Shown here: piece by piece, positions 1-64,000 of the stretch
How positions within the stretch are numbered: the stretch's first letter is position 1
How the letters are laid out: each line of letters starts with the position of its first letter
Assembly: GCF_040581405.1 (NCBI RefSeq)
Contig: NZ_CP137157.1
Location: 2,437,001-2,501,000, forward strand
Length of the DNA: 64,000 nt
Source: Komagataeibacter sucrofermentans DSM 15973
GTDB taxonomy: Bacteria > Pseudomonadota > Alphaproteobacteria > Acetobacterales > Acetobacteraceae
Direction: 5' to 3'
The notes under the pieces: model-generated
The model's database searches: none
The model's input: only the letters and a program-made list of their open reading frames with translations
Told to the model about the DNA's origin: nothing
Translations under genes and position numbers: made by a program

Positions 1-1
1 A

Positions 2-265
2 CTGCCGCCGGGCTATGGGCCGCAGAGCTGCCCCGAGGCCCAGCGCGGAGGTTATGGCTACGGTAGCCAGCGCGGCTACGCCACCCCCAGCTACCCCCGG
101 CAGGGCGGGTATGGTCAAGGCGGGTATGGCCAGAGCGGATACAGCCAGGGGGGATATGACCAGAGCGGCTATTACGGCCAGCAGCAGGGTGGCTATGCCC
201 AGCCCTATGGCTACGGGCAGGAAGGCGGCGACGCGCAGGGTTACGAAGGCGAAGGCGGCTACTGA
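2..265 (+). CDS. C-terminal end of a Tyr/Gly/Gln-rich protein (partial)
   Basis: An open frame enters from the left edge and stops with TGA at 263-265, giving the last 87 residues. They are low complexity: Gly, Tyr, Gln and Ser dominate, with about 16 tyrosines, most in GGY or SGY steps spaced every 4-6 residues (for example [18 protein letters not shown]). The tail ends acidic, with Glu and Asp close to the C-terminus. No catalytic domain is visible in this part. The tail is compositionally like sticky prion-like or surface-attached segments, but the folded part lies outside the window, so no function is assigned. It converges on leuA, with a strong hairpin and a degraded repeat copy between them. 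Confidence 0.7.
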
Positions 266-276
266 AAGCCCCATGA

Positions 277-316
277 CACACCGCCCCGCCGTGACAGGAC
301 ACGGCAGGGCGGTGTG
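277..316. terminator. GC-rich hairpin after the Tyr-rich gene
   Basis: Two 17-base arms (277-293 and 300-316) are complementary with one mismatch around the 6-base loop ACAGGA. The hairpin starts 12 bases after the stop codon of the upstream gene. No T-run follows, so it may stabilise the 3' end or assist termination rather than act as a textbook intrinsic terminator. Confidence 0.5.
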
Positions 317-353
317 GCAGTATCAGCGATCTGCGACGAATGTTTCCGGGCGC

Positions 354-420
354 GACTTTTCTTTAAAAAAGCCGCGCCTTTCGAAGCTTTTTGAAAAAAG
401 CTTCACCAACAACTGTTCTT
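354..420. repeat. Degraded copy of the two-hairpin palindromic element
   Basis: This copy keeps the AAGCTT hairpin (GAAGC-TTTTTGAAAAAA-GCTTC, 382-403) followed by CACCAA. The GGCGGC hairpin is eroded to GCCGCGCC, and the outer A/T arms are mostly lost. It sits between the convergent ends of the Tyr-rich gene and leuA. Better copies lie near 15.9, 18.4, 23.9 and 46.3 kb. Confidence 0.6.
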
Positions 421-423
421 CAC

Positions 424-1998
424 TCAGGCTTCGAGCGCGGCAGGCTCGGCCCGGTCACGCTTGACCAGCAGCTTGTTGAGCGCATGCACGTAGGCGCGCA
501 CGGCCGAGACCAGCGTATCGGCATCAGCGCCCTGGCCATCGACCAGCTTGCCATCTTCCTCCAGCCGCACGGAGGTGCGGGCCTGCGCATCGCTGCCCTC
601 GGTCACGGCGCCGACGGAATACAGTTGCAGCGTCGCATCATGCGGCACGATGGCACGGATGGCATTGAACGCGGCATCGACCGGTCCCTGCCCTTCCGCA
701 TGGCCTTCGCGGCGCGCGCCATCGACTTCCAGCACCAGATCGGCGGTGGCGGGGCGGCGCGAGCCTGCGGTTACATCGAGCGAGATGAAGCGGATGCGGG
801 CATGGTCGCGCACTTCATCATCAACCAGTGCGACCAGATCCTCGTCGTAGATGACCTTCTTGCGGTCGGCCAGATCCTTGAAGCGCGAGAACGCCTCGTT
901 GAACTGCTCTTCTTCCAGCTTGTCGTAGCCCATCGCCTTGAGCTTGTCGCGGAAGGCCGCGCGCCCCGAATGCTTGCCCAGCACCAGCGAGGAACGGGTC
1001 CAGCCCACGCTTTCCGGCGTCATGATCTCGTAGGTGGCGGCGTTCTTCAGGATGCCATCCTGATGGATGCCGCTTTCATGCGCAAATGCGTTACGGCCCA
1101 CGATGGCCTTGTTGGGCTGCACGTCAAAGCCCGTGATGGTGGCCAGCATGCGCGAGGTGCGCAGCAGGCGCTCGGTGTGGATGCCGGTCGTAAAGGGCAG
1201 CACGTCATGGCGCGTGCGCAGCACCATGATGATTTCCTCCAGCGCCGCATTGCCCGCGCGCTCGCCAATACCGTTGATGGTGCATTCCACCTGCCGCGCG
1301 CCAGCCTTCAGCGCCGCGATGGTGTTGGCAACCCCCAGGCCCAGGTCATTATGGTTGTGGGTGGAGAAGATGACGCCATCAGCCCCCGGCACGCGGGCGC
1401 GCAGGTCAGCGAAGATGCGGGCCATGTCCTCGGGCGTGGAATAGCCCACCGTGTCGGGGATGTTGATGGTGGTCGCACCCGCGCGGATGGCGGTCTCGAC
1501 ACAGCGGCACAGGAAGTCGGGCTCGGTGCGCGAGCCATCCTCGGCGGACCATTCCACATCATCGGTGAACTGGCGGGCGGCGCGGTTGCCCGCCTCGATC
1601 ACTTCCAGCACCGTTTCGGGCTCCATGCGCAGCTTGTACTTCATGTGCAGCGGCGAGGTGGAGATGAAGTTGTGGATGCGCCCGCGCTTTGCTGGCTTGA
1701 TCGCCTCGCCCGCGCTGGCAATGTCGTTCTTGCCGCCGCTGCGTGCGAGCGCGCACACCACGGTGTTCTTCACCTTCTGGGCAATCTGGTGAACGCTGTC
1801 GAAATCACCCCTGGAGGCCACGGGAAAGCCCGCCTCCATCACGTCCACGCCCAGTTCCTCAAGCGCTTCGGCCATGCGCAGCTTCTCGGCGAGGTTCATG
1901 GAAAAACCGGGCGACTGCTCGCCATCACGCAGCGTTGTATCGAAAATGATGACGCGGTTGGCGTCGATGCGGCCAAAGGAGGGATGGTCGATGCTCAT
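424..1998 (-). CDS. leuA: 2-isopropylmalate synthase
   Basis: This enzyme condenses acetyl-CoA with 2-oxoisovalerate in the first committed step of leucine synthesis, in the cytoplasm. The 524-residue product has the DRE-TIM barrel signature TTLRDGEQ at 21-28, the metal-binding HNH motif at 214-216 followed by NDLG, and GERAGN at 245-250. A C-terminal regulatory dimer domain spans roughly 395-524 and in this family binds leucine for feedback inhibition. The frame is open for 77 more codons upstream. The ATG at 1998 was chosen because homology begins right after MSIDHP and the upstream residues are low-complexity Arg/Ala. No leu genes adjoin it, which is usual where leuA is separate from leuCDB. 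Confidence 0.96.
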   Translation of the reverse strand: MSIDHPSFGRIDANRVIIFDTTLRDGEQSPGFSMNLAEKLRMAEALEELGVDVMEAGFPVASRGDFDSVHQIAQKVKNTVVCALARSGGKNDIASAGEAIKPAKRGRIHNFISTSPLHMKYKLRMEPETVLEVIEAGNRAARQFTDDVEWSAEDGSRTEPDFLCRCVETAIRAGATTINIPDTVGYSTPEDMARIFADLRARVPGADGVIFSTHNHNDLGLGVANTIAALKAGARQVECTINGIGERAGNAALEEIIMVLRTRHDVLPFTTGIHTERLLRTSRMLATITGFDVQPNKAIVGRNAFAHESGIHQDGILKNAATYEIMTPESVGWTRSSLVLGKHSGRAAFRDKLKAMGYDKLEEEQFNEAFSRFKDLADRKKVIYDEDLVALVDDEVRDHARIRFISLDVTAGSRRPATADLVLEVDGARREGHAEGQGPVDAAFNAIRAIVPHDATLQLYSVGAVTEGSDAQARTSVRLEEDGKLVDGQGADADTLVSAVRAYVHALNKLLVKRDRAEPAALEA

Positions 1999-2255
1999 GG
2001 TAATAACCTTGGACTTGGTCCTGTTGTGTGGCGGGAGGTGGCACGGCTGCGTGCCCCTGTCATTCGTGTTCGCAAACCGGCATGAACCGGCCTGATCAAT
2101 CCCCTGGGCGCACCGGCACGCGGCCGGCCCTGATCGCTCAGGGGCGGATAAGTCGAAGACGAAGAAGCCCGGCACCGGCACATGCGCGCGCGGACAGGTG
2201 CGCGCATGCGCCCGTTCCAGCCCCAGCAATGTGCGCTATCGTTACCATGCCGGGC

Positions 2256-2283
2256 ACAATACAGCCCCGAACCCTGATTGCAA
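2256..2283 (-). promoter_or_regulatory. Possible sigma-70 promoter for leuA; gap 1999-2310
   Basis: Read leftward, TTGCAA (2283-2278) and TATTGT (2261-2256) are 16 bases apart, a plausible -35/-10 pair. It would give a leader of about 250 bases before the leuA ATG. The rest of the gap 1999-2310 was searched for a leucine-rich leader peptide with an attenuator. No run of Leu codons was found and no hairpin followed by a T-run. The promoter call is from pattern only. Confidence 0.3.
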
Positions 2284-2310
2284 CCGTAAAAGCGCACCCC
2301 GGCTCCCCCC

Positions 2311-3255
2311 TCAGCCCGTGGCGTGGGTCACCATGCTGTCGGTGGCGAAATAACGGTCGATGGCCTGCACCATGGCCCCTGCCACCACCATGCGGTGGGC
2401 GGCCTGCCTCAGGGCCGCTTCATCCATGTGGTTTGACATGAAGCCCATCTCCACGAGCACGGAGGGAATATCGGCCGATTTGAGCACCACGAAGGAGGCA
2501 TGGCGCGAAGGGTGCTGCAACAGGCCTATGCGCGGACGAAACGAGGTAACGATGCTGCTGGCCATGTGGGCGGCGCCGTGGCGGGTTTCCTCGGTCACGA
2601 GGCTTGCGAGGATTTCCTGCACCTCGGGCGAATCCGCGTGCACGTGCGGGCCGCCATAGCGGTCGGCGCTGTTCTCGGTGCGCGCCAGCATGGCCGTCTG
2701 CCGGTCCGATGCCCTGGACGACAGCGTATAGACACTGGCCCCGCGCACGGCGCGGTTGGTCAGCGCATCGGCATGCATGGAAATGAACAGCGAGGCCTTG
2801 TGGCTGTGCGCGATGTCCACCCTGCCCTCGAGCGGGATGAAGCGGTCATCGGCGCGCGTCATGGCCACGCGGTAGCGGCCACTGGCCTCAAGCTGGCGCT
2901 GCAATTCGCTGGCGGCCGCTTCAGCCACATGTTTTTCATACGTGCCGGAAATGCCGATGGCGCCCGGGTCCTTTCCGCCATGGCCGGGGTCGAGCATGAT
3001 CAGCGGCCTGGGCGGCGTGGCGCGCCCCACGATGGCGGGCGCGTGCAGCGGGTGCGCGGCGTGATGGGCGGCGGCGGCCGCATGCACGTGGGCGGGCACA
3101 TGGGGCGCCACCCGCGCCAGCGCGCTGCCGGGCAGCAGCACGCCCAGCCCCGCCACAACAGCGCGGCGCGGCAGCACGGGTTCAGGCCTGCGCGCTGTCA
3201 GGGCCGCCTTGTTTCCATCAGGCCAGCCAGTGGTCATGCATCGGGTTCCGGTCAA
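2311..3255 (-). CDS. N-acetylmuramoyl-L-alanine amidase (Amidase_3), Tat-type signal
   Basis: This is a zinc amidase that cleaves the amide bond between MurNAc and the stem peptide and helps separate daughter cells in the periplasm. Numbered from the first codon, the catalytic domain starts near 85 with DPGHGGKDPGA. The zinc ligands are His92, Glu107 and His161, and the catalytic Glu269 lies in VLVEMGFMSN. The N-terminus has a twin-arginine (30-31) followed by a hydrophobic stretch ending LPGSALA, suggesting Tat export as for AmiA/AmiC. A His/Ala-rich linker at 50-75 joins signal and domain. No AMIN domain is seen. The frame opens at 3255, but the ATG at 3237 is an equally good start and keeps the signal. 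Confidence 0.9.
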   Translation of the reverse strand: MTGTRCMTTGWPDGNKAALTARRPEPVLPRRAVVAGLGVLLPGSALARVAPHVPAHVHAAAAAHHAAHPLHAPAIVGRATPPRPLIMLDPGHGGKDPGAIGISGTYEKHVAEAAASELQRQLEASGRYRVAMTRADDRFIPLEGRVDIAHSHKASLFISMHADALTNRAVRGASVYTLSSRASDRQTAMLARTENSADRYGGPHVHADSPEVQEILASLVTEETRHGAAHMASSIVTSFRPRIGLLQHPSRHASFVVLKSADIPSVLVEMGFMSNHMDEAALRQAAHRMVVAGAMVQAIDRYFATDSMVTHATG

Positions 3256-3397
3256 GGCGGTTGCGGGGTCGTGTGTCTTTAATTTTCCTTACCACCATCC
3301 ACGCCCTTCGTCAGCGGGATAAACGCAAGCCCCTTGCAGGAAGGGCCGCATTGCGTCATGCTGCCCAGCCGTGATGGACCGCGCCCGGTCTGGCTGC

Positions 3398-3434
3398 CCT
3401 GCTGGCATGCCTGATAGGGCGAGATGCCAGCAGG
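3398..3434 (+). promoter_or_regulatory. rne: Hairpin in the presumed rne 5' leader
   Basis: CCTGCTGGCAT (3398-3408) pairs perfectly with ATGCCAGCAGG (3424-3434) around a 15-base loop. It lies about 470 bases before the rne start. It could be a leader hairpin recognised by RNase E, or a terminator-like structure for transcription from either side. Confidence 0.4.
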
Positions 3435-3454
3435 CATGACTTAAACTCCATCCG

Positions 3455-3471
3455 GCATGCATCATGCATGC
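3455..3471. repeat. Perfect palindrome GCATGCAT-c-ATGCATGC
   Basis: Two 8-base arms meet at a single central C. The site lies in the amidase/rne divergent region. A similar ATGCAT core occurs in the inverted repeat upstream of the PII gene (11948-11979). It could be an operator or chance; no regulator is identified. Confidence 0.35.
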
Positions 3472-3904
3472 GCGACATGCGCTTACCGGTATTCTTACCG
3501 GCCACGTTACGGCGTGGGGGCACATGCCACGCACGACCTGAGGCAGCCGCGCCGGTGTTCCCCATCGACAGGAAACCGGATGGCATACCAGTCGATACGG
3601 AAGGTTCCGCCCCGGCAATCAGGCCGGGCCGCGCCCTCCCCAGCCAAAACCGAGGATGGATTGGACACCACGCGGACCTTTTCCGCATATGCGATGACAC
3701 CATGCGCGAATACGGGCGGCACACGCATGCCGCATCCGGTCGTGGCGCATGGCCTGTCCGCCCGCGCAGGGCGCGGTGGTCTCCCGTCCGGTTTCAGTCA
3801 CGGCTTTTTCAATCATGCTTTTGTCCGCTCCCCCGCCCTTCCTGCCGCCACGACTCGCGCGCAGCCCGGATGCCGGAGCGTGACACACCGGAGTGCGCCT
3901 ATTT

Positions 3905-6841
3905 ATGAGCAAACGCATGCTGATCGACACGACCCACGCGGAAGAAACCCGCGTGGTCGTGATGGATGGTAACCACCTTGAGGATTATGATGTCGAAGCC
4001 GCTTCCAAGAAGCAGCTCAAGGGCAACATCTACCTCGCCAAGGTTATCCGTGTAGAACCCAGCCTTCAGGCTGCGTTCGTGGATTATGGCGGCAACCGCC
4101 ACGGCTTTCTCGCCTTCAGCGAAATCCACCCCGATTATTACCAGATCCCCGTAGCCGACCGCGAAAAGCTGCTCGCGCTGCAGGAAGAGGAACGCCGCGC
4201 GGAAGAAGAACGCCGCGCACGTGATGACGAGGAAGAGGACGCCCCCCGCGCCGAGGACGAAGCCGAAACCCCCGCGGGCGAGGAAGGCGACGAGCCCGAA
4301 ACCGTGGGCGGCGAGAACGATACCGGCGATGAAGCCCAGGCCCAGCGCCGCATCGCCCGCTTCCTGCGCAACTACAAGATTCAGGAAGTCATCCGCCGCC
4401 GCCAGATCCTGCTCGTGCAGGTGGTCAAGGAAGAGCGCGGCAACAAGGGCGCGGCCCTGACCACCTACGTGTCGCTTGCCGGGCGCTACTGCGTGCTCAT
4501 GCCCAACTCGCTGCGCGGGGGCGGTGTTTCGCGCAAGATCACCTCGGTGGCCGACCGCCGCCGCCTGCGCGACATCATCACCGAGCTGTCGATTCCGCGC
4601 GGCATGGCCATGATCGTGCGCACCGCCGGCGCCCAGCGCCCGCGCGCCGAGATCATGCGCGACTGCGAATACCTGCTGCGCCTGTGGGATGACATCCGCC
4701 AGCACACGCTCGAATCCGTCGCCCCCGCCCTGATCTATGAGGAAGCGAGCCTGATCAAGCGCGCCATCCGCGATATCTACACGCGCGAGGTAGGCGAGAT
4801 CCTGATCGATGGCGAGCCGGGCTGGAAGTCGGCGCGCGAGTTCATGCGCATGCTCATGCCCCAGAACGCGCAGAAGGTGCGCCTGTGGCAGGACCACGAG
4901 CAGACCCTGTTCTCGCACTACAAGGTGGAGGGGCTGCTCGATTCCATGCTCTCGCCTTCCGTGCAGCTCAAGTCGGGTGGCTATCTGGTCATCAACCAGA
5001 CCGAGGCGCTGGTTGCGATCGACGTGAACTCGGGCCGCGCCACGCGTGAGCGCAACATCGAGGAAACGGCGCTGCGCACCAACCTCGAAGCCGCCGAGGA
5101 AGTCGCCCGCCAGCTGCGCCTGCGTGATCTGGCCGGTCTGATCGTGATCGACTTCATCGACATGGAAAGCCGCAAGCATAACGGCATGGTCGAGCGCAAG
5201 CTCAAGGATGCCCTGCGCACCGACCGCGCGCGCATCCAGGTGGGCCAGATCTCGCATTTCGGCCTGCTGGAAATGTCGCGCCAGCGCCTGCGCCCCTCCA
5301 TTGCCGAATCCGCCTTCATGCCCTGCCCGCACTGCCAGGGCACCGGCATCGTGCGCGGGATCGAAAGCTCGTCGCTGCACGTGCTGCGCGCGATCGAGGA
5401 CGAGGGCATGCAGCGCAAGGCCGCGGAAATCACCGTGCAGGTGGCACCCGAGGTCGCCTTCTACATCCTCAACAACAAGCGCACCTGGCTTTCGGAAATC
5501 GAGACGCGGCACAAGATGCAGGTCGTGTTCGCACCCGATGCCACGCTGCAGCCGCCCGAGTGCAAGATCGAGCGCGTGCGCCAGCAGACGGCCCGCTTCG
5601 AGGCCCCTGCCGCCATCGCGCACGCCCCGGCCGAAAGCAGCCATGTGCGCGAGATCCAGATCCAGGCCGAGCCGCCGGTAGCCGAGGCGACCCCGGAAGC
5701 CCCGGCCAGCACGGAAGAGGACGAGGATATCGCATCGGGCACCGACCATCGCCGTCGCCGCCGCCGTCGTCGTCGTCGTGGCTCAGGCGCCACCACGCCC
5801 GAGCAGACGACCGATACGCCGCAGCAGCCTGCAGCCGAGGAACCGGCACCCGCGCCCGCGCCGCGTGAAGTCTATCGCGGCCCCACCCCGGCTGACCCGT
5901 ATGGCGACCCGATCATCGACATCTTTGACGTGATCGAGCAGACCACGGCGCCTGCCGAGATCGTGGAAGAGGTTGTGGAAGCCGAGCCCGCGGTCATCGC
6001 GGTCGCGGTCGCGGAAGAAGAGGAAGCGCCCAAGCCGCGTCGTCGTCGCCGCACGCGCCGCCGCACGCCGGTGGAAACGGAAGCCACCACCGAGGCCCCG
6101 GCCGAGGCGAAAGCCGAAGTGAGCGCGCCGGTCGCCGAAGCCGTGGTGGTGGAAGCCGAAGCCGCCCCTGCCGAGCCGGTAGTTGTGGAAGCCGTGGCGG
6201 AACCCGTGGAGGAAGCGCCCAGGCCGCGCCGCCGCCGCGCCAGCTCGGCCACCACCTCGCGCCGCGCCAGCAGCCGCACCAAGGCCGCCAGGACGCCGGA
6301 AGAAACGCCGGTCGAGGCAGCGCCCGAGGTTGTGGAAGAAACGGCCCCTGCCGAGGACGCCGCACCCGCCAAACCCGCGCGCAAGCGTGCGGCAAGCCGG
6401 AGCACGGGCACGACGACGGCCACCACGCGCCGCCGCTCCACCCGCAAGACGGCTGCCAAGGCGGATGAAGCCACCGAGGCCACGGCTGAAGCACCCGTGA
6501 CAGCGGAAGCCGAAGCCCCGGCGGCGGAAGAGGCCCCCAAGCGCCGCCGTGCCCCGGCACGCCGCAAGAAGGCCGAGCCTGCCGCCACCGAGGCAGCAGA
6601 GGCCCCGGCGGAAGCGGTAGCCGAGACGGCGGAAGCCGCACCGGCCAAGCCCGCGCCGCGCAAGCGTGCCACCACCCGCAAGGCCGCCACCACAACGACG
6701 GCCACGGCCACCCGCACGCGCCGCCGCAAGAAGGCGGAAGACGCGGCAGCAGAACCGGCTACGGACGAAGCGGCAGAACCTGCCGCAACGACCGAGGCGG
6801 AAGCAGCCCCCCGTCGCCGCACGGGCTGGTGGAAGCGCTGA
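3905..6841 (+). CDS. rne: Ribonuclease E
   Basis: This endoribonuclease processes rRNA and tRNA precursors and starts mRNA decay; its C-terminal half usually scaffolds the degradosome. The product has 979 residues. The S1 domain (about 35-165) is split by an acidic insertion (about 90-145), as in alphaproteobacterial RNase E. The catalytic DNase I-like domain has AIDVNSG with Asp373 and IDFIDM. The Zn-link CPHC is at 474-477. From about 590 the tail is disordered, with alternating Arg-rich (RRRRRRRRR near 620) and Ala/Glu/Pro-rich blocks, fit for RNA and partner binding. ATG at 3905 follows GGAG (3889-3892). A GTG at 3893 is in frame but abuts that Shine-Dalgarno. An intrinsic terminator follows. 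Confidence 0.95.
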   Translation: MSKRMLIDTTHAEETRVVVMDGNHLEDYDVEAASKKQLKGNIYLAKVIRVEPSLQAAFVDYGGNRHGFLAFSEIHPDYYQIPVADREKLLALQEEERRAEEERRARDDEEEDAPRAEDEAETPAGEEGDEPETVGGENDTGDEAQAQRRIARFLRNYKIQEVIRRRQILLVQVVKEERGNKGAALTTYVSLAGRYCVLMPNSLRGGGVSRKITSVADRRRLRDIITELSIPRGMAMIVRTAGAQRPRAEIMRDCEYLLRLWDDIRQHTLESVAPALIYEEASLIKRAIRDIYTREVGEILIDGEPGWKSAREFMRMLMPQNAQKVRLWQDHEQTLFSHYKVEGLLDSMLSPSVQLKSGGYLVINQTEALVAIDVNSGRATRERNIEETALRTNLEAAEEVARQLRLRDLAGLIVIDFIDMESRKHNGMVERKLKDALRTDRARIQVGQISHFGLLEMSRQRLRPSIAESAFMPCPHCQGTGIVRGIESSSLHVLRAIEDEGMQRKAAEITVQVAPEVAFYILNNKRTWLSEIETRHKMQVVFAPDATLQPPECKIERVRQQTARFEAPAAIAHAPAESSHVREIQIQAEPPVAEATPEAPASTEEDEDIASGTDHRRRRRRRRRRGSGATTPEQTTDTPQQPAAEEPAPAPAPREVYRGPTPADPYGDPIIDIFDVIEQTTAPAEIVEEVVEAEPAVIAVAVAEEEEAPKPRRRRRTRRRTPVETEATTEAPAEAKAEVSAPVAEAVVVEAEAAPAEPVVVEAVAEPVEEAPRPRRRRASSATTSRRASSRTKAARTPEETPVEAAPEVVEETAPAEDAAPAKPARKRAASRSTGTTTATTRRRSTRKTAAKADEATEATAEAPVTAEAEAPAAEEAPKRRRAPARRKKAEPAATEAAEAPAEAVAETAEAAPAKPAPRKRATTRKAATTTTATATRTRRRKKAEDAAAEPATDEAAEPAATTEAEAAPRRRTGWWKR

Positions 6842-6864
6842 TTACAGCGTAACTGGCTGAACAG

Positions 6865-6903
6865 TAAAAAAACCTGCCTTCGCAAGAAGGCAGGTTTTTT
6901 ATT
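6865..6903 (+). terminator. Rho-independent terminator of rne
   Basis: AACCTGCCTT and AAGGCAGGTT form a perfect 10-bp stem around CGCAAG, flanked by an A-run before and TTTTTT after. It lies about 25 bases after the rne stop. The A-run would let it work leftward as well, for the converging ATPase operon. Confidence 0.92.
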
Positions 6904-6960
6904 ACCGGCGTGCAGGGAATTGCCACCTGCACCAAAAGCTTTGCCAAAACGGCTTCAGGG

Positions 6961-8457
6961 TTAACCGCCATCTGGCAAAGCGGGCGCGGTCTCCCAGCCG
7001 GGGCCGATGATGGCGGCACTGCGGCGGCCCAGCCCGTCATTGCGCAGCACGATCATGTTCTGCTCTTCAAGATAGGCAAGCTGCCGCCGGGCGCGGCCAA
7101 GCGAATGGGTGCCGTAAGTGCGCGCGATCACGCTGTCGGACGGACATGGCTCCCCATGCATCGCAGCACGCGCAATGAGCAGGAAAATGCCCTGCATGTC
7201 ATCAGGCAGCACGGCGGCCATCTGCTCGGCCTGTCGCCAGTCCTCGCTTTCCACGGTGGTGGCGTCCACGCCCGCGCGGGCGACTGCGAGCAGACGGCGG
7301 AAGCGCGGCATGTCGAGCGCGTCCCGCCCCATGCCCTCAATCCGGCAGCGCACCAGAAAATCCTGATACAGCACATGCACCGGGCGGAAACCCGCATCCT
7401 CATCGCGCAATATGTCGGTCAGGATCTCGATAAAGCGCAGCCTGAGCGCTGCCGCATCTACCGGCGGAGCTTCGGGTTCGGCAGTTTCGGCCTCCAGCGT
7501 CGCGGTCTCGGCGTGGGCTGCAAGCTGCGAGAGGATATCAGGCGGCGGGCTGACATGACGCGGCAGGCGTGCAGGCAGTTCACGCTCGGGCACCGGGGTC
7601 AGGATCAGTTCGCGTATTTCCTCGCCCGCGGGCACCGGCTCGAAGGGCATCAGCGTGGGGCCAGCCGAGCGGCTTTCGGTCTCGACCGGGCCGATCTTGA
7701 CCGCAAGCGGCCTGCGGCACACGGCGGGGCCAAGGGCCACGAAATAGCCGCGCTCAAGGTCACGGAAGCTTTCGGCCTGCCGCCGCTCCATGCCCAGCAG
7801 GTCGGCCGCGCGCATCATGTCGATATCAAGGAAAGTGCGGCCCATGAGGAAGTTCGATGCCTCGGCTGCGACATTCTTGGCAAGCTTCGCCAGGCGCTGT
7901 GTTGCGATCACGCCCGCCAGCCCGCGCTTGCGCCCACGGCACATGAGGTTGGTCATGGCCCCAAGCGAGGCGCGGCGTGCCTCATCGGACACCTCGCCGG
8001 CTGCGGCTGGCGCAAAAAGCTGGGCTTCATCCACCACTACCAGCACGGGGTACCAGTAATCACGCGGCACCTCGAACATGCCGCCAAGAAAGGCTGCCGC
8101 GCGGCGCATCTGCACATCCGCATCCACGCCCTCAAGGTTCAGGATGACCGAGGCGCGGTGCACGCGCATGCGCTCGCCCGCCGCCTGCAGGGCCGCCTCG
8201 GTATGCTCGGCGGCATCAATGACCAGATGGCCAAAGCGCTCGGCCAGGCTGACGAAATCGCCCTCGGGGTCGATGATGGCCTGCTGCACCATGCGCGCCG
8301 ACTGCTCGAGCAGCCTGCGCAGCAGGTGCGACTTGCCCGAGCCGGAATTGCCCTGCACCAGCAGGCGGGTGGAAAGCAGTTCGGCCAGGTCCATCGTCAC
8401 GGGGCCATCGCCCGCAACGGCCCCGCGCCGCTCGCCAATCGTGATTGCAACACTCAT
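6961..8457 (-). CDS. HerA-like ATP-binding protein
   Basis: This 498-residue P-loop ATPase is of the HerA/FtsK superfamily (helicase HerA-like, COG0433 type). Walker A is GNSGSGKS (36-43) and Walker B is VLVVVDEAQLF (DE at 143-144). An Arg finger-like region follows around RCRGRKRGLAG, and ATQRLAKL matches sensor-type motifs. The C-terminal third is helical and poorly conserved. ATG at 8457 overlaps the TGA of the upstream flavoprotein (ATGA), so the two are co-translated. HerA partners with NurA in archaea, but no nuclease gene adjoins here, and this type of stand-alone ATPase is common in Alphaproteobacteria. Its substrate is unknown. Confidence 0.8.
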   Translation of the reverse strand: MSVAITIGERRGAVAGDGPVTMDLAELLSTRLLVQGNSGSGKSHLLRRLLEQSARMVQQAIIDPEGDFVSLAERFGHLVIDAAEHTEAALQAAGERMRVHRASVILNLEGVDADVQMRRAAAFLGGMFEVPRDYWYPVLVVVDEAQLFAPAAAGEVSDEARRASLGAMTNLMCRGRKRGLAGVIATQRLAKLAKNVAAEASNFLMGRTFLDIDMMRAADLLGMERRQAESFRDLERGYFVALGPAVCRRPLAVKIGPVETESRSAGPTLMPFEPVPAGEEIRELILTPVPERELPARLPRHVSPPPDILSQLAAHAETATLEAETAEPEAPPVDAAALRLRFIEILTDILRDEDAGFRPVHVLYQDFLVRCRIEGMGRDALDMPRFRRLLAVARAGVDATTVESEDWRQAEQMAAVLPDDMQGIFLLIARAAMHGEPCPSDSVIARTYGTHSLGRARRQLAYLEEQNMIVLRNDGLGRRSAAIIGPGWETAPALPDGG

Positions 8458-9710
8458 GGCGCTGACGGATACCGCTCGCGCCGCGAGTCCTGCAACCACG
8501 CCCATGCGCCCTCGCCCGCCATGCGGCCCGTGGCCATGCAGCCCTGCAGCAGGTAGCCGCCGGTGGGGGCCTCCCAGTCCAGCATCTCGCCAGCCGCGAA
8601 CACGCCGGGCAGCCCGCGGATCATGAAATGCGCATCAAGCGCGGGCCATGCAATGCCACCGGCCACCGATATGGCGCGGTCCAGCGCGGCGGGGGCGGTT
8701 ACATCAACCGGCACACCCTTGACCCGCGCCGCCAGCGCCTGTGGCGCGCGCGGCGGCGGCCCGTCGCCGCCTTCACGCATCAGCGCCACCGCAACGGGGG
8801 AAAGCTTCAAAGCCTTGCGCAATGTGTTGGACAGGCTCTCCCGCGCCCGCACGCGGGCAATGCGGGTGGCGATCTCGGCCTGCTCAAGGGCCGGGCGCAG
8901 GTCAATGAGCAGGCGCGCGTGGCCGGTCCGGGCAATCCGCTCGCGAATCGCCGCTGACAGCGCATAGACCGCGCCACCCTCGATGCCTGTCCCGGTCACC
9001 ACCGCCTCGCCGCGCACGCTCGGCCCGTCTTCCAGCGCAAGGCCGATCCCGCGCAGCGGCGTGCCCGCAAACCGCTCGCAAAAGGACGGGCTCCATCCGG
9101 TGACAAAGCCACAATTGGCAGGGGCAAACGGCGTGACATCAACACCAAGCCCCTCAAGCCGCTCGCGCCATGCCCCGTCAGACCCCAGCCGTGCCCAGCT
9201 TGCCCCCCCTATGGCCAGCACGGTGGCATCGACCCGCCAGCTTACCGCTCCGCCAGGGCCGGACACACGCAGGCGGCCTGTCTCATCCCAGCCAAGCCAG
9301 CGGTGGCGGGTGAGCAGGCGCACGCCACGCGCGGCCAGCCGCTCGAGCCACGCACGCAGCAGGGGCGAGGCCTTCATGGCGCGGGGAAACACCCGGCCAC
9401 TACTGCCGGTAAAACACGGCTGGCCCAGCCCTTCGGCCCATTTCACCATATCAGCCGGGCCAAAGGCGGACAGGGCAGCCTGCATCATCGGTCGTGCCGC
9501 GCCATAGCGGGCGGCAAAGGCTGCTGCATCCTCGGAATGGGTCAGGTTCAGCCCGCCGCGCCCGGCCATGAGCAGCTTGCGGCCCATGGTGGGCATCTGC
9601 TCGACCACGCTCACGGCACACCCGCGCTCGGACAGGATCTCGGCTGCAGCAAGACCCGCGGGGCCACCGCCAATAACGGCCACATGCGGCCTGAAAACGA
9701 ATTCGGTCAT
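8454..9710 (-). CDS. NAD(P)/FAD-dependent oxidoreductase, HI0933/BaiN-like
   Basis: This 418-residue flavoprotein has the FAD-binding GGGPAG at 14-19 and the family signature GRKLLMAGRGGLNLTHSE around 43-60. A second nucleotide-binding segment (VLAIGGASWARLGSDG) follows, and it ends with FAAGEMLDWEAPTGGYLLQGCMATG, which contacts FAD. This pattern fits the HI0933 family, subgroup resembling TIGR03862. Physiological substrates of these soluble oxidoreductases are not established. It is the middle gene of a tight operon: its start overlaps the cysE stop by one base and its stop overlaps the ATPase start by four. Confidence 0.85.
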   Translation of the reverse strand: MTEFVFRPHVAVIGGGPAGLAAAEILSERGCAVSVVEQMPTMGRKLLMAGRGGLNLTHSEDAAAFAARYGAARPMMQAALSAFGPADMVKWAEGLGQPCFTGSSGRVFPRAMKASPLLRAWLERLAARGVRLLTRHRWLGWDETGRLRVSGPGGAVSWRVDATVLAIGGASWARLGSDGAWRERLEGLGVDVTPFAPANCGFVTGWSPSFCERFAGTPLRGIGLALEDGPSVRGEAVVTGTGIEGGAVYALSAAIRERIARTGHARLLIDLRPALEQAEIATRIARVRARESLSNTLRKALKLSPVAVALMREGGDGPPPRAPQALAARVKGVPVDVTAPAALDRAISVAGGIAWPALDAHFMIRGLPGVFAAGEMLDWEAPTGGYLLQGCMATGRMAGEGAWAWLQDSRRERYPSAP

Positions 9711-10573
9711 CAGATGATGTAATCAATCGGCGGGAGCATCTGGTCCATGGTGAAGGCTGGCAGGCTGGAATGGCGCGTGCCAACAACGCGGGCCGGGTTG
9801 CCCACCACCGTGGTGTAGGGCGAGACGGATTCAAGCACGATGGACCCCGCCCCCACCTTGGCCCCCTCGCCAATCTCGATATTGCCCAGAATGGTGGCCC
9901 CCGCGCCAATCAGCACGCCCCGGCGCACCTTTGGGTGGCGGTCGCCCACGTTCTTGCCGGTGCCGCCAAGGGTCACGCCCTGCAGCAGCGACACGTCATC
10001 CTCCAGCACCGAGGTCTCGCCAATGACGATGCCCGTGCCATGATCGAACAGGACCCGCCGCCCCAGCCGGGCGGCAGGGTGAATATCAACCCCGAACAGT
10101 TCCGAGCACCGGCTCTGCAGATGCAGCGCCAGATAGCTGCGCCCGTTATGCCACAGCCAGTGCGCCACGCGATGGCTCTGCACGGCATGATAACCCTTGA
10201 AGAACAGGAAGGGCGTTACGTATTCCGCCGTGGCCGGGTCGCGCTCGCGTATGGCCACGAGGTCGGCTGCGGCGGCGTTGACGATATCAGGGTCGGCCTC
10301 GAACACTTCCGTCACCAGTTCGGCCAGCGCATCATCGGCCACCGACCGGTCGCCAAGCTTGCGCCCGAGCAGGGCGGCAAGCGCACCCCGAAAGGAGCTG
10401 TGGTTGCGGATGCCGGTGGCCAGCAGCCCCTTGACCAGCGGGTCGTTGCAGCCACACGCACCACTTACGATCTCGCGCCACAGCATGGCGGGGTCAATCG
10501 GGCCCAGCGTAGGGGGCAGCACGGGACTGGTGCGGTCCTTCAGCGAAAGGGTGGCAGGCGGGTTTTCAGGCAT
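9710..10573 (-). CDS. cysE: Serine O-acetyltransferase
   Basis: CysE acetylates L-serine with acetyl-CoA to give O-acetylserine, the acceptor for sulfide in cysteine synthesis. The 287-residue protein has an N-terminal helical domain (about 25-155) and a C-terminal left-handed beta-helix of hexapeptide repeats (about 165-265). The catalytic pair is Asp163 and His178, 15 residues apart as in E. coli CysE (143/158). The GTGIVIGE and GVTLGGTGK loops bind CoA. It ends by overlapping the flavoprotein start by one base. The sulfur genes at 28.9-32.9 kb are not adjacent but draw on the same cysteine supply. Confidence 0.95.
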   Translation of the reverse strand: MPENPPATLSLKDRTSPVLPPTLGPIDPAMLWREIVSGACGCNDPLVKGLLATGIRNHSSFRGALAALLGRKLGDRSVADDALAELVTEVFEADPDIVNAAAADLVAIRERDPATAEYVTPFLFFKGYHAVQSHRVAHWLWHNGRSYLALHLQSRCSELFGVDIHPAARLGRRVLFDHGTGIVIGETSVLEDDVSLLQGVTLGGTGKNVGDRHPKVRRGVLIGAGATILGNIEIGEGAKVGAGSIVLESVSPYTTVVGNPARVVGTRHSSLPAFTMDQMLPPIDYII

Positions 10574-10626
10574 GATCGGTCTGTTCCGTCCGATGGGCGG
10601 TTGTCATATGTCTGGCAGGCAGGCGT

Positions 10627-11859
10627 TCACAGCCCCATGGCGTGCCGGGCAAAGCTGCGGCGCAGCGGCGTGATGCGGTTGACGGTGGCAAGCCCCACGT
10701 CACGCGCCAGGCGCAGCACGGGGTTGTCATTGCCAAACAGGCGCTCAAGCGCATCGGTCGCCGCCAGCATAAGCATGTTGGCGGGCCGACAGCGGGCCTG
10801 ATAGCGGCGCAGCACGTCGGGCGCGCCCACATCGCCGCCCGCCGCGTGCACCTGCGCCAGAATGTCGGCCATGGCGATCACGTCACGGAAGCCGAGATTG
10901 AGCCCCTGCCCCGCAATGGGGTGGATGCCGTGGGCCGCATCGCCCACCAGCGCCAGCCGGGTATCAATATAACGCTGCGCGTACTGCGCGGAAAGCGGAT
11001 AGACCCAGCGCCGCCCCACGGGTGTCACGGCGCCCAGCCATTCATCACCCATGCGGCGGCGGATCTCGTGTGTAAAGGCCTCGTGTGGCAGGTCGGCCAG
11101 ACGGTGGGCCACCTTCTCGCTCTCGGTCCAGACCAGGGCGGACAGGTTGGGGTGCTGCGCGTTACCCGCCATGGGCAGCTGGGCAAAGGGGCCTGCGGGC
11201 AGGAAATGCTCCAGCGCGCGGCCTTCATGCGGGAATTCGTGGGCCACCGCGCACACGATGCCACACTGGTTGTAAGGCATGCGGGTGACCGTGATGCGGG
11301 CCTGATCGCGCAGCGGGCTGCGCCGCCCCTCGGCGGCCACCACAAGGCGGGCATTGATGGTGCGGCCGCTGGTGGTGTGGATCACGGCACCCTGCGCCGT
11401 GCGGGTCACGCGGCCTTCATCGGGGGCGAAAACATGCAGGCCCGGCGTTGCGTGGAGGGCGGCATTCAGCGCCACGCGCAGGGCGCGGGCCTCGATCATC
11501 GCGCCGAAGGGCTGGTCGGCATCGGCACGGCCAAATTCAAGGAACAGGGGCGAAGGCGGCTGGCCGGGCCTGCCATCGGTCACGCGGATCTCGTTTATGT
11601 CGCACGACTCCATGGGCAGGCGGGGCCACACGCCCGCCTCCTCAAGCAGGCGGCGCGAGCCTGCGGCGATGGCATAGGCGCGGCCATCAAAGGCCGGATG
11701 CTCCATGGGCGGCAGGGCCGCGCGGTCGATGATGGCGACCTGCATGCCCGCCATTGCCAGGCGGCAGGCCAGCGTGGCGCCAACCGGACCCGCCCCCACG
11801 ATGCAGACATCAACCCCAAGGGCTTTGGGCATGGCGGTGGCTGTCATGTTCGCGGTCAT
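10627..11859 (-). CDS. UbiH/UbiF/COQ6-family FAD monooxygenase
   Basis: This 410-residue flavoprotein hydroxylase is of the ubiquinone-synthesis family, which adds ring hydroxyls during CoQ formation. It has VGAGPVGA (21-28), the Asp of the second FAD motif in LVGDAAHGIHPIAGQGLN, and the family's DGR/RAYAI segment around 60. ATG at 11859 is preceded by AGGAAA at good spacing; the frame opens further upstream without a signal. Ubiquinone is needed by the membrane dehydrogenases that dominate acetic acid bacterial metabolism. Which ring position it acts on (UbiH, UbiF, UbiI or UbiL type) cannot be told from sequence alone. Confidence 0.87.
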   Translation of the reverse strand: MTANMTATAMPKALGVDVCIVGAGPVGATLACRLAMAGMQVAIIDRAALPPMEHPAFDGRAYAIAAGSRRLLEEAGVWPRLPMESCDINEIRVTDGRPGQPPSPLFLEFGRADADQPFGAMIEARALRVALNAALHATPGLHVFAPDEGRVTRTAQGAVIHTTSGRTINARLVVAAEGRRSPLRDQARITVTRMPYNQCGIVCAVAHEFPHEGRALEHFLPAGPFAQLPMAGNAQHPNLSALVWTESEKVAHRLADLPHEAFTHEIRRRMGDEWLGAVTPVGRRWVYPLSAQYAQRYIDTRLALVGDAAHGIHPIAGQGLNLGFRDVIAMADILAQVHAAGGDVGAPDVLRRYQARCRPANMLMLAATDALERLFGNDNPVLRLARDVGLATVNRITPLRRSFARHAMGL

Positions 11860-11947
11860 TTCGTTTCCTGTTCTGGGCCCCCCGGGCAACGGGGCAGGCC
11901 ACACGGATTTACTCCCCACCGGGGGCAACGCACAAGCGTACATGCCA

Positions 11948-12402
<455 letters not shown>

Positions 12403-12446
12403 AGCCCCCTATTTTTCATACATCATTTCAGGACCGACCAGACCTC

Positions 12447-12935
12447 ATGGCCACATCATTCCGCATCTCCCTCGCCACAGCCTGCGCCCTTACGCTTGCC
12501 CTCTCCGCCGGGGCCGCGCAGGCGCGTGAAACCTCCAAGGCGTGCCATGCCAAATTCACGGCGGCCCGCACGGCCGGCACGCTGGGCACGCAGTCCTACA
12601 AGGAATTCAAGGCCGCGCAGTGCGGCGATACCGACACGGCAGCCGCGGCAGCCCCCGAGGCCACCAAGCCCGCAACCGCGACCCCGGCTCCTGCCGCGGC
12701 CCCTGTTGCCGCACCGGCAGCCACCAAGGCCGCAGCGCCCGCAGTCGCCACCTCCGCCACCATGCCCACGGCCGTGGCTGACAAATACAGCAAGGAGCCC
12801 GCAGGCAAGGGCCGCCTGCACACCTGCCTTGACCAGTACAACGCCAACAAGGCCACCAACGCCAATGCCGGCCTGCGCTGGATCCAGAAAGGCGGCGGCT
12901 ACTACAGCATCTGCAATACCCGGCTCAAGGGCTGA
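12447..12935 (+). CDS. Small secreted Ala/Pro-rich protein with Cys-containing end segments
   Basis: This 162-residue protein has a clear signal peptide (Arg6, then a hydrophobic Ala/Leu core, cleavage near AQA-RE). The mature start carries a short motif, C-x(4)-F-x(3)-R-x(3)-LG-x(5)-F-x(4)-C (about 32-58), that recurs in small periplasmic proteins of Alphaproteobacteria. A 70-residue Ala/Pro/Thr linker follows. The C-terminal segment has two further cysteines (HTCLDQY and YSICNTR), so two disulfides are possible. No enzymatic motif is seen. It is on the same strand as the PII gene with a 44-base gap and may share its transcript. Confidence 0.72.
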   Translation: MATSFRISLATACALTLALSAGAAQARETSKACHAKFTAARTAGTLGTQSYKEFKAAQCGDTDTAAAAAPEATKPATATPAPAAAPVAAPAATKAAAPAVATSATMPTAVADKYSKEPAGKGRLHTCLDQYNANKATNANAGLRWIQKGGGYYSICNTRLKG

Positions 12936-12948
12936 GGCCCCGCAGCAC

Positions 12949-13907
12949 CTACCCGCCCCGCTTATGCGCGGGGCGGACAAAGGCCTGGCTGGTGGCGTAG
13001 GATATCCACACCCGATGGCTTGCAAACCAGTCGGAGCCCAGCAGCATCTCAAGATGCTCGCGCAGGGGGGCCACGGTCAGCGTGACATTGCGCTCAAGCT
13101 CGTGGCCTACCTGCAGGCTGCCAAAGCGGTGCCAGTGATAGATGTCCTTGTGCCCGTCCACGCTGGCGGTCACGCCACCGGGGTCGCGCTCAAGCTGTGA
13201 CTGGGTCACACCCGCGCGGTGCGCCACCTCGGGCGAGACGATGCGCGAGCGCGCGCCACTATCAAGCAACGCCGTAACCGGCCTGCCATCAAGCTTTACA
13301 TCGAGCAGGAAGCGGTTGTCCTGCCGCCGCAGGGGCAGGCTTTCATACGGGCCATCCCACGCGGGCGGGGGCGCGCAGGCGAGCGAGCCGTGCTGGATGT
13401 TCCACAGGCTCAGCGTGCCGCCGGGCACATCCATGTCCAGATCGAAGCGCGAGAGAATATCGCCGCCAAGCAGCCCCGCCACGGGTGGCTGGATCATGGG
13501 CTGGCCGGGCAGTTCGCCCACCGGCACGGAGCGCGCGCCAAAATCCACGCCGCCAACCCGCAGGTCGGGCACGATGGCATTGGGCGTGGCCTGCGCCACC
13601 CCGCCGGTACCATGCACCACCGTTTCATGGTCGGGGTCGAGGCGCAGGCGCAGATAGCCCACCATCTCGGGCGTGAGCAGCCCGCCATCCGAGCCGGTAT
13701 CAACCAGCGCGCTCAGGCTGTGGCCTGCAATGCTGATCACGATGGAGAGGTAGCCCCCATCATCACGCAGCGGCACTTCGGCCACGCGCTCATGGTTGCA
13801 CAGTCGCGCGGCATCAGGGCGCGCGGCATCGGGGGCGGCAATCGCGCCATGAGCCACGCCGAGGCCACAGGCCAGCCCCATGGCCAGCAGGGTGTTGCGG
13901 GCTGCCA

Positions 13908-13908
<1 letters not shown>
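12949..13908 (-). CDS. Secreted retropepsin-like aspartyl protease with two active-site motifs
   Basis: This 319-residue protein has a signal peptide ending near AHGAIAA. Two aspartyl protease half-sites are visible: LVDTGSDGG around 71-79 and LLDSGARS around 215-222, each in an ALVDTG/ALLDSG setting. This gives a two-lobed, pepsin-like arrangement built from retropepsin-like repeats. Substrate is unknown; periplasmic location is inferred from the signal. Its start overlaps the stop of the proline iminopeptidase by one base, so the two peptidases are co-transcribed. A 9-bp GC hairpin (12953-12976) overlaps its last codons and may limit read-through from the facing gene. Confidence 0.78.
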
Positions 13909-14876
<968 letters not shown>

Positions 14877-15869
14877 TCATCGGGCAGTATCGGGCGGGGT
14901 GTCGGTGGTGGCATGCGGATGGGCGCGTGTCCAGACATCCATCAGCCGCGCTTCATCAGCCAGCGTGTAGCGCTGGGTGGTGGACAGGCTGGCATGGCCG
15001 AGCAGGTCCTGAATCACGCGCAGGTCGGCGCCGCCTTCCATCAGGTGCGTTGCAAATGAATGCCGCAGCGCATGTGGGGTTGCATGCTCGGGCAGGCCCG
15101 CCATGTGCCGCCACGTGCGCATGGCGCGCTGGGCAATGCCCGCCTGCAGCCGCCCGCCGCGCACGCCCACGAACAGCGGCGCATCAGCCTGGGGCAGCGG
15201 GTGGGCATTGCGCCACCGCCTGAGCGCCTGCATGACCTGCGGCAGCACCGGCACCATGCGCTCCTTGCCGCCCTTGCCGCGAATGCGCAGCACGCCATCG
15301 CCCTGCACCGGGTTGCCAAAGCCTGCAGCCTGATCGAAATCACGCACATCCAGCCCCAGCGCCTCTGAAATGCGCAGCCCGCAGCCATACAGCAGCATGA
15401 ACAGCGCCCCGTCGCGCACCTGCGCCATGGGGGTGTGGGCGATGTCGGCCACGCCTTCGGGCACTTCGAGCGCCTGGGGTTTGGGCAGCGGGCGGGGCAG
15501 CGGGCGGCGGGTGCGCGGGGTGGCCAGCAGGGCGGGGGCCGGGTTGTCCACCCCGTGGTAGCGGGCCAGATAGCGATAGAAGGAACGCAGCGCCGAAACG
15601 CGCCGTGCCCGCGTGCGCGCCGCGCGGTCCTGCGTGGTGGCGCGCCTGCCAGTCAGGGCGGCGTTATGCTCATGGGCCAGCCAGGCCCGCAGGTCGGCCA
15701 GCGAAAGCCCCGCAAGCGCGCCCAGATCGGGGTCCGCGCCCAGATGCCCCATGAGGAAGGCAAGGAAACGGTCAAGATCGCCGCGATAGGCCGCAAGCGT
15801 GAGGGGAGAGGCCCGGCGCTCGGTCTCCATCCATTGCAAAAAGGCGTCGCGTGCCTCGGTTGCCATCAT
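14877..15869 (-). CDS. xerC: Tyrosine recombinase XerC
   Basis: XerC, with XerD, resolves chromosome dimers at dif near the terminus at cell division. The product has 330 residues, usual for Xer. The N-terminal core-binding domain spans about 1-100. Catalytic residues are Arg166 (GCGLRISE), a Lys in RIRGKGGKER (about 199), His266 and Arg269 (HALRHSF), His292 (LLGH) and Tyr301. The frame continues upstream into a palindromic repeat, so the start is placed at the ATG pair 15869/15866. XerC rather than XerD is inferred from similarity to alphaproteobacterial XerC and from the neighbour priA. Confidence 0.9.
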   Translation of the reverse strand: MMATEARDAFLQWMETERRASPLTLAAYRGDLDRFLAFLMGHLGADPDLGALAGLSLADLRAWLAHEHNAALTGRRATTQDRAARTRARRVSALRSFYRYLARYHGVDNPAPALLATPRTRRPLPRPLPKPQALEVPEGVADIAHTPMAQVRDGALFMLLYGCGLRISEALGLDVRDFDQAAGFGNPVQGDGVLRIRGKGGKERMVPVLPQVMQALRRWRNAHPLPQADAPLFVGVRGGRLQAGIAQRAMRTWRHMAGLPEHATPHALRHSFATHLMEGGADLRVIQDLLGHASLSTTQRYTLADEARLMDVWTRAHPHATTDTPPDTAR

Positions 15870-15894
15870 GCCGCAGACCCTTTCCCTGACCGAA

Positions 15895-15977
15895 AAAAGT
15901 TTTTTGATGAAGCTTTTTTCCAAAAAGCTTCAAAGCACGCCGCCTTCTTGACAAAAGGCGGCACCCAAAAACTTTTA
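15895..15977. repeat. Two-hairpin palindromic element, full copy
   Basis: The outer arms AAAAGTTTTTT and AAAAACTTTT flank an AAGCTTTTTTCCAAAAAGCTT hairpin-forming stretch (about 15910-15931) and a CGCC-TTCTTGACAAAA-GGCG hairpin followed by CACCC. Unlike most copies it lies between divergent genes (xerC and priA), in what should be promoter territory. It may have displaced or insulated the two promoters. Confidence 0.85.
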
Positions 15978-16086
15978 TCACCTGCTCTCAATGCGTTGTC
16001 TAAAAATCATGCCTGATCGGGGTCATGGATGCGCCATGCCTTACGGATGGACAAGACACAGCCGATGCCTGACGGTAGAAAAACAC

Positions 16087-18336
16087 ATGCCGCATCGCAA
16101 CCCCACCCAGACGGACCTGCTGCCCCCCGCCCCTGACGGGCGCGTGCGGGTCATGCTCACCCTGCCCTTTGCCGGGCCACTGGACTACCTGCTGCCGCCC
16201 CGGCTGGCCGATGCCCGCCCTGGCGATATCGTGACCGTGCCGCTTGGCCGCCGCACCGAAACCGGCGTGATCTGGGATGCCGCCCCCAACCTGCCACCCG
16301 AATTCAGGCCGCCCCCACCCAAGGAAGTGGCCACAAGCCGCCTCAAGCCCGTGGTCGCACGCCTTGACCTGCCGCCCCTGCCCGCGCAGCTGCGCCAGTT
16401 CGTGGACTGGGTGGCCGCCTATACACTCTCGCCGCCGGGCATGGTGCTGGCCATGGCGTTGCGGGCCAATGCGCTGGCCGCCCTGCCCAAACCCGGCACG
16501 GGTTACAGCCCCGCGCCCACATTGCCTGCCGACCTCCGGCTCACGCCCGCCCGCCAGAAGGCGCTCGACATTGCCGCCGCAGGGCCACCGCTGCCCGCCG
16601 CCGAACTTGCCCGCCGGGCGGGCGTGGGGGCTGCCGTCATTCGCGGTCTGGCGCAGGCGGGCGCCCTGCGCGCGGTTGAAATCACGCCCCCGCCGCCCTT
16701 CGCCACACCCGATCCCGCGCATTGCCCGCCCACGCTGGGCGGCAACCAGGCCGAGGTGGCGACCGAGCTGCGGGCAAGGGTGGCGGAAGACAGCTTTTCC
16801 ATCACCCTGCTGGAAGGGGTGACCGGATCAGGCAAGACCGAGATCTACATGGAGGCCATCGCCGCCTGCCTCGAGGCTGGCAAGCAGGCGCTGGTGCTGT
16901 TGCCCGAGATCGCGCTCTCGGCCCAGTGGACCGGGCGCTTTGCCCGCCGCTTTGGCGCGGAACCCGCGCTGTGGCATTCCGATCTTGGGGCAAGGCTTCG
17001 GCGCGTGACGTGGCGGGCGGTGGCCGATGGCACGGCCCGCGTGGTGGTGGGCGCGCGCTCGGCGCTGTTCCTGCCGTTTGACCAGCTCGGGCTGATTATT
17101 GTCGATGAAGAGCACGAGACCGCCTTCAAGCAGGAAGATGGCGTGACCTACCACGCGCGTGACATGGCGGTGGTGCGCGCGCGCATGAGCAAGGCCCCCA
17201 TCGTGCTGGTCTCGGCCACCCCCAGCCTTGAAAGCCTGGCCAATGTGGGGGCGGGCCGCTACCGGCACCTCAAGCTCAATGCCCGCCACGGCAACGCCAC
17301 CATGCCAGCGGTGGAAACGCTGGACATGCGCGCCGACCCACCCGAGCGCGGGCTGTTCCTCTCGCCCGTGCTGACCGGCGCGATCAACGACGCCATAGGC
17401 CGGAGCGAGCAGGCCATGCTGTTCCTCAACCGCCGCGGCTATGCGCCGCTTACGCTGTGCCGCACCTGTGGCCACCGCATGCAGTGCCCCAACTGCACCG
17501 CCTGGCTGGTCGAGCACCGCGCCCGCCATATCCTGACCTGCCACCATTGCGGGTATGACGAGCCCATTCCCCAGACCTGCCCAAAATGCGCCGATGCCGA
17601 CAGCCTGACCCCCATCGGCCCCGGCGTGGAACGCATAACGGAGGAGGCGCGCGCCACCTTCCCCGATGCGCGGATTCTGGTCATGGCGAGCGATACGCTC
17701 AGCGGCCCGGCAGCCACTGCCGCCGCCGTCGAGCGCATTGCCCGGCGCGAGGTGGATCTTGTGATCGGCACCCAGATCGTGGCCAAGGGCTGGCACTTTC
17801 CGCACCTGACGCTTGTGGGCATTGTCGATGCCGATCTCGGCCTTGGCGGGGGTGACCTGCGGGCATCGGAGCGCACGGTGCAGCTCCTGCATCAGGTGGC
17901 AGGGCGTGCGGGCCGCGCGGAGGCGCCGGGCCGGGTGCTGTTGCAGAGCTACGTGCCCGACCACCCGGTCATGCAGGCGCTGGTGTCCGGTGATTTCGGC
18001 AGTTTCATGGAGCAGGAGGCCGAGCAGCGCCGCCCCGGCTTCTGGCCGCCTTATGGCAGGCTTGCCGCCCTGATCGTGAGTGCTGAAACACCGGATGCCG
18101 CCGAACTGACCGCCCGCGCCCTTGGCCAGAACGCGCCGCGGCTTGATGGCGTGCAGGTTCTTGGGCCCGCCCCTGCCCCACTGGCCATTTTGCGCGGTCG
18201 GCACCGCCACCGGCTGCTTTTGCGCGCGCGGCGCAACATTGCGGTGCAGCCCATCATGCGCGAATGGCTCAGCCGCGTGAAACCCGAGCGCGGGGCGCGG
18301 ATTGACGTGGATATTGACCCGGTCTCGTTCCTGTAA
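16087..18336 (+). CDS. priA: Primosomal protein N' (replication restart helicase PriA)
   Basis: PriA binds stalled or D-loop forks and reloads the replicative helicase. The 749-residue product has an N-terminal 3'-DNA-binding domain (about 15-110), a winged-helix linker, and Walker A GVTGSGKT (244-251). DEEH follows at 340-343. Eight cysteines in CxxC pairs between about 458 and 501 form the two zinc sites embedded in the helicase core. C-terminal helicase motifs include GTQIVAKGWHFP and QVAGRAGR. The first Met of the frame is 32 codons upstream; the ATG at 16087 was chosen because conserved sequence begins there. Confidence 0.94.
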   Translation: MPHRNPTQTDLLPPAPDGRVRVMLTLPFAGPLDYLLPPRLADARPGDIVTVPLGRRTETGVIWDAAPNLPPEFRPPPPKEVATSRLKPVVARLDLPPLPAQLRQFVDWVAAYTLSPPGMVLAMALRANALAALPKPGTGYSPAPTLPADLRLTPARQKALDIAAAGPPLPAAELARRAGVGAAVIRGLAQAGALRAVEITPPPPFATPDPAHCPPTLGGNQAEVATELRARVAEDSFSITLLEGVTGSGKTEIYMEAIAACLEAGKQALVLLPEIALSAQWTGRFARRFGAEPALWHSDLGARLRRVTWRAVADGTARVVVGARSALFLPFDQLGLIIVDEEHETAFKQEDGVTYHARDMAVVRARMSKAPIVLVSATPSLESLANVGAGRYRHLKLNARHGNATMPAVETLDMRADPPERGLFLSPVLTGAINDAIGRSEQAMLFLNRRGYAPLTLCRTCGHRMQCPNCTAWLVEHRARHILTCHHCGYDEPIPQTCPKCADADSLTPIGPGVERITEEARATFPDARILVMASDTLSGPAATAAAVERIARREVDLVIGTQIVAKGWHFPHLTLVGIVDADLGLGGGDLRASERTVQLLHQVAGRAGRAEAPGRVLLQSYVPDHPVMQALVSGDFGSFMEQEAEQRRPGFWPPYGRLAALIVSAETPDAAELTARALGQNAPRLDGVQVLGPAPAPLAILRGRHRHRLLLRARRNIAVQPIMREWLSRVKPERGARIDVDIDPVSFL

Positions 18337-18352
18337 GCCGGACAAAACAGAT

Positions 18353-18433
18353 AAAAGTTTTTGGTGAAGCTTTTTTCAAAAAGCTTCGAGGGATGCCGCC
18401 TGTTTGAAAAAAGGCGGCACCCAAAAACGTTTA
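18353..18433. repeat. Two-hairpin palindromic element, full copy
   Basis: It reads AAAAGTTTTTGGTGAAGC, then TTTTTTCAAAAAGCTTCG completing the first hairpin, then GCCGCC-TGTTTGAAAAAA-GGCGGC, then CACCCAAAAACGTTT. It lies between the convergent ends of priA and the flavoprotein gene, where it could terminate both transcripts. Confidence 0.88.
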
Positions 18434-18446
18434 CTTCTTTAAGGCT

Positions 18447-20132
18447 TTACTGCGCCTCCGTGGCATGGGTCATGCCCCGGTGCAGCGCCTGTTCCACATC
18501 CCGCCCCGCAAGCGACAGGGCCACGGCCTCGGCAATGCGGATGCCGTCAATCCCCGCCGAGAGAATGCCCCCGGCATAGCCCGCCCCCTCGCCCGCAGGG
18601 AACAGTCCGCGCAGGTTCTCGCCCTGCCCGTCCACCCCACGCGGAATGCGCAGCGGGGATGATGTGCGCGTCTCCACCCCCGTCATCACCGCATCGCGCA
18701 TGGAAAAGCCCGCCAGCTTGCTGTCAAAATGCGGCAGCGCTTCACGCATGGCCGCCACCGCGAAGTCCGGCAGGCAGGTCGAGAGGTCGGTGGGTGTCAC
18801 GCCGGGGCGGTAGGACGGCACGACAGCGCCAAGCGTGGAGGACGCCACGCCATCAAGGAAGTCGCCCACCGTCTGCGCGGGCGCGAAATAGGCTCCGCCC
18901 CCGGCCTCGAACGCGCGCCGCTCCCATTCGCGCTGGAAGGCGATGCCCGCAAGCGGGCCGCCGGGGTAGTCGCGCTCCGGCGTGACCCCCACCACCAGGC
19001 CTGCATTGGCGTTGCGCTCGGCGCGGGAATACTGGCTCATGCCATTGGTCACCACCTGCCCCACCTCCGACGTGGCGGCCACCACCGTGCCGCCGGGGCA
19101 CATGCAGAAGGAATAGACCGCGCGGCCATTGCTGGCGTGGTGCACCAGCTTGTAATCCGCAGCGCCCAGCAGCGGCACGGCCTCGGGTTGGCCATAGCGG
19201 GCGGTGTTGATGACCGATTGCGGGTGCTCGATGCGCACCCCGATGGAAAACGGCTTGGCCACCATGGCAACGCCTGCCGCATGCAGCGCGCCAAACGTGT
19301 CGCGCGCGCTGTGGCCGATGGCCAGCACCACGTGGCTTGCCGCAATCTCATCCCCATCGGCCAGGCGGAGCGCACGGATGCGCTGGCCGCCCGCGCCGTC
19401 ATCGCCGGTCACGAATTCGGTCACATGCGCGCCAAAGCGGTATTCGCCGCCCAGCGCCTCGATCTCGGCGCGGATATGCTCGACCATCGACACCAGCCGG
19501 AACGTGCCGATATGCGGGCGCGAGAGGTATTCGATCTCGGGCGGGGCGCCCGCGCGCACGAACTCGGCCAGCACCTTGCGGCCATAATGCCGCGGATCGC
19601 TGACCTGGCTGTACAGCTTGCCATCGGAGAAGGTGCCCGCCCCCCCTTCGCCAAACTGCACGTTGCTCTCGGGGTTGAGGATGGATTTGCGCCACAGGGC
19701 AAACGTATCGACCGTGCGCTCGCGCACCACCTTGCCACGCTCGAGCACCAGCGGGCGCAGGCCCATCTGCGCCAGCACAAGGGCCGCCATCAGCCCGCAT
19801 GGCCCTGCCCCGATCACCACCGGGCGCATGAAGCCGGGCCGGGCGGCAAGGGCCGGGCCATCATCCACCGCAAAACGGTAGGTGGTGTCGGGCGTGGGCA
19901 TGATGTTACGTGCATCTGCATGGGCTGCGAGCACGGCGGCCTCGTCACGCACGGCGCAGTCCACGGTATAGACCAGCATCACGCGGTGCCGGTGGCGGGC
20001 GTCATGGCCACGGCGGAAGATGGTGATGGCTTCGATATCCGCCCGTGCCACGCCCAGCCGCTCGGCCACCGCCTGTTCCAGTGCGGCTTCGTCATGCGCG
20101 ATGGGCAGGCGCAGTTCGGTCAGTCGGATCAT
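18447..20132 (-). CDS. FAD-dependent dehydrogenase (COG2509 type)
   Basis: This 561-residue flavoprotein has an N-terminal ferredoxin-like region (about 1-90) with ARADIEAITIFRRGHDAR, the FAD-binding VIGAGPCGLMAAL around 107-119, and the family block VQFGEGGAGTFSDGKLYSQ around 173-191. The C-terminal FAD contact is AGEGAGYAGGILSAGIDGIRIAE. This matches the large uncharacterised FAD-dependent dehydrogenases of COG2509. The reaction is unknown. ATG at 20132 was chosen over a more upstream frame opening because the conserved MIRLTELRL start is typical. It is a single gene, convergent with priA. Confidence 0.85.
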   Translation of the reverse strand: MIRLTELRLPIAHDEAALEQAVAERLGVARADIEAITIFRRGHDARHRHRVMLVYTVDCAVRDEAAVLAAHADARNIMPTPDTTYRFAVDDGPALAARPGFMRPVVIGAGPCGLMAALVLAQMGLRPLVLERGKVVRERTVDTFALWRKSILNPESNVQFGEGGAGTFSDGKLYSQVSDPRHYGRKVLAEFVRAGAPPEIEYLSRPHIGTFRLVSMVEHIRAEIEALGGEYRFGAHVTEFVTGDDGAGGQRIRALRLADGDEIAASHVVLAIGHSARDTFGALHAAGVAMVAKPFSIGVRIEHPQSVINTARYGQPEAVPLLGAADYKLVHHASNGRAVYSFCMCPGGTVVAATSEVGQVVTNGMSQYSRAERNANAGLVVGVTPERDYPGGPLAGIAFQREWERRAFEAGGGAYFAPAQTVGDFLDGVASSTLGAVVPSYRPGVTPTDLSTCLPDFAVAAMREALPHFDSKLAGFSMRDAVMTGVETRTSSPLRIPRGVDGQGENLRGLFPAGEGAGYAGGILSAGIDGIRIAEAVALSLAGRDVEQALHRGMTHATEAQ

Positions 20133-20269
20133 GGGGGCAGGTTTCCGTGGCTGATGGTGGTGCGGGAGCCATATCACGCCGGGGCGCCGCACAGGAATGT
20201 GCTAAATGCTGGTGACGGGCCGTAACCTTCTGCTAGGAAGGCGGCGATACCCTGCCCCTCCCGATCAAT

Positions 20270-21448
20270 ATGGATTCAGGCCCCATGGGCGACTGCCAGC
20301 ACAACCATGGCGCGAATGGCCATGACCACTCCCATGACCACGCCGCCCCCACACAGGCGCACGGTCCTGCCTGCACCGGCCATGACCATGCGCCCCCCGA
20401 CCAGGAGGCCACCACCAGGCCTGAAGCGGGGCATGACTGCGGCCATGACCATGTGCATGATGCCCATGCCGGCCACGACCACGCCGCCCACGGGCATGAG
20501 GAAGCCTGCGGGCACGACCACGGGCATGGCGGGCTGTTCGGCCACCATCATGTGCACACGCCTGCCTCCTATGGCCGGGCGTTTGCCATCGGCATCGCGC
20601 TCAACCTTGTCTATGTGGTGGGGGAGGCAGTGTGGGGTGTGCGCAGTCATGCGCTCTCGCTGCTGGCCGATGCGGGGCATAACCTGTCCGACGTGCTCGC
20701 ACTTGGGGCCGCGTGGCTGGCCGAGGTGCTCTCGCGCCGCTCGCCCACCACCAATTTCACCTACGGGTGGCGGCGCTCCTCCATCCTCGCGGCCCTTGGC
20801 AATGCCGTGGCCCTGCTGGTGGTGACCGGCGGCATCATGTGGGAAGCCGTGCTGCGGCTGATCCACCCGCACCCGGTCGCGGGCGTTGCGGTGATGGTGG
20901 TGGCCGGAATCGGCATTGTGGTGAACGGGCTGACAGCGCTGCTGTTTGCCAGCGGCGGCAAGAAAGACCTCAACCTGCACGGCGCGTTCCTGCACATGGC
21001 ATCTGACGCGGTGATGGCGCTGGCCGTGGTGGCAGGTGGCGGGCTGATTTTTCTGACCGGCTGGCTGCGCATCGACCCCATCATCTGCCTTGTGGTGTCG
21101 CTATCCATCATTCTCGCCACGTGGTCGCTGCTGCGCGATTCGCTGGACATGGCACTTGACCGCGTGCCGCGTGGCATCGACCCGACCGCTGTCGCCGCCT
21201 TCCTGCGCACGCTGCCCGGCGTGTGCGATCTGCATGACCTGCATATCTGGCCCATCAGCACCACCGAAACCGCGCTAACCGTCCACCTCGTGCGCGCGGC
21301 GGGCGAGCAGGGCCATGCGCCTGATGGCCTGCTGAACCGCGCAGCAGCCGAGTTGCAGGCCCGCTTTGGCATTGTTCACCCCACCTTGCAGATTGAAACC
21401 CTGACCGATGCCGGCCAGTGCATTCTGGCCGAAGCCCACTCCGTCTGA
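20270..21448 (+). CDS. Cation diffusion facilitator with His-rich N-terminus
   Basis: This inner-membrane metal/proton antiporter of the CDF family exports Zn2+ or related ions. The first ~95 of 392 residues are rich in His, Asp and Cys (repeated HDH, HGH and CGHDH), a likely cytoplasmic metal buffer. Six transmembrane helices follow. The transport-site pairs are visible as DAGHNLSD (about 134-141) and HMASDAVM (about 243-250), the HxxxD arrangement of zinc-type CDFs. A cytoplasmic C-terminal domain (about 300-392) includes LHDLHIWPIS. It is followed after 13 bases by a second CDF gene. Zinc is the most likely substrate, with cobalt or cadmium possible. Confidence 0.9.
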   Translation: MDSGPMGDCQHNHGANGHDHSHDHAAPTQAHGPACTGHDHAPPDQEATTRPEAGHDCGHDHVHDAHAGHDHAAHGHEEACGHDHGHGGLFGHHHVHTPASYGRAFAIGIALNLVYVVGEAVWGVRSHALSLLADAGHNLSDVLALGAAWLAEVLSRRSPTTNFTYGWRRSSILAALGNAVALLVVTGGIMWEAVLRLIHPHPVAGVAVMVVAGIGIVVNGLTALLFASGGKKDLNLHGAFLHMASDAVMALAVVAGGGLIFLTGWLRIDPIICLVVSLSIILATWSLLRDSLDMALDRVPRGIDPTAVAAFLRTLPGVCDLHDLHIWPISTTETALTVHLVRAAGEQGHAPDGLLNRAAAELQARFGIVHPTLQIETLTDAGQCILAEAHSV

Positions 21449-21461
21449 TCGCAAGGACTCC

Positions 21462-22373
21462 GTGTTCAGCATGTTTGCCCGTACCGACCCCAAGATCCGC
21501 GCGGCCTGGTGCAGCGTTGTCGTCAGCCTGATCGCGCTGGGCATGAAATATGCCGCGTGGCGGGTGACAGACAGCATCGCGCTGTATTCCGATGCCATCG
21601 AGACCATCATCAACGTGGTCTCCGCCGTGGCCGGGCTGTGGGCGCTGCGGGTGGCCAGCCTGCCGCCAGACCACAACCACACCTATGGCCACTACAAGGC
21701 CGAATACCTCTCCGCCGTGGCGGAAGGGGTGCTGGTGGTCATTACCGCCATCACCATCGCGCATGAGGCATGGATCGGCTTCCAGCACATGCGCGCGCCG
21801 CAGGATTCGCTGCTGGGCATCGCGCTCAACGGGGGCGCTGGGGCGCTCAACCTGGGGTGGGGGCTGTTCCTGCTGCGGCTGGGGCGCGCGCGCCATTCAC
21901 CCGCCCTGGTGGCCAGCGGGCACCATGTGCTGTCCGATGTGTGGACATCGGTGGTGCTGATCACGGGGTTCGTGCTGATTCCGCTCACCGGGTTTTTGTG
22001 GCTCGACCCCCTGCTCGCCGCCCTGATTGCGGTGAACGTGCTGCGCACGGGATGGGAGATGATGCGCGCCTCTATCGCGGGGCTGATGGACGAGGCCCCC
22101 AATTCCGAGACACTGGGCGATATCCGTTCCATCATCTCGCAGACCGCCACCGGCGCGATGGAGGCGCATGACATCCGCGCGCGCATCGTTGGCGCCATGA
22201 CGTTTATCGAGTTTCATCTTGTCGTGCCCGGTGCCATGAGCGTAGAGGAAGCCCACCACATATGCGACCGGGTGGAAGATGGCCTGCGCGCGGGGCTGGG
22301 TGATGCGCTGATCAACATTCATGTCGAGCCTGAGCGCAAGGCCAAGCATACCGGCGTGCTGGTGCTGCCCTGA
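21462..22373 (+). CDS. Second cation diffusion facilitator (FieF-like)
   Basis: This CDF protein of about 303 residues has the first metal site in YSDAIETIINVV (DAxxT/D type) and the second in HHVLSDVWTS, with six predicted helices and a C-terminal cytoplasmic domain ending INIHVEPE. It lacks the His-rich tail of its neighbour. The DAIET first site is closer to FieF/iron-zinc transporters than to the HxxxD type, so the two genes probably differ in metal preference. The start is uncertain: GTG at 21462 is 4 bases after AAGGA, while ATG at 21471 is 13 bases after it. It is co-directional with the first CDF gene, with a 13-base gap. Confidence 0.86.
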   Translation: MFSMFARTDPKIRAAWCSVVVSLIALGMKYAAWRVTDSIALYSDAIETIINVVSAVAGLWALRVASLPPDHNHTYGHYKAEYLSAVAEGVLVVITAITIAHEAWIGFQHMRAPQDSLLGIALNGGAGALNLGWGLFLLRLGRARHSPALVASGHHVLSDVWTSVVLITGFVLIPLTGFLWLDPLLAALIAVNVLRTGWEMMRASIAGLMDEAPNSETLGDIRSIISQTATGAMEAHDIRARIVGAMTFIEFHLVVPGAMSVEEAHHICDRVEDGLRAGLGDALINIHVEPERKAKHTGVLVLP

Positions 22374-22505
22374 CCTGGCGGAAGGGGCGGATATTCTGCC
22401 AATGACCGCCTGACCTGCGATAAATACCACCCTTGCCGGGCAACCGGATGGCTTAAACCCGGTTTTACCCGCTTCAGGGCTGTTGCTGAAAGTACGTTAC
22501 CGGGC

Positions 22506-23873
22506 ATGCGAACCGACCTTACCGAGATACGCCGGAAACACATGCGCCACCTGCGCCGGTCCGCGCGGATCACCACCGAGCAGTGGCGGCGCAAGATCGC
22601 GTGCTGGGCTGCCGCCGTGGTGGTGGGCGTGGTGGCAGTGGGCTTTGCCGTGGCTGCTGATGCGGCGGCAAGCCTGCGCACGCACATCATCGCGTTCAAC
22701 CCGTGGCTGATGCTGGTGCTGACGCCGGGCGGGCTTGCACTTTCAACGTGGCTGACGCGCACCTGGTTTCGTGGCGCGCAGGGCAGCGGCATACCGCAGA
22801 CCATTGCAACGCTGCATCTTGAAAATTTCGCCATTGTCGACCGGCTGCTGTCGCTGCGGGTGGCGGCGGGCAAGATCGTGCTGACCTCGCTGGGGCTGGT
22901 GGCGGGCGCGTCCATCGGGCGCGAGGGGCCGAGCGTGCAGATCGGTGCGGCCATCATGCATGCGTGCGGGCGGTGGCTCAACCTGTCCACCATCAGCATG
23001 CGGCGCGGGCTGATCCTGGCGGGCGGGGCCTCGGGGGTTTCGGCCGCGTTCAACACGCCGCTGGCGGGTATCGTGTTCGCCATCGAGGAACTCAGCCACT
23101 CGTTTGAGCAGCGCACCAGCGGCACCATGCTCACCGGCGTAATCCTGTCGGGTGTGACGGCCATCGCCCTTGTGGGCAATTACAGCTATTTCGGCCATAC
23201 GGATGTGGTCGTGCCCATTGGCATAAGCTGGATTGCGGTGCCGACCTGCGGCATTCTGGGCGGCATTGGCGGCGGCGTGTTCTCGGCCATTCTCATCCGG
23301 GCCACGCGTGGCCTGCCCGGCGGGCTGGGGCGCTTTGCCAAGGGCCGACCGGTGGCGTTCGCTGCCGTGTGCGGGCTTTTGCTGGCCATACTGGGCATTG
23401 CCTCGGGCGGGATCACCTATGGCACCGGCTATTATCAGGCACATGAAATCATTGACGGGCGCACGCATTATCCCGCCTCGTTCTTCATTCTCAAATTCAT
23501 CGCCACCATCATTTCCTACTGCTCGGGCATTCCAGGCGGGCTGTTTGCGCCTTCGCTGGCCATCGGGGCAGGGTTTGGCGGGTGGGTGGCGCAGTTCCTG
23601 CCGCACACCACGCCGGGCGCCGTGGTGCTGCTGGGCACCGTGGCCTATTTCTCCGCCGTGGTGCAGTCACCGCTGACGGCCTCGGTCATTGTCATGGAAA
23701 TGTGCGATAACCAGCAGGTTACGCTGGCCCTGCTGGCCACGTCTTTCCTGGCTTATGGCGTGTCGCGCATGATCTGCTCGCAGCCGCTCTATGCCGCCCT
23801 GGCCGAGGCGTTTCTTGATGGCATGGCCTCTGCGCCCAAGCCCCCGTCTGTGGCAAAAACTGCCGTAAAATAA
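22506..23873 (+). CDS. ClC-family chloride channel or H+/Cl- antiporter
   Basis: This 455-residue membrane protein has all three selectivity motifs: GSGIP at 93-97, GREGP at 138-142 and GGLFAP at about 343-348. Glu140 is the gating glutamate, so proton-coupled exchange is possible. The proton-glutamate position of E. coli ClcA was not aligned. No CBS domains follow. Members of this group support acid tolerance, which would suit an acid-producing bacterium, but that role is inferred. It ends at a palindromic element that separates it from a convergent glycosyltransferase. Confidence 0.9.
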   Translation: MRTDLTEIRRKHMRHLRRSARITTEQWRRKIACWAAAVVVGVVAVGFAVAADAAASLRTHIIAFNPWLMLVLTPGGLALSTWLTRTWFRGAQGSGIPQTIATLHLENFAIVDRLLSLRVAAGKIVLTSLGLVAGASIGREGPSVQIGAAIMHACGRWLNLSTISMRRGLILAGGASGVSAAFNTPLAGIVFAIEELSHSFEQRTSGTMLTGVILSGVTAIALVGNYSYFGHTDVVVPIGISWIAVPTCGILGGIGGGVFSAILIRATRGLPGGLGRFAKGRPVAFAAVCGLLLAILGIASGGITYGTGYYQAHEIIDGRTHYPASFFILKFIATIISYCSGIPGGLFAPSLAIGAGFGGWVAQFLPHTTPGAVVLLGTVAYFSAVVQSPLTASVIVMEMCDNQQVTLALLATSFLAYGVSRMICSQPLYAALAEAFLDGMASAPKPPSVAKTAVK

Positions 23874-23874
23874 C

Positions 23875-23956
23875 AAAAGTTTTTGGTGAAGCTTTTTTCA
23901 AAAAGCTTTGAAAGACGCCGCCTTTTTGAAAAAAGGCGGCACCCAAAAACTTTTAT
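23875..23956. repeat. Two-hairpin palindromic element, best full copy
   Basis: The outer arms AAAAGTTTTTGG and CCAAAAACTTTT enclose two hairpins: AAGCTTTTTTCAAAAAGCTT and GCCGCC-TTTTTGAAAAAA-GGCGGC. The element starts two bases after the ClC stop and its last bases include the stop codon of the convergent glycosyltransferase gene (TAA on the minus strand, 23953-23955). Confidence 0.9.
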
Positions 23957-24990
23957 CCGTTTTTTGTCTTTATCACCCGGTCGTAAAAGGCCAGCCACTG
24001 GTTGGTGACGGCCTGCGGGGTAAAGCCTGCCTCGTAATCACGCAGGCCGCCTGCCGCGATGCGCGCGGCAAGGGCGGGGTCGTCGATCACCGCGCGGATG
24101 GCGGCAGCAAGCGCCGGGGCATCATCGATCGGCACCAGCATGCCGTTTTCACCGTTGCAGATATGGGCGCGTGGCCCATCCGCCGCACAGGCGACCAGCG
24201 GCACGCGCGCTGACCAGGCATCAAGGATCACGGTGCCAAACGGCTCGTAGCGCGAGGGCAGCACGCACAGGTCGGCTGCCGCCAGCAAGGCGCCCCGGTC
24301 CGACCGCCAGCCCAGAAAATGCACCCGCTCCGCCACCCCCAGCCTTGCCGCCTGTGCACTAAGGGCCGCGCGCAGTTCGCCCTCGCCTGCCAGCCACACA
24401 TGGCAGCGTGGCAGGGCGGGCAGCGCCTCAAGCAGGGTTTCCAGCCCCTTGGCGGGGTGCAGGCGCGAGAGCACCAGCAGCACCGGGGCATCAGGCGGCG
24501 TATCAAACACGTGCCGGGAGACCGGCGGCTGCGGCTTTACGGAAGGAAAGGTGGGGATATAGGCCACGCGATCCGCCGGCGCGCCACGCGCAACCATGGA
24601 GGCCGCCATATCCGCCGTGCAGCCTACAAACCAGTCGCAATGCGCAAAGGCACGCAGATCCTTGTAATTGCCAAACCAGCCGATCACCGGCACTCCGGTG
24701 CCTCCGGGCACGATCTCGGCGGCGCGGCGCAGCCAGCAATGAATGAGGTCGGGCCTGACGCGCGTAATCAGACGCCGCATGGCGTGGCGGGCGGCAGGGC
24801 GGAACGGCAGGCGCAGCGGGGCGGTCTGCACGTCCATCCCTGCCGCCCGCATGGCGGGCACGCGGGGGGCTGCGGGGTGCATGACCACGCTCTGTTCAAG
24901 CCCCGCTTCATGCAGGCTGCACATGACATCGGTAGCGTAAAGCTCCGCCCCGCCATTGCCTTTCGCGGCCATGACATGCAGCACCCGCAT
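23953..24990 (-). CDS. Glycosyltransferase family 4
   Basis: This 345-residue GT-B glycosyltransferase has the N-terminal acceptor-domain start VLHVMAAKGNGGAELYATDV, with the GGAE loop. The C-terminal nucleotide-sugar domain has LVLSRLHPAKGLETLLEAL and the E-x(7)-E type motif in PSRYEPFGTVILDAWSARVPLVA. The family retains anomeric configuration. Donor and acceptor cannot be predicted; the gene is alone between a repeat and the WD40 gene 23 bases upstream. LPS or exopolysaccharide synthesis is the likely setting. Its stop codon lies inside the palindromic element. Confidence 0.88.
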   Translation of the reverse strand: MRVLHVMAAKGNGGAELYATDVMCSLHEAGLEQSVVMHPAAPRVPAMRAAGMDVQTAPLRLPFRPAARHAMRRLITRVRPDLIHCWLRRAAEIVPGGTGVPVIGWFGNYKDLRAFAHCDWFVGCTADMAASMVARGAPADRVAYIPTFPSVKPQPPVSRHVFDTPPDAPVLLVLSRLHPAKGLETLLEALPALPRCHVWLAGEGELRAALSAQAARLGVAERVHFLGWRSDRGALLAAADLCVLPSRYEPFGTVILDAWSARVPLVACAADGPRAHICNGENGMLVPIDDAPALAAAIRAVIDDPALAARIAAGGLRDYEAGFTPQAVTNQWLAFYDRVIKTKNG

Positions 24991-25013
24991 GCGTTTTTCC
25001 GCCCCTTGCTGCT

Positions 25014-26075
25014 TTATTTGGCCGACAGGTCGATCACGGCGGCCCGGCCATCTTCCGTGCCAAAGGCCAGCGCACAGCCATCGGGGCTGAAGGCGAGCGC
25101 GGTCACGGCCCCCTCGCCCGCCATGCTGACCGGCAGCAGGCGCTGGGCGTTGGTATCGACCATCAGCACCGCGCCATCGGCAAACCCAGCGGCCACGATG
25201 TCATGCACGGGGTGGCAGGCGATACGGGTGCACATGACACCGGGAATGCCCCCGCCCTCGAAAGGCGGCTTGCCCATCGGCCCGCCACCAAAGAACGGCC
25301 ACATCACGATGGTGTCGGCCCCGCTGGTCACCAGCCACTTGCCATTGCGCGTAAAGGCCATGGACTGCACCTTCGACGGGTAGCCGCTCATGCGCATGTT
25401 GTGCCCATCGGACAAGCGCCAGCCATGCAGCTCCGATTCCTGCATGGAGGTGACCAGCGCCTCGCCTGCGGGGTGAATGGCGATGCCGATATGGCTGCCC
25501 TTCCATTCAAGCTGGCGGGGCGTGTCCACCTTGGCCTGCACGAACCACATCGATGCGCCGTTGTAGTGCGAGGCCGCGATGCGCTTGCCCTTGGCGTCAA
25601 ACACGATGCCGCTGACGGTGGAGGGATGCTCGAGCACCTTGAGCGTGTCCCGGCCCGCTGCATCACGCAGTTCGACCTGCTTGCCCGAGGCAAAGGCGAT
25701 CACGCCGCCCCTGTCATTCGCCCAGGTGGTGATGTGCTCGATCCAGCGGCGGCCTTTTGCCAGTTCGCTCACGCTGCCATCAGCCGCGATACGGCGCAGG
25801 CTGCTGTCATCGCCGCCCGTGAGGAAGCCGGTGGGCGCGGCATCGGGTGCTATGGACAGCACCGCGCCGTCATGCACGGTCTGCACATCCCACGCATCCG
25901 ACCGATCCCAGTCGGCACGGCTGGCGACCATCACATCGCCCTCGCCCGTGGCAAAAGCGACCTGCTGGCTGTCACGCGAGATGGCGCAGCCGGTAATCTG
26001 GCCTTCAAGCTGGCGCTGCGCGCCCCGGCGTTCGAGCAGCGAAGGGGGCATGGTGTCGTTCATGGAGCCGCTCAT
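25014..26075 (-). CDS. WD40-repeat protein paired with a CobW-type GTPase
   Basis: This 353-residue beta-propeller has repeated blades that start with a small hydrophobic strand and GHxx-like turns (for example VLSIAPDAAPTGFLTGGDDSSLRRI, AVTALAFSPDGCALAFGTEDGRAAVID), about seven in all. It has no signal peptide, so it is cytoplasmic. Its ATG overlaps the TGA of the CobW-family gene (ATGA at 26072-26075), implying translational coupling and a shared role. The function is unknown; a scaffold or adaptor for the metallochaperone is a reasonable inference. Confidence 0.82.
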   Translation of the reverse strand: MSGSMNDTMPPSLLERRGAQRQLEGQITGCAISRDSQQVAFATGEGDVMVASRADWDRSDAWDVQTVHDGAVLSIAPDAAPTGFLTGGDDSSLRRIAADGSVSELAKGRRWIEHITTWANDRGGVIAFASGKQVELRDAAGRDTLKVLEHPSTVSGIVFDAKGKRIAASHYNGASMWFVQAKVDTPRQLEWKGSHIGIAIHPAGEALVTSMQESELHGWRLSDGHNMRMSGYPSKVQSMAFTRNGKWLVTSGADTIVMWPFFGGGPMGKPPFEGGGIPGVMCTRIACHPVHDIVAAGFADGAVLMVDTNAQRLLPVSMAGEGAVTALAFSPDGCALAFGTEDGRAAVIDLSAK

Positions 26076-27073
26076 TTCGCACGGCAGCTTTCAAAACCAC
26101 GACGCAGTTGCGGGCGGTTGAGGTTGCGGCCAATGAAGACAAGGCGCGACACATGCGGCTCGTCCTTCTTCCACGGGCCGATAAAGCCGCCATCGGCCAT
26201 CATGTGCACCGCCTGAAAAGCGAAGCGCTGGTTCTCGCCCGCATAGTTCAAAATGCCCTTGGCGCGCAGGATATCCGCCCCCTGCTCCTGCAGCACGGCC
26301 CCGATCCAGGCCTGGAACTTGGCGGCGTCGAGCGGTTCTTCCACCTCAAACGACATGGAGGTGACATCGGTCTCGTGCGAATGGCTGGTGTCCTCAAGGA
26401 AGTTGGGGGCATGCTCGAGCGCGCGCTGGAGGTCAAAGCCGCCCTGGTCGAGCACATCGGACAGCGGCACGTCGCCGCGCCTTGCACGGTGGATGCGGCA
26501 CACGGCATTGATGGAGCGGATGCGCTTTTCAATCGCCTCAAGCGCTGCTTCATCCACAAGATCGACCTTGTTGAGGATGATGACATCGGCAAAAGCGATC
26601 TGGTTCACCGCCTCGGGGCTTTCTGCCAGCGTCTGGAGCACGTTGTAGGCATCGACGACCGTAACCACCGCATCAAGCCGGGTCTTGCCGCGCACGTCTT
26701 CATCAACAAAGAAGGTCTGGGCCACGGGGGCCGGATCGGCAAGGCCGGTGGTCTCGACGATGATGCCGTCGAATTTGGCGCGGCGCTTCATCAGGTTGCC
26801 GAGGATGCGGATCAGGTCGCCACGCACGGTGCAGCAGATGCAGCCGTTGTTCATCTCGAACACTTCCTCGTCGGCATCGACCACGAGGTCGTTGTCCACG
26901 CCGAGTTCGCCAAATTCATTGACCACGACCGCGTATTTGCGGCCATGCTGGGCGGTGAGGATATGGTTGAGCAGCGTGGTCTTGCCTGCGCCAAGGAAGC
27001 CCGTGAGCACCGTAACCGGCACGAGGGCGTTCGCAGCTGTGGCGTCAGGTACGGCCTGAACGGTATCGGACAT
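26072..27073 (-). CDS. CobW/COG0523 family GTP-dependent metallochaperone
   Basis: This G3E P-loop GTPase inserts or traffics metal ions, often zinc or cobalt. The 333-residue product has Walker A GFLGAGKT (25-32), the conserved metal-binding CICC (78-81, within NNGCICCTVRGDL), and NKVD for guanine recognition. A C-terminal CobW_C domain starts near 230, with SHSHETDV as potential extra metal ligands. TGGAGG precedes the ATG at 27073. No cobalamin genes are near. The WD40 partner overlaps its stop. The two CDF exporters a few kilobases away also concern divalent metals but are not linked in an operon. Confidence 0.9.
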   Translation of the reverse strand: MSDTVQAVPDATAANALVPVTVLTGFLGAGKTTLLNHILTAQHGRKYAVVVNEFGELGVDNDLVVDADEEVFEMNNGCICCTVRGDLIRILGNLMKRRAKFDGIIVETTGLADPAPVAQTFFVDEDVRGKTRLDAVVTVVDAYNVLQTLAESPEAVNQIAFADVIILNKVDLVDEAALEAIEKRIRSINAVCRIHRARRGDVPLSDVLDQGGFDLQRALEHAPNFLEDTSHSHETDVTSMSFEVEEPLDAAKFQAWIGAVLQEQGADILRAKGILNYAGENQRFAFQAVHMMADGGFIGPWKKDEPHVSRLVFIGRNLNRPQLRRGFESCRAK

Positions 27074-27174
27074 GGAACCTCCAGTGTTTTGGCGTGAGCC
27101 TTGTGTGCCCAGATATAGGACGGCGCACCGTCCTCTCCCATACCCGCAGGGCATAAAAACGCAAAAACGCGGCT

Positions 27175-28281
27175 TCAGGCGTGGCGGCGGCGCAGGGCTT
27201 CGGCCCGCATGTGGGCGCGGCATGCACGGGCGTGCTCCACGCCAAAACGCAGCGCCTGCGCCCGCCCGCGTGTGGCAAGATCGGCACGCAGGGCCGGGTC
27301 ATCCATCAGCCGGGCAATGGCCTGGGCAAGTTGCGACGGAGGTTGGGGCGGGCAGAGCAGGCCGCCATCGCCCACAACCTCCGGCAGGCCGCCGGTGGGT
27401 GCCGCCACAAGGGCGGCGCCCGCCGCCATGGCCTCAAGCGCTGCAAGGCCAAAGGGTTCGGGCCAGCGGCTGGGCACCACCACGATGGCCGCCCGCGCCA
27501 TGGCGGCCAGCACATCCGCATGCGGCCGGTAGCCCGCAAGCCCGATACCCGCCGCCTGCGCGCGGGGCAGCAGTTCAGCCATGAAAGGGGTGATGGGCGC
27601 ATCAGCGCGGAACCGGTCGGCCCCAATCATGTCAAAGCGCCAGTGCGGGTGGCCGGGCGCGAGTTGGGCGCAGGCCGCGACAAACAGGTCGGCCCCCTTG
27701 GTCTCCACCATGCGCCCGGCAAACAGCATCTGTGGCGCGCGGTCCTGCATGGGCGGCACGCTGGCGGGAATGCTCACGCCATTGGGCGAGACGCCAACCC
27801 GCTGCCCATCCGCGGCGGGCACGCCTTCGAGAAAGCGCTGGCGCACCCAGCCAGACACGCAGGCCACGTTCATCCACCGCAGCAGGCCCGCGCGGCGGGC
27901 GGGCGTCTCGGCCCCGCGCATGCCCTGGGGGTCGTTATGCAGCACCAGCAGCACGTGCTGGCCGGGGCGGCTGCGGGCGATATGCAGCGCGGTATCGGGC
28001 CGGTTATGCACCTCGACCACCGCAGGGGCGATGTCGTGCACGATGCGCAGCACGGCTGCGGCGTAACGGTGGCTGCCGCTGCCCGGCGGCCACAGGCCGG
28101 GGCGCACTGTTCGGTATTCATGATCGGGCAGCAGGGTGGGGCCTGCCACCGGCGGGCCGATAATGACATCATTGGGGCCGGCAAGGGCCGCGACCTGCAG
28201 GCCGATCGCGCCCACGGCCCCCGCGCTGAAACCTTCACGCGCGGGCAGCACTACCGCCACGCGCCAGGGCAGGGCCTGCAC
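27175..28281 (-). CDS. Glycosyltransferase family 4
   Basis: This 368-residue GT-B enzyme is of the GT4 family. Its C-terminal domain has MLFAGRMVETKGADLFVAA and the donor-binding VPSRWPEPFGLAALEAMAAGAALVA with two spaced glutamates. The N-terminal acceptor domain is Ala/Pro-rich and less conserved. Sugar donor and acceptor are unknown. It starts 6 bases after the stop of the glutathione transferase gene, so it probably ends a leftward transcript running mnmA, glutathione transferase, glycosyltransferase. Confidence 0.86.
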   Translation of the reverse strand: MQALPWRVAVVLPAREGFSAGAVGAIGLQVAALAGPNDVIIGPPVAGPTLLPDHEYRTVRPGLWPPGSGSHRYAAAVLRIVHDIAPAVVEVHNRPDTALHIARSRPGQHVLLVLHNDPQGMRGAETPARRAGLLRWMNVACVSGWVRQRFLEGVPAADGQRVGVSPNGVSIPASVPPMQDRAPQMLFAGRMVETKGADLFVAACAQLAPGHPHWRFDMIGADRFRADAPITPFMAELLPRAQAAGIGLAGYRPHADVLAAMARAAIVVVPSRWPEPFGLAALEAMAAGAALVAAPTGGLPEVVGDGGLLCPPQPPSQLAQAIARLMDDPALRADLATRGRAQALRFGVEHARACRAHMRAEALRRRHA

Positions 28282-28286
28282 CGGGC

Positions 28287-28958
28287 TCAGGCGATGCCCT
28301 CAAAGCGGGCCTGCTGCCACTCTTTGGGCTCCTGCGCGGCAAGCTGGTACCACTCTTCCATGAGTGGATGGGCGCGCACGGCCGTCATGTAGGCCCGTGA
28401 TTCCGGCGAGGGACTGACCCCATAGGACAGGAAACGCGAGACGATTGGCGCGAACATGGCATCGGCCATGCCGAATTTTTCCCCGAACAGGAAATTGCCG
28501 TCCTTGCCAAAATCCAGCCGTGCCTCGGTCCAGATCGCATCGATCCGCGCGATGTCGGCATCGATATCCGCCGTGGTGCCTGCGGCCAGGGAGCGGTTAT
28601 CACGCCCGGTATTCATGGGCATGGCGGCACGCACGGCGCGAAAGCCTGCATGCATCTCGGCGGCGATGCTGCGGGCGTAGGCGCGCGCGCGGGCATCGGC
28701 AGGCCACAGGCCGGGAGCCTGCTCGGCGCAGTATTCGCAGATCGCGAGGCTCTCCCACACGGCAGCGCCGTCATGTTCAAGATAAGGCACCTTGCCATTG
28801 GGCGAGATGGTGCGGATGGCGGGCGTCTCGCCATTATCGGCCAGCGGGATCACCTGCTCGCGCACGTCCAGCCCGGCTAGGCGCACCGCAAGCCACCCAC
28901 GCAGCGACCAGGATGAATACCGCCGCGTGCCAATGACCAGAATACTGTCGTTCATCAT
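28287..28958 (-). CDS. Glutathione S-transferase family protein
   Basis: The 223-residue protein has an N-terminal thioredoxin-like domain (IGTRRYSSWSLRGWLAV, then NGKVPYLEHDG with the cis-Pro, and ESLAICEY for glutathione gamma-glutamyl binding). A helical C-terminal domain starts near 90. The RRYSSWS segment places the catalytic Ser/Tyr near residues 13-16. The substrate is unknown. Its start overlaps the mnmA stop by four bases, so it is co-translated with that tRNA-thiolation enzyme. Confidence 0.9.
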   Translation of the reverse strand: MMNDSILVIGTRRYSSWSLRGWLAVRLAGLDVREQVIPLADNGETPAIRTISPNGKVPYLEHDGAAVWESLAICEYCAEQAPGLWPADARARAYARSIAAEMHAGFRAVRAAMPMNTGRDNRSLAAGTTADIDADIARIDAIWTEARLDFGKDGNFLFGEKFGMADAMFAPIVSRFLSYGVSPSPESRAYMTAVRAHPLMEEWYQLAAQEPKEWQQARFEGIA

Positions 28959-30052
28959 GCCGCCTTTCCTTCGCCTTCGGTCTCGACCCGGCGGATAAAC
29001 CCGCCACCGAGCACCCGGCTGCCGTCATACATCACGCAGGCCTGCCCCGGCGCGGGCACGGCCCCCTCATCAAGCACCACGCGGGCCGCCCCATCGGGCA
29101 GCGCCCACACGGTGGCGGCACGCGCCACCTCGCGCGCGCGGATCTGCACGGCGCAGCGCATACCCTCCGGCCCCGGCTGCGGCACCAGCCAGTTCATGCC
29201 GCGCAGCACCAGCGTGCGGGCCACCGCATTGGCGCGCGGGCCAATCACCACCCGCCTGCGGGCAGGCTCTATGCCCACCACCATCTGCCGCTCGCCCGCC
29301 AGCATGGCGGCATTGCCCAGCCGCTTGCTCTGGCCCACGGTATAGCGGCTCACGCCCTCATGCTGGCCCACCACGTGGCCGGACTGGTCCACGATCTCGC
29401 CAGCGCCGGTTATGTCGGGGCGCAGCTTTTCCACCAGGGCGGCGTAGGAGCCATCGGTCACGAAGCACAGGTCCTGGCTGTCGGGCTTGGCGGCCACGGC
29501 CAGGCCAAAGCGCTCGGCCTCGGCACGCACAGCGGCCTTGTCCGGCATGTCGCCCAGCGGAAAGCGCAGGAAATCAAGCTGCTCGCGCGTGGTGGCGAAC
29601 AGGAACCATGACTGGTCGCGCCCTTCATCAACGGGGCGGTGCATCTCCACGCCATCGGGGCCTTCCACCCGGCGCACATAATGCCCGGTGGCCATGGCAT
29701 CGACCCCAAGATCGCGCGCCATGCCCAGAAGATCGGTGAATTTCACGCCCTGATTGCAGGCCACGCATGGCACCGGGGTCTCGCCTGCGGCATAGGCATT
29801 GGCGAAGGTGTCGATCACGCTGTCATGAAAGCGGCGTTCGGCGTCGATCACGTAATGGGGGATGCCGAGCCTGTCGGCCACGCGGCGGGCGTCGTGTATG
29901 TCGCGCCCGGCGCAGCAGGCGCCCTTTTTCTTGCTCTCGCGGGAATCGTAGAGCTGAAGGGTCGCGCCAATGACCTCGTGCCCCTCGGCCACGAGGCGCG
30001 CGGCGACGACGGAACTGTCCACCCCGCCAGACATGGCCACAAGAATACGCAT
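28955..30052 (-). CDS. mnmA: tRNA-uridine 2-sulfurtransferase MnmA
   Basis: MnmA adenylates U34 of tRNA-Lys, -Glu and -Gln and replaces O2 with sulfur. The 365-residue protein has the PP-loop SGGVDSS (8-14). The catalytic Cys99 lies in VACNQ and the second, disulfide-forming Cys196 in SQDLCFV, matching E. coli C102 and C199. Extra cysteines in KKKGACCAGRD (46-47) are typical of the alphaproteobacterial form. The gene follows a ferredoxin and two cysteine desulfurases on the same strand, so the sulfur donor is encoded next door. A 10-bp hairpin (30083-30112) lies in the 125-base leader. Confidence 0.95.
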   Translation of the reverse strand: MRILVAMSGGVDSSVVAARLVAEGHEVIGATLQLYDSRESKKKGACCAGRDIHDARRVADRLGIPHYVIDAERRFHDSVIDTFANAYAAGETPVPCVACNQGVKFTDLLGMARDLGVDAMATGHYVRRVEGPDGVEMHRPVDEGRDQSWFLFATTREQLDFLRFPLGDMPDKAAVRAEAERFGLAVAAKPDSQDLCFVTDGSYAALVEKLRPDITGAGEIVDQSGHVVGQHEGVSRYTVGQSKRLGNAAMLAGERQMVVGIEPARRRVVIGPRANAVARTLVLRGMNWLVPQPGPEGMRCAVQIRAREVARAATVWALPDGAARVVLDEGAVPAPGQACVMYDGSRVLGGGFIRRVETEGEGKAA

Positions 30053-30082
30053 GGGCTCGGTTCCACTTTCCCTGAACAGGCA

Positions 30083-30112
30083 ATGCCCGGAGAACTATCA
30101 GCCTCCGGGCAT
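30083..30112 (-). promoter_or_regulatory. Hairpin between ferredoxin and mnmA
   Basis: ATGCCCGGAG (30083-30092) and CTCCGGGCAT (30103-30112) are perfectly complementary around 10 bases. In the transcribed direction it sits between the ferredoxin stop and the mnmA start and lacks a T-run. It may be a processing or attenuating structure that sets the ratio of the two products. Confidence 0.4.
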
Positions 30113-30177
30113 CGCACGTCAAACATCGTTTTGCCCGCCCACGCCCAAAAACACGCGGGGCGGAATGGGCCGTCCGG

Positions 30178-30492
30178 TCAGGACGTGCTGGGCAGGCGCA
30201 CCACGAGGCCGTCGAGCGCTTCGGTCATCACGATCTGGCAGCCCAGGCGCGAGGTCTTTTCCAGCCCGAAGGCGAGGTCGAGCATGTCTTCCTCATCCTC
30301 GGTGGGCGGGGTCAGCTTGGGCGCCCATTCGGGGTCGACCACCACATGGCAGGTGGCACAGGCCAGCGAACCTTCGCACGCGCCTTCAAGGTCAACGCCG
30401 TTCTTGTGCGCAATTTCCAGAACCGACAGGCCCAGCGGGGCCGCGACTTCGCGGCGGGTGCCGTCACGCTCGATGAATACTATATGAGCCAT
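30178..30492 (-). CDS. [2Fe-2S] ferredoxin, adrenodoxin/Isc type
   Basis: This 104-residue electron carrier has cluster ligands Cys39, Cys45, Cys48 and Cys85 in the C-x5-C-x2-C...C pattern of vertebrate-type/Isc ferredoxins. In Isc systems it supplies electrons for sulfur reduction during Fe-S assembly. ATG at 30492 has AGGA eight bases upstream, whereas the more upstream ATG at 30501 touches that sequence; the long frame beyond is Arg-rich and not conserved. It follows the cysteine desulfurase gene after 31 bases. No IscU, IscA or Hsc gene is next to it. Confidence 0.93.
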
Positions 30493-30523
30493 CTTTTCCA
30501 TCCTGCCTGTGCGTTGCGCCCGT

Positions 30524-31705
30524 TTACTGCGGCGCAGCGCTGCCTTGCGCGCGGCAATGTGCCACCGCGCGGCACAGGATCGCCGCCGCGCGATCCACTT
30601 CGGCGGGTGAGGTATAGCGTCCGACCGCCAGACGCAAGCCTTCCGCCGCCCGTGCCGCCTCAAGCCCCATTGCGCTGAGCACATAGGATGGCACCACCTC
30701 GGCCGAGGAACAGGCCGACCCGGTGGACAGGCACAGCTCGGGTGCCGCCGCCAGCAGGTCGAGCGCCCGCACCCCCTCGAAGCCGATGTTCAGGTTGGCC
30801 GCAAGCCTTGCCTCCATGCTGCCATGCACCCGCAGGCCGGGGCAGCCCGCCGCAAGGGCGGCCAGCATGTGGTCACGCAGGGAAGCGATACGGGCGCGCT
30901 CACGCGCCCCCTCAAGGCGGGCGATGCGGCACGCCGCGCCGAATCCGATAATCAGCGGCGCTGGCAGCGTGCCCGAGCGCAGGCCGCGCTCCTGCCCCCC
31001 GCCCGAGAACAGCGGGGCAAGCCGCACGCGTGGCCTGCGCCGCACGAACAGCGCGCCCACCCCCTTTGGCCCATACAGCTTGTGCGCCGAGACGGAGGCC
31101 AGATCGAGATCCCACGCCCTGACATCAACCTCCACCTTGCCCGCCGCCTGTGCCAGATCGCTGTGCAGCAGGCTGCCGGCCCGGCGCACGATGGGGGCGA
31201 GGGTGGCAAGGTCGTGCAGCACGCCGGTCTCGTTATTGGCGGCCATGATGGAGGTGAGCAGGGTGGGCACCCGCAGGGCTTCGGCCAGCACGTCCGGGTC
31301 GAGCGTGCCATCGGGCCGCACGGGCAGGATCACCGGCTCGCAGCCCTCGGCCGCGAGGTCGCGCACCGATTCCAGCACGCATTTGTGCTCGGTCGCCACC
31401 GTGATGACCCGCCTGCGCGGATCACCGCGCGCAATCAGGTGGCGCACGGCGCCCTTGATGGCGAGGTTGTTGGCTTCCGTCGCGCCCGAGGTGAACACGA
31501 TCTCACGCGCATCAGCGCCAAGCAGGGCCGCGACCTCGCCGCGTGCCTGCTCCACCGCATCATGCGCGGCGCGGCCCGCCGCGTGGTCGAGACTGTGGGG
31601 GTTGGCGAAGCTATGGGCAAACCACGGCATCATTTCCTCCACCACGCGCGGATCGCACGGGGTGGTGGCCTGATAGTCAAGATAGATCAGGTCAGGGCCG
31701 GTCAT
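30524..31705 (-). CDS. Cysteine desulfurase (NifS/IscS family), downstream copy
   Basis: This PLP enzyme takes sulfur from L-cysteine as an enzyme persulfide for Fe-S clusters and tRNA thiolation. In 393 residues, His107 stacks on PLP, Lys209 (SAHKLYGP) forms the Schiff base, and Cys332 in STGSACSS carries the persulfide on the flexible loop. [13 protein letters not shown] and NNETG are the usual PLP-site segments. It is very similar in plan to IscS. A second desulfurase gene lies 79 bases upstream and a ferredoxin gene 31 bases downstream. Confidence 0.94.
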
Positions 31706-31784
31706 GCGCAGCCTCCATGCTGACGGGGCTGGCAGGGTGTCATTTCAGCCACCTTGGGCGCTGAACGGTTCACGGTAGGCCTGG

Positions 31785-32918
31785 TCATGCAACCGCTCCG
31801 GCCTGTGCGGGCAGGCGGCCCGCCATGGCCGTATAGGCGTTGATGAAGCCGTGCACATCCGCCTCGCGCACCGACCATGGCAGCGAGACGCGAATGGCGC
31901 AGCCTGCGTCCTCGCCCAGCCCCATGGCCTCGAGCACGTGCGAGCGCGCCACCTTGCCCGATGAGCACGCCGCCCCGGCGGAAACGCCATAGCCCGCCAT
32001 GTCGAGCGCGATCAGCTGGGTCTGCGCCCGCCGTCCGGGCAGCACGAGGCTGGTGGTGTTGGCCAGCCGCGCGGCCCCTGCCCCACACACGCGTGCCCCT
32101 GCCGCCACTGCTGCCGCCTCGATCCGGTCACGCCATGCGCCAAGCTGCGCGGCCATTGCCGCCATGCCCGCAACCGCAACCTTTGCCGCCGCCGCCATGC
32201 CCGCAATGGCCGGGAGCGCGGGCGTGCCACCGCGCCGCCCCTGTTCCTGCCCGCCACCGGCCAGAAGCGGGGCGATGGCATGAAACCGCTCGCCCGCCAG
32301 CAAAAGCGCGCCCGCGCCCTTCGGCCCACCAAATTTATGCCCCGAGATGGCCACGCTGTCAGCGCCCAGCCCCTCCACCGTAAAGGCGATCCGTCCTGCC
32401 GCCTGCACCGCATCCACATGCAACAGCGCGCCATGGGCGTGGCACAGATCAGCGATCTCGCGCACGGGGTTGATGACGCCGGTCTCGTTATTGGCCAGCA
32501 TGGCGCAGACCAGCGCGGGCGCTCCCTCGGCCGCCAGCATGCGCTCAAGGGCGGCAAGGTCGAGCACGCCATCGGCCCGCACGGGAACGGGGGCGGACAG
32601 GGTGGCCGCGCGCACGGCATCATGCTCGCTCGCCCCCACGAGCACGCGCCTGCCGCCCGCCTGCCCGGCAATGGCCAGCACATTGGCTTCCGTGCCGCCA
32701 GAGGTGAACACGCAGTTCTCCGCAGCCGCGCCAAACAGGGCCGCGATGTCCTCACGCGCGGTCTCGAGCACGGCGCGGGCATTGCGGCCCGCCCGATGCA
32801 CGGAGGCCGGATTGCCCGCCACGACTGCGGCCTGCGTCATGGCTTCCAGTGCTTCGGGCCGGATGGGCTCGGCAGCATTGGCGTCAAGATATGTAAAACG
32901 GTCGCTCAGGGTGCTCAT
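31785..32918 (-). CDS. Cysteine desulfurase family protein, upstream copy
   Basis: This is a second class I NifS-like desulfurase of 377 residues. His99, the PLP Lys195 (SGHKFGGPKG) and the persulfide Cys318 (SAGAACSSGKV) are present, so it should be active. It is shorter than its neighbour and has an Ala-rich middle section (about 240-290). The two desulfurases are paralogues only distantly alike, not a recent duplication. The start at 32918 is placed at the ATG before MSTLSDRFTYLDAN; the frame extends nine codons to a TTG. It leads a transcript with the second desulfurase, ferredoxin and probably mnmA. Confidence 0.9.
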   Translation of the reverse strand: MSTLSDRFTYLDANAAEPIRPEALEAMTQAAVVAGNPASVHRAGRNARAVLETAREDIAALFGAAAENCVFTSGGTEANVLAIAGQAGGRRVLVGASEHDAVRAATLSAPVPVRADGVLDLAALERMLAAEGAPALVCAMLANNETGVINPVREIADLCHAHGALLHVDAVQAAGRIAFTVEGLGADSVAISGHKFGGPKGAGALLLAGERFHAIAPLLAGGGQEQGRRGGTPALPAIAGMAAAAKVAVAGMAAMAAQLGAWRDRIEAAAVAAGARVCGAGAARLANTTSLVLPGRRAQTQLIALDMAGYGVSAGAACSSGKVARSHVLEAMGLGEDAGCAIRVSLPWSVREADVHGFINAYTAMAGRLPAQAGAVA

Positions 32919-33504
32919 GCTGTCCAGCCATATGGGTTGCGCCAAGTCCTTTGTGCTACGGGAATTACGATTTATCTGGCATTTTGTGAATCCACACCGC
33001 TATAAGGCAGCGCAACATAATATTTATTGCAACGTGTTATGGGTGATGGACACCCCTTTATCCATACCGCTGCCTCAATGTCGCCCGCCCGCCATCCGGG
33101 CCATGGCAAGGAGAGCGAACCCACACGAGACACCCGGCGCGCTGGCGGAAAGGATAGTTGCCCACGGCATGGACCGTGGCCATATACCGCCATATCTGCC
33201 CCCCGCGCAGGGCACGCCTGCCGAAGATGCACTGTTACCCGGTAGGCATAATGCCCATTATTCAGGTGGGTTGGTATATTTCTGGCCTGGCGCGCCGGGC
33301 CGGGTCACTTCTGCTTTTCGTGCTGTAACCACCGGATGAATACAGGCCACCTGCCTGCACCCGGCATGCGTGGCAGCCGGAAGGCAGCACGTTTTTTCTC
33401 TGCCTGCCGACCTGACGGGGCATCGCCGGTCGGGCAGGCTGTAACAGCAACCGTTCCCGTTGCAATGCCTGGAATGCACGGGGAGATGCAAATGCGGGAC
33501 ACCT
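32919..33504. other. 586-base divergent region between the desulfurase and hydrolase genes
   Basis: No convincing gene is seen; short open frames on both strands lack start signals. An AT-rich imperfect palindrome (GCAACATAATATTTATTGC, 33012-33030) lies about 95 bases upstream of the desulfurase start and could bind an iron or Fe-S sensing regulator, but it does not match a consensus I can name. A strong hairpin with one bulge (33402-33412 with 33428-33439, GCCTGCC/GGGCAGGC arms) lies upstream of the hydrolase. Confidence 0.45.
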
Positions 33505-34170
33505 ATGCCTGAGGTCATGTTTGCCGGCCCTGATGGCCGCCTGGAAGGTCGATACCACCACTCAAGCGCGCCCAACGCGCCGCTTGCCCTGGTGCTCCAT
33601 CCTCACCCGCTGCATGGCGGAACCATGAACAACCGCATCACCTACGCCATGTACCGCGCGTTCGAGAAGATGGGCTTCTCGGTCATGCGCTACAATTCGC
33701 GCGGGGTCGGCCGCTCGCAGGGGCGCTATGATGGTGGCATTGGCGAAATTTCGGATGCCGCCGCAGCCCTTGACTGGATGCAGATGGTCAACCCCAACGC
33801 CAGCGGGCTGTGGATCGCGGGCTATTCCTTTGGCGCCTTCGTGGGCATGCAGCTGCTCATGCGCCGCCCCGAGATTACCGGCTGGATCAGCGTGGCGCCG
33901 CCCGCCAATTACTATGATTTCGGCTTCCTTGCACCGTGTCCCTGCGGCGGGCTGATGATTGCGGGCGAGAACGATGAACTCGTGCCCGAGCCCGCCGTGC
34001 GCAAGCTTGTTGACAAGCTGAACACCCAGAAGGGCGTGAGCGTGGATTACCGCATCTTCAAGGGTGCCGACCATGTGTTCGCCAACCAGGCCGAACAGGT
34101 GGCCGAAGCGCTGGAAGACCATGTGAGCACGGTCATGAACCGCAAGATGCTCGCACTCGCGGCGGACTGA
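33505..34170 (+). CDS. Alpha/beta hydrolase
   Basis: This 221-residue serine hydrolase has the oxyanion-hole segment [22 protein letters not shown], the nucleophile elbow GYSFGA, an acid in [10 protein letters not shown] and the catalytic His in KGADHVFA. This compact form is widespread in Alphaproteobacteria, often beside cysteine desulfurase genes, as here across the divergent promoter. The substrate is unknown. ATG at 33505 was chosen because conserved sequence starts [17 protein letters not shown]; upstream codons are Cys-rich and not conserved. Confidence 0.87.
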
Positions 34171-34282
34171 TTCCCCCGCCTGCCTGTTCCGGGCGGTTTC
34201 ATCAACGGCGGCTAACATGCTAGAGGCTGGTCCGCGCCGGGGCGGCCCGGCCAGCGACGGACCTTACAGCGCGGAACAGATC

Positions 34283-35530
34283 ATGCCCAAGAGTGAATTC
34301 CTCCGGGAAGCCGAAGCACGCGGCTTCATATTCCAGTGCACCGACATGGAGGCGCTCGACGCCGCCATGCAGGCCGGACCGGTGGGGGGCTATATCGGGT
34401 TCGACCCCACGGCGGACAGCCTGCACGTGGGCAGCCTGATCCAGATCATGATGCTCCGGCTGATGCACCGGCACGGGCACCGCCCGGTGGCCCTGGTGGG
34501 CGGCGGCACCGCAAAGATCGGCGACCCCTCCTTCCGCGAGGAAGCCCGCAAGCTCATGACGGCGGAAACCATCGCCACCAACCTGCGCGGGGTGGAGGAC
34601 TGCCTGCGGCAGTTCCTGCCGCTGGGCACCGCCCCTGATGCGCCGCTCCTGACCAATAATGCCGACTGGCTGGACAAACTCTCCTACATCGACCTTTTGC
34701 GCGACGTGGGCATTCATTTTTCCATCAACCGCATGCTCTCGTTCGACTCGGTGCGCTCGCGGCTGGAGCGTGAGCAGGGGCTGACCTTCCTGGAGTTCAA
34801 TTACTCCATTCTCCAGTCCTACGATTTCCGCGAACTCAACCTCCGTCATGGCGTGACGCTCCAGATGGGGGGATCGGACCAGTGGGGCAACATCGTATCG
34901 GGCATCGACCTGGTGCGCCGCATGAACGGGGCGCAGGTTTTCGGCCTCACAACGCCACTGCTCACCACGAGTTCCGGCGCCAAGATGGGCAAGACGGCGC
35001 AGGGCGCGGTGTGGCTCTCGGCCAAACGGCTGCCGGTGTTCGACTACTGGCAGTTCTGGCGCAATGTGGAGGATGCGGATGTGGGCCGCTTCCTCAAGCT
35101 GTTTACCGAACTGCCCATTGAGGAATGCGACCGCCTCGCCGCCCTTGAGGGGGCCGGGATCAATGAAGCGAAAAAGGTGCTGGCCACCGAGGCCACGGCG
35201 CTGTGCCACGGCCGCGCCGCCGCCGAGGAAGCCGCCGAGGCCGCCCGCCGCACCTTTGAGGAAGGGGCCGTGACGGCTGCCGCCCTGCCCACCACCAGCG
35301 TGCCTGCCGCCCTGTTTGCCGAAGGCGTGCCGGCCTTCCGCCTGTTTGTTGAAGCCGGTTTTGCCGCCAGCAATGGCGAAGCCCGCCGCCTGATCCGTGG
35401 CGGTGGCGCGCGCGTGAATGACGTTGTGGTGAAGGACGAGGCGCAGGCCATCACCAATGCCGATCTTGTCGAGGGCGCGGTCAAGCTCTCGGCAGGGCGC
35501 AAGCGCCACGTTCTGGTCCAGCCGGCCTGA
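34283..35530 (+). CDS. tyrS: Tyrosyl-tRNA synthetase
   Basis: This class I synthetase charges tRNA-Tyr. The 415-residue product has the HIGH-like HVGS (48-51), the tyrosine-recognition segments GFDPTADSL and GGSDQWGNI, the KMSKS-like KMGKT (234-238) and a C-terminal S4 RNA-binding domain (about 345-410, [14 protein letters not shown]). The substitution of KMSKS by KMGKT is common in alphaproteobacterial TyrS. The ATG at 34283 fits homology; the frame opens 22 codons earlier without a ribosome site. The next gene starts 3 bases after the stop. Confidence 0.95.
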
Positions 35531-35533
35531 ACC

Positions 35534-36010
35534 ATGGCCCGCAGGCCCGCACGCAAGGCAGGCCCGGCGCAGCAGGCTGACCTGTTTGCGCCTGCTGCGC
35601 CGCCCCCTGCGCCTGTGCCTGCGCCACTGGCCGACCTGTCCGCCCTGCCCCCTGTCGCACCGGAGTTATGGGCGCGGCTGGCCTACTCCCCATTCCGCGC
35701 CCGCTTTCACCTTGGGGCGAAGGAGCAGGCGTATCTGGCCAGCCGGGGCCTGCCCGAAGTCATGCGCCACGCGGCGGACTTCATCGCCACCCGCCTCGCC
35801 CCGGCGCACCCCGCCCGTGATGGCAGGCAGACCCCGTGGCGCGGGCACCCGGTCTTCATTGCCCAGCATGCCACCGGCACCTGCTGCCGGGGCTGCGTTG
35901 CCAAATGGCACGCCATGCCTGAAGGTGAGCAACTTGACACTGAGCAGCAGGCCTACCTGCTGGCGGTGATACAGGCATGGCTCAGGCGCGATGGCGGCCG
36001 GGAATCATAA
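35534..36010 (+). CDS. DUF4186 domain protein
   Basis: This 158-residue protein has an Ala/Pro-rich start (1-45) and a conserved domain with the signature FRARFHL, then RGHPVFIAQHATGTCCRGCVAKWH (given in parts: HPVFIAQHATG and CCRGCVAKWH). The Cys-Cys-x2-Cys and His residues suggest a metal or redox site. DUF4186 proteins have no known function. It follows tyrS after three bases and is probably co-transcribed. A palindromic element begins at its last base. Confidence 0.82.
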   Translation: MARRPARKAGPAQQADLFAPAAPPPAPVPAPLADLSALPPVAPELWARLAYSPFRARFHLGAKEQAYLASRGLPEVMRHAADFIATRLAPAHPARDGRQTPWRGHPVFIAQHATGTCCRGCVAKWHAMPEGEQLDTEQQAYLLAVIQAWLRRDGGRES

Positions 36011-36072
36011 GGAAGCTTTTTTCAAAAAGCCTTGAAGAACACTGCCGGTTGAAAAAACGGCACCCGAAACCG
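36010..36072. repeat. Partial two-hairpin palindromic element
   Basis: This copy has GGAAGCTTTTTTCAAAAAGCC (first hairpin) and a shortened second hairpin, TGCCG-GTTGAAAAAAC-GGCA, then CCCGAAACC. The left outer arm is missing, and AAGGAAGC replaces TGGTGAAGC. It lies between the convergent DUF4186 and Rieske genes. Confidence 0.75.
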
Positions 36073-36079
36073 TCCATCA

Positions 36080-36421
36080 TCAGATCCGCGCCCAGACTTC
36101 ATCCCCGCTGATCCAGCTTTCATGGGACTGCGGCATCGGTCCTGCGGCCTCCATGCGGCCGCCGGGGGCCTGCGGGCGGCCATCAGCGCCAAAGGTCCAC
36201 ATATGCAGCGGGCAGACAATGCGGCCATACAGCACATAGCCATCAGAAAGGCGGGCATTGCCGTGCGGGCAGCGGTCATCAATCACGGCGGGGCGGTCGT
36301 CTTCCACCATCCACACCACTACGGCCCGGCCATCGCACACCACGCGCTGCGGGGCCTCAAGTGCTGCCGATACGGTGCATAACGCGCGGGAACCCGGTAA
36401 CGCCTGTTTCATTGAGTGCAT
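36080..36421 (-). CDS. Rieske [2Fe-2S] protein
   Basis: This small (113 residues) Rieske domain protein has cluster ligands Cys51 and His53 (CPHG) and Cys70 and His73 (CPLH), 17 residues between pairs, the spacing of the soluble ferredoxin/NirD type. There is no membrane anchor or oxygenase domain, so it would act as a cytoplasmic electron carrier or as the ferredoxin of an unlinked oxygenase. It stands alone on this strand. Met1 or Met4 could be the start. Confidence 0.87.
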   Translation of the reverse strand: MHSMKQALPGSRALCTVSAALEAPQRVVCDGRAVVVWMVEDDRPAVIDDRCPHGNARLSDGYVLYGRIVCPLHMWTFGADGRPQAPGGRMEAAGPMPQSHESWISGDEVWARI

Positions 36422-36536
36422 GCTCCCGCTGGTTTGCGGTTATCATTTTACGCACCGGGCGTGTGTCGTCTATCCTGCGGGGCACTTTCCGCAGGCCTGC
36501 GGCACGCCGCCTGCCTTTTACAGGATATGATTACGC

Positions 36537-37784
36537 ATGGCTCTTTCCCCCCGGCATGAACATCTTCTGGACCGCCTGGCTGAAGTCGCCGTTCGCGTGG
36601 GCGTGAACATCGCGCACGGGCAGCAGCTTCTCATCACCGCCCCGCTCGACGCCGTGCCACTAGTGCGCCGCATTGCCGAGCACGCCTACAGGGCAGGCGC
36701 ATCCCTGGTCACGCCGTTCTATTCCGATGACGTGACCACGCTGGCCCGCTTCCACCACGCGGCGGATGACACGCTCGACACCGCCGCCGACTGGCTGCAT
36801 GAGGGCATGGCCAGCGCCTACCGCAAGGGGGCGGCGCGCATGGCCATTACCGGGGGCAACCCGGTGCTGCTGGCCAATGAGGATGCCGAGCGTGTCTCGC
36901 GCATAGGGCGCGCATCCTCGAAGGCGGGGCGGCCTGCGATGGAACTCATCACGCGATTCGCCATCAACTGGAACATCGTGGCCTTTGCGACCCCCGCCTG
37001 GGCAGCACAGGTCTTTCCCGGCGTGCCGGAGGAGGAAGCCGTCAGCCGCCTTTGGGATGCCATCTTCCAGGCCTCACGCGTGATGGTGGATGACCCGGTG
37101 GCTGAATGGAAAGCCCATAACGCCCACCTGCACAAACGCGCCACGTGGCTGAACGAGAAGCGCTTCGCCGCCCTGCACTTCACCGGCCCCGATACCGACC
37201 TGACCGTGGGCCTGGCCGATGGCCATGCCTGGGCGGGCGGAGCGGAACCGGCGGGCAACGGCATCGTGTGCAACCCCAACATCCCCACCGAGGAAGTGTT
37301 CACCACACCGCATGCCCGCAAGGTCAGCGGCACGGTGCGGGCCACCAAGCCGCTGTTCCATCAGGGCACGCTGATCGATGACATCGCCGTGCGCTTTGAT
37401 GAGGGTCGTATTGTCGAGGCCCATGCCAGCAGCGGGCTGGACGTGCTCAACCGCATTCTCGACACCGATGAGGGCGCGCGCCGCCTCGGCGAAGTCGCCC
37501 TCGTGCCCGCCTCCTCCCCCATCTCGGCAAGCGGCATCCTGTTCCGCAACACCCTGTTTGACGAGAATGCAGCCAGCCACATCGCCCTTGGCCAGTCCTA
37601 CGCCAAGTGCATGCTCGATACCGACAGCCTGACCGAGGCCCATCTAGCCGAGCAGGGTGCGAATACCAGCTTCATCCATATTGACTGGATGATCGGGTCC
37701 AGCAAGATCGATGTCGACGCCATCAACCACGATGGCACACGCGAACCCCTGATGAGACAGGGCGAATGGAGCAACCAGCCATGA
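36537..37784 (+). CDS. Aminopeptidase, family M29
   Basis: This metallo-aminopeptidase (AmpS/AmpT type) of 415 residues removes N-terminal residues from peptides using two divalent ions. The conserved C-terminal half carries metal-ligand segments: Glu in NIPTEEVFTTP, Glu in LGEVALVP, His and Tyr in SHIALGQSYAKC, and His/Asp in FIHIDWMIGS. The N-terminal domain (about 1-190) is the usual M29 Rossmann-like part. Its stop overlaps the start of a small secreted protein by four bases. Confidence 0.92.
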   Translation: MALSPRHEHLLDRLAEVAVRVGVNIAHGQQLLITAPLDAVPLVRRIAEHAYRAGASLVTPFYSDDVTTLARFHHAADDTLDTAADWLHEGMASAYRKGAARMAITGGNPVLLANEDAERVSRIGRASSKAGRPAMELITRFAINWNIVAFATPAWAAQVFPGVPEEEAVSRLWDAIFQASRVMVDDPVAEWKAHNAHLHKRATWLNEKRFAALHFTGPDTDLTVGLADGHAWAGGAEPAGNGIVCNPNIPTEEVFTTPHARKVSGTVRATKPLFHQGTLIDDIAVRFDEGRIVEAHASSGLDVLNRILDTDEGARRLGEVALVPASSPISASGILFRNTLFDENAASHIALGQSYAKCMLDTDSLTEAHLAEQGANTSFIHIDWMIGSSKIDVDAINHDGTREPLMRQGEWSNQP

Positions 37785-38335
37785 CCGCCTCCTTCCTGCG
37801 CCGCACCCTTGCCGCCACCACCTGCGCCCTGGCGGTGGCGATCGCGCCCCTGACCCTGCACCCGGCCCTGGCCCAGCAACCGATGCAGCAGACCGCAAGG
37901 CAGCAGGCGCAGCCGACGCCTGCCCAGCAGGCCGCCATTGCGCGCGACATGAAAACGGTGGCCGAATACAGGCTGCCCAAGGATTTCTTCACCCGCATGA
38001 TGCCGGTGATCGAGCAGATCCGCCAGTCGCGCATCTCCCCGCCTGAAACACCCAACATGTCGCTTGACGAGACAATCAAGCGCACTGCCGACATGGAGGC
38101 GCTCAAGCCGATCCTGCAGCATAATGGCATGAGCGCGCGTGAGTTCGTGATGGGCATCACCACCTTTGGCCTGACCAGCGCCGTGATGCAGCACCCGGCG
38201 CAGGACAGCAAGAACATGCCGCAGCTCAACCCCGATAACGTCAAGCTGCTCCAGTCGCATCAGGCCCAGACGCAGGCGCTGATCCAGGCCATGGGCGGCA
38301 GCGAGGGCGAAGGCCAGCAGTCCGCCACGCCCTAA
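37781..38335 (+). CDS. Small secreted Gln/Pro-rich protein of unknown function
   Basis: This 184-residue protein starts with a signal peptide (MTASFLRRTLAATTCALAV, cleavage near ALA-QQ). The mature start is a short Gln/Pro stretch, followed by a helical region with no family I recognise (YRLPKDFFTRMMPVIEQI, MSLDETIKRTADMEALKP). Its ATG overlaps the TGA of the M29 peptidase (ATGA), so it is translationally coupled; an earlier in-frame ATG at 37766 would cost the signal peptide its short n-region. Periplasmic location is inferred. A palindromic element follows. Confidence 0.75.
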   Translation: MTASFLRRTLAATTCALAVAIAPLTLHPALAQQPMQQTARQQAQPTPAQQAAIARDMKTVAEYRLPKDFFTRMMPVIEQIRQSRISPPETPNMSLDETIKRTADMEALKPILQHNGMSAREFVMGITTFGLTSAVMQHPAQDSKNMPQLNPDNVKLLQSHQAQTQALIQAMGGSEGEGQQSATP

Positions 38336-38353
38336 AAAAGTATTGGGAAGATA

Positions 38354-38412
38354 ATAAAAGTTTTTGGGTGCCGCCTTTTTTTCAAAAAGGCGGCGTTCCC
38401 TGAAGCTTTTAC
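38354..38412. repeat. Two-hairpin palindromic element, truncated at one side
   Basis: It reads AAAAGTTTTTGGGTGCC, the hairpin GCCGCC-TTTTTTTCAAAAA-GGCGGC, then GTTCCCTGAAGCTTTTAC. The second hairpin is cut after the first arm, so only one full hairpin remains. It lies between a plus-strand gene and a convergent glycosyltransferase gene that starts its last codon at 38413. Confidence 0.82.
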
Positions 38413-39534
38413 TCAGGTCAGCCTGCCCGTAAGTAATGCCGTGACACGGGTCATGACCGCCGCCTGCGTGTACCGCGCAAGGGCGCGGCCCCGCCCGGCT
38501 TCGCCCATGCGCACGCGCAGGGCGGCATCATCGACCAGCCGCGCAAGGGCGGTGGCAAGCTCCACAGCATCGCCCGGCCTGACCAGCAGCCCGGTCTCTC
38601 CCGCCCCGACCTGCTCACGCGGGCCACGAATGGTTGTGGAGACAACCGGCAGGCCACACAGCATGGCCTCGATCACGCTCATCGGCAGCCCCTCGAAATG
38701 GCTGGGCAGGGTAAAGATATCCGCTGCCGCCATCAGGGCCGCCACGTCCTCGCGATAACCCAGAAAGACCAGCCGCGCCCCCAGCCTTGCGCGGGCTGTG
38801 GCAAAACACGCGGCCAGATCCACGCCCCGGTCACTCGGCAGGCGTTCGCCCACGATCCACAGCACCGCGTTATCGGGCACGCGCTCCATCGCCGCCAGCA
38901 GTTCAGGGTAGCCCTTGCCCCGCACCAGCCTTGATACGGCAAGGATGACCACCTGTCCCTCCCCCACACCCAGCGCCGCGCGCAGCCGGGCGCGGGCCTG
39001 CGGGTCGGGGTGGAAGAGGGCCGGGTCGCGCCCGTTGCCAATGGCGGTGGGGTGGCGGTGGATGCCCAGCCTGCGGGCATCGCGCGCTTCTTCCTCCGAT
39101 ACGGTCAGGTAGATGTCGGTCACGCGCCCGGCCAGCCATTCCAGCACCAGCGCCGCAACGCGCCGCAACTTTGATCCGGGCTGGTTGAACAGGAAACCGT
39201 GGCAGGTATAGGCAATGCGCGGCACGCCACACCACCGGGCCGCAAACCGTGCCAGCAGGCCACTTATGGGCATGTGGGCATGCACCATGTCTGGCTTTTC
39301 CGCCCGGATGAGGCGCACCAGCGCCCGCCATGCCCGCCACTGCGCCAGCGGGGAAAGCGTGCGCGACATGGGCACGCACACCACGCGCAGCCCATCGGCA
39401 CGCAATTGCGCCAGCAACGGGCCATCAGCGCATATGCCTGTTACATCATGCCCTTCGGCACGCAGCGCCTGCATGAGGGGGAAGAGAAACTGCCGCATCG
39501 AGAAATCAACATTCGTGATTTCAAGAATCTTCAT
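38413..39534 (-). CDS. Glycosyltransferase family 4
   Basis: This 373-residue GT-B glycosyltransferase has the N-terminal domain MVHAHMPISGLLARFAAR and TCHGFLFNQPGSK. Its donor domain has ILAVSRLVRGKGYPELLAAM and LPSHFEGLPMSVIEAMLCGLPVV, with the two glutamates of the E-x(7)-E motif. The pattern resembles enzymes that add GlcNAc, GalNAc or Gal to undecaprenyl-linked sugars, but the sugar cannot be fixed. It overlaps the heparinase-like gene upstream by four bases, so the two act from one transcript, plausibly on the same polysaccharide. Confidence 0.88.
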   Translation of the reverse strand: MKILEITNVDFSMRQFLFPLMQALRAEGHDVTGICADGPLLAQLRADGLRVVCVPMSRTLSPLAQWRAWRALVRLIRAEKPDMVHAHMPISGLLARFAARWCGVPRIAYTCHGFLFNQPGSKLRRVAALVLEWLAGRVTDIYLTVSEEEARDARRLGIHRHPTAIGNGRDPALFHPDPQARARLRAALGVGEGQVVILAVSRLVRGKGYPELLAAMERVPDNAVLWIVGERLPSDRGVDLAACFATARARLGARLVFLGYREDVAALMAAADIFTLPSHFEGLPMSVIEAMLCGLPVVSTTIRGPREQVGAGETGLLVRPGDAVELATALARLVDDAALRVRMGEAGRGRALARYTQAAVMTRVTALLTGRLT

Positions 39535-41228
39535 GTCAGCAGGAGCAGTTTCTCACGCTTCAGCCCCCAGCGCACCACCTGCCGCACCTTGCCGGGCGGC
39601 ACATCACCGAGCGGCGTGCTGCCCTGCGGCGGCGGGGCCGCGGGCTCCACGCCAGCCTCGTGGCCGCCTTCCGCCGTCCTGGCCGCGGGTTCCACCTGCA
39701 CCACAAGCTGGAGCGTGCGGCAGGGCACCTGCCCGCCGGAATAGACGCTCTCCTCGATCGAGACCACGCCCCCTTCGGCACGGAAGCGCCAGTGCTGCTC
39801 GCCCGCAGTCAGCAGGATGGAGCCATCAAGCGCATCAACCGCCATGACTGAAGGGTGCAGGTGAAGCCGCAGCGCGAAGGCCAGTTCACGCTCGCCCTCC
39901 AGCGTTTCCTCGCCGCGCAGGATCTCGCCATCGGCGGCAAGATAGAGCCTGCGGTAATACGTTGCCCCGGCGGAAGCGTGGTAGCCATCATGCGACAGGT
40001 TGAGCCAGTGCGCCCCTTCGGCCACCGCATGCTCCACCCCCACATGGGCGGGGCGGCGGCGAACCGTGCCGTCCTCGCCAAACTCGGCGGATGACATGCC
40101 CTCCACCGTCACGACAGAATGCGCCGCCGTCTGCCGCAGGGCTTCCTGCCATGCGGGCAGCACGCCGCCACCGCAATTGACGATAAGACGCTGGCGCGCG
40201 CACGAGAACTCGAACGACAGCGTGCCCGCATGGGCATTGTGGTCGAACGGGGCCGGAGCGGGAATACCCACATCCACCAGAAGCAGCGAGCGCACGGCCT
40301 GCATGCGCACGAACCCGCCATCGGGCATGGCGCTGGCCACGACCCGCGTGCGCGTGGCCTGCGACAGCACCATGTCAATCAGGGCGGTGCTCCGCTCATG
40401 GCTGCCGTTAAACAGCGCCAGCCCCCCATCGCCATGCCGCATGGCGCGCAGCACCGGGCTCATCTTGTCCAGCGCCAGGGCAACCGAATGTGGCAGCGCA
40501 TGCTGCACCGCCTGCATCATGGCCCGCATCTCGGCCAGTTCACGCAGGGCACGGAGCTGTACTTCAGGGCTGCGCTCGATGTGCCAGCCATCGGGCAGGA
40601 TCTGGCTTTCCACCACGTTGTCGATATAGCGGCGGTAGCGGGTCAGGAAGCCGGTATATTCCGGCATGGCCACGGCCACGGCCAGCAGCCCCTTGAGTGC
40701 AGCCAGCCCCTGCCAGCCCGGCTGTTCGGGCGGCATGAGGGCGGCGATCATGCGCCCTTCCACCAGAATGCGGGCCATGAGGCGCTGGCGGAACGCATCA
40801 CTGGCGGAGGCAGCAAAGAAATCGTAATGCCCCAGCCATGCCGCGACCCGCGCGCCGATCACGCCGCATTCCAGCGCCATCGGGCTTTGGGAGGGATGAT
40901 GCAGCCAGTCATCCACCAGGGCGCGCGCCTTGAGCCGCGCGGCATCGGTGCCCACGGCGCGCAGGTCGCGCAGCCAGCGGAAACTGAGCAGCCCTTCACG
41001 GAAGGCAGGCTCGAATTCCGGCGAATCCCACTGCCCCGGCCCCACGGGGTGGGTATAGCCCGCCCATGTCAGGCTGCCCCGCGCCATGCGCGCCCCTGCG
41101 GCGGAATTGCCCGGCCAGAGGTCACGCACGTTATGGACAGGGGCGGCAGGCAGGTATTTGCCATCACCAAAAAGGGGAAGGCGTGCGAGGGAGACGCGCA
41201 TGCCGCGCATGATGCGGGTCAGCGCCAT
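39531..41228 (-). CDS. Heparinase II/III family protein
   Basis: This protein of about 565 residues belongs to the heparinase II/III-like family of polysaccharide lyases and relatives. It has an N-terminal alpha/alpha toroid (about 60-310, DLWPGNSAAGARMARGSL, WLHHPSQSPMAL, IERSPEVQLRAL) and a C-terminal beta-sandwich (about 320-540, HDGYHASAGATYYRRLYL). No signal peptide is seen, unlike secreted lyases. Most Alphaproteobacteria carry one copy next to rsmB and rpe, as here, so it is part of a core locus rather than a foraging gene. The substrate is unknown. GTG at 41234 is an alternative start. Confidence 0.87.
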   Translation of the reverse strand: MALTRIMRGMRVSLARLPLFGDGKYLPAAPVHNVRDLWPGNSAAGARMARGSLTWAGYTHPVGPGQWDSPEFEPAFREGLLSFRWLRDLRAVGTDAARLKARALVDDWLHHPSQSPMALECGVIGARVAAWLGHYDFFAASASDAFRQRLMARILVEGRMIAALMPPEQPGWQGLAALKGLLAVAVAMPEYTGFLTRYRRYIDNVVESQILPDGWHIERSPEVQLRALRELAEMRAMMQAVQHALPHSVALALDKMSPVLRAMRHGDGGLALFNGSHERSTALIDMVLSQATRTRVVASAMPDGGFVRMQAVRSLLLVDVGIPAPAPFDHNAHAGTLSFEFSCARQRLIVNCGGGVLPAWQEALRQTAAHSVVTVEGMSSAEFGEDGTVRRRPAHVGVEHAVAEGAHWLNLSHDGYHASAGATYYRRLYLAADGEILRGEETLEGERELAFALRLHLHPSVMAVDALDGSILLTAGEQHWRFRAEGGVVSIEESVYSGGQVPCRTLQLVVQVEPAARTAEGGHEAGVEPAAPPPQGSTPLGDVPPGKVRQVVRWGLKREKLLLLT

Positions 41229-41265
41229 GGGCACCCACCGCCACTATGGATCGGTAAGCCCTGCC

Positions 41266-41943
41266 TCACGCCGGGCTATGCGCCCCGCTGCGCAGCGCCC
41301 TGATGGCTTCGCCATAATCGGGCTGCCCATAGACGGACGTGCCCGCGATCAGCACATCGGCCCCCGCGGCCACCGCCAGCGGGGCAGTCGCGGCAGTGAT
41401 GCCACCATCGACGCCAATGCGGATGTCGCGCCCGGTGGCATCGGCCATGCGGCGCAGGGTTTCGATCTTGCGAAGCTGGCTGGTCAGGAATTTCTGGCCG
41501 CCAAAGCCGGGGTTGACGGTCATGACAAGGATCATGTCCACCAGGTCGAGCACCTCGCCCACGGCCTCGGGCGGGGTGGCGGGGCAGATGGCGACACCCG
41601 GCCTGACCCCATGGTCGCGCACATGCTGCAGCGAGCGGTGCGTGTGCGGCCCGGCCTCGACATGCAGGTGGATGTGGTCGGCCCCCGCCTTGGCAAACGC
41701 CTCGATGTAGGGATCGACCGGCGCAATCATGAGATGCACGTCAAACGGAAGTTTTGATTTGGGGCGCAGGGCCTTGATCAGTTGCGGCCCCATGGAGAGG
41801 TTGGGCACGAAATGCCCGTCCATCACGTCCAGATGCAGCCAGTCGGCGCCAGCGGTTTCAACCGCCGCGACTTCCTCCGCCGCGCGTGAGAAATCAGCCG
41901 CCAGCAGGCTCGGCGCGATAAGGGGGGTGTTCAGAGCAGCCAT
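41266..41943 (-). CDS. rpe: Ribulose-phosphate 3-epimerase
   Basis: Rpe interconverts ribulose 5-phosphate and xylulose 5-phosphate in the pentose phosphate pathway, the main sugar route of acetic acid bacteria. The 225-residue TIM barrel has the metal ligands in HLDVMDGHFVPN (His and Asp), DVHLMI (His) and the catalytic Asp in VDGGI. Phosphate-binding MTVNPGFGGQKF is intact. It lies between rsmB and the heparinase gene, all leftward. Confidence 0.95.
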   Translation of the reverse strand: MAALNTPLIAPSLLAADFSRAAEEVAAVETAGADWLHLDVMDGHFVPNLSMGPQLIKALRPKSKLPFDVHLMIAPVDPYIEAFAKAGADHIHLHVEAGPHTHRSLQHVRDHGVRPGVAICPATPPEAVGEVLDLVDMILVMTVNPGFGGQKFLTSQLRKIETLRRMADATGRDIRIGVDGGITAATAPLAVAAGADVLIAGTSVYGQPDYGEAIRALRSGAHSPA

Positions 41944-42041
41944 GCCTGTTTTTTAACAGAAATCCCTGCCCGACGCCAACCTTTCATCACACCCCCCCGC
42001 GGTAATGTGTCTGGCCGCCCGGCGGGGGCGTGAAGCCCCCT

Positions 42042-43388
42042 TCAGCCCCGGCGGAACCGCGCGGCAAAGAAGCCGTCCATCCCCCCATGATCGGCCAGCA
42101 TGCCCGGATGGGTGCGCAGCCAGCCCTCAGGCGTGCGGGCCTGCGGCAGGAAGGCCAGTTCCTCGGGCGTGAACGGATCGGGGATCAGGCCCATGGCCTG
42201 AGCCGCGCGGGCGCGCTGCTCGCCTTCCTCGGGCTGGAGCGAGCACACGGCATAGACCAGGCGGCCGCCGGGGCGCAGCATGTCGCGGGCGGCGGCCAGC
42301 AGGCGGTCCTGCCCCTCGGTCATGGTGGCGATGTCACGCGGGCGCTTGATCCACATGGCATCGGGGTGGCGGCGGATGGTGCCAGTCGCCGAGCACGGCG
42401 CATCGAGCAGGATGGCATCGAGCGGGGCTTCGGGCTTCCATGTGGCGGCATCGGCGTGGATCACCTTCACATCCGCCAGCCCCAGCCGGGCGAGGTTGGC
42501 GCGCAGGCGCTCAAGCCTGCGGCCCTCGCGCTCGATGGCGAATACCTCCGCCCCCGCGCAGGCCAGTTGCGCGGTCTTGCCGCCGGGAGCCGCGCACAGA
42601 TCGGCCACGCGCTCGCCCTTCGTCACGTTCAGCAGGCGCGCGGGCAGCGTTGCCGCCATGTCCTGCACCCAGAACGTGCCCTCGGCAAAGCCGGGCAGTT
42701 CGGCCACCTTGACCGTGCCCGCCGCGAAACGCACGCTGCCATTGGGCATGACCTCGCCCCCGGGCGGGGCCTCGCAGCCGGGCTTGATGGTCAGGTCGAG
42801 CGGCGGCTCGTGGCCCAGCGCGCTGGCAATGGGACGGGCCAGCCGGCCCCAGGACTGCCACAGCCACGCCGGCACATCGAGCCGGGGCTGGTCCAGCCCT
42901 TCCAGCGCTTCAGCCCCGCCACCTGCCACCCGGCGCAGCACGGCGTTGACCAGCCCCGCAAACGGCACCAGCCCCCGCCTGCGCGCCAGCGCCACCGAGG
43001 TGGCCACGGCGGCATGCGGCGGCGTGTCAAGAAACAGCAGTTGCGCCACGCCAATGAGCAGCACCACGCGCACCGGCTCGGGCGGCTCGCGCTTGAGGAA
43101 GGGGGCCAGCACCTCGTTGGCCGTGCCCATGTGGCGCAGCACGGTGGCGGCCAGCCGGTGGGCGGCGGCGCGGTCGCGCGGCTCGGCGGTGCGGGCGGCG
43201 GCAGAATGCTCGAGCGATGTATCGAGCATGCGGCGATGGACGATCACCCCTTCAACGATATCGAAAGCAATGTCGCGCGTGGGGTCAGGGGCGACCTTGC
43301 CGCCACGCCGGTCGGGGCGGCCCGCGCGATTGCGGCGGGCATCGGGGCGGCCATCGGGGCGCGACGACGGGGACGGGGGAGACTTCAT
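42042..43388 (-). CDS. RsmB-like rRNA (cytosine-5) methyltransferase
   Basis: This enzyme is predicted to methylate C5 of a cytosine in 16S rRNA with S-adenosylmethionine. In 448 residues, an N-terminal NusB-like helical domain (about 35-165) precedes the Rossmann methyltransferase (AAPGGKTAQLACAG for SAM, DAPCSATGTIRRHPD with the release Cys, and VYAVCSLQPEEGE with the catalytic Cys). The N-terminus is Arg/Pro-rich and may start later than 43388. It probably begins the leftward run with rpe, heparinase-like and glycosyltransferase genes. Confidence 0.9.
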   Translation of the reverse strand: MKSPPSPSSRPDGRPDARRNRAGRPDRRGGKVAPDPTRDIAFDIVEGVIVHRRMLDTSLEHSAAARTAEPRDRAAAHRLAATVLRHMGTANEVLAPFLKREPPEPVRVVLLIGVAQLLFLDTPPHAAVATSVALARRRGLVPFAGLVNAVLRRVAGGGAEALEGLDQPRLDVPAWLWQSWGRLARPIASALGHEPPLDLTIKPGCEAPPGGEVMPNGSVRFAAGTVKVAELPGFAEGTFWVQDMAATLPARLLNVTKGERVADLCAAPGGKTAQLACAGAEVFAIEREGRRLERLRANLARLGLADVKVIHADAATWKPEAPLDAILLDAPCSATGTIRRHPDAMWIKRPRDIATMTEGQDRLLAAARDMLRPGGRLVYAVCSLQPEEGEQRARAAQAMGLIPDPFTPEELAFLPQARTPEGWLRTHPGMLADHGGMDGFFAARFRRG

Positions 43389-43475
43389 GTAATCCTGACC
43401 TGCAAATGCGACCCTTCACGACGCGACGGCGCCTTGGGGCTTGACCGGGCCGCTATTCAGGCCAAGCCTAGGGCC

Positions 43476-44159
43476 ATGTCAACATCCGCATCCATAGCAC
43501 AGGCCCTGGGCGATATCCGCACCCGCATTGCAACGAGCGCGCGCGAAGCAGGGCGCGACCCCGCCAGCGTAGGGCTGGTGGCGGTGTCGAAATTCCATCC
43601 GCAGTCCAGCGTCATCGCAGCGCTCGAGGCAGGCCAGCGCCTGTTTGGCGAGAACCGCGTGCAGGAAGCCGCCGCCAAATTCCCTGAACTGCGCGAGCGC
43701 TTTCCCGATCTTAGGCTGCACATCATTGGCGGGCTCCAGACCAACAAGGCGCTGGAAGCGGTCAAAATCGCGGACATGATCGAAAGCCTCGACCGCCCTG
43801 CCCTGTCGGACGCACTGGCACGGGCTGCGGATAAGGCGGGCCGCCTGCCCGGACTGCTGGTGCAGGTGAACACCGGCGATGAAAGCCAGAAATCGGGCGT
43901 GAGGCTGGAAGAGGCAGACGCCTTCATCACCCACAGCATGACCCGCTTTGGCGCGAGCGTGCGCGGGCTGATGTGCATCCCGCCGCATGATGCCGACCCC
44001 ACGCCGCATTTCCGCACGCTTGCAGGCATGGCGGCGCGCCACGGGCTGCCGGTGGTGTCGATGGGCATGTCGGCTGATTTCGAGACCGCGATTGCCTGCG
44101 GGGCCACGCTGGTGCGGGTGGGCAGCGCCATTTTCGGGGCCCGTCCCGCCCACGCCTGA
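43476..44159 (+). CDS. YggS-family pyridoxal phosphate homeostasis protein
   Basis: This 227-residue TIM-barrel protein binds PLP on Lys39 (AVSKFHP), with phosphate contacts in the GxGxxLVRVGSAIFG segment at the C-terminus. YggS/PLPBP proteins have no known enzymatic activity and buffer PLP, with knock-on effects on amino acid pools. ATG at 43476 is the first with homology. An open frame continues far upstream but there it is only the antisense of rsmB. It is divergent from rsmB with an 87-base gap. Confidence 0.93.
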   Translation: MSTSASIAQALGDIRTRIATSAREAGRDPASVGLVAVSKFHPQSSVIAALEAGQRLFGENRVQEAAAKFPELRERFPDLRLHIIGGLQTNKALEAVKIADMIESLDRPALSDALARAADKAGRLPGLLVQVNTGDESQKSGVRLEEADAFITHSMTRFGASVRGLMCIPPHDADPTPHFRTLAGMAARHGLPVVSMGMSADFETAIACGATLVRVGSAIFGARPAHA

Positions 44160-44285
44160 ACGGGGTGGAATGGCACCCGAGCACACAGGGGCCTTGCTGC
44201 GCATGGGGCGAGGCGGTAATGCGAAACTATCCGGTTGCGATGTGATGCCGGTTTTCAGTCTTCATTGCCGCGGAGCCGTCACGAC

Positions 44286-46286
44286 ATGACGCAACCCACG
44301 GGGCCTGTTGCCCCCGGATCCTCAACGACGCCGGATGGCGGCGCGCACTCCGCGCCTGCCGCACAGCAGGCCAATGCCGCGCCCAAGATTACCGAATACG
44401 GCGCCGACCAGCACGAGCATGCGGCAAACCCGGTGGGCTTTGCCGCCCTGCTCAGCGTGCTCGGCGTGGTGTTTGGCGATATCGGCACCAGCCCGATCTA
44501 CGCCCTGCGCTCGACCATCATGGTCGTATCGCAGCACCACAGGATCGAGCCGTGGGAAATACTGGGCGTGCTCAGCCTCATCATCTGGTCGCTGCTGCTG
44601 ATCGTGACGGTGAAATACGTCATCCTGATCATGCGCGCCGACCATAATGGCGAGGGCGGGATCATCTCGCTCATGTCGCTCGCCCAGCGCGTCGCACCGA
44701 GCAACCGCATGCGCATCGCGCTCGGCATGGTGGGAATCGGCGGCGCGTGCCTGTTCTTTGGCGATGGCATGATCACGCCCGCCATTTCCGTGCTCTCGGC
44801 GGTGGAAGGGCTTGAGGTCAGTTTCCCCGCGGCCCATGACCTGGTCATTCCCATCGCACTCATGGTGCTGGTGGGGCTGTTCTCGGTGCAGTGCTACGGC
44901 ACGGGCAAGGTGGGCACCATATTCGGCCCCATCATGCTGGTGTGGTTCAGCCTGCTGGGCATACTCGGCGGGCTTGAAATCCTGCACCACCCCAAGGTGC
45001 TGCTGGCCATATCGCCCACCTATGCGGTGCAGTTCATCATCTATCACGGGTGGCTGTCGTTCATTGCCCTTGGCTCGGTGGTGCTGTCGGTCACGGGTGC
45101 TGAGGCGCTTTATGCCGATATGGGGCATTTTGGCCGCCAGCCCATCCGCTATGCGTGGCTGTTCTGCGTGCTGCCGTGCCTGGCGCTGAACTATCTGGGG
45201 CAGGGCGCACTCATCATCTCCGAGCCCAAGGCGCTCGAGAACCCCTTCTTCCTGCTCGGCCCGCACTGGATGCAGGTGCCGATGATCATCCTGTCCACCA
45301 TGGCTACGGTGATTGCCAGCCAGGCGGGTATTTCGGGCGGATTCTCGCTGTGCCGCCAGATCATCCAGCTTGGCTACCTGCCGCGCCTGCGCGTGACCCA
45401 CACCAATGCGGAGGAAGAGGGCCAGATCTACCTGCCCGAGTTCAACCGCTTCCTCATGGTGGGGGCGCTGCTGCTGGTGCTGGCCTTCCGCAGTTCCGAT
45501 GCGCTGGCCTCGGCCTACGGCATTGCGGTGACGGGCACGTTCATGTGCACCTGCGTGCTGGCCATGGTGGTGTTCCGCAGGCTGTATCACTGGTCGCGCC
45601 CTGCGGCGGTTGCCACATTTGGTGGCTTCTTCCTGCTTGATACGACGTTCTTCGCCTCAAACGCGCTCAAGATCCCGCAGGGCGGCTGGGTGCCGGTGCT
45701 GCTGGGCATCGTGCTGACGCTGATGATGACGACGTGGAAAAAAGGCCGCCAGCTCATCATGAACCGGCAGAAGCAGGACAGCATGCCGATGAACTCGTTC
45801 CTGGCCCGCCTGCCGCAGTCGCGCATCATCCGCGTGCCGGGCACGGCGGTGTACATGACCGGCAACCCCGAATTCGTGCCTGCCTGCCTGCTGCACAACC
45901 TCAAGCACAACAAGGTGCTGCACGACCACGTGCTGTTCGTAACCGTGCAGACGCTTGACCAGCCCGAGGCCGATCACGGCCACCGCGTGGCGTTGCAGGA
46001 ACTGGCGCCCGACATTTACCGCATCATCCTGCGCTACGGCTTTATGGAAATGCCCAACCTGCCCCGCGCGCTCGAAGACCTGAAGGCCAGCGGGCTGGAC
46101 TTCGATGCGCTACAGGCCTCCTACTTCACCAGTCGCGAGCTTCTGGTGCGCTCCTCGGTGCCCAAGCTCTCGCGCTGGCGCATGTCGCTGTTCCTGTTCA
46201 TGGCGCGCAATGCGACGCCAGCCACCGAGTTCTTCCGCATTCCGCCCGACCGCGTGGTGGAGCTGGGTGTGCGGCTGGCGATCTGA
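44286..46286 (+). CDS. kup: Potassium uptake protein Kup
   Basis: This K+/H+ symporter of the KUP/HAK/KT family is inner-membrane. In 666 residues, a Gln/Ala/His-rich cytoplasmic start (1-50) is followed by [15 protein letters not shown], the signature of TM1, then about twelve helices. [16 protein letters not shown], the LYADMGHFG segment and NYLGQGALI are conserved. A long cytoplasmic tail ends [18 protein letters not shown]. Kup works at low pH where other K+ systems fail, which fits an acid-producing organism. A palindromic element begins six bases after the stop. Confidence 0.95.
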
Positions 46287-46291
46287 TAAAA

Positions 46292-46378
46292 AATAAAAGT
46301 TTTTGGGTGCCGCCTTTTTTCAAAAAGGCGGCATTCTTTTTGAAGTTTTTTGAAAAAAGCTTCACCAAAAACTTTTTA
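46292..46378. repeat. Two-hairpin palindromic element, full copy, between co-directional genes
   Basis: In reverse orientation relative to the copy at 23.9 kb, it reads AAAAGTTTTTGGGTGCCGCC, then TTTTTTCAAAAAGGCGGC, then a second hairpin (TTGAAGTTTTTTGAAAAAA with GCTTCACC) and CAAAAACTTTTT. It lies after kup and 53 bases before the hemW start, so hemW is read through it or has its own promoter just after it. Confidence 0.88.
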
Positions 46379-46430
46379 CAGTTCTCAAGGGGTTTCGTTG
46401 GCCGGTTTTTCACACAGTCTCGCATCCGAC

Positions 46431-47603
46431 ATGACCGAGCCGCTGGCGCTGTACGTGCACTGGCCGTTCTGCCTGTCCAAATGCCCGTACTGCGATTTCA
46501 ACAGCCATGTGCGTGATGAAATTCCCCGCGCCCGCTTTGGTAGCGCGCTCAGGCGCGAACTTGCACATGAAGCGGCGCTGATGGGCGATACCCCTGCCGA
46601 GCGCCCGACCATCAGCTCCATCTTTTTTGGCGGCGGCACGCCATCCCTCATGGCGCCCGAGACGGTGGCAGGGCTGATTGCCGATGCCCGCACCGCATTC
46701 GGCTTTACCGATAACGTGGAAATCACGCTCGAGGCCAACCCGACGAGCGTGGAGACCGGGCTGCTGCGTGCCTTCCGCGAGGCGGGGGTCAACCGCATTT
46801 CAATGGGCATCCAGAGCCTTGACCCCGAAGCCCTGCGCTTTTTAGGCCGCGAGCATGACGCCCCGCAGGCCATCGCGGCACTCGAGACCGCGCGGAACCT
46901 GTTCGACCGCATCTCGTTCGACCTGATCTATGCCCGGCCGGGACAGACCGAGGCCGCATGGCGGGCCGAGCTTGAAGCCGCCCTTGCGCTGGTGTCCGAT
47001 CACCTGTCGCTCTATCAGCTCACCATCGAGCCGGGCACGAAATTCGAGGGGCTGTACCGCCAGGGCCGCTTCCGCCTGCCTGAAGGCGATGACGCGGCAC
47101 GGCTGTATGAACTCACCGCTGAAGTAGCGGCACGGCATGGCCTGCTGGGCTACGAGATATCCAACTACGCCCGCCCCGGTGCCGAGAGCCGCCATAACCT
47201 GACCTACTGGCGCTATGGCGACTACCTCGGCATCGGTCCCGGCGCCCATGGGCGGCTGACCCGCAATGGCGTGACCTGCGCCACCCGCCGCCACCGCGCG
47301 CCCGAGCCGTGGGCCGAGCGCGTGGAGCGCACCGGCACCGGCGCTCACCCCGACATGCGGCTCGATAACCGCGACCGCGCACGTGAAATGCTGCTGATGG
47401 GCCTGCGCCTGGCCGAAGGCATTGACACCACCCGCTTCGCCCGGCGCACTGGCATGGCTATGCCTGATGCGCTTGATGCCGACATTCTGAACATGGCAAC
47501 CGAAGAAGGCTATCTGGTGCTCGACCCTGCCGCACGGCGCCTGCGCGCCACCGCCGCGGGCCGCCTGCGGCTGGAAAGCCTGCTGGCCGCGCTGGTGCTT
47601 TGA
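46431..47603 (+). CDS. hemW: Radical SAM heme chaperone HemW
   Basis: HemW is a HemN-like radical SAM protein that binds heme and delivers it to respiratory enzymes; it does not replace coproporphyrinogen oxidase. The 390-residue product has Cys14, Cys18 and Cys21 (CxxxCxYC) for the 4Fe-4S cluster, the GGGTPS motif and a C-terminal HemN_C domain (about 300-385). It lacks the extra N-terminal segment of true HemN. The frame opens in the repeat element at 46350, but those codons are repeat-derived; ATG at 46431 is where homology starts. Confidence 0.9.
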   Translation: MTEPLALYVHWPFCLSKCPYCDFNSHVRDEIPRARFGSALRRELAHEAALMGDTPAERPTISSIFFGGGTPSLMAPETVAGLIADARTAFGFTDNVEITLEANPTSVETGLLRAFREAGVNRISMGIQSLDPEALRFLGREHDAPQAIAALETARNLFDRISFDLIYARPGQTEAAWRAELEAALALVSDHLSLYQLTIEPGTKFEGLYRQGRFRLPEGDDAARLYELTAEVAARHGLLGYEISNYARPGAESRHNLTYWRYGDYLGIGPGAHGRLTRNGVTCATRRHRAPEPWAERVERTGTGAHPDMRLDNRDRAREMLLMGLRLAEGIDTTRFARRTGMAMPDALDADILNMATEEGYLVLDPAARRLRATAAGRLRLESLLAALVL

Positions 47604-47654
47604 GGCATTAGGCCATACGATAGGGCCATGCATTCAGGGCAGGGAGATTGTCGC

Positions 47655-48770
47655 GTGTTGTCATCCATCTTTTCGCGGTCCACCCGCCTCGCCGCCACCG
47701 CCGCAGCCCTTGCCTTCATGGCCATGCCCGCCATGGCGGCACCCGCCACGGGCGGCCCGGAACTGGTGATCGAGGATAACGACTTCCTTGGCCCGGGCGG
47801 GTCGGACCAGCTTTCCACCATTCCGCTGCTGTTCAACCCCGATGTGCGCGTGTTGGGCTTTACGGTGACAAGTGGTGATGGATGGGAAAACGCGGAATCC
47901 GCCCATCTGCGCCGCCTGCTGGAAATCATTGGCAAGGCGGACGTGCCGGTGGCCGATGGCGCGGTCTACCCGCTGGTCAACACCCGTGCCGAAATGCGCC
48001 TGCATGAGCAGCAGTACGGCGCGATTCCGTGGAAAGGCGCATGGGGCGGCATTGGCTCCATCGACACTGCCCCTGACGTGCAGCCCGCCATCGGGGCCAT
48101 GAAGGAAGGCGCGCCGCACACCCCGCCCGCAAAGCAGAGCGCCGTGCAGTTCCTGATCGAACAGGTGCACGCCCACCCGCATGAAGTCACGATCGTGGCC
48201 GTAGGCCCGCTGACCAACATCGCCCTGGCCATCCGTCAGGATCCGACCTTTGCCGAGACGGCGAAGCAGCTCATCTTCATGGGGGGCATGCTTGATACGA
48301 GCATGATGTCGATTACCGGCAACGCGGATTTCGCCTCCGACTTCAACATGATCTTTGACCCCGAGGCCGCCCATATCACCCTCACCGCGCCGTGGAAGAA
48401 GATCACGGTGGTGGGCAGCGTATCGAACGACCTCATGCTCTCGCGCGCGTATCTGGGCCAGATTACCAGCCGGAAAACGCCGCTCACCACCTATATCGGC
48501 AGTTATTACGACCCGCTGCCCATGTGGGATGAAATGACCACCGCGATTGCCGCCGACCCCACGCTGGTCACCTCCGCCGTCGATGCCCGCATGGATATCG
48601 ACACAAGTCGCGGCCCGCATTACGGCCATGCCTTTGTGGTGCCTGATGCGCTGGCGCCCAAGGGCAGCCCCATGCGGGTGATGCATATCGTGCGCAGCAT
48701 TGACGAAAAGCGCTTCCGCGAGACCTTCCTGCACGAGGCGCAGGGCGACCTTGCGGCTCCCGCGCGGTAA
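47655..48770 (+). CDS. Exported nucleoside hydrolase-like protein
   Basis: This 371-residue protein has a signal peptide (core AATAAALAFMAMPAMAA). The nucleoside hydrolase fold is recognised by the VAVGPLTNIALAI segment and the following MGGMLD and NADFASDFNMIFDPEAA (family NxEFNxxxDPEA). The Ca-binding DxDxxxDD motif is altered to DNDFLGPGGSD, seen also in a secreted branch of the family. Cleaving of purine or pyrimidine nucleosides in the periplasm is likely but unproven. GTG at 47655 has AGGGAGA seven bases upstream; ATG at 47628 is less well placed. Confidence 0.78.
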   Translation: MLSSIFSRSTRLAATAAALAFMAMPAMAAPATGGPELVIEDNDFLGPGGSDQLSTIPLLFNPDVRVLGFTVTSGDGWENAESAHLRRLLEIIGKADVPVADGAVYPLVNTRAEMRLHEQQYGAIPWKGAWGGIGSIDTAPDVQPAIGAMKEGAPHTPPAKQSAVQFLIEQVHAHPHEVTIVAVGPLTNIALAIRQDPTFAETAKQLIFMGGMLDTSMMSITGNADFASDFNMIFDPEAAHITLTAPWKKITVVGSVSNDLMLSRAYLGQITSRKTPLTTYIGSYYDPLPMWDEMTTAIAADPTLVTSAVDARMDIDTSRGPHYGHAFVVPDALAPKGSPMRVMHIVRSIDEKRFRETFLHEAQGDLAAPAR

Positions 48771-48779
48771 GGGACAGGC

Positions 48780-49223
48780 ATGCTGCATATGGTCAAGCTG
48801 GCGGTTGGCGTCCATTCCCTTGAGGAACTCGCCGCCCGCCAGTCGCTCCAGATCCCGCCCCTTGATGACCTTGATGGCACCAGCCCCTCGGGCCAGCCAT
48901 GGTTCCGCACCCGCATGTATCCGCGCCGGGCGGCCGAAATACTTGATGGCGGGTCAATCTACCGCGTGATTGCCGGGCGCATCCTGTGCCGCCAGCGCAT
49001 TACCGCCATCGAACCCGACACGCGCGATGATGGCGTGGCCTGCGCGCGGGTGGTCATGGCGCCCGAGATCATTCCCGTCAGCCCGCGCGCCATGCGTGCC
49101 TTTCAGGGCTGGCGCTACCTCAAGCCCGCAGACGCGCCCCCCGACCTTCTGGCAAACAGCCATGCGGGCGATGTCCTGCCCGAAGCCCTACGCAACGAAC
49201 TGGCGGAACTGTGCCTGATCTGA
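48780..49223 (+). CDS. DUF1489 family protein
   Basis: This 147-residue protein matches the alphaproteobacterial DUF1489 pattern: MVKLAVGVHSLEEL, TRMYPRRAAEILDGGSIYRVIAGRI in parts, and FQGWRYLKPADAPPDL near residue 110. No catalytic motif or membrane segment. It is widespread in Alphaproteobacteria without known function. The start is 9 bases after the nucleoside hydrolase stop. The following lytic transglycosylase frame overlaps its end, though the likely start of that gene is beyond it. Confidence 0.85.
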   Translation: MLHMVKLAVGVHSLEELAARQSLQIPPLDDLDGTSPSGQPWFRTRMYPRRAAEILDGGSIYRVIAGRILCRQRITAIEPDTRDDGVACARVVMAPEIIPVSPRAMRAFQGWRYLKPADAPPDLLANSHAGDVLPEALRNELAELCLI

Positions 49224-49255
49224 ACATGCTCCCTGCACCACCCTCCCTGCGGGAC

Positions 49256-50320
49256 ATGACGCGCCTGTTTCTTGTCGCCATTGCAGGCCTCGGGCTTGCC
49301 GCCTGCGCCACGTCACCGGGCGGGGGCAGCGGCAGCCGCACCCATGCCAGCTATAACAGTTACTACAGGGGCAAGGCCGCCTACCGCCCGCCGGGACCGG
49401 CGAGCGACCCGTGGCAGCCCTATATTGCCGATGCCTCCAGCCGTTTTGCCGTGCCGCAGGAATGGATTCGCGCCGTGATCCAGAAGGAATCGGGCGGGCA
49501 TGAATATATTGATGGTCACCTCACGCGCTCGGCCAGCGGGGCAATCGGGCTGATGCAACTCATGCCGCCCACCTATGCCGACATGGAGCGCCGCAACCAC
49601 CTCGGCTCCGACCCGTATGACCCGCACAACAACATCCTCGCGGGCACGGCCTATATCCGCATCCTGTACGGGCTGTATGGCGCGCCGGGCTTTCTTGCCG
49701 CCTATAACGCGGGCACGGAACGGCTGAACGACTACCTTGAAAATGGCCGCCCGCTCCCCAGCCAGACGGTTCGCTACCTACGCATCATCACCCCCAATCT
49801 TGGCAATGAAGTGGCGCTGAGCGGGCCGCTGGCGGTTTATGGCTCCTCCAGCCAGCGGGTCACCTCCACGCCGGCCCCGCTGGGCAATGGCACCACGATC
49901 CAGCCTGACCATACCTACGTGCAGTACGCCACGCTGAACCCGCCCGCCCCCGTGCAGCACCGCACGGCCTGCGTGCATGATGCCAACCTTGCCTATGACC
50001 CCGGCAGCACCGCCTGCCATACCGATGCCCGCACGGCAGCCGCGGCCGCGCCAAGCGCTGGCGCCGGATATGGGGCATGGATGGTGCAGGTGGGCGCCTT
50101 CTCGGCAGAGGGGCAGGCCCGCTTTGCCAACTCCATGGCCCGGCAGGGTGATTTTGCGGCCCTGCAGGGCGCGCGCAGCCTGGTCATTCCGGTCAGGCGG
50201 CCTACGGGCCTGATCTATCGCGCCCGCCTGGCCGGGCTTTCGCAATCAGCCGCGACACAGGCCTGCGCTACGCTGAAAAACCAGGGCCTGCCCTGCACCG
50301 TCATCCGGCCCGGGCAGTAA
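49256..50320 (+). CDS. Lytic transglycosylase lipoprotein with C-terminal SPOR domain
   Basis: This outer-membrane or periplasmic muramidase-like enzyme cleaves peptidoglycan between MurNAc and GlcNAc. The lipobox LAAC (Cys17) follows a short signal. The SLT domain (about 60-190) has the catalytic Glu78 in IQKESGG, SGAIGLMQLMP and AAYNAGTERL. A Pro/Thr linker precedes a SPOR domain at the end (about 275-352, WMVQVGAFSAEGQARFAN) that binds denuded glycan at septa. It is thus probably a division-site enzyme like RlpA. Earlier in-frame starts (49211 GTG, 49226 ATG) exist; the ATG at 49256 gives a standard lipoprotein signal. Confidence 0.88.
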   Translation: MTRLFLVAIAGLGLAACATSPGGGSGSRTHASYNSYYRGKAAYRPPGPASDPWQPYIADASSRFAVPQEWIRAVIQKESGGHEYIDGHLTRSASGAIGLMQLMPPTYADMERRNHLGSDPYDPHNNILAGTAYIRILYGLYGAPGFLAAYNAGTERLNDYLENGRPLPSQTVRYLRIITPNLGNEVALSGPLAVYGSSSQRVTSTPAPLGNGTTIQPDHTYVQYATLNPPAPVQHRTACVHDANLAYDPGSTACHTDARTAAAAAPSAGAGYGAWMVQVGAFSAEGQARFANSMARQGDFAALQGARSLVIPVRRPTGLIYRARLAGLSQSAATQACATLKNQGLPCTVIRPGQ

Positions 50321-50327
50321 GTGATTG

Positions 50328-50354
50328 AATAAAAGCTTCACCAAAACTTTTATC
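50328..50354. repeat. Fragment of the palindromic element
   Basis: Only AATAAAAGCTTCACCAAAACTTTT remains: a single AAGCTTCACC edge with one outer arm. Both hairpins are lost, so it is the end point of decay of the family. It lies between the convergent transglycosylase and GH3-like genes. Confidence 0.65.
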
Positions 50355-50363
50355 CGTTACGGC

Positions 50364-52415
50364 TTATTCAGCGGTCACCACCGGGGCAGGCTGGTTTTCC
50401 AGCGTGGCGGGCACGTGTAGCGCGGGCAGGTGCAGTGTTGCGTGCCGCACCAGCATGACCGATGAAAACCCGAGCGAGAGCGTATAATCGCCTGCCGCCA
50501 CGGCCCAGTTGCCACCTGTCGCGTTCCACTGCCCCGCCAGCCGCAGGCTGACCGGCACGCTGAGCCGCACCGGATGCCCCGGCGTGACCATCACGCTGCG
50601 CCAGGCAGCCAGCCTGCGCGGATTGCCCGGCAGGTCGGGCGGGGTTTCAACATAAAGCTGGGGCACGGCCCGCACCGCCGCCGTGCCGGGATTGGAGAGC
50701 GTGAAACTGGCATTGAGGTGATTACCCTCACGCGTCACGTGCAGTTCGCTCAACGTCAGCCGCCCACGGGTCGACAGCCCATAGCCAAACGGAAACAGCG
50801 GCACGACATGCGCGCGCTCGAAAGCGCGGTAATTCGCATCGACCATGCCCGGCGGGTAAAGCCCGCCGGTCAATGTTACCGGCAGATGACCCGAGAAATC
50901 CTGCTGCCCCGACAGGAGCGCCGACAGCGCGGGCGCGTATTCATCGCGCCATGTCCAGCCCTGCACCACGCTATCGACCGCATCGAGCCAGGGCATCTGC
51001 CTGTCGGGGTCATCGGCGGTCAGCACCACGGCCACATGGCCGCCAAGCTCGGCCAGGGTGGTGATCATCCGGTTATCGTCATTGCTGGCGCTGAGCACCA
51101 GCGTGCGGGCCGCCTGCGCGCAGGCGGGCGGGAGCGTGCCCGTAGCCCCCGCGCCATCAGGCGCGACAACCACCGTCACATTCAGCCCGGCATGGCGCAG
51201 CCCGTCGGCCAGCAGGTCGGCAGGCCCATGCATGGCGGGGTGCACCAGCACCAGCACCGGGCCAAGGGCGGGGTCAAAGGGCAGGACACGATTCTCGTTT
51301 TGCAGCAGCACCGCGCCCTCGGCCTCCACATCCCCCACCAGCGTATCGACCGGCGGGGGCTGCACGCCGGTGCGGGCAGCAGCGAAAGGCGGCGGATGGT
51401 CAAGACTGCCCGCCATGTAAAACGAGGCCAGAATATGCGTAACCATGGCCTGCACCTGCGCGGGCCTGATATCACCATCGCGCACGGCCTTGCGCAGCAT
51501 CTCGCCCAGCACGTCGGGCCTGTCGGGGCTGACCTGCTCCATGTCCACCCCCGTGGCTACAGCATTCAGCGCGGGCGCGGTGTCGGCGCCATGCACGGCG
51601 CCAGCGGGCACGGCATGCCCCGACAGGTCGCCTCCCGGCACGGCCATGATCATGCCGGGAAAATGCCATGCCTCATGCACCATGGCCTCCAGCCCCGTAA
51701 CCTCCTGGCACGGGGCCATGCCGCCACACAGCATGGCCCCGCCATGGGCCACCTCCAGCGCCGTGGCCACGCCCAGCAGGCTGTGGGGCGCAAGGTCAGC
51801 GGCCCTGACCGGCGCGCTGCGCTCGGGGGCCGCGCCATCGGCGCGCACCTGCTCCTCACGCACGACCGAGCCAAAGACCGGCAGCACATGGCCCGATAAA
51901 AGCCCCGCCCCGATCATGCCCGCCATGCTGCCCGCCAGCACCTGATCCTCGCCGCCCTGCAACCGCCCCGAGGGCAGTGTATCCACGCCGCCCACGCGCA
52001 GCACCGCGCGGCCATGCAGCCATTCCGCCCGGGCGCGGGCCACGCCCGCGCGGCGGGCAAGGTCGGGATCCCATGTCGCGGCCAGCGCCAGCCACGGCAG
52101 CATGGGCCGGGCCGCGGCATCACCGGGTTGCACGGGGGTGGCGAAGGTTGGCATGCGCAGCACCGGCAGCCCCAGCCGGGGCACGCCCGGCCAGGCCAGC
52201 AGGCCGGGTGCGTCCTCTGCCCCGGCGGTGAGCGGCGCAGGACGGGCCTGGAGCACGGTCTGCTGTTCGGCGGGTTGCAGGCGGGCCGCCATGTCCGCCG
52301 CACGGGTGCTGGTCGGGCTTGCGGCAGCCGCCACCGCCGCCTGCGCCGGAGTGGCGGGAAGCAGCCCGGTCATGAGCAGGAAAGCGACAGAGCCTGTAAG
52401 CGCGTGTTTCATCAT
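50364..52415 (-). CDS. Exported glycoside hydrolase family 3-like protein, catalytic residues apparently lost
   Basis: The 683-residue protein has a signal peptide ending near PAQA-AV. The GH3 fold is recognisable: GVPRLGLPVL (78-87), LALAATWDPDLARRAG (109-124), GVDMEQ, then the C-terminal GH3_C domain from about 395 (VLLQNENRVLPF) and an FnIII-like domain after FPFGYGLS (about 555). But the TIM-barrel active-site blocks differ. The usual VKHFAxND is LPVFGSVV (178-185), MCAYNxVNG is LCGGMAPCQ (229-237), and the nucleophile block FxGFVxSDW is FPGMIMAVPGGD (252-263) without the Asp. It may be a pseudoenzyme or bind glucan. It is related in plan to beta-glucosidases found near cellulose operons, but no bcs gene is present. 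Confidence 0.8.
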   Translation of the reverse strand: MMKHALTGSVAFLLMTGLLPATPAQAAVAAAASPTSTRAADMAARLQPAEQQTVLQARPAPLTAGAEDAPGLLAWPGVPRLGLPVLRMPTFATPVQPGDAAARPMLPWLALAATWDPDLARRAGVARARAEWLHGRAVLRVGGVDTLPSGRLQGGEDQVLAGSMAGMIGAGLLSGHVLPVFGSVVREEQVRADGAAPERSAPVRAADLAPHSLLGVATALEVAHGGAMLCGGMAPCQEVTGLEAMVHEAWHFPGMIMAVPGGDLSGHAVPAGAVHGADTAPALNAVATGVDMEQVSPDRPDVLGEMLRKAVRDGDIRPAQVQAMVTHILASFYMAGSLDHPPPFAAARTGVQPPPVDTLVGDVEAEGAVLLQNENRVLPFDPALGPVLVLVHPAMHGPADLLADGLRHAGLNVTVVVAPDGAGATGTLPPACAQAARTLVLSASNDDNRMITTLAELGGHVAVVLTADDPDRQMPWLDAVDSVVQGWTWRDEYAPALSALLSGQQDFSGHLPVTLTGGLYPPGMVDANYRAFERAHVVPLFPFGYGLSTRGRLTLSELHVTREGNHLNASFTLSNPGTAAVRAVPQLYVETPPDLPGNPRRLAAWRSVMVTPGHPVRLSVPVSLRLAGQWNATGGNWAVAAGDYTLSLGFSSVMLVRHATLHLPALHVPATLENQPAPVVTAE

Positions 52416-52640
52416 GTTCCGCAGCAGTTGGCGTATGGGTCCATTTTTGCGCTTCAATGGCCCGATTGTCACGCAGGGCACGGTAAAGTGCCCATGCGAC
52501 TTGGCGTGACAGGCGCGGCAGGATATGAAGAAGGATAACGCGACAGGCCGCAACGCCCCTGCCCGGCATGCCCGCCGGTGTCCGGGCGCGTGGCCGGATC
52601 ACCACATGCGGGGGCCATCCCCGGCGTCCACAGAGGCATC

Positions 52641-53174
52641 ATGACCCTTCGCCCGTTCCATCCCGCTCCCTCTGCCGCCCCCTCGGGCCGTGCCCTGCTG
52701 CCACGCGCCGCACTCCCCGCCCTGCTGGCCGCCAGCCTGCTGGCAGGCTGTGGCAGCGCGCCGCAACACGACAAAAGCGGGCTGGCCGTGCCCCAGAACC
52801 GCCTGCTGAAGGAAGATCGTGGCGCCAATGGCGGCTCCACGCCGCTGGAAAGCAACGGGGTCAACGCCTTTTTGTGGCGTGGGGCGCTCGATACGCTGTC
52901 CTTCATGCCGTTTGCCTCGGCCGATGCGGTAGCAGGCGTGATCCTGACGGACTGGTACACCCCGCCCGCCACCAAGGATGAACGCTTCAAGATTACCTGC
53001 TTCGTCCTCTCGCGCAGCCTGCGCTCGGATGCGGTGCGCGTGTCGGTGTTCCGCCAGGCCTATGAGGACGGGCAGTGGGTCGATACCCCCGTTGCCGCCA
53101 ACACCGTGTCTGACATCACGGCCCGCATCCTGACCCGCGCCCGCCAGCTCCGCACCGATAGCGGCCAGCACTAG
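52641..53174 (+). CDS. DUF3576 family lipoprotein
   Basis: The 177-residue protein has a lipobox LLAGC with Cys37 and a long Pro/Ala n-region. The conserved domain starts near 55 (GVNAFLWRGALDTLSFMPF, GGVILTDWYTPP-like VAGVILTDWYTPP) and includes FKITCFVLSRSLRSDAVRVSVFRQ. DUF3576 lipoproteins are typical of Alphaproteobacteria and sit before leuS, lptE and holA, as here. A role in envelope assembly is suggested by lptE but unproven. AGAGG precedes the ATG at 52641. Confidence 0.88.
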   Translation: MTLRPFHPAPSAAPSGRALLPRAALPALLAASLLAGCGSAPQHDKSGLAVPQNRLLKEDRGANGGSTPLESNGVNAFLWRGALDTLSFMPFASADAVAGVILTDWYTPPATKDERFKITCFVLSRSLRSDAVRVSVFRQAYEDGQWVDTPVAANTVSDITARILTRARQLRTDSGQH

Positions 53175-53270
53175 GCCGCGCGCTGTTATCAATCCCGGCC
53201 GGGTAGCGCGCTGCCCGGCCCTTCTGGCAGGCGCATGCCGCCCGCCCTCCGCATACCGAACCAGAAGAAG

Positions 53271-55904
53271 ATGACCGAAACCAGCACCCCACCGGACAAC
53301 GCCACCCCCGCCTATGATTTCCACACGGCCGAGCCGCAGTGGCAGGAACGCTGGGCGGCCTCGGGCATCTTCGACGTGCCAGACGTGCCTCCCGCCGACC
53401 GGCCCAAATATTACGTGCTGGAGATGTTCCCCTACCCGTCAGGCCAGCTGCACATGGGTCATGTGCGCAACTATACGCTTGGCGATGTGGTGGCGCGGTA
53501 CAAGCGCGCGCGGGGCTTCAGCGTGCTGCACCCGATGGGGTGGGATGCCTTCGGCCTGCCCGCCGAGAACGCGGCGCGCGAGCGCGGCGTGCACCCCGGC
53601 AAGTGGACGATGGACAACATCGCCGCCATGCGCGCCACGCTGAAGCGCCTTGGCTTCTCCTTCAACTGGGACCGCGAGATCGCGACCTGCCTGCCTGAAT
53701 ATTATGGCAAGCAGCAGAAGCTGTTCCTCGACATGCTCAGGGGCGGGCTGGTCGAGCGCCGCGAAAGCTGGGTCAACTGGGACCCCGTGGACAATACCGT
53801 GCTCGCCAACGAGCAGGTGGTGGACGGGCGCGGCTGGCGCTCAGGCGCGCTGATCGAGCAGAAAAAGCTCTCGCAGTGGTTCCTCAGGATCACCCAATTC
53901 GCCCCGCAACTGCTTGAGGGCCTGTCCACCCTGCCGCGCTGGCCCGAGCGCGTGCGCACCATGCAGGAGCGCTGGATTGGCCGCTCGGAAGGGGCAAAGG
54001 TCCGCTTTGGCCTGCACGCGCCACCCGCGGGCTTCGACACCGATCTTGATTCGGTCGAGGTGTTCACCACCCGCCCCGACACGCTGTTCGGCATGTCCTT
54101 CCTCGCCATTGCCGCCGACCACCCGCTGGCGGCCAAGGTGGCTGCGGGCAATGCGAAGGCGCAGGAATTCATTGCCGAATGCCAGCGCCTTGGCACATCG
54201 GAAGAGGCGATCGAAACCGCCGAGAAGCGCGGCTTCGACACCGGGCTGCGTGTCAGCCACCCCTTCATGCCCGATAAGTCCTTCCCGGTCTGGATCGCGA
54301 ATTTCGTGCTGATGGATTACGGCACGGGCGCTGTATTCGGCTGCCCCTGTGGCGACCAGCGCGACCTTGACTTCGCGCGCAAATACAACCTGCCTGTCAC
54401 GCCTGTCATTTTGCCGCCGGGGGCGGAGGCCGCGACCTTCACCATGACCGACAAGGCCTGTGACGGCCACGGCACGCTGTTCAACTCCGGCTTCCTTGAC
54501 GGGCTGGACACGGATGCGGCGAAGAAAGAGGCCATTACCCGGCTTGAAGGCATGGGTATTGGCCAGGGCGTGGTCAACTGGCGCCTGCGCGACTGGGGCA
54601 TCTCGCGCCAGCGCTACTGGGGCTGCCCGATCCCCGTCATCCACTGCACCGATTGCGGCGCGCAGCCCGTGCCCGATGACCAGTTGCCCGTAAAGCTGCC
54701 CGAGGACGTGACCTTCGACCGCCCCGGCAACCCGCTGGCGCATCACCCCACCTGGAAGCACGTAGCCTGCCCCAACTGCGGCAAGCCTGCCGAGCGCGAG
54801 ACCGATACCTGCGACACGTTTGTGGACAGCTCATGGTATTTCGCCCGCTTTACCGCACCCAACGCCGCTACCCCCACCCTGCCTGCCGCCGCCGATGGCT
54901 GGCTGCCGGTGGACCAGTATATTGGCGGCATCGAGCATGCGATCCTGCACCTGCTCTATGCCCGCTTCTTTACCCGCGCCATGCACGAGACCGGGCACCT
55001 GCATGTGGATGAACCCTTCAACGGGCTGTTCACCCAAGGCATGGTCAACCACGAAAGCTACCGCGACGCGGATGGCAACTGGCTCTACCCCGAGGAAGTC
55101 GAGCGCAGGGGCGATGGCGCGGTGCGCCGCGACAACGGTGCGCCGGTCACGATCGGCCGCGTGGAAAAGATGTCCAAGTCCAAGCGCAACACGGTAGCGC
55201 CCGTGGCCATCATCGAGCGGTTTGGCGCGGATACGGCGCGATGGTTCGTGCTGTCTGACAGCCCGCCCGAGCGTGACATGGAATGGACGGAATCCGGTGT
55301 CGCAGCCTCCGCGCGCTTCCTGCAGCGCCTGTTCCGCCTTGTGCGCGCCGTGGCCGAACAGACCCCGGCAGATGCCCCCTGCCCCGCCACGTTCTCACGC
55401 GCGGCTGATGGCCTGCGCCGGGCCACGCACCGCGCCATTGCCGCCGTGACCGAGGCGCTTGAAGGCTTCAGCGCCAACGTGGCCGTGGCCCGCCTGCATG
55501 AACTCACCTCCGCCCTGGCCGAGGCCGAGAAAGCGGCAGGCGATGACGGCATGGCCTTTGCCCGCCGCGAGGCCGCCACCATGCTGGCCCTGCTCGCCGC
55601 CCCCATGGTGCCCCACCAGGCGGAAGCGATGATGGCGCTGCTCGAGCCGGGCGGCCAGCCCGTGGTGGAACGCGCCTGGCCCACCGCCATCCCTGACCTG
55701 CTCAAGGCCAGCGAACTGACCATTGCGGTGCAGATCATGGGCAAGTTGCGCGGCACCATCGCCGTGGCCCCCGACCTGCCGGCGGACAGGGTGATCGCCC
55801 TGGCCGAAGCCGAGCCGAACGTGGCCCGCCTGCTTGAGGGGGCGCGGATCGTCAAGCGCATCCACGTGCCCGGCCGCATCGTCAATTTCGTGGTTGCAAA
55901 ATAG
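53271..55904 (+). CDS. leuS: Leucyl-tRNA synthetase
   Basis: This class Ia synthetase charges tRNA-Leu and edits mischarged products. In 877 residues, HMGH (61-64) is the HIGH motif, the CP1 editing domain spans about 225-425 ([11 protein letters not shown] is the threonine-rich editing site), KMSKS is at 633-637, and an anticodon-binding domain follows from about 690. AGAAGAAG precedes the ATG. The lptE gene starts 2 bases after the stop. Confidence 0.96.
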
Positions 55905-55906
55905 AC

Positions 55907-56761
55907 ATGGCCATTCCCGTCCGTCGCACCGGCGTGCTGTGCGCCCTGCTCATGCTGGCAGGGTGTGGCTTTTCCCCGATGTACAAGACAACGGGAAGCC
56001 ATATCGGCCCGGATGGCAAACCCACCACCGCCAATGTGCTGGCCGAACTCAAGCAGGTCTATGTCGCGCGCATCAAAGAGCGCTATGGCCAGCTGCTGCG
56101 CCAGGCCCTGCAGCAGGATATGGGCGGCGCCGGGCCGGAAAACCCGACCGGCTACGTGCTGCGCATCCGCACCTACCTGATGAATGAGGCCGTGGACATC
56201 CACGCCGACAACACATCGGGCCGCACGCGCACCACCGCCTTTGCGCACTGGACGCTGGAGACCGTGTCCAACAACCCGGTCACGCTGGCAGGCGGCGACG
56301 CCTCGGTGGTGGATGGGGTGAACAACAATTACGAGCAGTATTTCGCCCAGACCCTGAACCTTGAAGGCGTGCGCGCCCGCGTGGCCAAGAACCTGGCCGA
56401 GCAGATCACGCAGGAAGTGGCCGTGTGGTTCCGCACCCATGCCAAGCCCGCTGTCAGCGGCTCGGTGCGGGGGCAGAACCAGCCGCGCTACATCGACCCC
56501 AACGGCATCATCAACCCCAATAACCAGATGCCTGCCCAGCACCCCGCAGCCGATGGCCTGCCCACCATGGCCACCGGCCGCACCGATGCCCAGCTGAACG
56601 AGGAAAACAACGGCGGCATGACCATGCCCGATGAAAACGGCCCCATGGACAACACGCCAGACACCACCATGCAGGCCCCTGCCCGTTCGGGCCGCAGCCC
56701 ATCGGCATTGGAGAACGATGACATGTCGGGCATCAGCATCGGGGGGAACGAGAACCAGTGA
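55907..56761 (+). CDS. lptE: LPS-assembly lipoprotein LptE with a long C-terminal extension
   Basis: LptE plugs the LptD barrel that inserts lipopolysaccharide into the outer membrane. The lipobox LAGC has Cys20, followed by GFSPMYKTTG, the usual GFxPLY start. The LptE fold occupies about 20-185 (YVARIKERYGQLLRQALQQ, TAFAHWTLETVSN, LAEQITQEVAVWF). The remaining ~100 residues are a low-complexity tail rich in Asn, Met, Pro, Gln and Asp, beyond the usual family length of about 170-200. It lies between leuS and holA, with the holA start overlapping its stop. Confidence 0.87.
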   Translation: MAIPVRRTGVLCALLMLAGCGFSPMYKTTGSHIGPDGKPTTANVLAELKQVYVARIKERYGQLLRQALQQDMGGAGPENPTGYVLRIRTYLMNEAVDIHADNTSGRTRTTAFAHWTLETVSNNPVTLAGGDASVVDGVNNNYEQYFAQTLNLEGVRARVAKNLAEQITQEVAVWFRTHAKPAVSGSVRGQNQPRYIDPNGIINPNNQMPAQHPAADGLPTMATGRTDAQLNEENNGGMTMPDENGPMDNTPDTTMQAPARSGRSPSALENDDMSGISIGGNENQ

Positions 56762-57777
56762 AGATCGACGCCCGCTCCGTCAGCACGACCCTGAACGCGC
56801 CCGGCGCGCTGCGGGCCATCGTGCTGCATGGAGATGATGCCGGGCTGATCCGCGAACGGGCCACGACGGCGGCACGGGCCATCTGCCCCGACCTGAATGA
56901 TCCGTTTCGCGTGGCCATGCTGGGCCACGAGGACCATGACCGGCTGGAGGAGGAAACCACTGCCCTGTCCCTGACCGGGGGGCGGCGCGTGATCTGGCTG
57001 CGCGAGGTGGGTGACACTGTGCTGGCCGCCCTGCAACGCTGCCTGGCGCAGGAGTCCGACACGCTGGTCATTCTCGAAGCGCCGGGCCTGGCCTCGCGCT
57101 CGAAGCTGCGCGCCTTTGCCGAAAAGGACCGCCATTGCGGCGTGATCGGCTGCTACCCCGAGGAAGGCCGCGCGCTTGAAGGCGCGATCCGGCAGATGCT
57201 GGCGGGGCATAAGGTGGACATTGACCCCGATGCGCTGGGCTGGATGGTCGAACGCGCGGGGCCGGACCGCGCCGCCACCCGCAGCGAAGTGGAAAAACTG
57301 GCCCTGTTTGCCGGTGCTGGCGGCAGGCTGGGGCTGGAGGACGTGCGCGCCTGCGTGGGTGATGCGGCTGGCGTGTCGCTGGAGGATGCGGCCTTTGCCG
57401 CGATGGCAGGCGAGCGCGAAGCCGCCGATGCCGCTGCCGAGCGCGCGCTGGTGACCGATGGCAGCAGCCCGGTGGCGCTGGCGCGTGTGCTGCTGGCCCA
57501 TATTCACCGCCTGCGCCGGGTGCGGCTGGCCATGGATGGCGGGATGGGCCGCGCGGAAGCCATGCGGCAGTTGCGGCCGCCGGTGTTTTTCAAACGCACG
57601 GACAGTTTTGGGCAGGCACTCAATGCCTGGTCGGCTGCCGCCCTGCTTGAGGCGGCACAGGATACTCAGGCGCTGGAGCTGGCCTGCAAGCAGACCGGCA
57701 GCCCCGACATCGTGCTGGGGCTGCGGCATGTGGCCCGCCTGTGCGGCCTTGCGCAGAAGGCGCGCAGGCGGCGCTAA
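56758..57777 (+). CDS. holA: DNA polymerase III delta subunit
   Basis: HolA is the wrench of the clamp loader that opens the beta ring. The 339-residue protein has the family's three domains: an AAA+-like N-terminal part without Walker residues (ALRAIVLHGDDAGLIRERATTAA), a lid (RAATRSEVEKLALFAG) and a C-terminal collar. It starts with GTG at 56758, overlapping the lptE TGA by four bases (GTGA). The length is usual. Confidence 0.92.
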   Translation: MKIDARSVSTTLNAPGALRAIVLHGDDAGLIRERATTAARAICPDLNDPFRVAMLGHEDHDRLEEETTALSLTGGRRVIWLREVGDTVLAALQRCLAQESDTLVILEAPGLASRSKLRAFAEKDRHCGVIGCYPEEGRALEGAIRQMLAGHKVDIDPDALGWMVERAGPDRAATRSEVEKLALFAGAGGRLGLEDVRACVGDAAGVSLEDAAFAAMAGEREAADAAAERALVTDGSSPVALARVLLAHIHRLRRVRLAMDGGMGRAEAMRQLRPPVFFKRTDSFGQALNAWSAAALLEAAQDTQALELACKQTGSPDIVLGLRHVARLCGLAQKARRRR

Positions 57778-57791
57778 AGGGAAAATTGCCC

Positions 57792-57820
57792 TTGCCCGCA
57801 CGCATGGGCTCGGTTAGAAA
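57792..57820 (+). promoter_or_regulatory. Promoter of the tRNA-Arg gene
   Basis: TTGCCC (57792-57797) and TAGAAA (57815-57820) are 17 bases apart, with the tRNA starting 11 bases after the -10. Spacing and position fit a sigma-70 promoter for a stable RNA. Confidence 0.6.
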
Positions 57821-57831
57821 GCTGGCAGTAT

Positions 57832-58131
57832 GTCCGCGTAGCTCAGCCGGATAGAGCACAGGATTCCTGGTTTTCAAATTGGGCGCCATGACGGGAAACC
57901 CCATGGCGGATCTGCTCAAATTCGGGGAACGCTCTGGCGAAAGCCGTGCCAATCCCGAGCCAAGGCCGGTTTATGCCGGCAAGGTGTAGAGACTGGATGG
58001 GCAGCACCTGTAGACCGCACGCGGTCCATGGTGAAGGGACAGTCCAGACCACGAACGCCATGCTCATGGCGGCGGTGAAAGCCGAAGTGGTATGAATCCT
58101 GGGGCCGTGGGTTCGAATCCCGCCGCGGACA
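57832..58131 (+). tRNA. tRNA-Arg(CCT), interrupted by a group I intron
   Basis: The 74-base tRNA is split. The 5' exon 57832-57868 holds the acceptor GTCCGCG, D-arm GCTC..GAGC, and anticodon stem CAGGA with loop TTCCT. The 3' exon 58095-58131 holds AA, stem TCCTG, variable GGGCC, T-arm GTGGG-TTCGAAT-CCCGC, acceptor CGCGGAC and discriminator A. All stems pair; one G-T is in the T-stem. The anticodon is CCT (reads AGG). CCA is not encoded. The intron sits after position 36. A tRNA-Arg(CCU) with a group I intron is known from Agrobacterium tumefaciens. Confidence 0.93.
57869..58094 (+). ncRNA. Group I self-splicing intron, 226 bases
   Basis: The exon ends in T (position 36) and the intron ends in G (58094), as group I introns require. 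The internal guide GGG (57881-57883) pairs with exon CCT, with a U.G at the splice site. P2 is CGCCATG/CATGGCG (57884-57890, 57902-57908). The P element ATTCGGGGAACGC and Q element CCAATCCCGAGCC, then the R element GTAGAGACTGGATGGG (57985-58000) and S element AAGGGACAGTCCAGACC (58034-58050), are in order. P7 pairs GACTG with CAGTC. The layout closely follows the small Azoarcus tRNA-Ile intron (IC3 type). No ORF for a homing endonuclease is inside. Confidence 0.92.
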
Positions 58132-58450
58132 TACCCTTTCAAGTGGTACTTGAAAAAAATAACACAAAAAACGGCAGAAAACAGCCATTCCTGATATGGC
58201 CTTAAACAGGCCGATTTCGTCCCCTGCCCGTTTGCAGGCCGGGTTCTGTTGTCATGTCAGGGCCGCGACAACATGGTCCTGACAGATGCGCAGTTCGGCC
58301 CCGCAGCAAACCATACGTCCTTTCGGATGATGAAGGGCTGACCCTTACTCAATCCCAGGAACTGTTTGAAAACAGTTCATTGGCAAAAGGGAAAAAATCT
58401 GGAGGCTGCCGTTTCAAACAGCCACTCAGACAAAACCGTGGGCCGCCTGC
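58132..58450. other. 319-base gap after the tRNA
   Basis: This lies between the tRNA and the convergent c-di-GMP gene. It contains a weak hairpin TTTCAAGT/ACTTGAAA directly after the tRNA (without a T-run), an inverted pair TGTCAGG/CCTGACA (about 58256-58285) and a perfect palindrome at 58359-58378. One short open frame (58254-58454) has no support. No duplicate of the tRNA 3' end was found that would mark an integration site. Confidence 0.45.
58359..58378. repeat. Near-perfect palindrome downstream of the c-di-GMP gene
   Basis: GAACTGTTT-ga-AAACAGTTC forms a 9-bp inverted repeat with a 2-base spacer, 73 bases beyond the stop of the leftward gene. The core TTTCAAACAG partly recurs near 58411. 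It could be a binding site or the stem of a terminator; no T-run follows on either strand. Confidence 0.4.
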
Positions 58451-60673
58451 CTAGCTGGAGGGTTTTTTCCTGTTTTTCATCATCGCTGGCATGAGCTTGC
58501 GCGGTTTGCGAAACCACGTTTCCAGATCCGTGGCAGACATGGGCTTGGCAAACAGATAGCCCTGCAGAACATCGCAGTGCAGGCTTTCAAGCAAATCATA
58601 CTGGACCTCAGTCTCCACCCCCTCGGTTACAACCGTCATGCCCAACCGGTTGCCAATACCGATCACTGCAGTTGTAACCGCCTGCGCATTTGCATCGTGC
58701 TCCAGATTCATGATGAAGCTGCGGTCGATCTTGATTTCGGTCAGTGGCAGCCGTGTCAGGCGCGACAGGCTGGAAAAGCCGGTGCCAAAATCATCCATCG
58801 ACAGGCCAACCCCCAGCTTACGAATGGCGGCAAGGACGTTCATTGTCTCCTCGCTTTCATCCATCATGACACTTTCCGTGATTTCAACGGTCAGCCGCTC
58901 GGGCGAGAGGTCATATTTATGCAGCAGGTCCGCGATCATCGATACGAGCGAACGGTTATGGAAATGCCCAGCCGAAAGGTTGACCGAAACAACCGGGATA
59001 TGCACGCCATCACGGTCCCACTGCGTGATCTGGCGGCACGCTTTCTCCAGCGACCATCGGCCGATCGCCTCGATCTGCCCTGTTTCCTCGGCTACGGCGA
59101 TGAAGCGGGAGGGAAAGATGTTGCCAAGGGCGGGATGGTTCCACCGCGCCAGCGCTTCCACGCCATAAATCTCTCCTGTCCGGGCTTCGATCTGAGGCTG
59201 GTAATGCAGGTTGAGCAGCCCCTGGGAGAGGGATTCACGCAACGCACTGCCCAGCACGAGCCGGTCCTGTGCATCCTTGCTGTCGATCGAACTGACCAGG
59301 CGATAGCTGCCGCGGGCTTCCTTCTTGGCCTGGCGCATGGCCATTTCGGCATGGCTGATCAGGGATTCGCCATCGGGCCCGTTTTCGGGGAATGTCGCGA
59401 TACCGGTGCTGAAGGAGGTCGAGAGATGATTGCCCCCGACTTCCAACGGGTGGTGCATGGCGTCCGCCACCATCTTGATGAAGTCGACCGCCGTTTCGGC
59501 CGTGGCATTGGGAATGATGATGACAAAATCATCCCCGCCTGAACGGCTGAGGATATAGTTGCTGCGGCACAGCGTTTTCAGCCGCTCGGCAATGACCTTG
59601 AGGAATGTATCACCCTGTATGTGTCCCAGCGCATCATTGATGTCCCGAAAGCGATCAAGATCCAGCAGCAGCACGGCAAAATGGTTGTCGCCAGGCCGGC
59701 TGATCATCGACTTGAGCAGCTTATGCAGCGATGAACGGTTCAGAAAGCCGGTCAGCGGATCATAATTGGCGAGCTGTGAAATATGCTGCCGGGCCTCATA
59801 CTGCTCGATCACAACACCACAGAACGGTACCGCGCCCGATACGATCTTCTGCGGCCAGTCGGCCACCTTGTGCTGATTGCGCGAATACAGCGCCAGAATG
59901 CCGGAAATACGCCCGTTGGGCGCCCTGATGGCCGAAGCCCAGCACTCATGCAGCCCGAGCGAGATACCGAGCGAGCGATAACTTTCCCATACAACGGAAT
60001 TCGCTTCATCCAGATCATTGGCCAGGGCGGTGATATCTGCTTCCGTGAGAATCATATTCTCCAGCGCCGTCATGAACCGGCGCGGCATGCCTGAGCCTGA
60101 CAGAACCTCCAGGCGGTGCTCTGCCGTGAGCTGCATCAACACGGCAACGGTGTTGGGCACGAACTCTTCCACACCCTGACAGACCAGATCCGCCACGTCC
60201 TGTATCAGCATGTCGCCTGACAGAGAGCGGAAAACCTTGTTCTGCAGGTCAAGCAGCTTCCTGCGGTGGCTCTCTTCGGTGACCCCTTTCATAAAGGCCA
60301 TGTAGTATCGTTTCTGATCCTTGCCGATCAGTGCCGTGGAGATGGACATCTCGGCCGAGACATAATCGCCGTTCTTGCTTTCAAACGTGATCTCGCGTGA
60401 TGTGCCTACAATGCGGTTGAGGCCTGTCTCGCGGTTATGGGCAATAAAACCATCATGATCCTGGCGATAGGGCATTGGCACGAGGCATTTGACATTGCGC
60501 CCCTTTACCTCAGCCTCTGTATATCCCCAGAGTTGTTCTGCCGCTTTGTTAAAAAAGACAATGCAGTTTCTGTCGTCAATAATAATAACGCCATCGCGGG
60601 CCTGCTCCAGCATATCCATGCAGATATCTGAATTTACGTTTTCGCTCGTTACAGGAAATATTTCCTTTCCCAT
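58451..60673 (-). CDS. PAS-GAF-GGDEF-EAL cyclic di-GMP enzyme, heme-type PAS likely
   Basis: This 740-residue protein is of the Komagataeibacter DGC/PDE-A type that sets c-di-GMP, the activator of cellulose synthase. The PAS domain (about 18-130) has HNRETG with His79 at the place of the heme-ligand His of E. coli DosP; DosP's Met95 is a Thr here. A GAF-like region spans about 135-300. In the GGDEF domain (about 305-470) the signature is SGGDDF, with Asp for the usual Glu. The EAL domain (about 480-725) is complete (VEALARW, EITESVMM, DDFGTGFSS, KIDRSF, TEGVET), so phosphodiesterase activity is likely; cyclase activity is doubtful. No transmembrane segment. It starts 26 bases after a collapsed paralogue. 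Confidence 0.9.
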   Translation of the reverse strand: MGKEIFPVTSENVNSDICMDMLEQARDGVIIIDDRNCIVFFNKAAEQLWGYTEAEVKGRNVKCLVPMPYRQDHDGFIAHNRETGLNRIVGTSREITFESKNGDYVSAEMSISTALIGKDQKRYYMAFMKGVTEESHRRKLLDLQNKVFRSLSGDMLIQDVADLVCQGVEEFVPNTVAVLMQLTAEHRLEVLSGSGMPRRFMTALENMILTEADITALANDLDEANSVVWESYRSLGISLGLHECWASAIRAPNGRISGILALYSRNQHKVADWPQKIVSGAVPFCGVVIEQYEARQHISQLANYDPLTGFLNRSSLHKLLKSMISRPGDNHFAVLLLDLDRFRDINDALGHIQGDTFLKVIAERLKTLCRSNYILSRSGGDDFVIIIPNATAETAVDFIKMVADAMHHPLEVGGNHLSTSFSTGIATFPENGPDGESLISHAEMAMRQAKKEARGSYRLVSSIDSKDAQDRLVLGSALRESLSQGLLNLHYQPQIEARTGEIYGVEALARWNHPALGNIFPSRFIAVAEETGQIEAIGRWSLEKACRQITQWDRDGVHIPVVSVNLSAGHFHNRSLVSMIADLLHKYDLSPERLTVEITESVMMDESEETMNVLAAIRKLGVGLSMDDFGTGFSSLSRLTRLPLTEIKIDRSFIMNLEHDANAQAVTTAVIGIGNRLGMTVVTEGVETEVQYDLLESLHCDVLQGYLFAKPMSATDLETWFRKPRKLMPAMMKNRKKPSS

Positions 60674-60699
60674 GCGATATATCCTCAGTTCTATTTAAA

Positions 60700-61177
60700 T
60701 TATTGAATGGCCTGCGGCACGGTCTGCCCATTTTTACGGGAGAGAAGCCATTGCCCGAGTGCATCAGGGGGAAGCGGCCTGGAAAACAGGTAACCCTGCA
60801 TGACATCGCAATGCAGCATTTGCAGAAGCGCCTTCTGCTCGAGCGTTTCCACCCCTTCGGTCACGACCGTCATGCCCAGCCCGCTGCCAATGCCGATTAC
60901 CGCCGTCGTAACGGCCTGAGCGTTTGCATCATGTTCAAGGTTCATGATGAAGCTGCGGTCGATCTTGATTTCGGTCAGGGGAAGGCGCATCAGGCGCGTC
61001 AGGCTGGAAAAGCCGGTGCCAAAATCATCCATGGACAGGCCTACGCCCATGGCGCGAAATGCTGTTCTGGCCATCGATCACCACGATCCCTTCAGGCACG
61101 CCCTCAAGAAGCTGGAGAGCGCACGAACCAGAAAGTGTATATTTCGTTTTTGAAACAATACTGATGCTTTTATTCAT
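60700..61177 (-). pseudogene. Collapsed PAS-GGDEF-EAL gene (internal deletion plus frameshift)
   Basis: On the minus strand an ATG at 61177 begins about 43 codons in one frame, including LQLLEGVPEGIVVIDGQNSI, which matches the start of the PAS domain of the intact neighbour (MLEQARDGVIIIDDRN). At about 61050 the frame changes and the sequence jumps into the EAL domain at GVGLSMDDFGTGFSS, which then continues in good order to a stop at 60700 (KIDRSFIM, TEGVETLEQ, QGYLFSRPLPP). PAS middle, GAF, GGDEF and half of EAL, about 550 codons, are missing. The 124-codon downstream frame from 61074 could still be made but lacks the EAL motif. The EAL part is about 80% alike to the neighbour. Confidence 0.85.
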
Positions 61178-61193
61178 TGAATTGTGTTCTATA

Positions 61194-61871
61194 CTATATT
61201 TTTCTGCTTATTTTTCTTATAATTATATGAGAATCTTCTGAGTTTTCAGATACATAGGTTTTCATATAAACTACAGAATGTTCGCAATCATTCTGAATAC
61301 ATTCGCTATTTGCAGCCGACAGGCCGCAGGCGTTACCCGGCACGCGCACGACGGCCCAGACATTTCCATCAAGGCGGGAGGCCACGGCACCAAGCACCCC
61401 AATCAGGGTAATATTGGCCACCTCATCGTAAGTCACGGTCAGGCGAGAAACCTGCTTGAACACGATTTCCAGCGGTGCGCGGGTTACATCTGCATGAAAC
61501 GTTACGTCAACCAGCAATAGCCCTGACTCTGGTTTGCGGGCTGCCAGAACCAGCGTTCCACCAGGCTCTTCCACGCCAAGACGCGTCCATAGCACATGCA
61601 GTGGACCAGTGCTGTCAAACTCCATGATGCCGCCGCGCAGGATATAATCCCGTTCACCTGAGCTCGCCAGTTCAAGCAGGGTGGCACGCAGCCATGACCC
61701 CGGCCCCACGATCAGGCGGGCAACATTGCCCCCCGGTGCCGGTTGCCGGGACAGGGAAGCCCCCTGCGCAACGCCAACGAGTGCATGCGCCAGCACAAAG
61801 AACCCTCCGCGTATTTCCGTCTCCAGAGGGTTACAGACCAATCCGGGCAAATTGTCTGTCCTGCGCCCCAT
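61194..61871 (-). CDS. Unknown protein heading the c-di-GMP gene unit
   Basis: I do not recognise this 225-residue protein. It has no signal peptide or clear transmembrane helix. Most of it looks like a beta-rich soluble domain (VARLIVGPGSWLRATLLELAS, VLAARKPESGLLLVDVTF, LEIVFKQVSRLTVTYDE). The last ~40 residues contain two cysteines (SECIQNDCEH) and then a low-complexity Lys/Ile/Ser tail. The ATG has AGGATG nine bases upstream, supporting a real gene. It ends 16 bases before the collapsed PAS-EAL gene, on the same strand, so it belonged to the same transcript. A regulatory or sensor role in c-di-GMP signalling is only a guess from position. Confidence 0.55.
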   Translation of the reverse strand: MGRRTDNLPGLVCNPLETEIRGGFFVLAHALVGVAQGASLSRQPAPGGNVARLIVGPGSWLRATLLELASSGERDYILRGGIMEFDSTGPLHVLWTRLGVEEPGGTLVLAARKPESGLLLVDVTFHADVTRAPLEIVFKQVSRLTVTYDEVANITLIGVLGAVASRLDGNVWAVVRVPGNACGLSAANSECIQNDCEHSVVYMKTYVSENSEDSHIIIRKISRKI

Positions 61872-61885
61872 TTATTTTGTCATCC

Positions 61886-61917
61886 TACGTCGCAAAATTC
61901 TTAATTTTTGCGACGTA
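61886..61917. promoter_or_regulatory. 12-bp inverted repeat upstream of the unknown gene
   Basis: TACGTCGCAAAA (61886-61897) and TTTTGCGACGTA (61906-61917) are perfect complements with an 8-base AT spacer. It begins 14 bases upstream of the unknown gene's start and would overlap its promoter or leader, making it a strong operator candidate. It could instead be a terminator for transcripts in either direction. Confidence 0.6.
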
Positions 61918-61951
61918 AATTTTTCTGAAGTATTCACACAAAAACAATCCC

Positions 61952-61975
61952 TTAGGTTGTGCGATTACAACCTAA
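61952..61975. promoter_or_regulatory. 9-bp inverted repeat in the AT-rich patch
   Basis: TTAGGTTGT (61952-61960) and ACAACCTAA (61967-61975) are perfect complements with a 6-base spacer. It lies between the divergent unknown gene and the serine recombinase. It is a possible operator or recombinase subsite. Confidence 0.45.
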
Positions 61976-62064
61976 ACGCGTGTAATTGAACAAAGCATTG
62001 CAAATTTATAAAGTAACGTGTATAGAGAAATCAAAGTATCAGAAATTAACAATTGTGCAAAAAT

Positions 62065-62087
62065 ACATGAATAAAGTATATTCATGT
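62065..62087. promoter_or_regulatory. 9-bp inverted repeat just upstream of the serine recombinase
   Basis: ACATGAATA (62065-62073) and TATTCATGT (62079-62087) are perfect complements with a 5-base spacer, 54 bases before the recombinase start. Resolvase genes often lie next to their own res site of several inverted subsites. The three repeats here do not share one half-site sequence, so that reading is weak. Confidence 0.4.
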
Positions 62088-62140
62088 CTTTGTGAATATG
62101 CTCTTCTATCTCTTTGAAATGTAACCCGAACGAAAATATA

Positions 62141-62710
62141 ATGCTGGTTGGATATGCACGCGTAAGCACGGATGAACAGACTCTGGATGTGCAACTGGAG
62201 CATCTGCACAAGGCTGGTTGCAATTTCATCTTTGAAGAAAAAATGTCCGGCGCGGAGCGGCAACGTCCAGCACTCAACCGAATGTTAAAAAAAGTTAAGG
62301 CTGGTGATGTGGTTATCATTCACAAGCTCGACCGCCTCGCCCGCTCGACAAAACACCTTCTTGAAATTGCAGAGCATCTGCAAAAAAAACAGACGGGGCT
62401 TCGGTCCATTTCAGAGCCATGGGCCGATACCACCTCTCCGGCGGGGCGGATGATCCTGACCATATTTGCAGGCATAGCGGAGTTCGAACGGGCCCAGATC
62501 CGCGAACGTACGGCCGCAGGCCGCAGGCTTGCACGCCAGCGCGGCGTGCAGATGGGCCGCCCGACAAAGCTGACACATGATGACACGACTCTCGTCTGCC
62601 AGCTGGTCATGAAAGAGGGACTATCCGTTGCGCATGTGGCCAGGAGGTTCGGGGTACACAAGGCAACAGTCTACCGGATACTGAACCGGCATCAGCAAAC
62701 CCCTGCGTAA
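62141..62710 (+). CDS. Serine recombinase of the resolvase/invertase family
   Basis: This 189-residue small serine recombinase has Ser9 as nucleophile (GYARVST), the active-site segment KLDRLARS, the helix E region GRMILTIFAGIAEFERAQIRERT (in parts) and a C-terminal helix-turn-helix (GLSVAHVARRFGVHKATVYRIL). Length and order match Tn3-type resolvases and Gin/Pin invertases. No transposase, terminal repeat or invertible gene pair was found beside it. ATG at 62141 was chosen as the conserved MLVGYARVS start. Its 5' side is very AT-rich, unlike its body, which suggests import or a remnant of a mobile element. Confidence 0.92.
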   Translation: MLVGYARVSTDEQTLDVQLEHLHKAGCNFIFEEKMSGAERQRPALNRMLKKVKAGDVVIIHKLDRLARSTKHLLEIAEHLQKKQTGLRSISEPWADTTSPAGRMILTIFAGIAEFERAQIRERTAAGRRLARQRGVQMGRPTKLTHDDTTLVCQLVMKEGLSVAHVARRFGVHKATVYRILNRHQQTPA

Positions 62711-62820
62711 AACCGGGTTCGGTCAACAAAGGGCGGGAATAAACAAACGGGCAAGATCATGCCAGCGGCGCGATACAGATCAGTAAGATGAAATGTTCCC
62801 GAACGCTTTGTCCCTCACCC

Positions 62821-63588
62821 TTACCTCCTGCGCCGCCGCAGATGATGAAACAGCATCTGCACGAATTGCAACAGCACCTTCCTGTCCATCTTGCTCACCC
62901 CTTCATGCCGGGCGCGGAACACGAATGGCAGTTCAATAACCCGCGGCCGCGCTTTCTGCGCCATGAGCAGGTCAAGCAGGATCTTGAACCCCGTGCCCGA
63001 CAGGCCGCCAACCGACTGCACAAACAGGGCGCGCCGCATGGCGAAGAACCCGCTCATGGGGTCACTCACCCGGATGGGCAGCAGGCATTGCGCCACCCGG
63101 ATGCCAAAGCCCGACAGCGCGCGCCGCCAGGCATTGGCCAGCCCGGCATTGTCGCCGCCTTTGACATGGCGGCTGCCTATGGCGATGTCATAGCCCTGGT
63201 GGCTTATGGCATCGGCCATGCCGGCCAGCAGGGCTTCATCATGCTGCATGTCGCAATCCATCACCGCCACGACTGGCGCTGAGGAGGACAGCACCCCCTC
63301 GATCACGGCGGAAGACAGGCCCCGCCGCCCGATCCGCAGCAGACCGCGCACCCGACTGTCAGCCTGTGCCAGGCGCCAGACCTCATCAATGGTGCCATCG
63401 GGTGAATTGTCATCGACAAAAATGAGTTCCCAGTCATGACCGGTCACCGCTTTTCGGACGGCATGGAACAGCGGCGCGATATTGCCCCGCTCCTGATAGC
63501 ACGGAATGATGATGCTCAGCCCCGGCCCCGGATGAGGGGAAGCGCCTTCATGCCTCTCCCGTGGTTCAGATGCGGACAAAGCTTGCAT
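62821..63588 (-). CDS. Glycosyltransferase family 2, polyprenol-phosphate mannosyltransferase-like
   Basis: This 255-residue GT-A enzyme resembles dolichol- or polyprenol-phosphate mannose synthases. It has IIIPCYQERGNI (27-38), DDNSPDGT (59-66), the family block RRGLSSAVIEG (88-98) and the metal-binding DCDMQHD (111-117), then SDPMSGFFAMRR. There is no C-terminal transmembrane pair; the protein ends with a short Arg-rich tail (RRRRR). It would transfer a sugar from a nucleotide donor to undecaprenyl phosphate for glycosylation. GTG at 63627 is an alternative start. Confidence 0.88.
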   Translation of the reverse strand: MQALSASEPRERHEGASPHPGPGLSIIIPCYQERGNIAPLFHAVRKAVTGHDWELIFVDDNSPDGTIDEVWRLAQADSRVRGLLRIGRRGLSSAVIEGVLSSSAPVVAVMDCDMQHDEALLAGMADAISHQGYDIAIGSRHVKGGDNAGLANAWRRALSGFGIRVAQCLLPIRVSDPMSGFFAMRRALFVQSVGGLSGTGFKILLDLLMAQKARPRVIELPFVFRARHEGVSKMDRKVLLQFVQMLFHHLRRRRR

Positions 63589-64000
63589 GGTCGATAAAAT
63601 CCCGGGCAGGGCACCTGATGAACACACGGGCGCGCAGACGCGACAGGAACACGAAAGGGCCGCTTACGCCTGGCCTCCGGAGATAAAGGATTTCCCCTAC
63701 AGCCGCAACATGGGAACGCGGCCTGTTACAGGAAGATATTTCAAAACAATGCAGTGGTACAAATAATAATAGAAGCCTTTAGCCGCCCCGTCGCCTGGCG
63801 CGTTGCGAAAAACACGCCAGCAGCACCATCATTGTGTTTTCAGGCTGCCTGTCCGGCCATGGCTGAGGGTGCGCGGCATCGCTGGCTCTTCAGCCATGAG
63901 CCAGTCCTTGTGCGTGAAGTATGCGAACAGCATAAAAGTTCCATTCACAAATATTTATTTCTCTACAACCATAACGAGCAATCTACAAACTTCGCGGTTT
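63589..64000. other. 412-base right end without a clear gene
   Basis: The first part is the leader of the leftward GT2 gene. Further right the sequence becomes AT-rich with no repeat or RNA gene recognised. One tiny leftward frame (63829-63933) has a ribosome-site-like GGAAC. The last 60 bases are AT-rich and may belong to a promoter region. Confidence 0.4.
63829..63933 (-). CDS. Possible 34-residue peptide
   Basis: ATG at 63933 is preceded by GGAAC at 5-base spacing; the product begins MLFAYFTHKDWLMAEE and ends SLKTQ. It is not hydrophobic enough for a clear membrane peptide. There is no homology I recognise, and chance is a real alternative in a region this open. Confidence 0.2.
   Translation of the reverse strand: MLFAYFTHKDWLMAEEPAMPRTLSHGRTGSLKTQ

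Follow-up and report, generated by a model that had tools for sequence, protein, structure and literature searches.

A Y-shaped palindromic repeat behind gene ends in Komagataeibacter, a candidate terminator with a probable MITE-like past

Within a 64,000-nucleotide stretch of the Komagataeibacter sucrofermentans DSM 15973 genome (NZ_CP137157.1, positions 2,437,001 to 2,501,000; hereafter the window), short palindromic elements recur between genes, raising the question of what such a repeat does at these positions and how it came to occupy them. An earlier note made from the letters alone counted eight full or partial copies in these 64 kb, and all eight were matched by repeat search and by reading the letters directly. 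From the comparisons described below, we lean towards the view that the 82-nt element is what remains of an old MITE-like repeat, its core, and that it probably works today as a module at gene ends, in the manner of an intrinsic terminator. The window has no Rfam match at gathering score.

A full copy has the layout AAAAGTTTTTGG-T-GAAGCTTTTTTCAAAAAGCTTC-linker-GCCGCCTTTTTGAAAAAAGGCGGC-AC-CCAAAAACTTTT, in which an outer stem encloses two hairpins when either strand is folded. The three-way junction proposed in the earlier note is indeed predicted for both orientations, at -34.0 and -33.2 kcal/mol (z -5.4 and -4.7 relative to shuffled sequences, with 0/200 and 1/200 shuffles folding equally well). 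Our reference is copy 4 (23875..23954, plus strand, 105.5 bits), all of whose parts are given on the plus strand. Its left outer arm AAAAGTTTTTGG (23875..23886) was read from the sequence and is paired in the fold, which also supplies hairpin 1 of the AAGCTT type (23888..23909), hairpin 2 with its GCCGCC/GGCGGC stem (23917..23940) and the right outer arm CCAAAAACTTTT (23943..23954). Between the hairpins lies a purine-rich linker (23910..23916), the opposite strand of which is a U-rich tract behind the GC hairpin. The element strand is defined here as the one on which the AAGCTT hairpin comes first; in the B orientation, the GC hairpin is transcribed first.

Six of the eight copies lie in convergent gaps, as had been claimed, provided that the Gly/Tyr-rich frame at 2-265 is a gene. 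Copy 1 (338..418, minus strand, 66.6 bits) separates that frame from a convergent 601-aa ORF that reads like 2-isopropylmalate synthase. Copy 3 (18353..18432, plus strand, 96.7 bits) lies behind priA, and copy 4 between a glycosyltransferase gene and a ClcA-like gene whose score falls below the NCBIfam cut-off. The other three are degenerate: copy 5 (36012..36064, plus strand, 28.1 bits) has lost its outer arms, copy 6 (38356..38437, minus strand, 29.8 bits) is likewise decayed, and copy 8 (50319..50354, minus strand) is a remnant, reduced to one arm plus half of a hairpin, which was seen by repeat search and by eye and missed by the covariance model, and which has fuller counterparts at the corresponding site of some relatives (L061, L063 and L070). 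The two remaining copies are copy 2 (15895..15976, plus strand, 85.4 bits), before priA in the only divergent gap of the window to hold one, and copy 7 (46295..46376, minus strand, 100.1 bits), between the co-directional kup and hemW-like genes.

The earlier note made the number of copies elsewhere in the genome a test of its terminator idea, and a covariance model built from 31 copies (R1; E<=0.01) returned at least 149 matches, 148 of them on the 2.95-Mb chromosome, among the best 150 of 2274 candidates scored. A number this high at that threshold excludes chance. A fuller search of 40 stretches of this genome added 18 further matches, mostly weak, to the 116 already listed, giving 134 and leaving out at least three weaker ones (E 0.016-0.099); the genome total is thus likely to be roughly 170.

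If the folded shape matters, its stems should bear the marks of conservation. Among 94 paralogues, we counted 38 compensatory cells, in which both sides of a pair had changed, compared with 14.3+-3.2 in shuffled alignments (0/300 as high), and 204 unpaired cells compared with 237.5. Among 72 orthologous copies shared by our genome (G000) and a second species (G017), there were 56 double changes against 26.8 expected, 18 of which keep the pair, along with 134 single changes that keep a pair and 216 that make or break one. Substitution was lowest in the hairpin stems (0.095 and 0.111) and rose through the outer stem (0.149) and the loops (0.162) to 0.22 at the linker and the remaining unpaired positions. 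In G238 (L043), which belongs to another genus, hairpin 1 has GCAGC/GCTGC instead of GAAGC/GCTTC, and hairpin 2 exceeds ours by one pair. The tight first set of copies gave little covariation above shuffles. Judging from these alignments, the Y structure is kept in part by paired changes, which can also arise by template switching in quasi-palindromes, without selection.

Placement relative to genes was assessed in 40 stretches of 20 kb from our genome, picked for copy density as were 40 stretches from G017, using gene calls from a purpose-written script. In the 40 own stretches, the element occupied 75 of 109 convergent gene pairs, 53 of 472 co-directional pairs and 3 of 108 divergent pairs (convergent versus the rest, Fisher p about 2e-38). 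The predicted excess in convergent gaps is therefore strong, and it is accompanied by near absence from divergent ones. By gap, the 134 matches comprise 76 convergent, 53 co-directional and 3 divergent copies; the remaining two fall within a called gene and at the edge of a stretch. The median distance from stop codon to element is 13 nt, 51 of the 53 co-directional copies are closer to the stop of the upstream gene, and 26 of 205 gene ends, as called, reach into the core. Novacetimonas stretches gave similar occupancies (35/51 convergent, 28/217 co-directional, 5/49 divergent). Occupancy is lower outside copy-rich stretches: five stretches at the terminus (70 kb, 7 convergent pairs) contained one weak match.

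Such a distribution has more than one possible source, as insertion limited to places that spare genes and promoters would likewise pile copies up behind genes. Under one rival reading, which we hold to be unlikely, the element is a selfish or neutral MITE remnant whose copies survive where they are harmless, behind genes, and whose structure reflects mobility or is a by-product and has nothing to do with termination. The many decayed copies favour it; against it stands the occupation of 69% of convergent pairs in Komagataeibacter and in Novacetimonas stretches alike.

The two strands of the element differ in a way that bears on its role. Among 78 copies with both hairpins recognised, the GC-rich hairpin is followed by a U-rich tract (at least 4 T in 9 nt) in 69 on strand B and in 0 on strand A. 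The element is consequently asymmetric as an intrinsic terminator, and the bidirectional terminator suggested by the earlier note stands in part: the many copies and the convergent excess bear it out, but the U-rich tract is found on one strand only. At co-directional ends, 36 of 53 copies present the B orientation to the upstream gene (p=0.013). Pooling with Novacetimonas gave 54/81 (p=0.004), and adding Acetobacter musti gave 71/113; A. musti alone is even, at 17 to 15. A U-rich tract in 69/78 copies together with an orientation preference would be unexpected of a mere MITE remnant. A loose TTGANA/TNNNAT pattern, considered as an outward promoter, occurs in 18/78 copies on strand B and 1/78 on strand A.

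The terminator reading that we prefer would work as follows. In the B orientation, the RNA would form GCCGCC...GGCGGC and then a U-rich tract (GUUCUUU, for example), as intrinsic terminators ordinarily do. In the opposite orientation, the two inner hairpins would pull the outer arms together, and the resulting Y, ending in UUUUAU, might slow or stop RNA polymerase or shield the 3' end, more weakly. A single copy in a convergent gap could then end both transcripts, and separate them where the genes may once have overlapped, and the quasi-symmetry of the element would make flipping tolerable.

Ordinary hairpin-plus-T terminators outside the element are rare in our sample, which would make the element the commonest terminator-like structure there. 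For gaps of at least 60, they were found at 2/52 co-directional ends with the element and 30/201 without it, and at 12/146 convergent ends with it and 7/36 without it. Convergent ends that lack the element hardly have terminators at all (8/68), and termination there may consequently be Rho-dependent. This scarcity also suits a second rival, to which we give a small probability: that the element is a REP-like 3'-end stabiliser, with transcripts ending elsewhere through Rho and being trimmed back to a Y structure that blocks 3' exonucleases. Such a stabiliser would share the placement described above and would profit from a fold of -33 to -34 kcal/mol in both directions, but the U-tract of strand B, with its orientation preference, speaks against it.

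REP repeats are short palindromes of high copy number that lie behind genes and are rare in promoter regions, and our element shares these traits, among them its extragenic placement at gene 3' ends, with REP/BIME systems that include a RAYT. It differs from them in having two hairpins within an outer stem, A+T-rich outer arms, inversion in place and no RAYT match. A RAYT-associated REP was considered as a candidate and rejected: the Y1 transposase domain PF01797 had no match in any of the 19 genomes of the genus, with a control search positive in E. coli and four others of 14. This absence argues against the REP family, not against a function in 3'-end stabilisation. Among bacterial MITEs, of which Correia and NEMIS are examples, the likeness lies in the roughly 260-bp A. 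musti unit described below, with terminal inverted repeats near AGAGRCTGTTTCAAAAGCCT; the difference is that the Komagataeibacter and Novacetimonas stretches searched show essentially the inner core only. Plastid small inversions at hairpins, in which short inverted repeats bound a segment that turns round without moving, resemble what we observe here, but our element is bacterial and a high-copy repeat.

Most E. coli inverted repeats directly behind stop codons (arms of at least 8 bp, short spacers) are parts of intrinsic terminators (PMC6060812). Intrinsic bidirectional terminators share with our element the A-tract, stem, T-tract layout and, on strand B, the GC hairpin with its U-rich tract; they differ in that the element has a high copy number with one consensus, a branched structure, a history of mobility and a U-tract behind the GC hairpin on one strand. 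The uptake-signal terminators of Neisseria and Pasteurellaceae, which are pairs of short signals (about 9-11 nt; PMC1852404), are likewise a dispersed repeat co-opted as terminator hairpins, but the element is one Y-shaped unit. The titles and abstracts of the literature searched contain no description of it, and six literal motifs were found in 0 papers. As far as their main texts go, RepRanger (PMC12306157) does not mention Acetobacter, Gluconacetobacter or Komagataeibacter, and PMC2267715 does not mention Acetobacter, Gluconacetobacter or Gluconobacter. In function the element probably resembles a terminator or a REP-type element of 3' ends, and it either stems from a MITE or is carried by one.

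Its distribution among relatives is patchy. All 19 genomes of the genus have matches, from 39 to at least 150 each. In a search of 22 genomes, at least 150 matches each were found in A. musti, N. maltaceti, N. entanii and N. cocois, 78 in K. melaceti and one weak match in Gluconobacter frateurii; the other 16, including four Gluconacetobacter and four other Acetobacter, were without a match. We counted the record titled Gluconacetobacter entanii (L118) as Novacetimonas entanii because, by matching coordinates, its genome falls in genus g73 with N. maltaceti and N. cocois. In a sample of the family, 48 of 299 genomes had a match, many of them weak. A phage origin was rejected, as the phages searched had none, and plasmids carried few copies, in 6 records, all from Komagataeibacter or Novacetimonas.

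In A. musti, the core lies inside a consensus unit of about 260 bp with terminal inverted repeats near AGAGRCTGTTTCAAAAGCCT / CTCAGAGACTGTTTCAAAAGCCT and, judged by its size, no coding capacity, features of a MITE that we found in this species alone. Among 64 sampled cores, 30 had both flanks, 28 had one and 6 had none, and flank matches adjoined a core in 42/50 cases on the left and 46/47 on the right. In 20 A. musti stretches examined for an autonomous partner with the same ends, 9 of 10 end pairs spaced 0.6-3 kb apart enclose cores, and the tenth is an IS-interrupted unit. The core is reversed in 5 of 40 aligned units. As to target-site duplications, some units have TA-like ends, which vary, and the empty sites are strongly diverged. 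In this species, a spreading MITE with terminal inverted repeats would carry the core along. A selfish or neutral remnant is favoured by several features of A. musti: at least 150 copies with terminal inverted repeats, copies nearest the consensus (at least 95 bits in 38 of 65 sampled, versus 25 of 134 in our own sample), and a weaker convergent bias, with 25/53 convergent pairs occupied next to 30/172 co-directional and 5/52 divergent ones. Cores here lie a median of 77 nt from stop codons, which, like the even orientation, speaks against the terminator reading.

Against that reading, the core has been kept in Komagataeibacter and Novacetimonas while the long MITE flanks were not found there. 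Using the A. musti flanks, nhmmer returned nothing at E<0.01 in our genome, Novacetimonas or other Acetobacter sequence, and one match in G017 (E=0.008). In a seed-based search, a related left flank turned up in 21 of 300 flanks (own, G017 and Novacetimonas) and in 1 of 300 controls; the five seeds had been chosen by eye within these very data, four are themselves among the 300, and the own and G017 flanks include orthologues. In the own sample, the left-end motif scored higher near the core than far from it (p=4e-14) and outscored its reversed-motif control (p=1e-5), which it did not exceed in Novacetimonas (p=0.67). An inner right motif beat its reversed form in both (p=2e-4 in the own sample and 1e-3 in Novacetimonas). 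Faint remnants of MITE ends thus flank some Komagataeibacter and Novacetimonas copies, which suggests that the unit was once longer in these genera and that the core alone was kept.

Comparison of orthologous sites between relatives revealed empty sites, which the earlier note had suggested looking for, at two loci, 23875 and kup-hemW. The first is filled in 7 of 18 aligned genomes of the genus, those most alike in this region (92-94% to the window). In all seven, 76-79 bp lie between the convergent genes, each of which stops at an edge of the element; this bears out the remark that a copy supplies a stop codon to the gene it abuts. In all 11 genomes with an empty site, the 3' ends of the two genes overlap by 18-24 bp; two of these genomes carry a copy in the next gap along. 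At kup-hemW, 9 of 11 Komagataeibacter loci hold the element, K. melaceti has an empty site and in K. diospyri an IS end interrupts it; the four Novacetimonas and four Gluconacetobacter loci examined are empty. In the window, the element (within 46286-46431) parts kup from the hemW-like gene, which in relatives nearly touch, and a strong terminator between these co-directional genes would need a new hemW promoter. Inspection by eye points to a possible TTG start for hemW in some species. Empty sites and patchy distribution also favour the remnant reading, and with the A. musti MITE they uphold the mobile origin that the earlier note suspected; its REP-like alternative, taken strictly, is not supported, as none of the 19 genus genomes matched PF01797.

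Between our genome and G017, the element is kept at many orthologous sites, in flanks that are about 93% identical between the two species. We mapped 94 of the 134 own sites in G017, in density-picked stretches that favour shared copies. When orientations were compared, 63 sites had the same orientation, 6 were flipped, 15 were empty or remnant and 2 were unclear. N. entanii and N. maltaceti differed by 5 flipped sites versus 9 or 11 unflipped, depending on the side counted. At one flipped site, the flanks are about 97% identical and the core alone is reversed, and the core thus inverts in place between relatives. No clean recent insertion was seen among ten sites with length differences between G000 and G017: six are partial core deletions in G017, two keep both cores, one is badly aligned and one shows a further decayed copy in G017, where two more sites have extra DNA. 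At L207:16450 versus L225, G017 carries an additional decayed copy about 150 bp away. At L186:18299 versus L221, it has extra DNA and a second copy where our genome has a single one, which looks as though copies had recombined and so removed or added a stretch. Insertion sequences with similar ends sit in core hairpin 2 in two genera, at L068:12098 (K. diospyri) and L271:1267-2085 (A. musti), and may target the palindrome; the latter encodes IS4/5-type transposase pieces (PF13340, DDE_Tnp_1).

A bolder reading, which we hold to be less likely than not, is that a MITE spreading horizontally gave two genera of acetic acid bacteria their main terminator: the core would have been retained at the majority of convergent gene ends as the transposon parts decayed, would create gene ends with stop codons where genes had overlapped, and would flip so as to exchange terminator strength for its neighbours. 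Were this true, most convergent gene ends in large chromosome parts of industrial cellulose producers would come from one domesticated mobile element. It would also offer a ready terminator part for Komagataeibacter engineering, and a natural experiment on terminator birth with countable in-place inversion at bacterial palindromes. Beyond the window, the in-place inversion, the patchy spread, the A. musti MITE and the origin-centred distribution are new here, and why repeats cluster around the origin becomes directly testable.

That distribution was seen in two genomes. In G000, the GC skew switches at 2.90-2.92 Mb and the circular mean of the listed copies is 2.907 Mb; by quarters of distance from the switch, the matches listed number 71, 42, 23 and 12. 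In G017, the listed copies average 1.169 Mb and the skew switches at 1.16-1.20 Mb. Among the matches listed, centring on the origin has p about 1e-11 in each. We dropped dnaA as an origin marker, the skew switch being about 0.95 Mb from it; dnaA lies at 1,960,316 in G000 and near 0.2 kb in G017, about 0.95-1.2 Mb from the skew-inferred origin. Density centred on the skew switch in two genomes would fit a chromosome-scale DNA function, such as binding of a nucleoid protein or gyrase around the origin, an idea to which we attach very little credence: placement tracks gene ends, strand relative to replication has no bias (77 to 71), and low G+C in two of the five terminus stretches means that younger DNA there may explain the gradient. 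These two, L307 and L308 (G000 C1, 1.35 and 1.44 Mb; G+C 0.50 and 0.59), one of them with little called coding, are perhaps accessory DNA.

The window contains two further kinds of repeat. A 274-nt direct repeat, 81% identical between 58542-58815 and 60776-61049, involves a large minus-strand gene and its smaller neighbour, and imperfect repeats at 5949-6655 within a 982-aa ORF read as Ala/Glu-rich codons.
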